The position numbers and the translations under genes are program-made. Of a DNA stretch of 29,541 nucleotides, positions 1 through 29,541 are shown in pieces (position 1 is the stretch's first letter; every line of letters starts with the position of its first letter). The notes under the pieces were generated by a model. It saw only the letters and a program-made list of their open reading frames with translations, was not told the origin of the DNA and did not search any database. This DNA is from Cytauxzoon felis. Its lineage: Eukaryota; Apicomplexa; Aconoidasida; Piroplasmida; Theileriidae. The DNA lies in assembly GCA_020283715.1 (NCBI GenBank), contig JAIQCW010000038.1, positions 1-29,541 on the forward strand, given 5' to 3'.

Positions 1-80
1 AGTGAATTGGAAGAGGGCTCCACGCCGAGTGGAACAGTGGTTGTAACCTCAGGTGGGTTGGATTGGACCTCAGGTTGAGG
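1..80. mobile_element. Foldback element E1, partial, inside a coding exon
   Basis: This is the right end of an element cut by the window start. It contains the shared blocks for the GVEPSSN and PPEVTTTVPLG peptides and ends in GGATTGGACCTCAGGTTGAGG (60-80). It is read in frame in the overlapping minus-strand gene, in the same frame used by the coding copies E3 and E11. Confidence 0.75.
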
Positions 81-990
81 ATCTTCATTTAATTGTGTGT
101 TATTTATGATATCATTGATAGATTTATCATCTAGTAGGCATTTGACATTACCATTATCATCCTTGTAGTAGAAATTTTCTATATTTGTACAGAGTGCGAT
201 TTTATGTTTACATTTATAAGTATCTGCCATTGTATTTACTGGTAAATTCTTAAATACACCATACTTTCTCCATAATTCGGGTGTAATAAACTCATCTAGT
301 GGTATACCTGTGTCACGCATTTTAAATGCAATTTGTCTTAAACGCCAAAATAATTGTTTCAATAATCTATTGTAGCGCATCTGCTCACGTAAACGCCAAT
401 ATGTTTGTAAACGTTTCAATGTATACTTTCTATCAATAAAGTTCTTATTCTCTAATGGTTTATTTACAATGCGATCAAAATATGTAACCAAATCTGAAGT
501 CACATCACACATCTATAAAAAATTTACATCAATATATGAAATTATACTTCATTAAACTTACATGTTCCTTTTCTATCCTTCTTAATTCTTCAATTTCATT
601 AAGTAATGCCGCTTTAAAATCATTGTCTGTATTAAATATCTTCTCCAGCTCTTCAGGTGATGTATCATCTTTCATAAGCTTAATAAGCTTTGCGATATAA
701 CCATGACGTAATAAATTAATCGTTGGTTCCACAGGTATAACGGTATATTCTGGAGGTGAACCAAAATGATCTTGTACATTACCATAATATAGTGTAGGTG
801 ATGGATATATAGCAGAAGGTCTTGTCTTCTTAGGTCTATTCCTAGAAAATTTTCTAGCACCTTTTAATTGATTCCTTTTAGCAAACAATGAATCAATTCT
901 TACATTCTCTACTATAATATTATTAACAATAAAACCATCTACAATACTTAATATACATATTATATAAACGGTGAAAAACACCCTAAACAT
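1..990 (-). CDS. Unknown secreted or organelle-targeted protein, 3' end missing
   Basis: I do not recognise this protein. Two exons are supported, 562-990 and 1-512 (minus strand), joined across a 49 bp GT..AG intron (513-561) that falls between codons. The ATG at 990 begins a hydrophobic leader (MFRVFFTVYIICILSIVDGF) that looks like a signal peptide. A Lys/Arg-rich stretch follows (about residues 35-60), so a bipartite apicoplast-type leader is possible; this is inference. The middle is rich in Arg, Tyr, Trp and Leu (for example TYWRLREQMRYNRLLKQLFW), as in RNA- or ribosome-associated proteins, but no named domain is visible. The last residues before the window edge (PQPEVQSNPPEVTTTVPLGV) come from a foldback element read in frame, so the C-terminal part of the protein carries repeat-derived sequence. 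The reading frame is still open at base 1. Confidence 0.7.
513..561 (-). other. Short intron, 49 bp
   Basis: On the minus strand the donor is CAT|GTAAGT and the acceptor is TTTTATAG|ATG. The intron lies between whole codons. It is typical of the small, element-free introns in this window, and it fixes how the first gene continues past its in-frame stop near 529. Confidence 0.8.
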
Positions 991-1084
991 TGAAATTACT
1001 CACATTATATACATGTAAAAAATTATTAAAAAAATATTATCATCTCATAAAAAGACATCACCATCACATACTATACACACCATT

Positions 1085-1363
1085 CCACTTCCACCCGAGG
1101 TTGTCTTGCAGATAGCTTCCTATATTTAGTTGTCCCTCCGCTTCCCTGAGATCAGCTACGGGTATTCCACTTGAGGTCCATTAACTATATCATGTTCTTC
1201 CGGGTAGATTTTCTGTTCTTAGGGGTTGAACATCTTCGTTCTTCCGGGTTAACATCGCCACGATCTCCGGGAGTGGCTTTACTCTTTAGAGATAGGTAAT
1301 TAGAAGAGGCACCACGCCTAGTGGGATCAATGGTTGTAACCTCGGTGGAACGGCGAGTGGAAG
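1085..1363. mobile_element. Foldback element E2, intergenic
   Basis: This copy fills most of the 452 bp gap (991-1442) between the stop of the 581-residue gene and the start of the first gene. Its left side has CCACCCGAGGTTGTCTTGCA and the CTTCCCTGAGATCAGCTACG block. The middle has the TTCTTCCGGGT and CTGTTCTTAGGGGTTGA modules. The right side has GCCACGATCTCCGGGAGTGG and ends in GTAACCTCGGTGGA. The right flank (1376-1435) carries a CTTCGTTCGTCTCA motif that recurs, inverted, beside element E13 at 22405-22440. A 60-codon minus-strand reading frame here (1185-1367) is just the element's open frame. Confidence 0.8.
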
Positions 1364-1442
1364 ACACATCGTGTAGACTTCACCTCACTCATACTTCGTT
1401 CGTCTCAGTCATTACATTCCTTCGAGTAATATATGTTATGAA

Positions 1443-3185
1443 TTAGATGAAATGGTGTTCGACATTGGTATAGAATTGGTATGCTTTATTGATGGTTGTC
1501 ATATTATTATGAATTTCATCTAATGATAGATTGATTTTATGATTATGTAATAGATTATCGAATTTATTAATAAATAATTGAAGATTATCAAGTTTGATAT
1601 TAATATAATGTTTAAATAATTTATGAGATTCTAATAATAATAATTGTTGTAATTTAATATAATTTTGTTTTTTAAGATTATATTCATCTTGTAATTTTTG
1701 TAATTTTAATTTGCGATTTTCTAATGTTCTTTTTAATTTTGGTATTATAGAATTAAATATTTCAATATTTTTATCATTAATAAAAAATTCACGATTATTA
1801 ATAGCAATTGATTGATCATTTGTTAAATTATTATTAATAAATGGTAATATATAATTTATATTCTTATCAATACCATATTTTTTCTTATTATCAATATTAT
1901 AATTCATATTAGCATTCTCTATCAATTTCTGAAAATCTGTCTTTATTAATCGCCTTATACTACCCATATCATCCACAGATGAACCACAATCAGATGCAGC
2001 ATAACCACTCATTGAATTCATCTCTATATCATCCTCATCAATCTCTTGTCTAGATTCCAATCCACTCGAGGTTACATTCCTGCCGTCAGCTTCTCCACCT
2101 GAGATCTTTCCACTAGCCGTGGCGGCCTCTCTATTTAGTTGTCCCTTCGCTTCCCTGAGATCAGCTGCGGGTTCCACTTGAGGTCCAGTACTATTATTCA
2201 CTCCACCATGTCTTCCCACTGCCGTGATGGCTTCTCTATTTACTTCCCCTCGACTCCCATGGATCGTCTCGGAATCTTCGCCACGATCTCCGGGAGTGGC
2301 TCTACCGTTTACGGGGAGATAATTGGAAGAAGGCTCCACGCCTAGTGGAACGGTGGTGGTAACCTCAGGTGGAGGATTGGATATTGATTGTATATGTGTA
2401 TAATCATTTGGAATGATATTTCTTCTGATTGATAGATTGGCTAAGGATGCGATAGATGGTGGTATATTGAGATAATTATCCAGGAGGAGATTTTTTTTGA
2501 AAATATTGGTATTTTTTTCATCTTTTTTATGTACAGATGTATATTCATGTGGTTGTCGATATGTTGACAATACAGTTTCTTCAGTGAAGTCTATACCACC
2601 CATTATGAATGCTTTACGATTATCTAATTCGATATTGATATTATTCCTTAGTAATTCATTAGAATATGCTTTTAACATATCATTACTATAAGATTCATAA
2701 ACATCTTTAAATGATAATGGTATAACAAGTACATCACAATGACAAAGATAAGTCTTGAATACATTAATTAATGAACCTATACCATCATAATCAAATAATT
2801 TTTTAAGCCATTTTGATTGATTTAATTTTGATATTACTACATTACGTTGAATACCTTTCATTTGTAATGTAGCTATTAACATTTCTAATAATTCATTTAA
2901 TTTTTTATATACACGACGTCTTAATGGTTTTATTATACTATGTGGATGTAATGCAAATAATACAACTTCATCTGAACCTAATGGTTTAACATTAGGTTGT
3001 ATAGTACGAACTATAGATCCTTCTTCATTTCTTAAATTCAATGGTCTTGGTATAGAAAAATATTCTCTAGGTGTAGTTGTAACACGAGGAGTACCCATTA
3101 TACGTGATGAACTCGGTATACGAGATGCACTAGCCATATTTGATGGTACAATACGAATCTGAGGACGAGGTGTTGTTTCCATCAT
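1443..3185 (-). CDS. Unknown 580-residue protein with in-frame element and C-terminal coiled coil
   Basis: I do not recognise a family. The first ATG in frame is at 3185; an upstream TTG at 3191 is unlikely as a start. Residues 1-60 are basic and rich in Ser, Thr, Pro and Arg. About 70-260 looks globular, with the hydrophobic segment SDEVVLFALHPHSIIKPLRR and two Cys in TYLCHCDVL. About 270-375 is a Pro/Gly/Glu-rich segment translated from foldback element E3. About 440-580 is Asn/Lys/Leu-rich with predicted helix and likely coiled coil (KRTLENRKLKLQKLQDEY). No signal peptide or membrane segment is seen, so a cytoplasmic or nuclear location is inferred. The single-exon model requires the element to be translated; removing it as an intron at its own AG/GT sites would break the frame. 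Confidence 0.7.
   Translation of the reverse strand: MMETTPRPQIRIVPSNMASASRIPSSSRIMGTPRVTTTPREYFSIPRPLNLRNEEGSIVRTIQPNVKPLGSDEVVLFALHPHSIIKPLRRRVYKKLNELLEMLIATLQMKGIQRNVVISKLNQSKWLKKLFDYDGIGSLINVFKTYLCHCDVLVIPLSFKDVYESYSNDMLKAYSNELLRNNINIELDNRKAFIMGGIDFTEETVLSTYRQPHEYTSVHKKDEKNTNIFKKNLLLDNYLNIPPSIASLANLSIRRNIIPNDYTHIQSISNPPPEVTTTVPLGVEPSSNYLPVNGRATPGDRGEDSETIHGSRGEVNREAITAVGRHGGVNNSTGPQVEPAADLREAKGQLNREAATASGKISGGEADGRNVTSSGLESRQEIDEDDIEMNSMSGYAASDCGSSVDDMGSIRRLIKTDFQKLIENANMNYNIDNKKKYGIDKNINYILPFINNNLTNDQSIAINNREFFINDKNIEIFNSIIPKLKRTLENRKLKLQKLQDEYNLKKQNYIKLQQLLLLESHKLFKHYINIKLDNLQLFINKFDNLLHNHKINLSLDEIHNNMTTINKAYQFYTNVEHHFI
2058..2375. mobile_element. Foldback element E3, inside a coding exon
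   Basis: The ends are AATCCACTCGAGGTTAC on the left and GTAACCTCAGGTGGAGGATT on the right, an imperfect inverted repeat. Inside are the blocks shared with other copies: CCTGCCGTCAGC, CTTCCCTGAGATCAGCT, GCCACGATCTCCGGGAGTGG and CCACGCCTAGTGGAAC. On the minus strand it is open for about 105 codons and encodes PPEVTTTVPLGVEPSSN, ATPGDRG and EPAADLREAKGQLNREA. The left 120 bases of the plus strand have about 33 C and 9 G, the right 120 about 7 C and 34 G (hand count). Confidence 0.85.
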
Positions 3186-3746
3186 CTTCAAATGGTATTA
3201 TAAAGATGAATCTACAAAGCTAACAACTAAAAATTACAGTACTTTGATCCTACACATATCAATTCACCGTTAGATCTCAGTTATACTGGGATTTTCGTTA
3301 CGTTCAAGGTAATACCTCAAGATAATAAAGCCTATCGCAATAAAAATAAGTGAAAGGTTGAAGGAATAAAAGAGCATTTTAAAGCAAAATATCAAATTTA
3401 TACCTGAAAAATTTTCAATTTTTTCCAAAAAATATCCACCTTGAACTCCAATGAAAAAAATTAACCTCAGTTTGCGTGTGTATCCTTGATCTTACCCCTG
3501 GACAACAAAATATTAATTATGTTGTACTTTATTTCACTACCTTTATATTACCTTAGATTAAATACAGTTCTTACTCCTGTATAATAAAATAATAATTACG
3601 TTCTTCCGGGTTGAAGTCGAGAATTTACATCAATAGACATACCTCAGATGGTACGAGTCAATGTACTGAGGTGTAACTATAGTAGATGATACCTACTACC
3701 ATCAATAGTAGTAAAATATAAAATTTAAATTAAATTAACATTAAAG
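3186..3746. other. Intergenic region with degraded element fragments
   Basis: No gene is seen. The region lies between the start of the 581-residue gene and the stop of the Cwf18 gene, both on the minus strand. It is AT-rich. Two similar stretches, ending AATTATGTTG (about 3496-3523) and AATTACGTTC (about 3571-3600), look like a decayed direct repeat. A CGTTCTTCCGGGTTGAA block at 3600-3616 and ACCTCAG/CTGAGGT pieces at 3642-3681 look like remnants of the foldback family. The promoter of the 581-residue gene presumably lies here, but no motif stands out. Confidence 0.5.
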
Positions 3747-4160
3747 TCATTCAATATTTATAGTGTCCGATTCTTCAGCCATTGTATGCGCCATTTGTTG
3801 TAACAATACCTCATTGCCATTTTTACTCTCGTGTAACAACTTCAATATAGCAGTATCAGTCCTAGCAGATAATATCTCCCTTTTGCGATTCAATTCCCTC
3901 TTCAAATCCCAATTTTGACGACGAGGTCTGACCAACGACAAAACATCCTAAAAAATGGTGATGTTTGTTAATAATAATTAAAGTAAACTAACTTCCGACT
4001 CATAATCATTTATAATTTCATCAATTTGTTCATTGATCATAGCCTCGATGGTATTATAGTCTTCAATTGTAGACTTGTACAAACGCTTCAACTTCTCATC
4101 ACGTGGTATGTAATTACGAAATATTATACCACGGAATTCTTCATCTAATTCATCCTCCAT
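3747..4160 (-). CDS. Pre-mRNA splicing factor Cwf18 / CCDC12 homologue
   Basis: Two exons, 3993-4160 and 3747-3947, are joined across a 45 bp intron (3948-3992, GTTAGT..TTAG) to give a 122-residue protein. It has both family hallmarks: an N-terminal FRNYIPRDEKLK segment (residues 15-26) and the central PRRQNWDLKRELNRKREILS motif, where conserved 'WDLKR' precedes a charged helix. Cwf18/CCDC12 is a small helical protein of the NTC-related (Prp19-associated) part of the activated spliceosome, acting in the nucleus. The length is close to other small members. The ATG overlaps the stop of the upstream FNPA-like gene (TAATG), so its promoter or 5' leader must lie within that gene's 3' part. The context otherwise says nothing about its function. 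Confidence 0.85.
3948..3992 (-). other. Short intron, 45 bp
   Basis: The donor is GAA|GTTAGT and the acceptor TTTTTTAG|GAT, between whole codons. Removing it joins the two halves of the Cwf18 family match. Confidence 0.85.
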
Positions 4161-4162
4161 TA
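4160..4162 (-). other. Stop/start overlap TAATG between two minus-strand genes
   Basis: The FNPA-like last exon, read from the acceptor AATATAG|TAC at 4271-4272, ends in TAA at 4162-4160. The A at 4160 is also the first base of the Cwf18 ATG. The frame is open for 36 codons before the stop, which supports the exon. If right, the two transcripts overlap. Confidence 0.55.
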
Positions 4163-7100
4163 AATATCAATCACCATAGGACTCAATGATACTTCTAATA
4201 ATGATAAACCCATACTCGTACTACCCAACTCCATATACCCTACCCTCTCCAATGATATTATACCATAGTACTATATTATTATAAAAATTATACTCGATTA
4301 ATATTTTATTTATTTATTATGAATATAAATTTATATAATCCATTCCACTCGAAGTCCAATCCAACTCTTCTTCCACTCGCCTCCACCTGAGGTCGTCGTC
4401 TTGCAGACGGCCTTCTTTATTTACTTCCCCTCGGATTCCCGTAGATCATCCTCGGTATTATGTTAACCCGGAAGAGCGAAGATATTTAACCCCTAAGAAC
4501 AGGAAATCTACCCGGAGGAACAGACACCATCTTCGCCACGATCTCCGGGAGTGGCTCTACTCTTTAGAGATAGATAATTGGAAGAGGGCTCCACGCCTAG
4601 TGGGAAGACTTCAGATGGAAAAGCTGACGGCAGGATTGAACCCCAGGTGGAGTGATATTTATGATAATTATGTATAAACATACGGTGAGTGTTTGTCCTT
4701 TGGATAGGTATTCATCCTATATGAATGTTATATGTAGGGGTTGTTATCTTACATTGAGTACATTATAATTATTGATTGTTAATTTGGTATTATAGATATC
4801 ATTACAGAATGTACCGACTTTGATTTTGATATGGAATTTATTATTTGATGGTGCATCTATAGTCCATTTATTATCATATAATAATAATCCTTGTGTATTA
4901 TTACATTTTGATACATGTGCATGATGTTCCCATCCATAATATATACCATGATGATTAGATTTTATTAGACCTGCATCTATAATTGAATTATTTGAACAAT
5001 TTCCATCCTGACAGAATGATATTTTAATATCTTTTAATTGTTCTTCAACTTTATAATTATTACAAGTTATACCATATAATGTAAATATACCACCTGTTGT
5101 ATGTTTTATATCTTCTAATTCTTCTACTGATAATATTTCTATCCTAACTTTATTAACCATACGATATACATCAAATTCATATCTTAATTGATCATTCAAT
5201 TCAAATATCTCATTTGTACCATCAGGAAAACTAAATGATACAGATGTAGCCCTTAATGAACCACGAGGTTTAAAATGAAAATAACGTAATTCAACCATAT
5301 AATCAAAATCACGAGATATAAATTCACCAACCGTATGACCATTAGATGTCACCCAACCAGTCCTATCATCACCTATTATACCAAAACCCTCATCACAACC
5401 AGAATATTCTATAGATTATATATATATATCAACTTGAAAATCAATCCAACTCTCCTTTCCACTCGAGGTTCTACCTGAGGTTACGTTCCTGCCGTCAGCT
5501 CTTTTAATTACTTCCCCCTCCGCTTCCCTGAGATCAGCTACGGGTTCCACTTGAGGTCCATTAACAAGATTTCGTTCTTCCGGGTTGACATTTACTGTTC
5601 CTCCGGGTAGAATTCCTGTTCTTAGGGGTTGAACATATACGTTCTTCCGGGTATACATTATACCGAGGATGATCTACGGGAATCCAAGGGGAAGTAAATA
5701 AAGGAGCTGACGGCAGGACGAAGAGAGGTTGGATTGGACATCAGGTGGAGAAGATATTGATTAATAATTATGGACAAACCATTGAGTGAGGATGAGGATA
5801 CGCATTGTTGTTTATTGAGTTTGAGTATATTGACATCACCTTTACAAAGTCCATTATATATAGCGGGTGTGATGAACATAAAGTATGATGTATCTATAGG
5901 TACTGTAACATTAACAATTCCTTTTTTATATCTTGAAGTATATAATGTAAATTCTATTTGAGTTGATGCATATTCTTGCTAAGAGAAATTTTTAATAAAC
6001 AAATGACTCAAACTTACACAATAATTCCCTATACCATAAATCGATACTAAATCAAATGTATTCTCAAATGGTACATTATCTTTATTTACCTATATGATTA
6101 TCGTATTAAAATAAACTATACTATATATACAACATTATAACCTCTACCGAAGGTTATATAACCTTTCTACCTGAGGTCCAATCCTACTCTCATTTCCACT
6201 CGCCGTGGCGGCCTCTTCTATTTACTTCCCCTCGGATTCCCGTAGATCATCCTCGGTATAATGTCTACCCGGAAGATCGAAGATGTTCAACCCCTAAGAA
6301 CAGGATAATCTACCCGGAGGAACAGACATCCACCTCTGCCACGATCTCTGGGAGTGGCTATACCCTTTAGGGATAGGTAAATAGAAGAGCTCCATGCAAT
6401 GGCAAATAGAGTAGGAGTGTGACCTCAGGTGGAGTGATATTTATGATAATTATGTCTAGACATACTGGTATGGATTTGCTAGAGGTTGGTAGTGCGATAT
6501 AGATATATGAATCATTAGAGACTGAGAATGTGATATTATTTTCGATAGGTTTACTGATAGTTCTGATTAATTTTGATCCGATGAATTTATTTGGTATATC
6601 AGCAATGATAAAATTTGAGGTATCATTGAATGCTTGTGCACCATTTTCTAATAATGCTCTATAATATAAAATATAATTATATATAATATAAAAGATACAA
6701 TGTATAATATTGTCCTTTAAGACCACTAATTTTTAATGTTGTATATTCTGTTGAACTTTTATAAAAATATTCTGGACTTATAACTTCTTCATTTATAGTA
6801 TTAGATGACCAACTTAATATAATTTTAGCTATATTAGAATTATAATATTTTAATATTTTTTGATGTGAATATTCAATAACTATAGGATAATGTTTACCAC
6901 CAATTAAATATATAGGTTGTGATTTAAGATATAAATTCATAGTTTGTCTACCATTTAATGGTAATGTATTAATTGAATTATAATTACCATCAAATAATAA
7001 ATCATCATAACCATTTGATATTATAATTTCATTATCTATAAATAATCTTATATTACAATCAGATTTTATATAAAATATATAATTATCTGTTGATGGTATT

Positions 7101-8689
7101 TTAATATATCCTTCTATCCTTAATGAAAATGATTCATGTAATATACCATCTATAGGTATAAAATCTTCCCATATCATATTTATATTTGAATGATCTATAA
7201 AACCAATTGCTGGACCACGAAAATATGGATTATTAAAATAACTACCACGTAAACCATCATAATTATCCTAAATAATTATTTATTTATAATATATTATAAC
7301 ATACAAATGCATCATAACCTCTTATTATAGAACAATTCTTACGATTATTTAATGAAATATTCCTAGTCACTTCTACTTCATCTATTAATGATCTTCTCTT
7401 CTCCTTCAATATTGATACAGATGACAAATTCGCAACTAATTGCTCTATAGCTCTCTCTATACCCCTTATCATCGTTTCCATAACATTCAAATCATTAATA
7501 TAATGTGATTCATCTCTACCGCAGACTTCTTCATACTTCGCCAATACATTGTCCAAACGCCTAATAATAATAATCATATATATTATAATACAATTATAAC
7601 ATCATATCTAACATATAGAATTCTACATTCATCTTACATATGAAGTTACATTCCTACCCTTCTTCCACTCGCCGTGGAGGCCTCCTTATTTAGTTGTCCC
7701 TTCGCTTCCCTGAGATCAGCTACGGGTTCCACTTGAGGTTATAATCTAATCTCAGCGAGATAAGGATAAAGTGACGAAAACCATGTTTGGACGGATATCT
7801 CAATGAATATAAATTGGAATCAAATGAGGATGAGTAAATTCAATACAATCATCAAATTCCTTTTCAATGAAGTAGTGAGATCGAACATTCATCCAATAAT
7901 CATTCCACAATCTTCAGTATTTTCCCCAGAAATTCAAGATTTCCTTCAAATTTTGGAGATAAAATGAAGTTAGTGAAATTAGTGAATATGACCTCAAGTG
8001 GACTACCCGTAGCTGATCTCAGGGAAGCGGAGGGGGAAGTAAATAGAAGAGCTGTCTGCAAGACGACCTACGGTGGATGTAACCTCAGGTGGAGGATATT
8101 TCTGTTATAAATTCATTTGACAAACCTTTCTTCTCGAGCTAGGGACTTTATGGCTTCTTTTAGCTCAATGCTACGTAGTTGTGCAAGAGCCCTAAATTAA
8201 TATATAATGACATGTTTGTTGTCAAATCTCAATGAATTGAATGGAATTCTTCTCAACTTACGTCGATTTGTCTCGTAGAATATCATAGTCGATGATGCCG
8301 GTGCAAAAGTCCCAGTCTCGGATACCGGTACCAATTAGTTGTACCTCTACATAACACCATTCACGGCCAACAGTACCATCTGGTGCTTCAGTAGTGGTAC
8401 AATCTGTGAATTTATTACCATTCCTTACAAATGCAGCTGCACATAACTGTCCATTAACAGTCTTACGATGTCGTTGACGATACTCCGTTAATTTCTACAA
8501 ATAAATATTAAACTAATATACATATATACAAACTTGCAATTCTGAGTGATCATAATCACCACTAGTTGGTATGGATACATCACGTGGTAATATAGGCTCT
8601 TTAGGTGTAGTGATGTCTAATGGTAATGAATAAATACATATTACACATGTTATATATAAATAGAAAAATAAAAAATTATTATTATACAT
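4160..8689 (-). CDS. FNPA-like (CCp/LAP family) secreted adhesion protein, FN2 + PA14 + discoidin-like domains
   Basis: I reconstructed ten exons with consistent phases: 8534-8689, 8262-8494, 8126-8191, 7305-7560, 6699-7267, 6466-6658, 6018-6089, 5780-5978, 4753-5408, 4160-4270. They give about 836 residues. A signal peptide (residues 1-20) is followed by a fibronectin type II-like domain (about 68-125) with four Cys in GQLCAAAF, FTDC, GREWCY and WDFC. A charged helix follows (about 155-235), then a PA14 domain (about 245-400; WEDFIPIDG, YIFYIKSDCNIRLFIDNE). After linkers comes a discoidin/ApicA-like part (about 590-690; GWVTSNGHTVGEFISRDF). FN2 plus PA14 without LCCL is the architecture of FNPA (LAP5), one of the apicomplexan gamete-surface LCCL/lectin adhesive-like complex proteins. 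Four of nine introns are 371-565 bp and carry elements. The domain calls are firm; the last exon is inferred from splice sites and an open frame only. Confidence 0.8.
4343..4652. mobile_element. Foldback element E4, in an FNPA-like intron
   Basis: It lies in the 482 bp intron 4271-4752. Left end: CCACTCGAAGTCCAATCC; right end: CCCCAGGTGGAGTG. Internal modules are GTCTTGCAGACGGCC, TACCCGGAGGAACAG, CCTAAGAACAGG, GCCACGATCTCCGGGAGTGG and AGCTGACGGCAGG. The left 120 bases of the plus strand have about 26 C and 5 G, the right 120 about 10 C and 24 G. About 40 bp of the right flank is nearly identical to the right flank of E6. Confidence 0.85.
5440..5750. mobile_element. Foldback element E5, in an FNPA-like intron
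   Basis: It lies in the 371 bp intron 5409-5779. The left part has AATCCAACTCTCCTTTCCAC and two nested CGAGGTT/TGAGGTTAC ends followed by CCTGCCGTCAGCTC. The right part has GAGCTGACGGCAGGACG and GGTTGGATTGGACATCAGG. The middle holds TTCTTCCGGGT, CTCCGGGTAGAATTCCTG and CTTAGGGGTTGAACAT. The nested left end suggests one copy inserted into or recombined with another. An 80-codon open frame (5416-5658, minus) is the element's own stop-free frame, not a gene. Confidence 0.85.
6166..6434. mobile_element. Foldback element E6, in an FNPA-like intron
   Basis: It lies in the 376 bp intron 6090-6465. Left end: CTACCTGAGGTCCAATCC followed by TACTCTCATTTCCACTCGCC. Right end: GAGTAGGAGTGTGACCTCAG plus GTGGAG. 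It has the same internal modules as E4. The plus strand changes from about 21 C / 7 G in 120 bases on the left to about 8 C / 31 G on the right, the clearest skew switch in the window. Confidence 0.85.
7640..8094. mobile_element. Foldback element E7, long form with a core, in an FNPA-like intron
   Basis: It lies in the 565 bp intron 7561-8125. The left half (7640-7745) runs from GAAGTTACATTCCTACCC to CTACGGGTTCCACTTGAGG. The right half (7988-8094) runs from CCTCAAGTGGACTACCCGTA to GTAACCTCAGGTGGAGG. Between them is a core of about 240 bp that is not palindromic. The reverse complement of this core is found in element E10 (about 12950-13185), sharing for example CCCCAGAAATTCA and AATCATTCCACAATCTTCA. 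This may be the fuller form of the family, from which shorter copies lost the core. Confidence 0.8.
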
Positions 8690-8807
8690 TGCGATAATTC
8701 AACATTATTATTACATCATCTATACATTTAAACTAACAAATCTTCATACACATCTTGTACAACATCACCACATGTACTATGTATACAACCAATAAATTAT
8801 ATCATTA

Positions 8808-9714
8808 TCAAATAGATAAACCAAAATTCATCTCGAAATTAATATGTGATGTTAACTATATTGAATTATCATAATTATATCCATACATTTCAACACTTAC
8901 CAATTTGAACTCATCAAATGATATCCTACCATCACCGTCAACATCACCCAGCTGTATTGTACGATCCACCAACTGCTGTATCTATAGAATTAATATAAAA
9001 TCAAACTATTAGAGATCCACTAGAGGTCCAATCCACCTCTTCATCTACTGCCTCATCTTCGCCCTGCCGTCAGCTCTTCCAATTACCTCCCAGTAAACGG
9101 TAATGCCACTCCCAGAGATCGTGGCGGAAGTAAGGATAAAATCTCAAGTGTACTACCCGTAGCTGATCTCAGAGAAGCGGAGGGGGATGTAAATAGAAGA
9201 GCTCTCTGCAAGAGGAATAATGGCGGTAATGTACTTCAACTGGATAAGGAAGCGTCGATTATAAACTTACTTGAACTTCATTGAGATTATTTCCTACCAA
9301 TAATTTGAGTGACTTGAATAAATCGGCGTTGGAAATGTATCCATCTTTGTTAATATCGTAAATATCAAATGCGAATTTCGTCTTCTCGATTTCGTCTACA
9401 GATTCAGTTAGTCTTGCTAGGCCTGATAACAATTCTATAAATGACACTTCTCCATCTGAATTTTTGTCCAAGACGTCCAACAGTCGTTGTACTAATGGAT
9501 TCTGATAAAGCGTTATGAAATCGATAATAAAATAACATACATTTTGTAACGTTGCGATATTTAGCAATTGCCTCAATTTAAGGGTATCTGTATTATCTGT
9601 ATCCAACTGTTTAAACCTTTGATATAACCTTTTAACATCATCTTCATTAAAATTAGCTGCCTGTATTAAGGCATATTGATCATTCAAGTCCATACGATCA
9701 CATGTATTTCCCAT
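8808..9714 (-). CDS. CNB: Calcineurin subunit B (EF-hand regulatory subunit)
   Basis: Four exons, 9541-9714, 9271-9501, 8901-8981 and 8808-8855, give 177 residues, close to the usual 170. The N-terminus MGNTC has the Gly2 context for N-myristoylation seen in the family. EF loops: 38-49 (DTDNTDTLKLRQ, with poor ligands at the end), 70-81 (DKNSDGEVSFIE), 107-118 (DINKDGYISNAD) and 148-159 (DVDGDGRISFDE). The NPLVQRLLDVLD segment after the first intron is typical of calcineurin B. It regulates the calcineurin A phosphatase; in apicomplexans this acts in calcium-dependent host-cell attachment and invasion. Introns are 39, 289 (with element E8) and 45 bp. The last exon (LTSHINFEMNFGLSI) is inferred from splice sites and frame. 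A 62 bp tandem copy of the start region lies just upstream. Confidence 0.9.
9016..9246. mobile_element. Foldback element E8, in the calcineurin B intron
   Basis: It lies in the 289 bp intron 8982-9270. Left end: TCCACTAGAGGTCCAATCCA, then GCCCTGCCGTCAGCTCTTCC. Right side: GTACTACCCGTAGCTGATCT, GAAGAGCTCTCTGCAAGAGG and a decayed end ACTTCAACTGGA. The ends are more diverged than in E6 or E9, so it is probably older. Confidence 0.75.
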
Positions 9715-9817
9715 ATCCTCTTTAATAGAAATAGAAGTATAATTACTGGCACTTGGAGGTCACATGTAATTCCCACTCCCCTTTAATAGCGATAGAAGCA
9801 TAGTTATTGGTACCCGC
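9699..9817. repeat. Tandem duplication (period about 62 bp) across the calcineurin B start
   Basis: Two copies begin CACATGTATTTCCC (9699) and CACATGTAATTCCC (9761). Both continue with TTTAATAG..ATAGAAG.ATA and an ATTA.TGG.AC tail. The first copy contains the ATG and first codons of calcineurin B; in the second the matching start is GTG, so translation should begin only at 9714. Confidence 0.7.
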
Positions 9818-10243
9818 CTAATAGATGAGCAACCCAAATAATAATATTATAAAACTGAATTATAACCACCTTAATATATATAAAATTAGTATACAAATTT
9901 CAAACTAGGATATTACCATCTACATCATCTTTAGAGAAACTTCATATGTATCGCGACACCCAATAAATGCCTGTGTATAAGGGTACATAGACATAGTAAT
10001 TATAAAGTAGTAGTATTTATATGATGGACTGGTAGTTTTAAAATATAAATATATGTTTAAATGTCTATAAATTAGACATAGGTTTCTATTTCAGTGGGTA
10101 GAAGTATATTAATTTTTTATGGCTGTGTGATGCATAGTAGTCTTGGAGACTTTGCTATATCAATGAGTAAATTATATAAATCGCATTTGTTAAATTAAGA
10201 AAAAAGCATTTTGTTGTATATAAAGTTAATGTAATTCTTGATA
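9715..10243. promoter_or_regulatory. Shared divergent upstream region of calcineurin B and sortilin
   Basis: About 530 bp separates the two divergent starts, so it should hold both promoters. Apart from the tandem duplication at 9699-9817 it is AT-rich and low in complexity. I see no recognisable promoter motif, and no foldback element. Confidence 0.45.
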
Positions 10244-13200
10244 ATGTTGAAATTTTATTTGTCTATATTGGTGTTTATAACAACATCAATGTGTGAAGAT
10301 GAGGTTGGTACCCCAAAGAAAGAGTCTAGTGGTACAGATTATAGTTGGGATGAGGCTAAGGTACACGAGAGTAGTCCTACATCCAATAAGAAGGTTTCTG
10401 TAACTGAAATTAGTTTTGATTCATTAGTTGATGATCTTGTATGGTGTGGTAACGATCATACTATTGTACTATTAAAGACAAGTTCTGGTAAATTATATCG
10501 CTCTAATAATGCTGGAAAACAATGGACTGAGATCACTAGTCTCTTTACTAGTAATTCTAGATCTGAACAATTTCGTGTTGATTCTGTTGTTGTATGCCAT
10601 TCTGATAAATCTGTTGTAGTAGTAGTAGGTGATGGTAATGTTCATTTTATATCATCTGATTCTGGTACAACATTTCGCCCAATAGGATTTAATGGTAGTA
10701 TAAATATGTGGTTATTTCACCCTACAAAACCATCATGGGCATTACTGAGTACATGGGAGGGTGATTGTTTGAATAATAATAGTGCTGGTGAAGATTGTAC
10801 ACATACATTAAAAGTAACAAAAGATTTAGGTAGAACATTTCAATTGGTATCAAAATATGTTGCACAATTTAGTTGGGGTGATACTAAAGTAAATAGTGAA
10901 GATCGTATATATTATACTAGATATCATATGGAAAGTGGTGATCAACCAAAACAAGATGGATGGAATGATCTTGTTTCATTCAAATATACTGATGATCATG
11001 GGGCAACTTCCACTACATTAGTAAATGGGGGTAATAAATTTTTAATATCGGATGGTTATATATTTTTAGCTCAAGTAAATAATACTGTAAAACAAACAGT
11101 AAATCTTCTAGTTAGTACAGATAATGCTGTTACATTTAATAAAGCAATACTACCAGTAGAATTAGATGAAAGAAGTTATACCATTTTAGATACCTCTGAA
11201 AATGCTGTTATTATACATGTGGGGCATACATATGAAGGTAATGATATCGAAGTTGGTAATGTATACATTTCTGATGCTAGTGGTATTAATTATACACTAT
11301 CATTACCAAATAATATTAGAGCCATATCTGGTGAATGTGAATTCGATAAAGTCTACTCCATAGAAGGAGTCTATATCGCCAACTTCAGAGATGATTCTGG
11401 TGGATACCTCAACCCCAAATATAAATTCAAAACACATCTTGATGATACAATATCACAAATTGAAGCAAAAAAAAATAAAATACCCCATAATAAATTAGAA
11501 CCCAATATTAAAACAGTAATTTCATTCAATAAAGGTGCAGAATGGAGTTATTTAACACCACCAAAATTTGATTCTAATGGACAACCATATAAATGTGAAC
11601 AGAATAAATGCTTCCTACATTTACATGGAATTACGCAATTCAAAAATTATGCACCCTTCTACTCTGTAGAAAACGCCATCGGATTAGTACTCGCCACCGG
11701 TAATGTAGGAGATCGATTAAGATTCGAACCTTCCGAAGTATGTTGAAACAGTAGATTAATGATTGAAGATATTTCCAACTGAGGTCCAATCCAACTCTAT
11801 TGCCACTCGTCTCCACCGTTGGTCCTGCCGTCAGCTCTTCTATTTACTTCCCCTTCCAGCTCCCGTAGATCGCTTCCAGGTTCCACTTGAGGTCCAATCA
11901 CTACACTTCCGCCACGATCTCCGGGAGTGGCATTACCGTCTACGGGGAGTGAATTGGAAGAGCTGACGGCAGGACGAGTTACGTCGGATTGGACCTCAGG
12001 TGGAGTAGTCACTTTATTTTTATAATTTCACATTATTCATTTGTTATTATAACTTTTTATAGGTGAATACATTTTTATCTCGTGATGGTGGTTTAACATG
12101 GATGGAGATACACAAGGGTGCATATATATATGAGTTTGGTGATCATGGTGGTATGATAGTGATGGCAGAGGATCAGAAGAAGACACGTGAGGTTGTATTT
12201 AGTTGGAATGAGGGTGGAAGTTGGTTTGATTTTTCATTGAGTAAGCATGAATTGAGTGTAAATAATATAGTAATTGAACCAACTTCATCATCATTAGAAT
12301 TTTTATTATATGGTAATAGGAATGGTATAGGTGTATTATTCCATTTAGATTTCTCTGTACTTGGTCAACCATCATGTAAGGGTATATGGTCTATTGATTC
12401 ATCATCTAGTGATTATGAAACATGGATACCACAAGATAAATATGGTAATCAATGTTTATTGGGTAAAAAAGTTATTTATAAAAGAAGAAAACAGGCATCT
12501 GAATGCTTTAATGGTAAAGATTTTAAAAAAACTGTTGATCGTCAAATATGTAAATGTACAAGAGAAGATTATGAATGTGAAGTTGGATTTACTAGAGATA
12601 TTGGATCTGATGTTTGCAAAATCGATGGTACATATCTAATGAATGAAGGATGCACATCCGCCTCATTCTTCTATACAAATGCATACAGAAAAATACCAGG
12701 CGATGTCTGCGTCGATGGATGGATACCCGAAATCGTAGCCGTACCATGCCCACCACACTCACCACTCTCAAGAGGTAATTTTAACCACAACAACTTATTA
12801 ACCAATCTACTCGATCTACAATCCATTCCACCCGAAGACAATCCACCTCTCCTTCTCTTGCAGAGAGCTCCTCTATTTACTTCCCCCTCCGCTTCCCTGA
12901 GATCAGCTACGGGTTCCACTTGGGGTCTCCACTTGAGGTCTATTATCACTAACTTCATTTTCACCTCTAAAATTTGAAGGAAATCCTGAATTTCTGGGGA
13001 AACTCATGAAGATTGTGGAATGATTATTTAATGAATTTTAAATCTCAATATCTCATTCAAAAGGACTTTGATGATTGTATCTAATACTAACATCCTCACT
13101 TCATTCCAATTTACTTCCATTGGGTTATGTTCACAAACATAGATTTCATCACTTTAGTCATATCTCGGTGAAATAAGGTTTATAACCTCAAGTGGAACCC

Positions 13201-13662
13201 GAGAACGATCTACGGGAGTTTGAGGGGGAAGTAAATAGATAGGCCGCCACGGCGAGTGGAAGGGAAGGCGTACTGGACCTCGAGTGGAGTATACAACTAT
13301 CGTTCATTATGTTTGGTTGTTTAAATATTTATTTTACAGGTTCGAAATTGGTGTTGACATTTATATTATTATTGGCGTTTGTGATGACACTAATGGTGTA
13401 TATAACTCATAATGAGAAGTTGCGTACATTATTTCACAATTATGGTTTCCAGTCATTTGATTATGTGCCTTATTCACCATTGAGTGGTAGAGGTTCATTT
13501 AAAAAGTCATTTGGTGGTGGTAGATTTGAGCCTGAATTAGGTTTTATAGATGCAGAACAGGAACATGAGGATCCACCGACATTATTAAATTATTTGGGTG
13601 ATGGTAACAGTAGCAATAACAACAATCAGAAAAACGAATCTAAAACTATAGAATTATTATAA
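10244..13662 (+). CDS. Sortilin-type VPS10 receptor
   Basis: Three exons, 10244-11737, 12063-12774 and 13340-13662, give 842 residues. The first in-frame ATG (10244) starts a signal peptide (MLKFYLSILVFITTSMC). The lumenal part is a VPS10 beta-propeller with Asp-box motifs: SNNAGKQW (87-94), SSDSGTTF, TKDLGRTF, FLSRDGGLTW, SWNEGGSW and SFNKGAEW. A Cys-rich 10CC-like segment follows at the end of exon 2 (CFNGKDFKK, CKCTREDYEC and several more Cys). Exon 3 supplies one membrane helix (about 737-757, LVLTFILLLAFVMTLMVY) and a roughly 85-residue cytoplasmic tail with YSPL and acidic/leucine sorting signals. Apicomplexan sortilins sort cargo to rhoptries and micronemes from the Golgi/endosomal system, matching the RON2 neighbour in pathway. 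Both introns (325 and 565 bp) carry elements. Confidence 0.9.
11774..12004. mobile_element. Foldback element E9, in sortilin intron 1
   Basis: It lies in intron 11738-12062. This is one of the best-preserved inverted repeats: left CCAACTGAGGTCCAATCCAA pairs with right GGATTGGACCTCAGGTGGA, and CCTGCCGTCAGCTCTTCTAT pairs with GGAAGAGCTGACGGCAGGAC. The two arms could fold into a hairpin over most of the 231 bp. The 120 bases of the plus strand to the right have about 37 G and 10 C; the left side is only weakly skewed. Confidence 0.9.
12824..13289. mobile_element. Foldback element E10, long form with an inverted core, in sortilin intron 2
   Basis: It lies in intron 12775-13339. The left half (12824-12950) has CCACCCGAAGACAATCCACC, TTGCAGAGAGCTC and TTCCCTGAGATCAGCTACGG. 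The right half (13190-13289) has CCTCAAGTGGAACCCGAGAA, AGGCCGCCACGGCGAGTGG and ACTGGACCTCGAGTGGAGT. The roughly 240 bp between them is the reverse complement of the core of E7. On the plus strand the right half has an in-frame stop in the frame that coding copies keep open. Confidence 0.8.
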
Positions 13663-13698
13663 ATTTAATAGCATTTATTATATATAATATTAAATTCA
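13663..13698. terminator. 36 bp gap between convergent genes
   Basis: Sortilin stops at 13662 and TSR1, on the other strand, stops at 13699. The gap is pure AT-rich sequence (AATTTAATAGCATTTATTAT at its start). Polyadenylation sites of the two transcripts must overlap each other or the neighbouring coding sequence. Confidence 0.5.
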
Positions 13699-16238
13699 TT
13701 ACAACCAATTCGTCCATGTGTCAGTTAGCCATTTAGGGTATACTCTTTTATACAATGCCAAACATACTATATCATCCGGCTGTATATAATCACTAAATAG
13801 ACACTTCATATAACCATGTGTACCCAAACTTGCAAGTATTTTACCACGTAAACCACGCTTTGTATATAATTGTGCTGGCTTAAAATACCTATTGAATGTG
13901 AATGAGGAAAAATAAAACATCAACATACTTTATATCTGATGGATGAAAGAACATATAACGTACTACAGCACGTTTACGATGTACACGTATAGGATAACCT
14001 GTCAATACTATACGTTTTAATATTATTCTAGATGGATCAGCATTAATAACACGCCCATGGAATATTATACTGGAGTCTATTGAAATTAATAATAAAACTA
14101 AATTCAATCATACCAATGGGATCTAATGCGATTACGGGTGTTGGTTCTGCAATTGCCATTGAATATATCGACGCTATGCAATTGTTAGCACGATGGAAGA
14201 AACGCTCATATATTCCACGTTTACCACGAACTACATTTATATCTCTACTATAAATCGGTTCAGCTGGAAATCTATACATATAATGTGGGGGAAAATTTTA
14301 AGAAATAAAATAAACTAACCTCCTGAAACCACAATATAAATTTAATCTAGTTTTTGATGGTATAGAATCCTGACCCTCTGATGTTCTACTCACACTGAAA
14401 TTTAATACAGTAACTTTACGCTCATATGGTAATACAGTCGATAATAATATTACCCGTTTATACCCAACATTTACAAAATTATTATAATCTTCAAAATTTA
14501 CATTCGATAACGTCAAACATACAAAACTACCAACTGTATTCGTTAAATTAAAATTTTTCATCATCAACTTCTTAGATTCATTCATCGTCAACTATTAATA
14601 TTATTTATATTTATGGGGGAAATTAATGTTAAAAAACCCAACATACCCTATAATTTTGAAATTCATTGATTCTATTATATTCATATGGTAATGATTCATA
14701 TGGATCCCATATAGTTGTTTTAATATTATTCAATACTCTATATTTTTTAAATCTATAAAAATATGTTAATGTGCACAACACATAAAACTCACCTCTCACT
14801 TGCGGGTACGTCTACAGGTGTATCAACCTCATCAGGAAATGATAAATCCTCAAGTGCACGCTTCTCAAATTCAATTCTCTCCTTATTTTCATCCACACTT
14901 TCATCATAATTCAATAAGTCACCCTCATCAGAGCTCAAATCTTCCCCATCAAACACCCCATCCCCATCATAAAATTCCCCATTTTCCTCGGAATATTCTC
15001 TTTTATTATCCATTTCCATTCCTTCCCCATCAGATAATTCTTCATCCCCAGTATATAAAATTTTATTAATTTTAAGACTAGTTAATGAATTATATAAATC
15101 ATCAACACCAACATCCTTAATCGTAACTTCATTCATATCATCGTTCAAACAATCTACCTCAGATACCAAATCTTTAGCAATCTCATCAGTCTGAAGTTCA
15201 ATTATACCACAATATACCCCACTTTTACTCTTCTTTATGGGGCAAGGATCATTGGAATATTCAATTTTATTAATTAAATAATCACCAAATGAGGTTATAT
15301 GTACAGGATGACGTACACTGAATCCAAGTCCTTTAGGATAGCCATAAATTAAGAGTTCATTAGTTGATGGATTATAATTATATCTGGTAGTGATTAAGTA
15401 ACCCCTATGCTTCCTCCATGATAATTGAGGTATGGATACAACAGATAAAGACATTAAGACCTGTCTCAAGTCATCTCTCTCAAGTACACAAGTGAATTTC
15501 CTATAAATTATAAACGTTAAACCACATTTTACTAACCTCTCTGCACCAAATTCAGAGTGGAAATAACGGCGCGTTAATGTATTACTAGGCTGACGATTAC
15601 CATCAAGTCCAATCTCCAAATTCACACCAACAGGTGTAGGTAAACCCTGAAGTCGTAATACAGATAATACTCTATACCTAAAGAAGGATGATATTACAAG
15701 TTGAATGGACAATACTTCAGTTGTGCTTTTTTTGGTTTCGTTCAACTTACCCTAATTCATCGAATGCGGGTTCTTCATCATTTGATCCTCTAAAAAGACA
15801 TAGTATTATATCGGCAGCAGCTGCTGCATGTAGAATATCTTCAAAATTTCTTGGACACGTATAGAACAGTAGCCTTCTGGGTATACCATCATTAGTAATG
15901 TTAGAGGGTATAAGTATAGGATCGGTGAATAGATATCCGTCATTGTAGTTGTCGATCTTTATAGAATCTGATGAATGATATTCTAATAATCCATTTATAA
16001 ATTCGTATGGATTCGCAGATTCATGAAATGATACAACAAATATAAGCCTTGGGCCTTCATCGTGTATTTTTAGCCTCAGCTTCTTGTTCTTCAATAAAAT
16101 TTCGTTTTTTTTAGCCTTGCGATGTATTACAACTCCTATTTTATCTGCTACAACATTTTGTACCTTTACTTTCTTCTTATTTTTAGAATTCTTAAAGGGT
16201 TTATTCTTTTGTTTAAGTACCTTGCGATGTATCGTCAT
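13699..16238 (-). CDS. TSR1: Ribosome biogenesis protein TSR1 (20S pre-rRNA maturation)
   Basis: Eight exons: 15751-16238, 15537-15677, 14793-15500, 14647-14752, 14320-14591, 14114-14271, 13929-14076, 13699-13888. All phases agree and give 736 residues (yeast and human are about 790-805). TSR1 is a GTPase-like but inactive factor that binds the pre-40S particle. Visible parts: a basic N-terminus (Lys-rich, residues 1-60), an AARP2CN-type segment (about 225-300; LSWRKHRGYLITTRYNYNP), an acidic insert (about 370-440), and the C-terminal Bms1/Tsr1 domain with WDPYESLPYEYNRI and the family ending FKPAQLYTKRGLRGKIL, LGTHGYMKCLF and YKRVYPKW. All seven introns are 36-73 bp and free of elements, in contrast with both neighbours. 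The ATG at 16238 lies divergently from RON2. Confidence 0.92.
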
Positions 16239-16950
16239 TTTAACACCTGTATCTATATGAAGGGTGGATCAGAGTATGAGTGTATGGTGTGAAATCATTA
16301 TAAAAAATTGGTATTCAATCGATATATAGATGGATAAACATATATTTAAATTTATTAAACATGATTCTTTAATTTTTATTAGAATGTGTGACAGGTATTT
16401 GGATGAATTTACAGCGCGTTGACATGGTGGTGTCAATTTATAAAAAAAATGAAGATTCCAATGAATGTAGTATAAAATGTAGTAGAATTATATGTATTTA
16501 ATGTTTGTATATAATATATTTAAGGATAATTATGAATTTGTGTAATGTAACGTGTAATTTTAATGCTTTTTGTCTGTTAGACATTGGAGTACTTCTTTTG
16601 GAGTATTCTGACTGTAATTTTGTCGATATTTGTAGATTATTTAACGTTCCTTCTAATAATGAATGATATGAGAATGTTTGTAAAAGTTTGTAAAAGGGCA
16701 TAAATATTAAAAAAAAAATCAATGCACCTTATTGCATTGTCTAGGGGACCTTGTAATGTATATGAATAGTATGTCTAATATGTATAAATGTACTATTTGT
16801 ATATAATAGGTGGTTTATGGTTGGAATGATTTGAATAATAGAGTTTGTATTTGTATATATTGAGTTGAATAGAGGATTAGTGCTTGAATATTCAGGTATA
16901 ATATAATGAGGTGTAATTAATTGATGAAAAATATATATTAACTTGGCGAT
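16239..16950. promoter_or_regulatory. Divergent intergenic region between TSR1 and RON2
   Basis: A 712 bp AT-rich region must carry the promoters of both divergent genes. I see no convincing gene; a 74-codon minus-strand frame at 16498-16722 lacks any recognisable feature. No foldback element, tRNA or clear promoter motif is visible. Confidence 0.45.
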
Positions 16951-19900
16951 ATGTGTAGTATTGCTGGTAAATTATTGAGTATATTTTTGATATATTTGAT
17001 TTGTGTGGATTACGCAAGGCATGGCGTGTTTTGTACTAGGGGTGTTAATCATGATGGTACGACAGGTGGTATTGTTAGGGGTTTGAAGGAAGCACCTGGA
17101 AATTTTATCAGAGATGCCACATATACTGCTAAGAAGGTCTATAATGGAGCTGAATTTGCGAAGAATGCAGTGATATCTACAGGCGATTATATGGGTGACC
17201 TAAAGAGTCATTATGATGTAATGAAGAGGAAGAATGAAAGATTGAAGGAGGATTACTACGCTGATAAGAAGCAGAGGAGGATGAATAGGGATAAATATCA
17301 TCGTAATAATAGTGATAACTTTGGTGATTGGCAAGCGCCAACTACTCCCAGTCATGGATATGACAATTTTGGATTTGAGAGTGACTCATCTTCTTCTTCC
17401 TCTTCCTCCTCTTCATCATCATCGTCTGATAGTGATGACGAGGGTGAAGGTGGATCTGATAAGAGGAAAAAGAAGAGGAAGAACTGGAAGTTTTGGAAGA
17501 ATAATAAGAAGCGTACCTATCCATTTGGTGGTGGCAGTGGAAGTGAAGGGGGTGAAGATAGTGAGGATGAGGATGGAACAGTGCGTAGCAATTTGGAAGC
17601 ATTAGTTGGTCATAATACAAAGGCACTTGAGACTATGATTGGTTATGATAAATTCCTTAAACCTTTCATTGCAAATTTAAAGCCTGAATTCAAGGCATTA
17701 CTTAAAGGTCAAAGAGCCGAATATCTACAAACTTATAAAGTTATTACACAAAGAATGGTTGCAATAACTAACCCCATATTATTTACCACCACAAATTTCG
17801 AGGATTCAACATCCAATGAAGTTTTTTCCCACGACCATGAAATATATGGAACTAAAACCAAAGGTGATTCATTAGTACAAATTTCGGCCGATAATGATCC
17901 CAACACTAACCCCGTAGCTGATCACGGGGAAGCGAAGGGAGAAGTAAATAAAGAAGGCACCACGCCTAGTGGAAGCGATGCACAACCTGAGGTTACAACA
18001 AATGTTCCACTCGCCTCCACTGTAGGTCTTGTAGACAGCTCTCCACCCGAGGTTAGTCCTGCCGTCAGCTCTTCCAATTCACTCCCCGTAGACGGTGATG
18101 CCACTCCCGGAGATCGTGGCGGTGAAGAAGGTGGGGATGGAAGTGATATTAAGGATGTAACCTCAGGTGGAGAACCCGTAGCTGATCTCAGGGAAGCGGA
18201 GGGACAACTAAATAGAGAAGGCACCACGCCTAGTGGAAAGGAGAGTCAGACTGTAACCTCAGGTGGAGATGTAACCTCGAGTGTTGAAGGTAATGATGTA
18301 TCATCGACTGCAGAATCCACAACTCCAGTGGGTACTGAATCTGGACAAGATGATGTAGAGGTTAATACTTCGGGTGAAGATGATTATGGTGATAATAATC
18401 CCCACGATTTAGATAAACCCGACGACGACGACGAGGACGTGGAATTTGAAGACGATGGGTCTGAATCATTTTTATCATTTGAGGGTGCTCCACCATCTGA
18501 CAGTGATAGTGATTCGTCTGATGATGAGAAGGCGGCAAAGAGTAAACCTAGACGTGTAAAGTTGATGGATTGGCGTAAGAATCCTAAATTGTATAGTTTA
18601 CAGGTATTAAAGACATTATATTTATTGACATCTGATGTAATGACTCATGAGACGAAAAAAAGATTATCAAATATTGCTAATGCTGTGGGGTTTAATATTA
18701 TAAATGAAGTTCCTACAGATAAGGAAGAGATTGAAAATCAGGCGGATATGCCTAGAAATAAAAGATCACCATTACCTATAGAAATTGGTGGGGATATTTT
18801 TTGGGCATCAGGTGATAATCCATTTATACTTGGACATTTATGTGTATTAATGTTGGGTTATGCTGATTATCAATCATATTTTACTACATCTTCTACAAGA
18901 CCATTTTATTCATGGCTAGATTTAATAAGTTCTGGTACATCTAGTGGTATACATAAACTTGATGCAATGTGTAGTATTAAAAGAGGACCTAAATATAAAA
19001 GAGGATCTAATGGTGCCATACAAAAGAATCATGCAGTAAAGAGAATTATTAATAAAGAATTGTCAAGTGATGTACAATTTTTATGCCAAATTCTAGAAGT
19101 ACTCGTTAGGGCTATTGGAATATCCATAGATACACTAGGTGAATTATTAAACCATCAAGGTGCTACATATGAACCAAACGTAGGACCAATCACTAATGGA
19201 AGAAGAATTCAAGCCAAACTTTGCTCCAATACAAATGACTCTACAATCGTAGTAAGATGCGAATTCAATAAATCATTACTCAATAAACAAAGCACATACC
19301 ATGGAATTCCAGATGGCGAAATCAATGATCTCAAATATAAATACCATGAAGCATTCGATCTATTCCTCACATTAAGTAAGTTTATACACCATTCCACTCG
19401 AGGTCCAACCGACGACCGTTAGGTCTAGGTACAATCCAACTCTACTTCCACCTGAGGTCGTCTTGCAGACAGCTTCCTATATTTAGTTGTCCCTCCGCTT
19501 CCCTGAGATCAGCTACGGGTTCTCCACTTGAGGTCTCCACCTGAGGTCTCCACCTGAGGTCCAATTACTACCTTCACGTTCTTCCGGTTGACACCTTTTG
19601 TTCCTCCGGGTAGAATTCCTGTTCTTATGGGTTAACATATTATCGTTCTTCCGGGTTGAAAATTATCAAAAAATTTTCCTCGGTCCCCTTACTCTCAATT
19701 ATCCAAACGAAGAACTTGATAATACAATAACAACATCTACTCCGAAGTCAAACCTCAAATATAATACTGGACATCGAGTGGAAAACCCGTAGCTGATCTC
19801 AGGGAAGCGTAGGGGGAAGTAATTAAAAGAGCTCCATGCAATGGCAACGAGAGTAGGATTGGACATCAGGTAGAATACATTCATTACATATATATTTATA

Positions 19901-22381
19901 GGTGATGCGAAGGTATCTGATGTGACTCCACCATCTTGGTATACTATAATATCGGATCCTGGTCGTTATAGGTCATTATTTGAGATGACATTGATGTGGG
20001 ATCCTCGTTTATTTTCAAGTACATCTAATAAGAATACATGGCAATCTAGATATTCTAATTGTAAGTTGATTTGATTAATTTGTATATAAATTTTAGTTGA
20101 GAAGCATTATATGGGTGTTAAATTGGACACTCAGGTAGTTCCTGGTTATAATAGTCGTGAATATTATAAGAGGACGATATCATTGAATTATAAGGAGGGT
20201 GGACATGAATCTAATGCATTTTATAAATATTATATATATATGGCATCATCTGGTATTAAGGATTGGATTGAGAGGAATATGATTGCTATGCAGGAAGCAT
20301 ATGAATATTCTCCATCAGTATTATTGGGTGGTAATTTATCTAATAGATTTAGAGATTTTTATACATCTTCTAGTTATGGTTTATCATCATTATTTTTATA
20401 TCATACATTATCACAATATAATTCTGCTGAATCATATAATAATGAATTGAGTTTATTAAGGAAATCATCATTATTTTCTAGAATAGTGGATTCATCTAAT
20501 TTATTTGTACCTAATAAATTGAAGAAGACTGTTAATTGGTTATTAAAAGGTGGTTTATCTAAAAAATTTATGAAAGAGAAAACGAAATTATCATTAAAAC
20601 AATTATTATCTAAAGATATTCTTAGAGATGCTTTAACTTCTATTAAATTTGTTACTCATTCTATGGCGAATATACAAATTAATCAGAATGCTCATTTATG
20701 GGGTAGTGCATTTTATAGTAAAGGTGATGATATATTTACAAAAGGTGGTTGTGTTGGTAAGATTGATAAGATAATACGTGAATGGAGTGATTCAGGTTAT
20801 AGTTCTAGTATATCAAAGAAATTGAAACAAGGTATAGAATTAGATGAGAATGATTTAAAGGTTGCAGATTTTCAACATATACATAATACAGAGAGTATAA
20901 AATGGGATAAATATTTAAATATGGAAATATTGAATGCATATAATAAATTTTTAGATTTACCATCAATAAAGAATTTAGAAGGTAAAGGTAATTTATTATA
21001 TGAGATAGTAAAAGATTCTAGAGATAATTTAGAACAAAATTTAGAGAATACAATATTTTTTGGTAGAATAATACAACCAGGTCATATAAATAATAAATTG
21101 AAAAAATTCTTTAGAGATGTAACGTCTATAGGTAGATTATTATTAAATAAATCTAGAAATCCAGTAGATCATGCTGTATGGTTTGGTATAAATATAGATG
21201 TAAAAAAAATATTAAGAGTAATAGATGAATTACATAAATTACAGAAACAATTAAATATAAATGAATCATGGAATTTACAAGGTGGTTTTATAGATTTATT
21301 AGATGATATATTAAATATATATAGTAATAATAATATTAGAGAACCACCAAATATAATATCAAATTATGGTATGCCTACTATATCAAATTATTATGGTAGA
21401 ATGTCTAAAGATGAAAGATTAATTGAATTACAACAATCTATGTGTAATAAACATTGTTCATCTATATGGAAATGTATATTATCATTTACATTAACAACAT
21501 TACGTAATCCTGGTTCTATTAAATCATATGAAAAAAATTTATCTTCTACTACATCATTAAATGATATTATATCACCTTCATTTATTAATAATTATAAATT
21601 TATATTAAAAGGTGATGCTATGTTACATATGTATGATACTATGTTACCTAAAAAAATGAAAAATGAATTAAAATCTATTAAATATGGTAAAGCATTTTAT
21701 TTTTCTAATATATTAAAATTATCTTCTATATTATTAAAAGAATTAGGTTATATATATACTTCTACTACATTAAAAATACAAGCACCATATTTTGGTAATT
21801 TTATAGCTGATTGGGGTAAAAAAAGAGAAGATTCTAAAATGAAATCTATATTATCTACTATTGCATTAGGTACTATGGCTACATATACATTATTAGAATG
21901 TATGGATATTGCACAACATGCACATGATGTTGGTATACCACCAACTGAAACTTGTTTCTATCTTATTAAACCACCATCTTATCATTGTATTACTAATCAT
22001 GTCACCACCATTGCATTGAAGTCTTCAGAAATTGCAATCAGAGATGTATTTTCATCCACCATCCTCGCATTAGTTGGACCATATTTTATATTACCAATGG
22101 GTACCATGGCCGCATGGAATATACTCAAACATCAATTCAAAATATTACATCGATTAGATATCGCCCTATCAGCCACCATGAATAAATTGTGGAATAAAAT
22201 CAAATCCGGTAATACCATCAATACCATCACCAATTGGTTCAAAAATAGAAGAGAATATCGCAATAAAATCATCAACATTGCCCAAAATAATAAACAACAA
22301 CAGAAACATAATGAAGATAACAACGATGAAGATGTTATCATCAATGATAACAACGCACTCTCTTATACCTACTTTGACTAA
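16951..22381 (+). CDS. RON2: Rhoptry neck protein 2 (RON2), AMA1 receptor
   Basis: Three exons, 16951-19375, 19902-20060 and 20097-22381, give 1622 residues. A signal peptide (about 1-29) precedes a basic region, a poly-Ser tract (about 146-158) and acidic tracts. Residues about 320-445 come from foldback element E11. The rest of exon 1 and exon 3 is the conserved helical RON2 body. Near the C-terminus two Cys (about 1481 and 1492; TCFYLIKPPSYHC) enclose the loop known in this family to bind AMA1. Flanking hydrophobic helices (about ILSTIALGTMATYTL and ILALVGPYFILPMG) match its membrane anchoring. RON2 is injected into the host membrane with RON4/5/8-type partners and forms the moving junction with parasite AMA1. 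The Asn/Asp-rich tail is low complexity. Intron 1 (526 bp) carries E12; intron 2 is 36 bp. Confidence 0.9.
17909..18285. mobile_element. Foldback element E11, mosaic, inside the RON2 coding exon
   Basis: It is built of right-half, left-half and right-half blocks in tandem: CCCGTAGCTGATCACGGGGA, ACAACCTGAGGTTACAAC, CTCCACCCGAGGTTAGTCCT, CTGCCGTCAGCTCTTCCAAT, GGAGATCGTGGCGG, GTAACCTCAGGTGGAGAACC and CCACGCCTAGTGGAAAGG. About 125 codons are open in the RON2 frame, giving peptides such as PAVSSSNSLPVDG, ATPGDRGG and EPVADLREAEGQLNREGTT. The plus strand has about 27 C / 14 G on the left and 17 C / 34 G on the right (120 bases each; the right count begins 195 bp beyond the element). Confidence 0.85.
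19391..19873. mobile_element. Foldback element E12, in RON2 intron 1
   Basis: It lies in intron 19376-19901. Left part: CCACTCGAGGTCCAACC, a second start CCACCTGAGGTCGTCTTGCA, then three stacked TCCAC(C/T)TGAGGTC units (19525-19562). Middle: TTCTTCCGG and CCTCCGGGTAGAATTCCTG modules. Right part: CCCGTAGCTGATCTCAGGGA and GGATTGGACATCAGGTAGA. The right half has TAG in the frame that coding copies keep open (GCG TAG where the others have GCG GAG), as expected of an intronic copy without coding constraint. Confidence 0.85.
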
Positions 22382-22457
22382 TCTCATGAAATTATATCCA
22401 TTTATAAATGAAGTTAGTGAGACGAACGAAGTGAGTGACGAAGGAGCTTGTGACTGA

Positions 22458-22566
22458 GGTGTCTTCCACCTGAGGTTACATTCCTGCCGTCAGCTCTCCT
22501 ATTTACTTCCCCTTCCAGCTCCCGTAGATCGCTTCCAGGTTCCACCTGAGGTCTCCACCCGAGGTT
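22458..22566. mobile_element. Foldback half-element E13
   Basis: Left-half type: CCACCTGAGGTTACATTCCT, CTGCCGTCAGCTC, CTTCCCCTTCCAGCTCCCGT and CCACCTGAGGTCTCCACCCG. It is most similar to the left half of E9. Its left flank (22405-22440) holds the inverse of the motif beside E2 and resembles the end of the E7 core (GAAGTTAGTGA). Confidence 0.75.
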
Positions 22567-22650
22567 AATCAACTAATAATATACTAAATAATTGAATTAA
22601 ATACAATAATCATCTTCATTTAATCATTTACAATCTTTATATAATATTCC

Positions 22651-22820
22651 AATAATTTTATGAAATGTAATTATTTATATATATCTATTGCTATCTTATA
22701 TAAGTAGTATACTTCACATCATGTTAGTAGTTATATAGTATATATATTATAATTATTATTTATATTAATACTTATATATCTTCATATAACTATACTTCAT
22801 CCTTCAATTGTATTGATATT
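22651..22820. repeat. AT-rich dispersed repeat, copy R1
   Basis: About 165 bp is shared with copies at 24845-25000 and 28105-28270. Shared blocks include TGAAATGTAATTATTTATAT, ATCTTATATAAGTAGTATAC, TAGTATATATATTATA and CCTTCAATTGTATT. Both R1 and R3 lie less than 90 bp to the right of a left-half foldback element. Confidence 0.75.
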
Positions 22821-22914
22821 AAATTATAAATTACTGGAAGGATATGTAATTGATATAATGTATTTGGAATATGGGGTACGCCACATAATTATGGTGTTAT
22901 ACGGAGTATAGTCA

Positions 22915-23025
22915 TTGGACCTCAAGTGGAACCCGTAGCTGATCTCAGGGAAGCGGAGGGGGAACTAAATGAATGAGCCACCAGGCGAGTGGAACGATAG
23001 TAGAAGGGACATCAGGTGGAATGGA
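22915..23025. mobile_element. Foldback half-element E14
   Basis: Right-half type: GGACCTCAAGTGGAACCCGT, CTGATCTCAGGGAAGCGGAG, CCACCAGGCGAGTGGAAC and ending GGGACATCAGGTGGA. It may be the partner of E13, with about 350 bp between them. On the plus strand the shared frame is closed by TGA after CTAAATGAA. Confidence 0.75.
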
Positions 23026-23145
23026 ACTTATCATCTATGGATGTGTATATTGACTATTCAAATTACGATGAAGATTAAAATATTAACTTCAATAAGAGTT
23101 AAACTGAGTTGAAATTATCCTGTACTAACCTATAGGTTGTTATAA

Positions 23146-23934
23146 TTAATATGAGTAATAGGCTATCGTACTGGCTGTTGCGGTATCTACTCCACCTACT
23201 CTTGTTTCATTGGCTTTTCCAGATAAATGTTTGGCTGTAGTTACAGATACATCAGTTGCTAAACCAGCTGCAAAATCAAACAATTTTGTAACAAGGTACT
23301 TTGGTTGACCCTCTGTAGATGTCGTTGCTCCTGTTCCAGATGAACCTGATGCACCAGTTCCACCAGTAGATGCTCCACCACTTCCACCAGAACCAACACC
23401 ACTTGCTACTCCTTGTGAAGTAGCTCCTGCCTGTACCTGAGCACCTGATTGTGTAGCAGCAGGAGTTTCTCCGGCTCCATGTCCACCTTGTTCACCACTT
23501 TCTGCTTCACCAGCTGGTTGAGCACCACCTCCAGGAGTACCTTCTCCACCGGCATGTGCTGCATCTCCGCCTTCGCCACTACCTCCTTCAGGTCTTGCTG
23601 GAGGAGCAGCAGGCTCATCATCTCCTCTACCACCTGTAGTTCCTTCTTCCCCATCTGCTCCCTCGCCTTCACCCTCACCTCCATCACCTTCAGGAACCTC
23701 TTCTAATAGATGTTCCCTTTCTCCCTCATTTCCACGTCCTCCACGTGGAGCTCCACCTCTACGTCCTCCTTCAGCAGCACCTCTGAGAGCATGGCCTTCT
23801 CCACCCTCTGTACCTTCAACTTCTACATTTTCAGGAGCTTCACCAACTCTAAATTCACCAGTTAATCCAAAGGTTAAACCTAGAACAAGTGCAACAGCAA
23901 CGACAACAAGTAAGAAGAGTAACTTAACATTCAT
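23146..23934 (-). CDS. Secreted or membrane-anchored Gly/Ala/Glu-rich low-complexity protein
   Basis: A single exon encodes 262 residues; the ATG is at 23934. I do not recognise a family. Residues 1-25 (MNVKLLFLLVVVAVALVLGL) form a strong signal peptide or signal anchor. Residues about 30-210 are dominated by Gly, Glu and Ala, then Gly, Ser and Thr, with Arg clusters (GGRRGGAPRGGRG) and acidic runs. About 212-262 is more ordinary (KYLVTKLFDFAAGLATDVSV) and may be a folded or helical tail. Base composition is much richer in GC than the flanking DNA. The length of the clean frame and the leader argue it is real. Position beside the variant-antigen-like locus suggests an exported or surface protein, but this is inference only. 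Confidence 0.7.
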   Translation of the reverse strand: MNVKLLFLLVVVAVALVLGLTFGLTGEFRVGEAPENVEVEGTEGGEGHALRGAAEGGRRGGAPRGGRGNEGEREHLLEEVPEGDGGEGEGEGADGEEGTTGGRGDDEPAAPPARPEGGSGEGGDAAHAGGEGTPGGGAQPAGEAESGEQGGHGAGETPAATQSGAQVQAGATSQGVASGVGSGGSGGASTGGTGASGSSGTGATTSTEGQPKYLVTKLFDFAAGLATDVSVTTAKHLSGKANETRVGGVDTATASTIAYYSY

Positions 23935-24709
23935 TATTAATAATATACAGTACTAGTTATATTATGTGTAGATGAAATGACCACCAATACAATTAAAACA
24001 TTAAAGTTACGACAAGAAACAATGATAAATAGATAGGTAAAGACATGAAAAGACATACACATGGGGAAATGTATGTGTTTATGCATGAAGGAGGATTCTG
24101 ATGTGATGGATATATTTACACATTACGGGTGCTAACTGAAATTTATAGCTACAATTACACTTATGACATCTTATTTTACATTATAATACATTTAATTAAT
24201 ATTTATAATCGTTATATGATTCACTCTTCCGAGATTGTTGAGTTATATACTGACTGATCAACAACGGTAACATATCCACACACCAATAGATGGATATAAT
24301 ATTATAAAGTTCCAGTAATCATTAGGAATTCAACTATTTATCAATGTAATTAATTTATAATTGTCATTTTATCATCTATTATCATTAATGATCTCATTGT
24401 CCAATGCTGAGAACTGTCTAATGGATTATGGGTGATCATCAATGTCTTTTAATATGATACATTACCTTTCAACCTTTATCATCATCTTATAATAGACTTG
24501 TAGTAAATAATTTTATGAGTAGAATAAATGATACTTTATCCAATTAAAATATCATTTGTATGAAGTTACTATAAAAGACACATATTTAGATATTCATTTC
24601 ATTTATCTTTAAAAGTCCATCATTAACTTTATACTTCCTCTAGATTCCATTCCAGTACCTTAATATATTAAATCATACATGACATATATAATGACTGTCT
24701 CAATAATTT

Positions 24710-24727
24710 GCACCATAATTATGGTGC
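24710..24727. repeat. Perfect 18 bp palindrome
   Basis: GCACCATAATTATGGTGC equals its own reverse complement. Related but decayed versions occur at about 22874-22897 (CCACATAATTATGGTG core) and about 27857-27872 (GCACAATTATAGTG). Each is associated with a copy of the AT-rich repeat, so it may be a binding site or simply part of the duplicated segment. Confidence 0.7.
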
Positions 24728-24844
24728 TACGAAGTTTATTTGTAATTATTCCTATAATGAGTGGTATCTTGATGAATTTTATAAAGTATAATGAAGTATA
24801 TCATCACTTACAATTGAATTACAAGTTTGTATTAATAATATAGA

Positions 24845-25210
24845 TGTTAGTTAAGTAAGTATTATTATAAGTATAATATACCAACTATATAATATCAATT
24901 CATGTTATACTATTATAGTATATATATTATAATAATTATTTATATTAATACATGTATATCATCATACAACTATACATCACCCTTCAATTGTATTAATATA
25001 ATAGTATATATTATAGATATAGACAAATCATCACTAGACAATAATATTATAGTGTAAATGGTGTTTTTTATCCACATAACCTGACATTTATAGTGTTTAT
25101 TATTGTCATTATTGTATTGAAATTTGTATACATCATCACCTTACTACGTTATCATACAATTGTATCATAAAAGTATATTACACAAATGTGATAATCTTCA
25201 TGACATATAT
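24845..25210. repeat. AT-rich dispersed repeat R2 with an extended downstream match
   Basis: 24845-25000 matches R1 and R3 (TAGTATATATATTATA, TATATTAATACATGTATATC, CCTTCAATTGTATT). The match to the R3 side continues to about 25210 through AATGGTGTTT..TATCC, ATTATTGTATTGAAATTTGT and CTTCATGA. At 28453 the matching position is the start of the cysteine-rich gene; here no such gene follows. Confidence 0.65.
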
Positions 25211-26568
25211 GTTTGTGCAGATAATTATTTCTAGAGGGACAATAGACGATAATTGAACGTTATATATATGAAATAGATATAAGGACATGTCTGTAAGAAT
25301 CCAGGACAAGTATTATACTTGAATATATATGATGGACATATGTAGATAACGAAGATGATATTCACATTAACACAAAACTATAATTATCATATCTCTAATT
25401 TAATTTAATTTCTTACATTTAATTAGATATTATTAAATTATGTGCAATATTAACATTGTACTTCTCATATAACACTCTCTACACATTTATAACTCGGGTT
25501 AATTACTAAATACAAATGTTATATGGCTGACTAAAGTAAGTAAATTTCTTCAATGAATCAGGACATATAATTGTGAGGATCAATTTTAAATAAATTAATA
25601 GTATAGAATTTTATCGTGTTTGTATAGTAAACGCCTCATAATTTTTTTTACTAATGTTAATTTCACTGGAAATATAAAAGATGACCTCATATATATGGAA
25701 TATATATATCGAAAATTCGATAATGAATATAGCAATCGAATAAATATATATACTTGTACAAAATAATTAAACACCAAATAATTTCATTTATATTATTAGA
25801 TTAAATCTGAATTTATGATTTTATTTACATGGGATTGATGAATGGAGGAGATGTATATTTTATATTACATATTTATACTCCACATATAATATAGTATATA
25901 TAAAGAATACATGGGCTATAAATGAATGATGATAAATTTATATAGATGAAAAAAGAATGGGTTTTCATGGAAATTTAAGATGTATTATAAATATACATGT
26001 GTCCATGTATATGAAGATTGCATATTATCATGTATTTTTATTGAAATATATATATAAGAGTATAATAATTGTCTTGGAACGTATACTTTCAATAATGCAT
26101 GCAGTAAATGTTGATTTAATACAATTCACCTCTATATGATACATATTCATGCCATCAAATATCAGGACAAACGAAATCACTAATGATTATAGAATCTAAA
26201 TACAAGATTAAAGAGTATCATTACTCTAGTTATCTGAGACACAGCCAAGCATTGTGGCAATGTGTAATGAGGGTCAAGTATTGGTCAACAGATACTACAC
26301 ACATTAAGAATGGAATATGGATATATGCAAGGAAGGAATTAATACATAATGAAATAAGACCTTAATTATGAAGTTATTATACAATATTAAGCTATTGGAC
26401 ATTCATAAATACATAAATCATGCCTATAGACAATTAGCCCCATTGTTTGTGTTTCATGGGGGAAATTATTCAATATCGGATTGAATCTTTTTATATCTTC
26501 TTTTTTTCAATACAGCCATTCCATACCTCTTTTAAATTTTAATCATTTATTTCAATATTCATACAACG

Positions 26569-27321
26569 ATGGTTAGTTTATTCTATACACTTTATAATTT
26601 AACATCACATAAATCCCTACAGACTAATTTTCAATTGACAGAAGCTAATTTCCGTAGATTCTATGATTTTATACCGGGTCTGCCATTTTGTGATATTATG
26701 CCATTATTGAAGGACAAGGATGCCTATCACAATACTATAGACCTATTGGCTGAGAAGGTATTGGAATCGTTCCCAGGTGGTGTTGATTATGTAGCTTGTA
26801 TTGAATTAAGAGGTGTACCTTTTGGACCAACTTTGGCTTATAAATTGAATGCTGGTTTAGTTATATTGAGAAAAAAGGGTAAATTACCTGGACCCACATA
26901 TACAAAAACTTTTATTCATGATTATGCTGAAGATGCTTTACAGATACAAGTAGATGCTATCAAACCTGGTTCCAGTGTTATTATCATAGATGATCTAATA
27001 TCGACTGGTGGTACTTTAAAGGCCGCATGTGAATTAGTATGTACAATGAATGCCAATTTACTTGGTTGTTTTACTATCGTAGAGAGACCTGCTACCCATG
27101 GTAGAGAGAATTTTGAACGTGATTTACCCGATGTACCATTATTTTCCCTAGTTAAATTATCCTTTTATGGTAGAAAAACACTCTATGATCCTGCAGATGC
27201 TGATAAGGAGAAGAAAGAGTTCGAGGAAGTCCTTAAAAGCCTTTGGAAGGATGAAAGTAGAGCTAAATCCGCATCAAAAGGTTTATTAGGTATAAGAAAT
27301 GACGTTTTTGTGAAACAGTAA
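26569..27321 (+). CDS. Adenine phosphoribosyltransferase-type enzyme
   Basis: A single exon encodes 250 residues; the ATG is at 26569. The type I phosphoribosyltransferase PRPP-binding motif is VIIIDDLISTGGT (about 137-149). Upstream, the ELRGVPFGPTLAYKL and LVILRKKGKLPGPTYT segments match the APRT pattern (RG-x-x-FGP and the Arg/Lys-x-x-GKLPG loop). The expected reaction is adenine + PRPP to AMP + pyrophosphate in the cytosol, a purine-salvage step fitting parasites that cannot make purines. APRT proteins are usually about 170-190 residues; this one has about 20 extra at the N-terminus and a charged Lys/Glu-rich tail (about 205-250). It is isolated, without an operon-like context. Assignment to APRT rather than another PRTase is likely but not proven. 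Confidence 0.85.
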   Translation: MVSLFYTLYNLTSHKSLQTNFQLTEANFRRFYDFIPGLPFCDIMPLLKDKDAYHNTIDLLAEKVLESFPGGVDYVACIELRGVPFGPTLAYKLNAGLVILRKKGKLPGPTYTKTFIHDYAEDALQIQVDAIKPGSSVIIIDDLISTGGTLKAACELVCTMNANLLGCFTIVERPATHGRENFERDLPDVPLFSLVKLSFYGRKTLYDPADADKEKKEFEEVLKSLWKDESRAKSASKGLLGIRNDVFVKQ

Positions 27322-27904
27322 AAGTATTTAAATATTTGTAAGATTTATTAAATGTATAAAGTATTGTTATTTGTTACATTTATCAATGGAATTGGTCACT
27401 GTACCCATTAGATTGTACAATGTCAATCCATCTGACATTTATATTAACATACATGTTCAACTGCGTTATTTGTAGTATAATAATTTTATTTTAATTTTTT
27501 TTGTTATGAAATTCATTACACATTTTTATATGTAGTGGAGTTGAGTGTCTAGTTCACCACACGTATCTCGAGGTTTGTGACTCTTGTTATCCAGGGTGAA
27601 ATTATATATACCCATGAATTATATTTACACATTATATGATGTTGGTTAGTTTATATACTTGAAATGGAATCATTTCATTAATTCATCGCACGTCATTCTG
27701 TAAATGTATGGAAAGTTCTCAGAGGACAATACATTATCGCATCAAGTAGACACTCATTACATGACGTGTAGATATATTCTAGACTATATTTACAGATGGT
27801 TGGTACATTATATCTCAATGTATTCATCACATGAAATACCACAGTGTCTAATTTGCACAATTATAGTGTCACTAAGTTGATTTGTAATTATTCCTATAAC
27901 GAGT

Positions 27905-28030
27905 AGTCCACCGAAGGTATACAACATCGTCTTCCACTCTACTCGAGCTTCCTTCGTCTTGCAGACAGCTCTTTTATTTAGCTCCCCCTACGCCTACCAT
28001 TAGTCGGCTGCGGGTAATGCACTTGAGGTC
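27905..28030. mobile_element. Foldback half-element E15
   Basis: Left-half type, decayed: CTTCCACTCTACTCGAGC, TTCGTCTTGCAGACAGCTCT, TATTTAGCTCCCCCTACGC and GGTAATGCACTTGAGGTC. It interrupts a segment that is continuous in the related copy at 24600-25000, which gives an empty-site comparison for an insertion. Confidence 0.7.
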
Positions 28031-28104
28031 ATATTTTATATATCCAATTTAATTATAATCGCATAATTATACTCTTCCAGTCATTTATAACTCATGTTTA
28101 ATAT

Positions 28105-28270
28105 TATATTAATTTTATGAAATGTAATTATTTATATAAATCTACTACTATCTTATATAAGTAGTATACTTCATATCATGTGAGTAGTAATATAGTATAT
28201 ATATTATATAAATTATTTATATTAATACTTATACATCATCCTACAACTATACATCATCCTTCAATTGAAT
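28105..28270. repeat. AT-rich dispersed repeat, copy R3
   Basis: It shares TGAAATGTAATTATTTATAT, ATCTTATATAAGTAGTATAC, TATATTAATACTTATA and CCTTCAATTG with R1 (22651-22820) and, more loosely, R2. It ends about 180 bp before the cysteine-rich gene. Confidence 0.75.
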
Positions 28271-28452
28271 TATTATCTATGTATATGTCATATTAAAATA
28301 GATATCATCAATAGACGGTTAAATGTAGTTGAAATGGTGTTTATTATCCCTACAATTATAGGGTCATCATCATTATTGTATTGAAATTTGTATAATTACA
28401 CATGTATTAGTATGATTTAATTATAGTATAATACAAAAATTTAATTATCTTT

Positions 28453-29541
28453 ATGATATCTCCTCTTGTGAAGGTTAAGGATTGTAGATTTGGAAGTGTA
28501 GACGATAAAATCCCTTACGAAAAAACGAAGAAGAAAGAAATTGAGGAGCAGTTGAAGAAGGTTAATGATAAGAAGAAGGACGATCTTAAGGATGTAATTC
28601 CGGGTATTAATTTAGCGACTAGTTGTGATGGGAATGGTGCTTCTGGTGGTGCGACATCTAGTTCCGATGCAGGGGGACAGGCAGTTCTAGTACTGAATGC
28701 ACAGATTGTTCTGCTGGTACTACTTCGTCTGAAAGTCAAACTACCACTAATAATAATTGTAATGGAACCATTGCATCAGCATGTAGTGAATACACCAAAA
28801 ACGGAGCCACTGGCACATGTAATGAATCCGGTTCTACTAAATGTAAGTGCGAATGTGAAGCTTGTAATAGTGGTAATCCAGGAGACTGCTGTTGTTTCTA
28901 TAAACATCAGAGTTGTCCTTGTGAGGACTGTGATACGAAGAGTAAAACGTGCCTTGCGAATTTGGTTAAGTCATTAAGTTATAAGGGAATTAAATGTAAT
29001 GGTGGTGATAATGGTAAGGATTGTTTAATGTGTTATTTGTGCGTTTTAAAGCATAGTATTGAAAAATTGAAGGATGCATGTAATGGTGCTTCTACTGGTT
29101 CTAATGGATTTAATTTGAATCAGACATTACAGGATTTGCCTGGTCATATTGAAACTGTGGTTGAAAAGATATGTGGTACAGAAACTCCTGCTAAGGATTG
29201 TTGTAAGAATTGTTCTGAAGCTGGTAAAGAGTGTAATGAAGATGGAACTTGTGAATGCAAAAACGGTGATTGCTGCAAGGTCAACGATCGATACTCCAAC
29301 TTTACGAAATTTCTATTAGGGACGAATTCTTGTTCTACTTCTACTAATACTACTAATAATTGTAAAACGATTACGAATACTTTAATTAAATTGAATACGA
29401 CGTTGAATCAATTCCTTGGGAATGGTGATCAGAATGGTTCTCAGTGTAATTGTTCTACTGGCGATTCTAATTGCAGAGATAAATGTTGTTGTGGCTCAGA
29501 TAATTGTTCTAAAGAAAACGGATGTAATAGTACTCAACCAA
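28453..29541 (+). CDS. Cysteine-rich variant-antigen-like gene (VESA-like), 3' end missing, frame break near 28672
   Basis: From the ATG at 28453, 73-76 codons encode a charged N-terminus (KTKKKEIEEQLKKVND) and a Gly/Ser linker. At a run of five G (28672-28676) the sensible frame changes. From about 28677 to the window end another frame is open for nearly 290 codons and is Cys-, Asn- and Thr-rich (CKCECEACNSG, DCCCFYKHQSCPCEDCD, DKCCCGSDNCS), interspersed with helical segments (TCLANLVKSL, HSIEKLKDAC). That mix resembles Babesia variant erythrocyte surface antigens, though I see no diagnostic match. The break can be a lost G (G6 to G5), a sequencing error, or a 35 bp intron (28646-28680, CTG|GTGGTG..GACAG|GC) that restores the frame with a weak donor. 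A frame-two TAG at 28659 excludes simple extension upstream. A pseudogene is possible. Confidence 0.6.

What the first reader, a model, noticed from the sequence alone, without database searches (positions are those of the whole stretch)
1..28030. A family of about 15 GC-rich foldback elements spread through introns, exons and intergenic DNA
Copies at 1-80, 1085-1363, 2058-2375, 4343-4652, 5440-5750, 6166-6434, 7640-8094, 9016-9246, 11774-12004, 12824-13289, 17909-18285, 19391-19873, 22458-22566, 22915-23025 and 27905-28030 share ends of the form TCCACCTGAGGTCCAATCC ... GGATTGGACCTCAGGTGGA. They also share an ordered set of inner blocks (CTGCCGTCAGCTCTTCC, CCCGTAGATC, GCCACGATCTCCGGGAGTGG, TTCTTCCGGGTTGA). 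Seen directly: the arms are mutual reverse complements, so each copy can form a long hairpin. No transposase frame is present, so a non-autonomous MITE/foldback or recombination-spread repeat is inferred. I do not know a named piroplasm family matching it.
Basis: partly seen in the sequence, partly recalled or inferred. Interest (0 to 1): 0.85.

Follow-up and report, generated by a model that had tools for sequence, protein, structure and literature searches.

The report
Modular palindromic repeats flooding Cytauxzoon genes
An estimated one eighth of the genome of the cat parasite Cytauxzoon felis consists of GC-rich, hairpin-prone repeats built from a few short sequence 'words', which sit in introns in either direction but in exons almost only in one direction and in frame, so that much the same roughly 100-residue peptide is probably added to many unrelated proteins, among them a published vaccine antigen.

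Summary
The window is a whole contig of an 8.62-Mb genome that I identify as Cytauxzoon felis (cf76 matches at 100%). In 269.5 kb I found 215 elements, 18.6% of that sequence. Two words counted genome-wide (reversed controls 0) scale this to 4,242-4,605 elements, 11.5-12.5% of the genome. Elements are mosaics: a polar core flanked by inverted arms of interchangeable, mostly palindromic words. My gene models put 145 in introns, 37 between genes, 33 in exons. Core orientation is random in introns (45:47) but fixed in exons (31:1). Chosen by flanks alone, 19 of 20 coding-flanked copies keep the host frame, 18 without stops. One exonic copy sits in PARN at a site empty in 9 of 9 aligned relatives. 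Two sit in vaccine antigen cf76, whose two compared variants differ only in a tract that includes one of them. MITE/foldback transposition is not supported: no target-site duplications seen, no hit to the transposase families searched. A survey reports no transposable elements in C. felis. Closest known: Rickettsia palindromic elements. How it spreads is unresolved.

The parts
1..80 (.). right arm of an element cut by the contig start
   Evidence: (D6, D14)
1083..1364 (.). element between two minus-strand gene models (562-990 and 1446-3182)
2060..2379 (-). exonic element, in frame and open in the minus-strand exon 1446-3182, residues 267-374 of 579
   Evidence: no Pfam match for this exon
4340..4652 (.). 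element in modelled intron 4271-4752 (minus)
5429..5754 (.). element in modelled intron 5409-5779 (minus)
6163..6436 (.). element in modelled intron 6090-6465 (minus)
7637..8096 (.). element with two arms (7637-7754, 7972-8096) around an AT-rich centre, modelled intron 7561-8261 (minus)
   Evidence: (I1)
9016..9244 (.). element in intron 8982-9270 (minus) of an EF-hand gene
11773..12008 (.). element in intron 11738-12062 of the sortilin gene; the Vps10 domain runs on across it
   Evidence: (profile 2-372 before, 377-445 after)
12822..13290 (.). element with AT-rich centre in modelled intron 12775-13339 of the sortilin gene
   Evidence: (I1)
17908..18285 (+). exonic element, in frame and open in exon 16951-19375 of a CLAG-like gene (about residues 319-440)
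   Evidence: (CLAG E 1.8e-5, below cut-off; second exon 7.9e-10)
19391..19876 (.). element in intron 19376-19901 of the CLAG-like gene
22458..23027 (.). two arms (22458-22573, 22902-23027) around an AT-rich centre, intergenic
27905..28037 (.). single arm downstream of a phosphoribosyltransferase gene; my model calls it intronic, but that model joins two genes and I read it as intergenic

Best explanation
A high-copy, non-autonomous, modular palindromic repeat family of the Cytauxzoon felis nuclear genome. Each element has a polar core (GDR word, then an inverted LREA or GATC word) between inverted arms of interchangeable short words. Shown: copy number, grammar, positions in my gene models, orientation and frame rule, no detected target-site duplications, one site empty in nine aligned relatives. 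Inferred: copies are tolerated in two ways. In introns either orientation works, because splice sites lie outside the element and the element can fold on itself. In exons only copies in the one open orientation and in frame survive, and they are translated as an insert of about 100 residues, much as Rickettsia palindromic elements are in bacteria. Inferred more weakly: words are exchanged between copies by ectopic recombination or gene conversion, which made the mosaic arms and may have made the isolate differences in cf76, and spread itself went by copying without a recognisable transposase.
For: 215 elements in 269.5 kb; genome-wide words 2570 and 2861 with reversed controls 0. Orientation of GDR 31:1 in exons against 45:47 in introns, LREA 1:28 against 41:41. 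Core in frame without stop in 23 of 23 exonic elements that show both words, 28 of 55 intronic, 2 of 11 intergenic. Classification-free test: 19 of 20 elements with coding-like flanks keep the frame, 18 of 20 without stop, GDR 17:1. Splice signals around exonic copies weaker than around random coding positions, 2.9 against 6.8, intron copies 10.5. Of 142 modelled introns over 150 nt 121 hold an element. Empty site in PARN in 9 of 9 aligned relatives; insertion in glutamate-cysteine ligase relative to yeast. Independent arms: 25 of 130 matching words, 29.7 expected. cf76 variants differ in 61 columns, all at residues 119-298, 43 of them inside element 1. Pfam hits in 10 of 20 host exons scanned, one below its curated cut-off.
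Against: No transcript or protein data were available; gene models are my own and untested. The exon class needs an open frame, so searches are partly circular; the flank test is free of this but rests on 20 elements (5 and 1 at stricter thresholds). One exonic element of 33 has the reverse core orientation. Excess of long exact tracts between copies is modest (median of the longest match 51 nt against 39 in a crude simulation), and word conservation alone could cause it. In cf76 18 of the 61 differences lie outside the element, so the tract could be an old divergent allele instead of word exchange. Exact PARN flanks of the insert (about 35 and 12 residues that are not element) are unexplained. 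Coding score near exonic copies is lower than in random exon windows at every distance.
Confidence: 0.6

Rival explanations
1. A non-autonomous DNA transposon (MITE or foldback type) spread by a transposase that is lost, divergent or outside this assembly; recombination reshuffled the copies later.
For: Inverted arms, thousands of dispersed copies, an empty orthologous site, no coding capacity of its own for a transposase.
Against: No excess of flanking direct repeats in 214 elements or in 29 with clean ends; termini not fixed; no match to MULE, DDE_3, DDE_Tnp_4, rve; no class II elements reported in 64 apicomplexan genomes (passages).
Confidence: 0.3
2. Exonic copies are not translated but are unrecognised introns or retained-intron segments.
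For: Elements are commonest in introns (145 of 215); the PARN insert carries non-element flanks like those of element-bearing introns.
Against: Weak splice signals around exonic copies and frame continuity in 19 of 20 flank-chosen elements; no dip of coding score next to the element; fixed orientation. The 2013 paper describes cf76 as a single exon.
Confidence: 0.1
3. A functional RNA or regulatory hairpin kept for its paired arms (splicing, transcript processing, insulation).
For: Many copies fold far better than shuffles: z below -3 in 15 of 20 intronic and 12 of 14 intergenic elements sampled (15 shuffles each); spacing is more even than random (midpoint CV 0.44-0.81 by contig).
Against: Arm words match no more than by chance; exonic copies fold less well (8 of 18 below -3); single arms occur; no Rfam match in the window.
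Confidence: 0.07
4. Introners: elements whose own ends are the splice sites, so that each insertion makes an intron.
For: The end word contains GAG|GT and the inverted one CAG|GT; 121 of 267 modelled introns hold an element.
Against: Modelled splice sites lie outside elements: donor to element 21 nt at the 5th percentile and 51 nt at the median, element to acceptor 28 and 59.5 nt. The model allowed splice sites in the outer 15 nt of elements but not deeper, so the test is partial. The sortilin domain continues across a site outside the element.
Confidence: 0.03

Closest known systems
Rickettsia palindromic elements (RPE)
   Same: Palindromic, dispersed, inserted in frame in unrelated genes and read as a peptide insert; the review passage gives about 150 bp, ten families, 44 insertions in R. 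conorii, nearly half in ORFs (PMC10969869, passages).
   Different: Here a eukaryotic nuclear genome with introns, thousands of copies, longer elements with a mosaic word grammar and a polar core. No sequence comparison with RPEs was made.
MITEs and foldback elements (FB, Galileo type)
   Same: Inverted arms, no transposase frame inside, high copy number, arms with inner repeats.
   Different: No detected target-site duplications, no fixed termini, arms assembled independently, no transposase hit for the families searched.
Bacterial mosaic palindromes (REP/BIME; recalled)
   Same: Mosaics of short palindromic units in inverted arrangement.
   Different: Those are mainly extragenic and bacterial; here copies lie in introns and exons. 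Not compared by sequence.
Repetitive hairpin-forming elements of mitochondrial genomes (listing, PMC2800124)
   Same: Hairpin-forming repeats; GC-richness is recalled, not read there.
   Different: Mitochondrial; here nuclear, with a coding orientation rule.
Introners (PMC7789003 listing; otherwise recalled)
   Same: Repeats that populate introns of a protist.
   Different: Modelled splice sites lie outside the repeat, and exonic copies are open and in frame.

Membership tests
MITE / foldback DNA transposon | target-site duplications | tested here: not met
   214 elements: mean longest direct match 5.44 against 5.51 in shuffled pairs; 29 clean ends; duplications of 2-4 nt cannot be excluded
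MITE / foldback DNA transposon | fixed terminal inverted repeat | tested here: not met
   T1 word is internal as well as terminal and other words lie outside it
MITE / foldback DNA transposon | related transposase in the genome | tested here: inconclusive
   MULE, DDE_3, DDE_Tnp_4, rve 0 with ringing controls; hAT 0 with silent control; other families not searched
MITE / foldback DNA transposon | empty orthologous sites | tested here: met
   PARN, 9 of 9 aligned relatives, protein level
Rickettsia palindromic element | palindromic repeat inserted in frame in unrelated genes | tested here: met
Rickettsia palindromic element | sequence relation to RPE families, bacterial genome | not tested
   no RPE sequence was fetched; host is a eukaryote
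Introner | splice sites supplied by the element ends | tested here: not met
   model-based and restricted to the outer 15 nt of elements
Retroposon (SINE/LINE) | reverse transcriptase source in the genome | tested here: not met
   the two RVT_1 matches lie in one frame with a telomerase RNA-binding domain; rve 0

The most novel reading that the evidence does not exclude
The dispersed copies act as a word library for segmental gene conversion: intronic and intergenic copies donate words to exonic ones, so that surface antigens such as cf76 are diversified between isolates, while one recurrent peptide displayed by hundreds of unrelated proteins works as an immune decoy.
Probability: 0.17. Interest if true: 0.93.

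Novelty: new variant of a known kind. Interest (0 to 1): 0.8.

Why it matters
A species reported to have no transposable elements (PMC9141347, passages) would carry a repeat family filling about an eighth of its genome. It would be a eukaryotic nuclear counterpart of in-frame palindromic elements, so that how proteins tolerate repeated insertion and how introns lengthen can be studied in one compact genome. The peptide lies twice in cf76, once within the C-terminal domain that the 2013 paper found highly seroreactive, so serology and vaccine fragments based on that domain may involve a peptide shared by many parasite proteins. Whether antibodies see it is untested.

Tried and rejected
Babesia as the organism: first inferred from sortilin (71% to B. 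bigemina), replaced by C. felis when cf76 matched at 100% over 723 aa. Introners: the end word looks like paired splice sites, but modelled splice sites lie outside. Exonised introns: no dip of coding score next to exonic copies. Gene conversion shown by long exact tracts: only a modest excess over a crude simulation; the P0122 variant peptides of element 1 were looked for among the 215 sampled elements, some words were found (for example AADLREAEGQLNREGTTPSG in 1, GPQVETSS in 5) and others not (EASPPEVTSS, PAESSSNLLSQLG in 0), so no donor was identified. A first gene finder over-predicted introns and was discarded. Rfam and tRNA scans of the window gave nothing.

Sampling: C9, C31, C8 and C4 were chosen because the listing shows many matches there, so the word density in the sample is about 1.5-1.6 times the genome's (0.445 against 0.298 and 0.538 against 0.332 per kb); genome totals were scaled for that. 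PARN: 13 orthologs found, 9 aligned (P0128, P0134, P0135, P0136 left out). Host exons: 25 in all; 20 scanned, a 21st (CLAG-like); four that cross stretch borders were not scanned. Protein searches: apart from relatives of the host proteins, the listed hits by element peptide were the two cf76 variants; one search scored only its best 7986 candidates.

Literature: that I found no description of this family rests, open-access papers only, of which I saw the listed top papers. PMC3748084: outline, passages and part 1 of 2 of Results and Discussion. PMC6310948, PMC9141347, PMC10969869: passages. All others: listings.
Full report
What is there. The window is a whole 29,541-bp contig of an 8.62-Mb, 181-contig genome. 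The published surface antigen cf76 of Cytauxzoon felis matches that genome at 100% over 723 residues, so I take the organism to be C. felis; the 2013 assembly had 361 contigs, 9.1 Mb and 31.8% GC. Starting from them, iterated BLAST over 269.5 kb (the window, 140 kb of C9, 60 kb of C31, 20 kb each of C8 and C4) gives 215 elements covering 18.6%, median length 241 nt, median GC 0.50; GC outside the first-round set is 0.26-0.30. Two words counted in the whole genome give 2570 and 2861 matches, none for the reversed patterns. Scaled by their counts in my sample, which is richer than the genome, this means 4,242-4,605 elements and 11.5-12.5% of the genome.

Anatomy. Elements follow a grammar. The core is polar: a GDR word (CACTCCCGGAGATCGTGGC) on one side, an inverted LREA or GATC word on the other. 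Among the 40 commonest core patterns printed, none has GDR alone on both sides. Outward come ATT (ATTTACTTCCCC), one of several interchangeable words (CTGCCGTCAGCTC, CTTGCAGACAGCTC, CTCGCCGTGGCGGCC, CTAGGCGTGGTGCC, ATTGCATGGAGCTC) and T1 (CCACCTGAGGT), the last two repeated a variable number of times. Most of these words are small imperfect palindromes, by eye. The interchangeable words next to the core agree between arms in 25 of 130 elements, 29.7 expected, so arms are put together independently. Many elements fold better than shuffled sequence: z below -3 in 15 of 20 intronic, 12 of 14 intergenic and 8 of 18 exonic ones sampled; 7 of the 15 listed window copies have z below -4.

Where it sits. 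I trained a simple gene finder on this sequence, with element bases given no coding score. It recovers the sortilin gene, whose Vps10 domain runs on across an element-bearing intron (profile 2-372, then 377-445). Elements fall 145 in introns, 37 between genes and 33 in exons. Introns without an element have a median of 45.5 nt, those with one 435; of 142 introns over 150 nt, 121 hold an element. Splice sites lie outside elements (medians 51 nt before, 59.5 nt after); the model barred splice sites deeper than 15 nt inside an element.

The exon rule. In exons GDR is sense 31 times and antisense once, LREA antisense 28 times and sense once; in introns the counts are 45:47 and 41:41. The core is in frame and stop-free in 23 of 23 exonic elements that show both words, in 28 of 55 intronic and 2 of 11 intergenic ones. 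Because an exon call needs an open frame, I repeated the test on flanks alone: of 20 elements whose two 90-nt flanks look coding on one strand, 19 continue the frame, 18 without a stop, GDR 17 sense to 1; stricter thresholds leave 5 of 5 and 1 of 1. Splice signals around exonic copies (median sum 2.9) are weaker than around random coding positions (6.8) and intronic copies (10.5). Exonic copies encode about 100 residues of the type PPEV..LADSSSNYLSLKGxATPGDRGG..EPAADLREAEGEVNREADGRNVTSGG. Intronic copies are fully open as often in sense (14 of 45) as in antisense (13 of 45), so their openness looks inherited and not maintained. If 33 of 215 holds genome-wide, some 650-700 copies are exonic (inference). 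The cf76 search, capped at 62 scored candidates, lists about 35 different open frames of 500 aa or more, cf76 included (my count).

Hosts and empty sites. Of 20 host exons scanned, 10 have a Pfam match at E up to 0.001, RNA_bind being below its curated cut-off: FAINT, Saf4/Yju2, CAF1B/HIR1 propeller, kinesin, RNA_bind, CAF1 nuclease, gamma-tubulin complex, MFS, G-patch, glutamate-cysteine ligase. In the CAF1/PARN protein the element lies at residues 226-328 in an insertion of about 150 residues, where T. equi, B. ovata, B. bigemina, B. ovis, Babesia sp. Xinjiang, B. bovis, B. microti and two further sequences have a short loop: 9 of 9 aligned, of 13 found. Some 35 residues before and a dozen after the element are also extra. 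In glutamate-cysteine ligase the stretch 215-371 that holds the element (250-340) faces residues 222-252 of the yeast enzyme.

cf76. The reference cf76 gene holds two canonical elements, at C114 about 7073-7355 and 8289-8510; the second lies in the C-terminal domain reported as highly seroreactive. Two deposited variants (723 and 706 aa) differ in 61 alignment columns, all between residues 119 and 298: 43 inside element 1 (179-272), 13 before, 5 after (alignment also). The paper reports that the only C-terminal variation among eleven samples was a 30-bp sequence present twice or once; element 2 shows a tandem pair of interchangeable word plus T1 with a 33-bp period, perhaps the same feature. 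The microarray paper has no occurrence of 'repeat' or 'motif' in its main text.

How it spreads. Flanks show no more direct repetition than shuffled pairs. Four transposase or integrase families gave no match with working controls; hAT gave none with a silent control; others were not searched. The reverse-transcriptase matches are telomerase. A survey of 64 apicomplexan genomes states that no transposable elements were found in C. felis and that its MITE candidates were discarded as likely false positives (passages). I favour spread and reshuffling by recombination or gene conversion between copies; a lost or unrecognised transposase is the main rival.

Verdict. Closest by behaviour is the Rickettsia palindromic element (passages). 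MITE membership fails on target-site duplications and fixed ends; introner membership fails on splice-site position. Mosaic grammar, eukaryotic setting, share of the genome and the orientation and frame rule make it a new variant of a known kind. Transcript, protein and population evidence is missing.

Noticed in passing
window 10241-13659 (sortilin gene): Sortilin is closer to Babesia (70-71% to B. bigemina and B. caballi) than to Theileria (59-62%), although Cytauxzoon is filed under Theileriidae. No tree was built.
   Followed up: no
window 22606-22828, 24786-25008, 28063-28285: An AT-rich 223-nt repeat in three copies (66% and 83% to the first), twice next to element arms (D1).
   Followed up: no
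window 16951-22381: A CLAG/RhopH1-like gene in pieces, carrying one exonic and one intronic element.
   Followed up: partly
window 28432-29541: Cysteine-rich reading frames near the contig end without a Pfam match for 28432-28977; the longer stretch could not be scanned (one search failed).
   Followed up: no
window 3599-3618: An isolated TTCTTCCGGGTTGA word outside any annotated element (D13).
   Followed up: no
C9 28712-29117 and 30402-30743 (loci L011-L012): Two exonic elements of one exon are 97% identical over 315 nt, probably a local duplication.
   Followed up: no
G000 C56:73693-74436 (L033): Telomerase reverse transcriptase gene (Telomerase_RBD 1.1e-25).
   Followed up: yes
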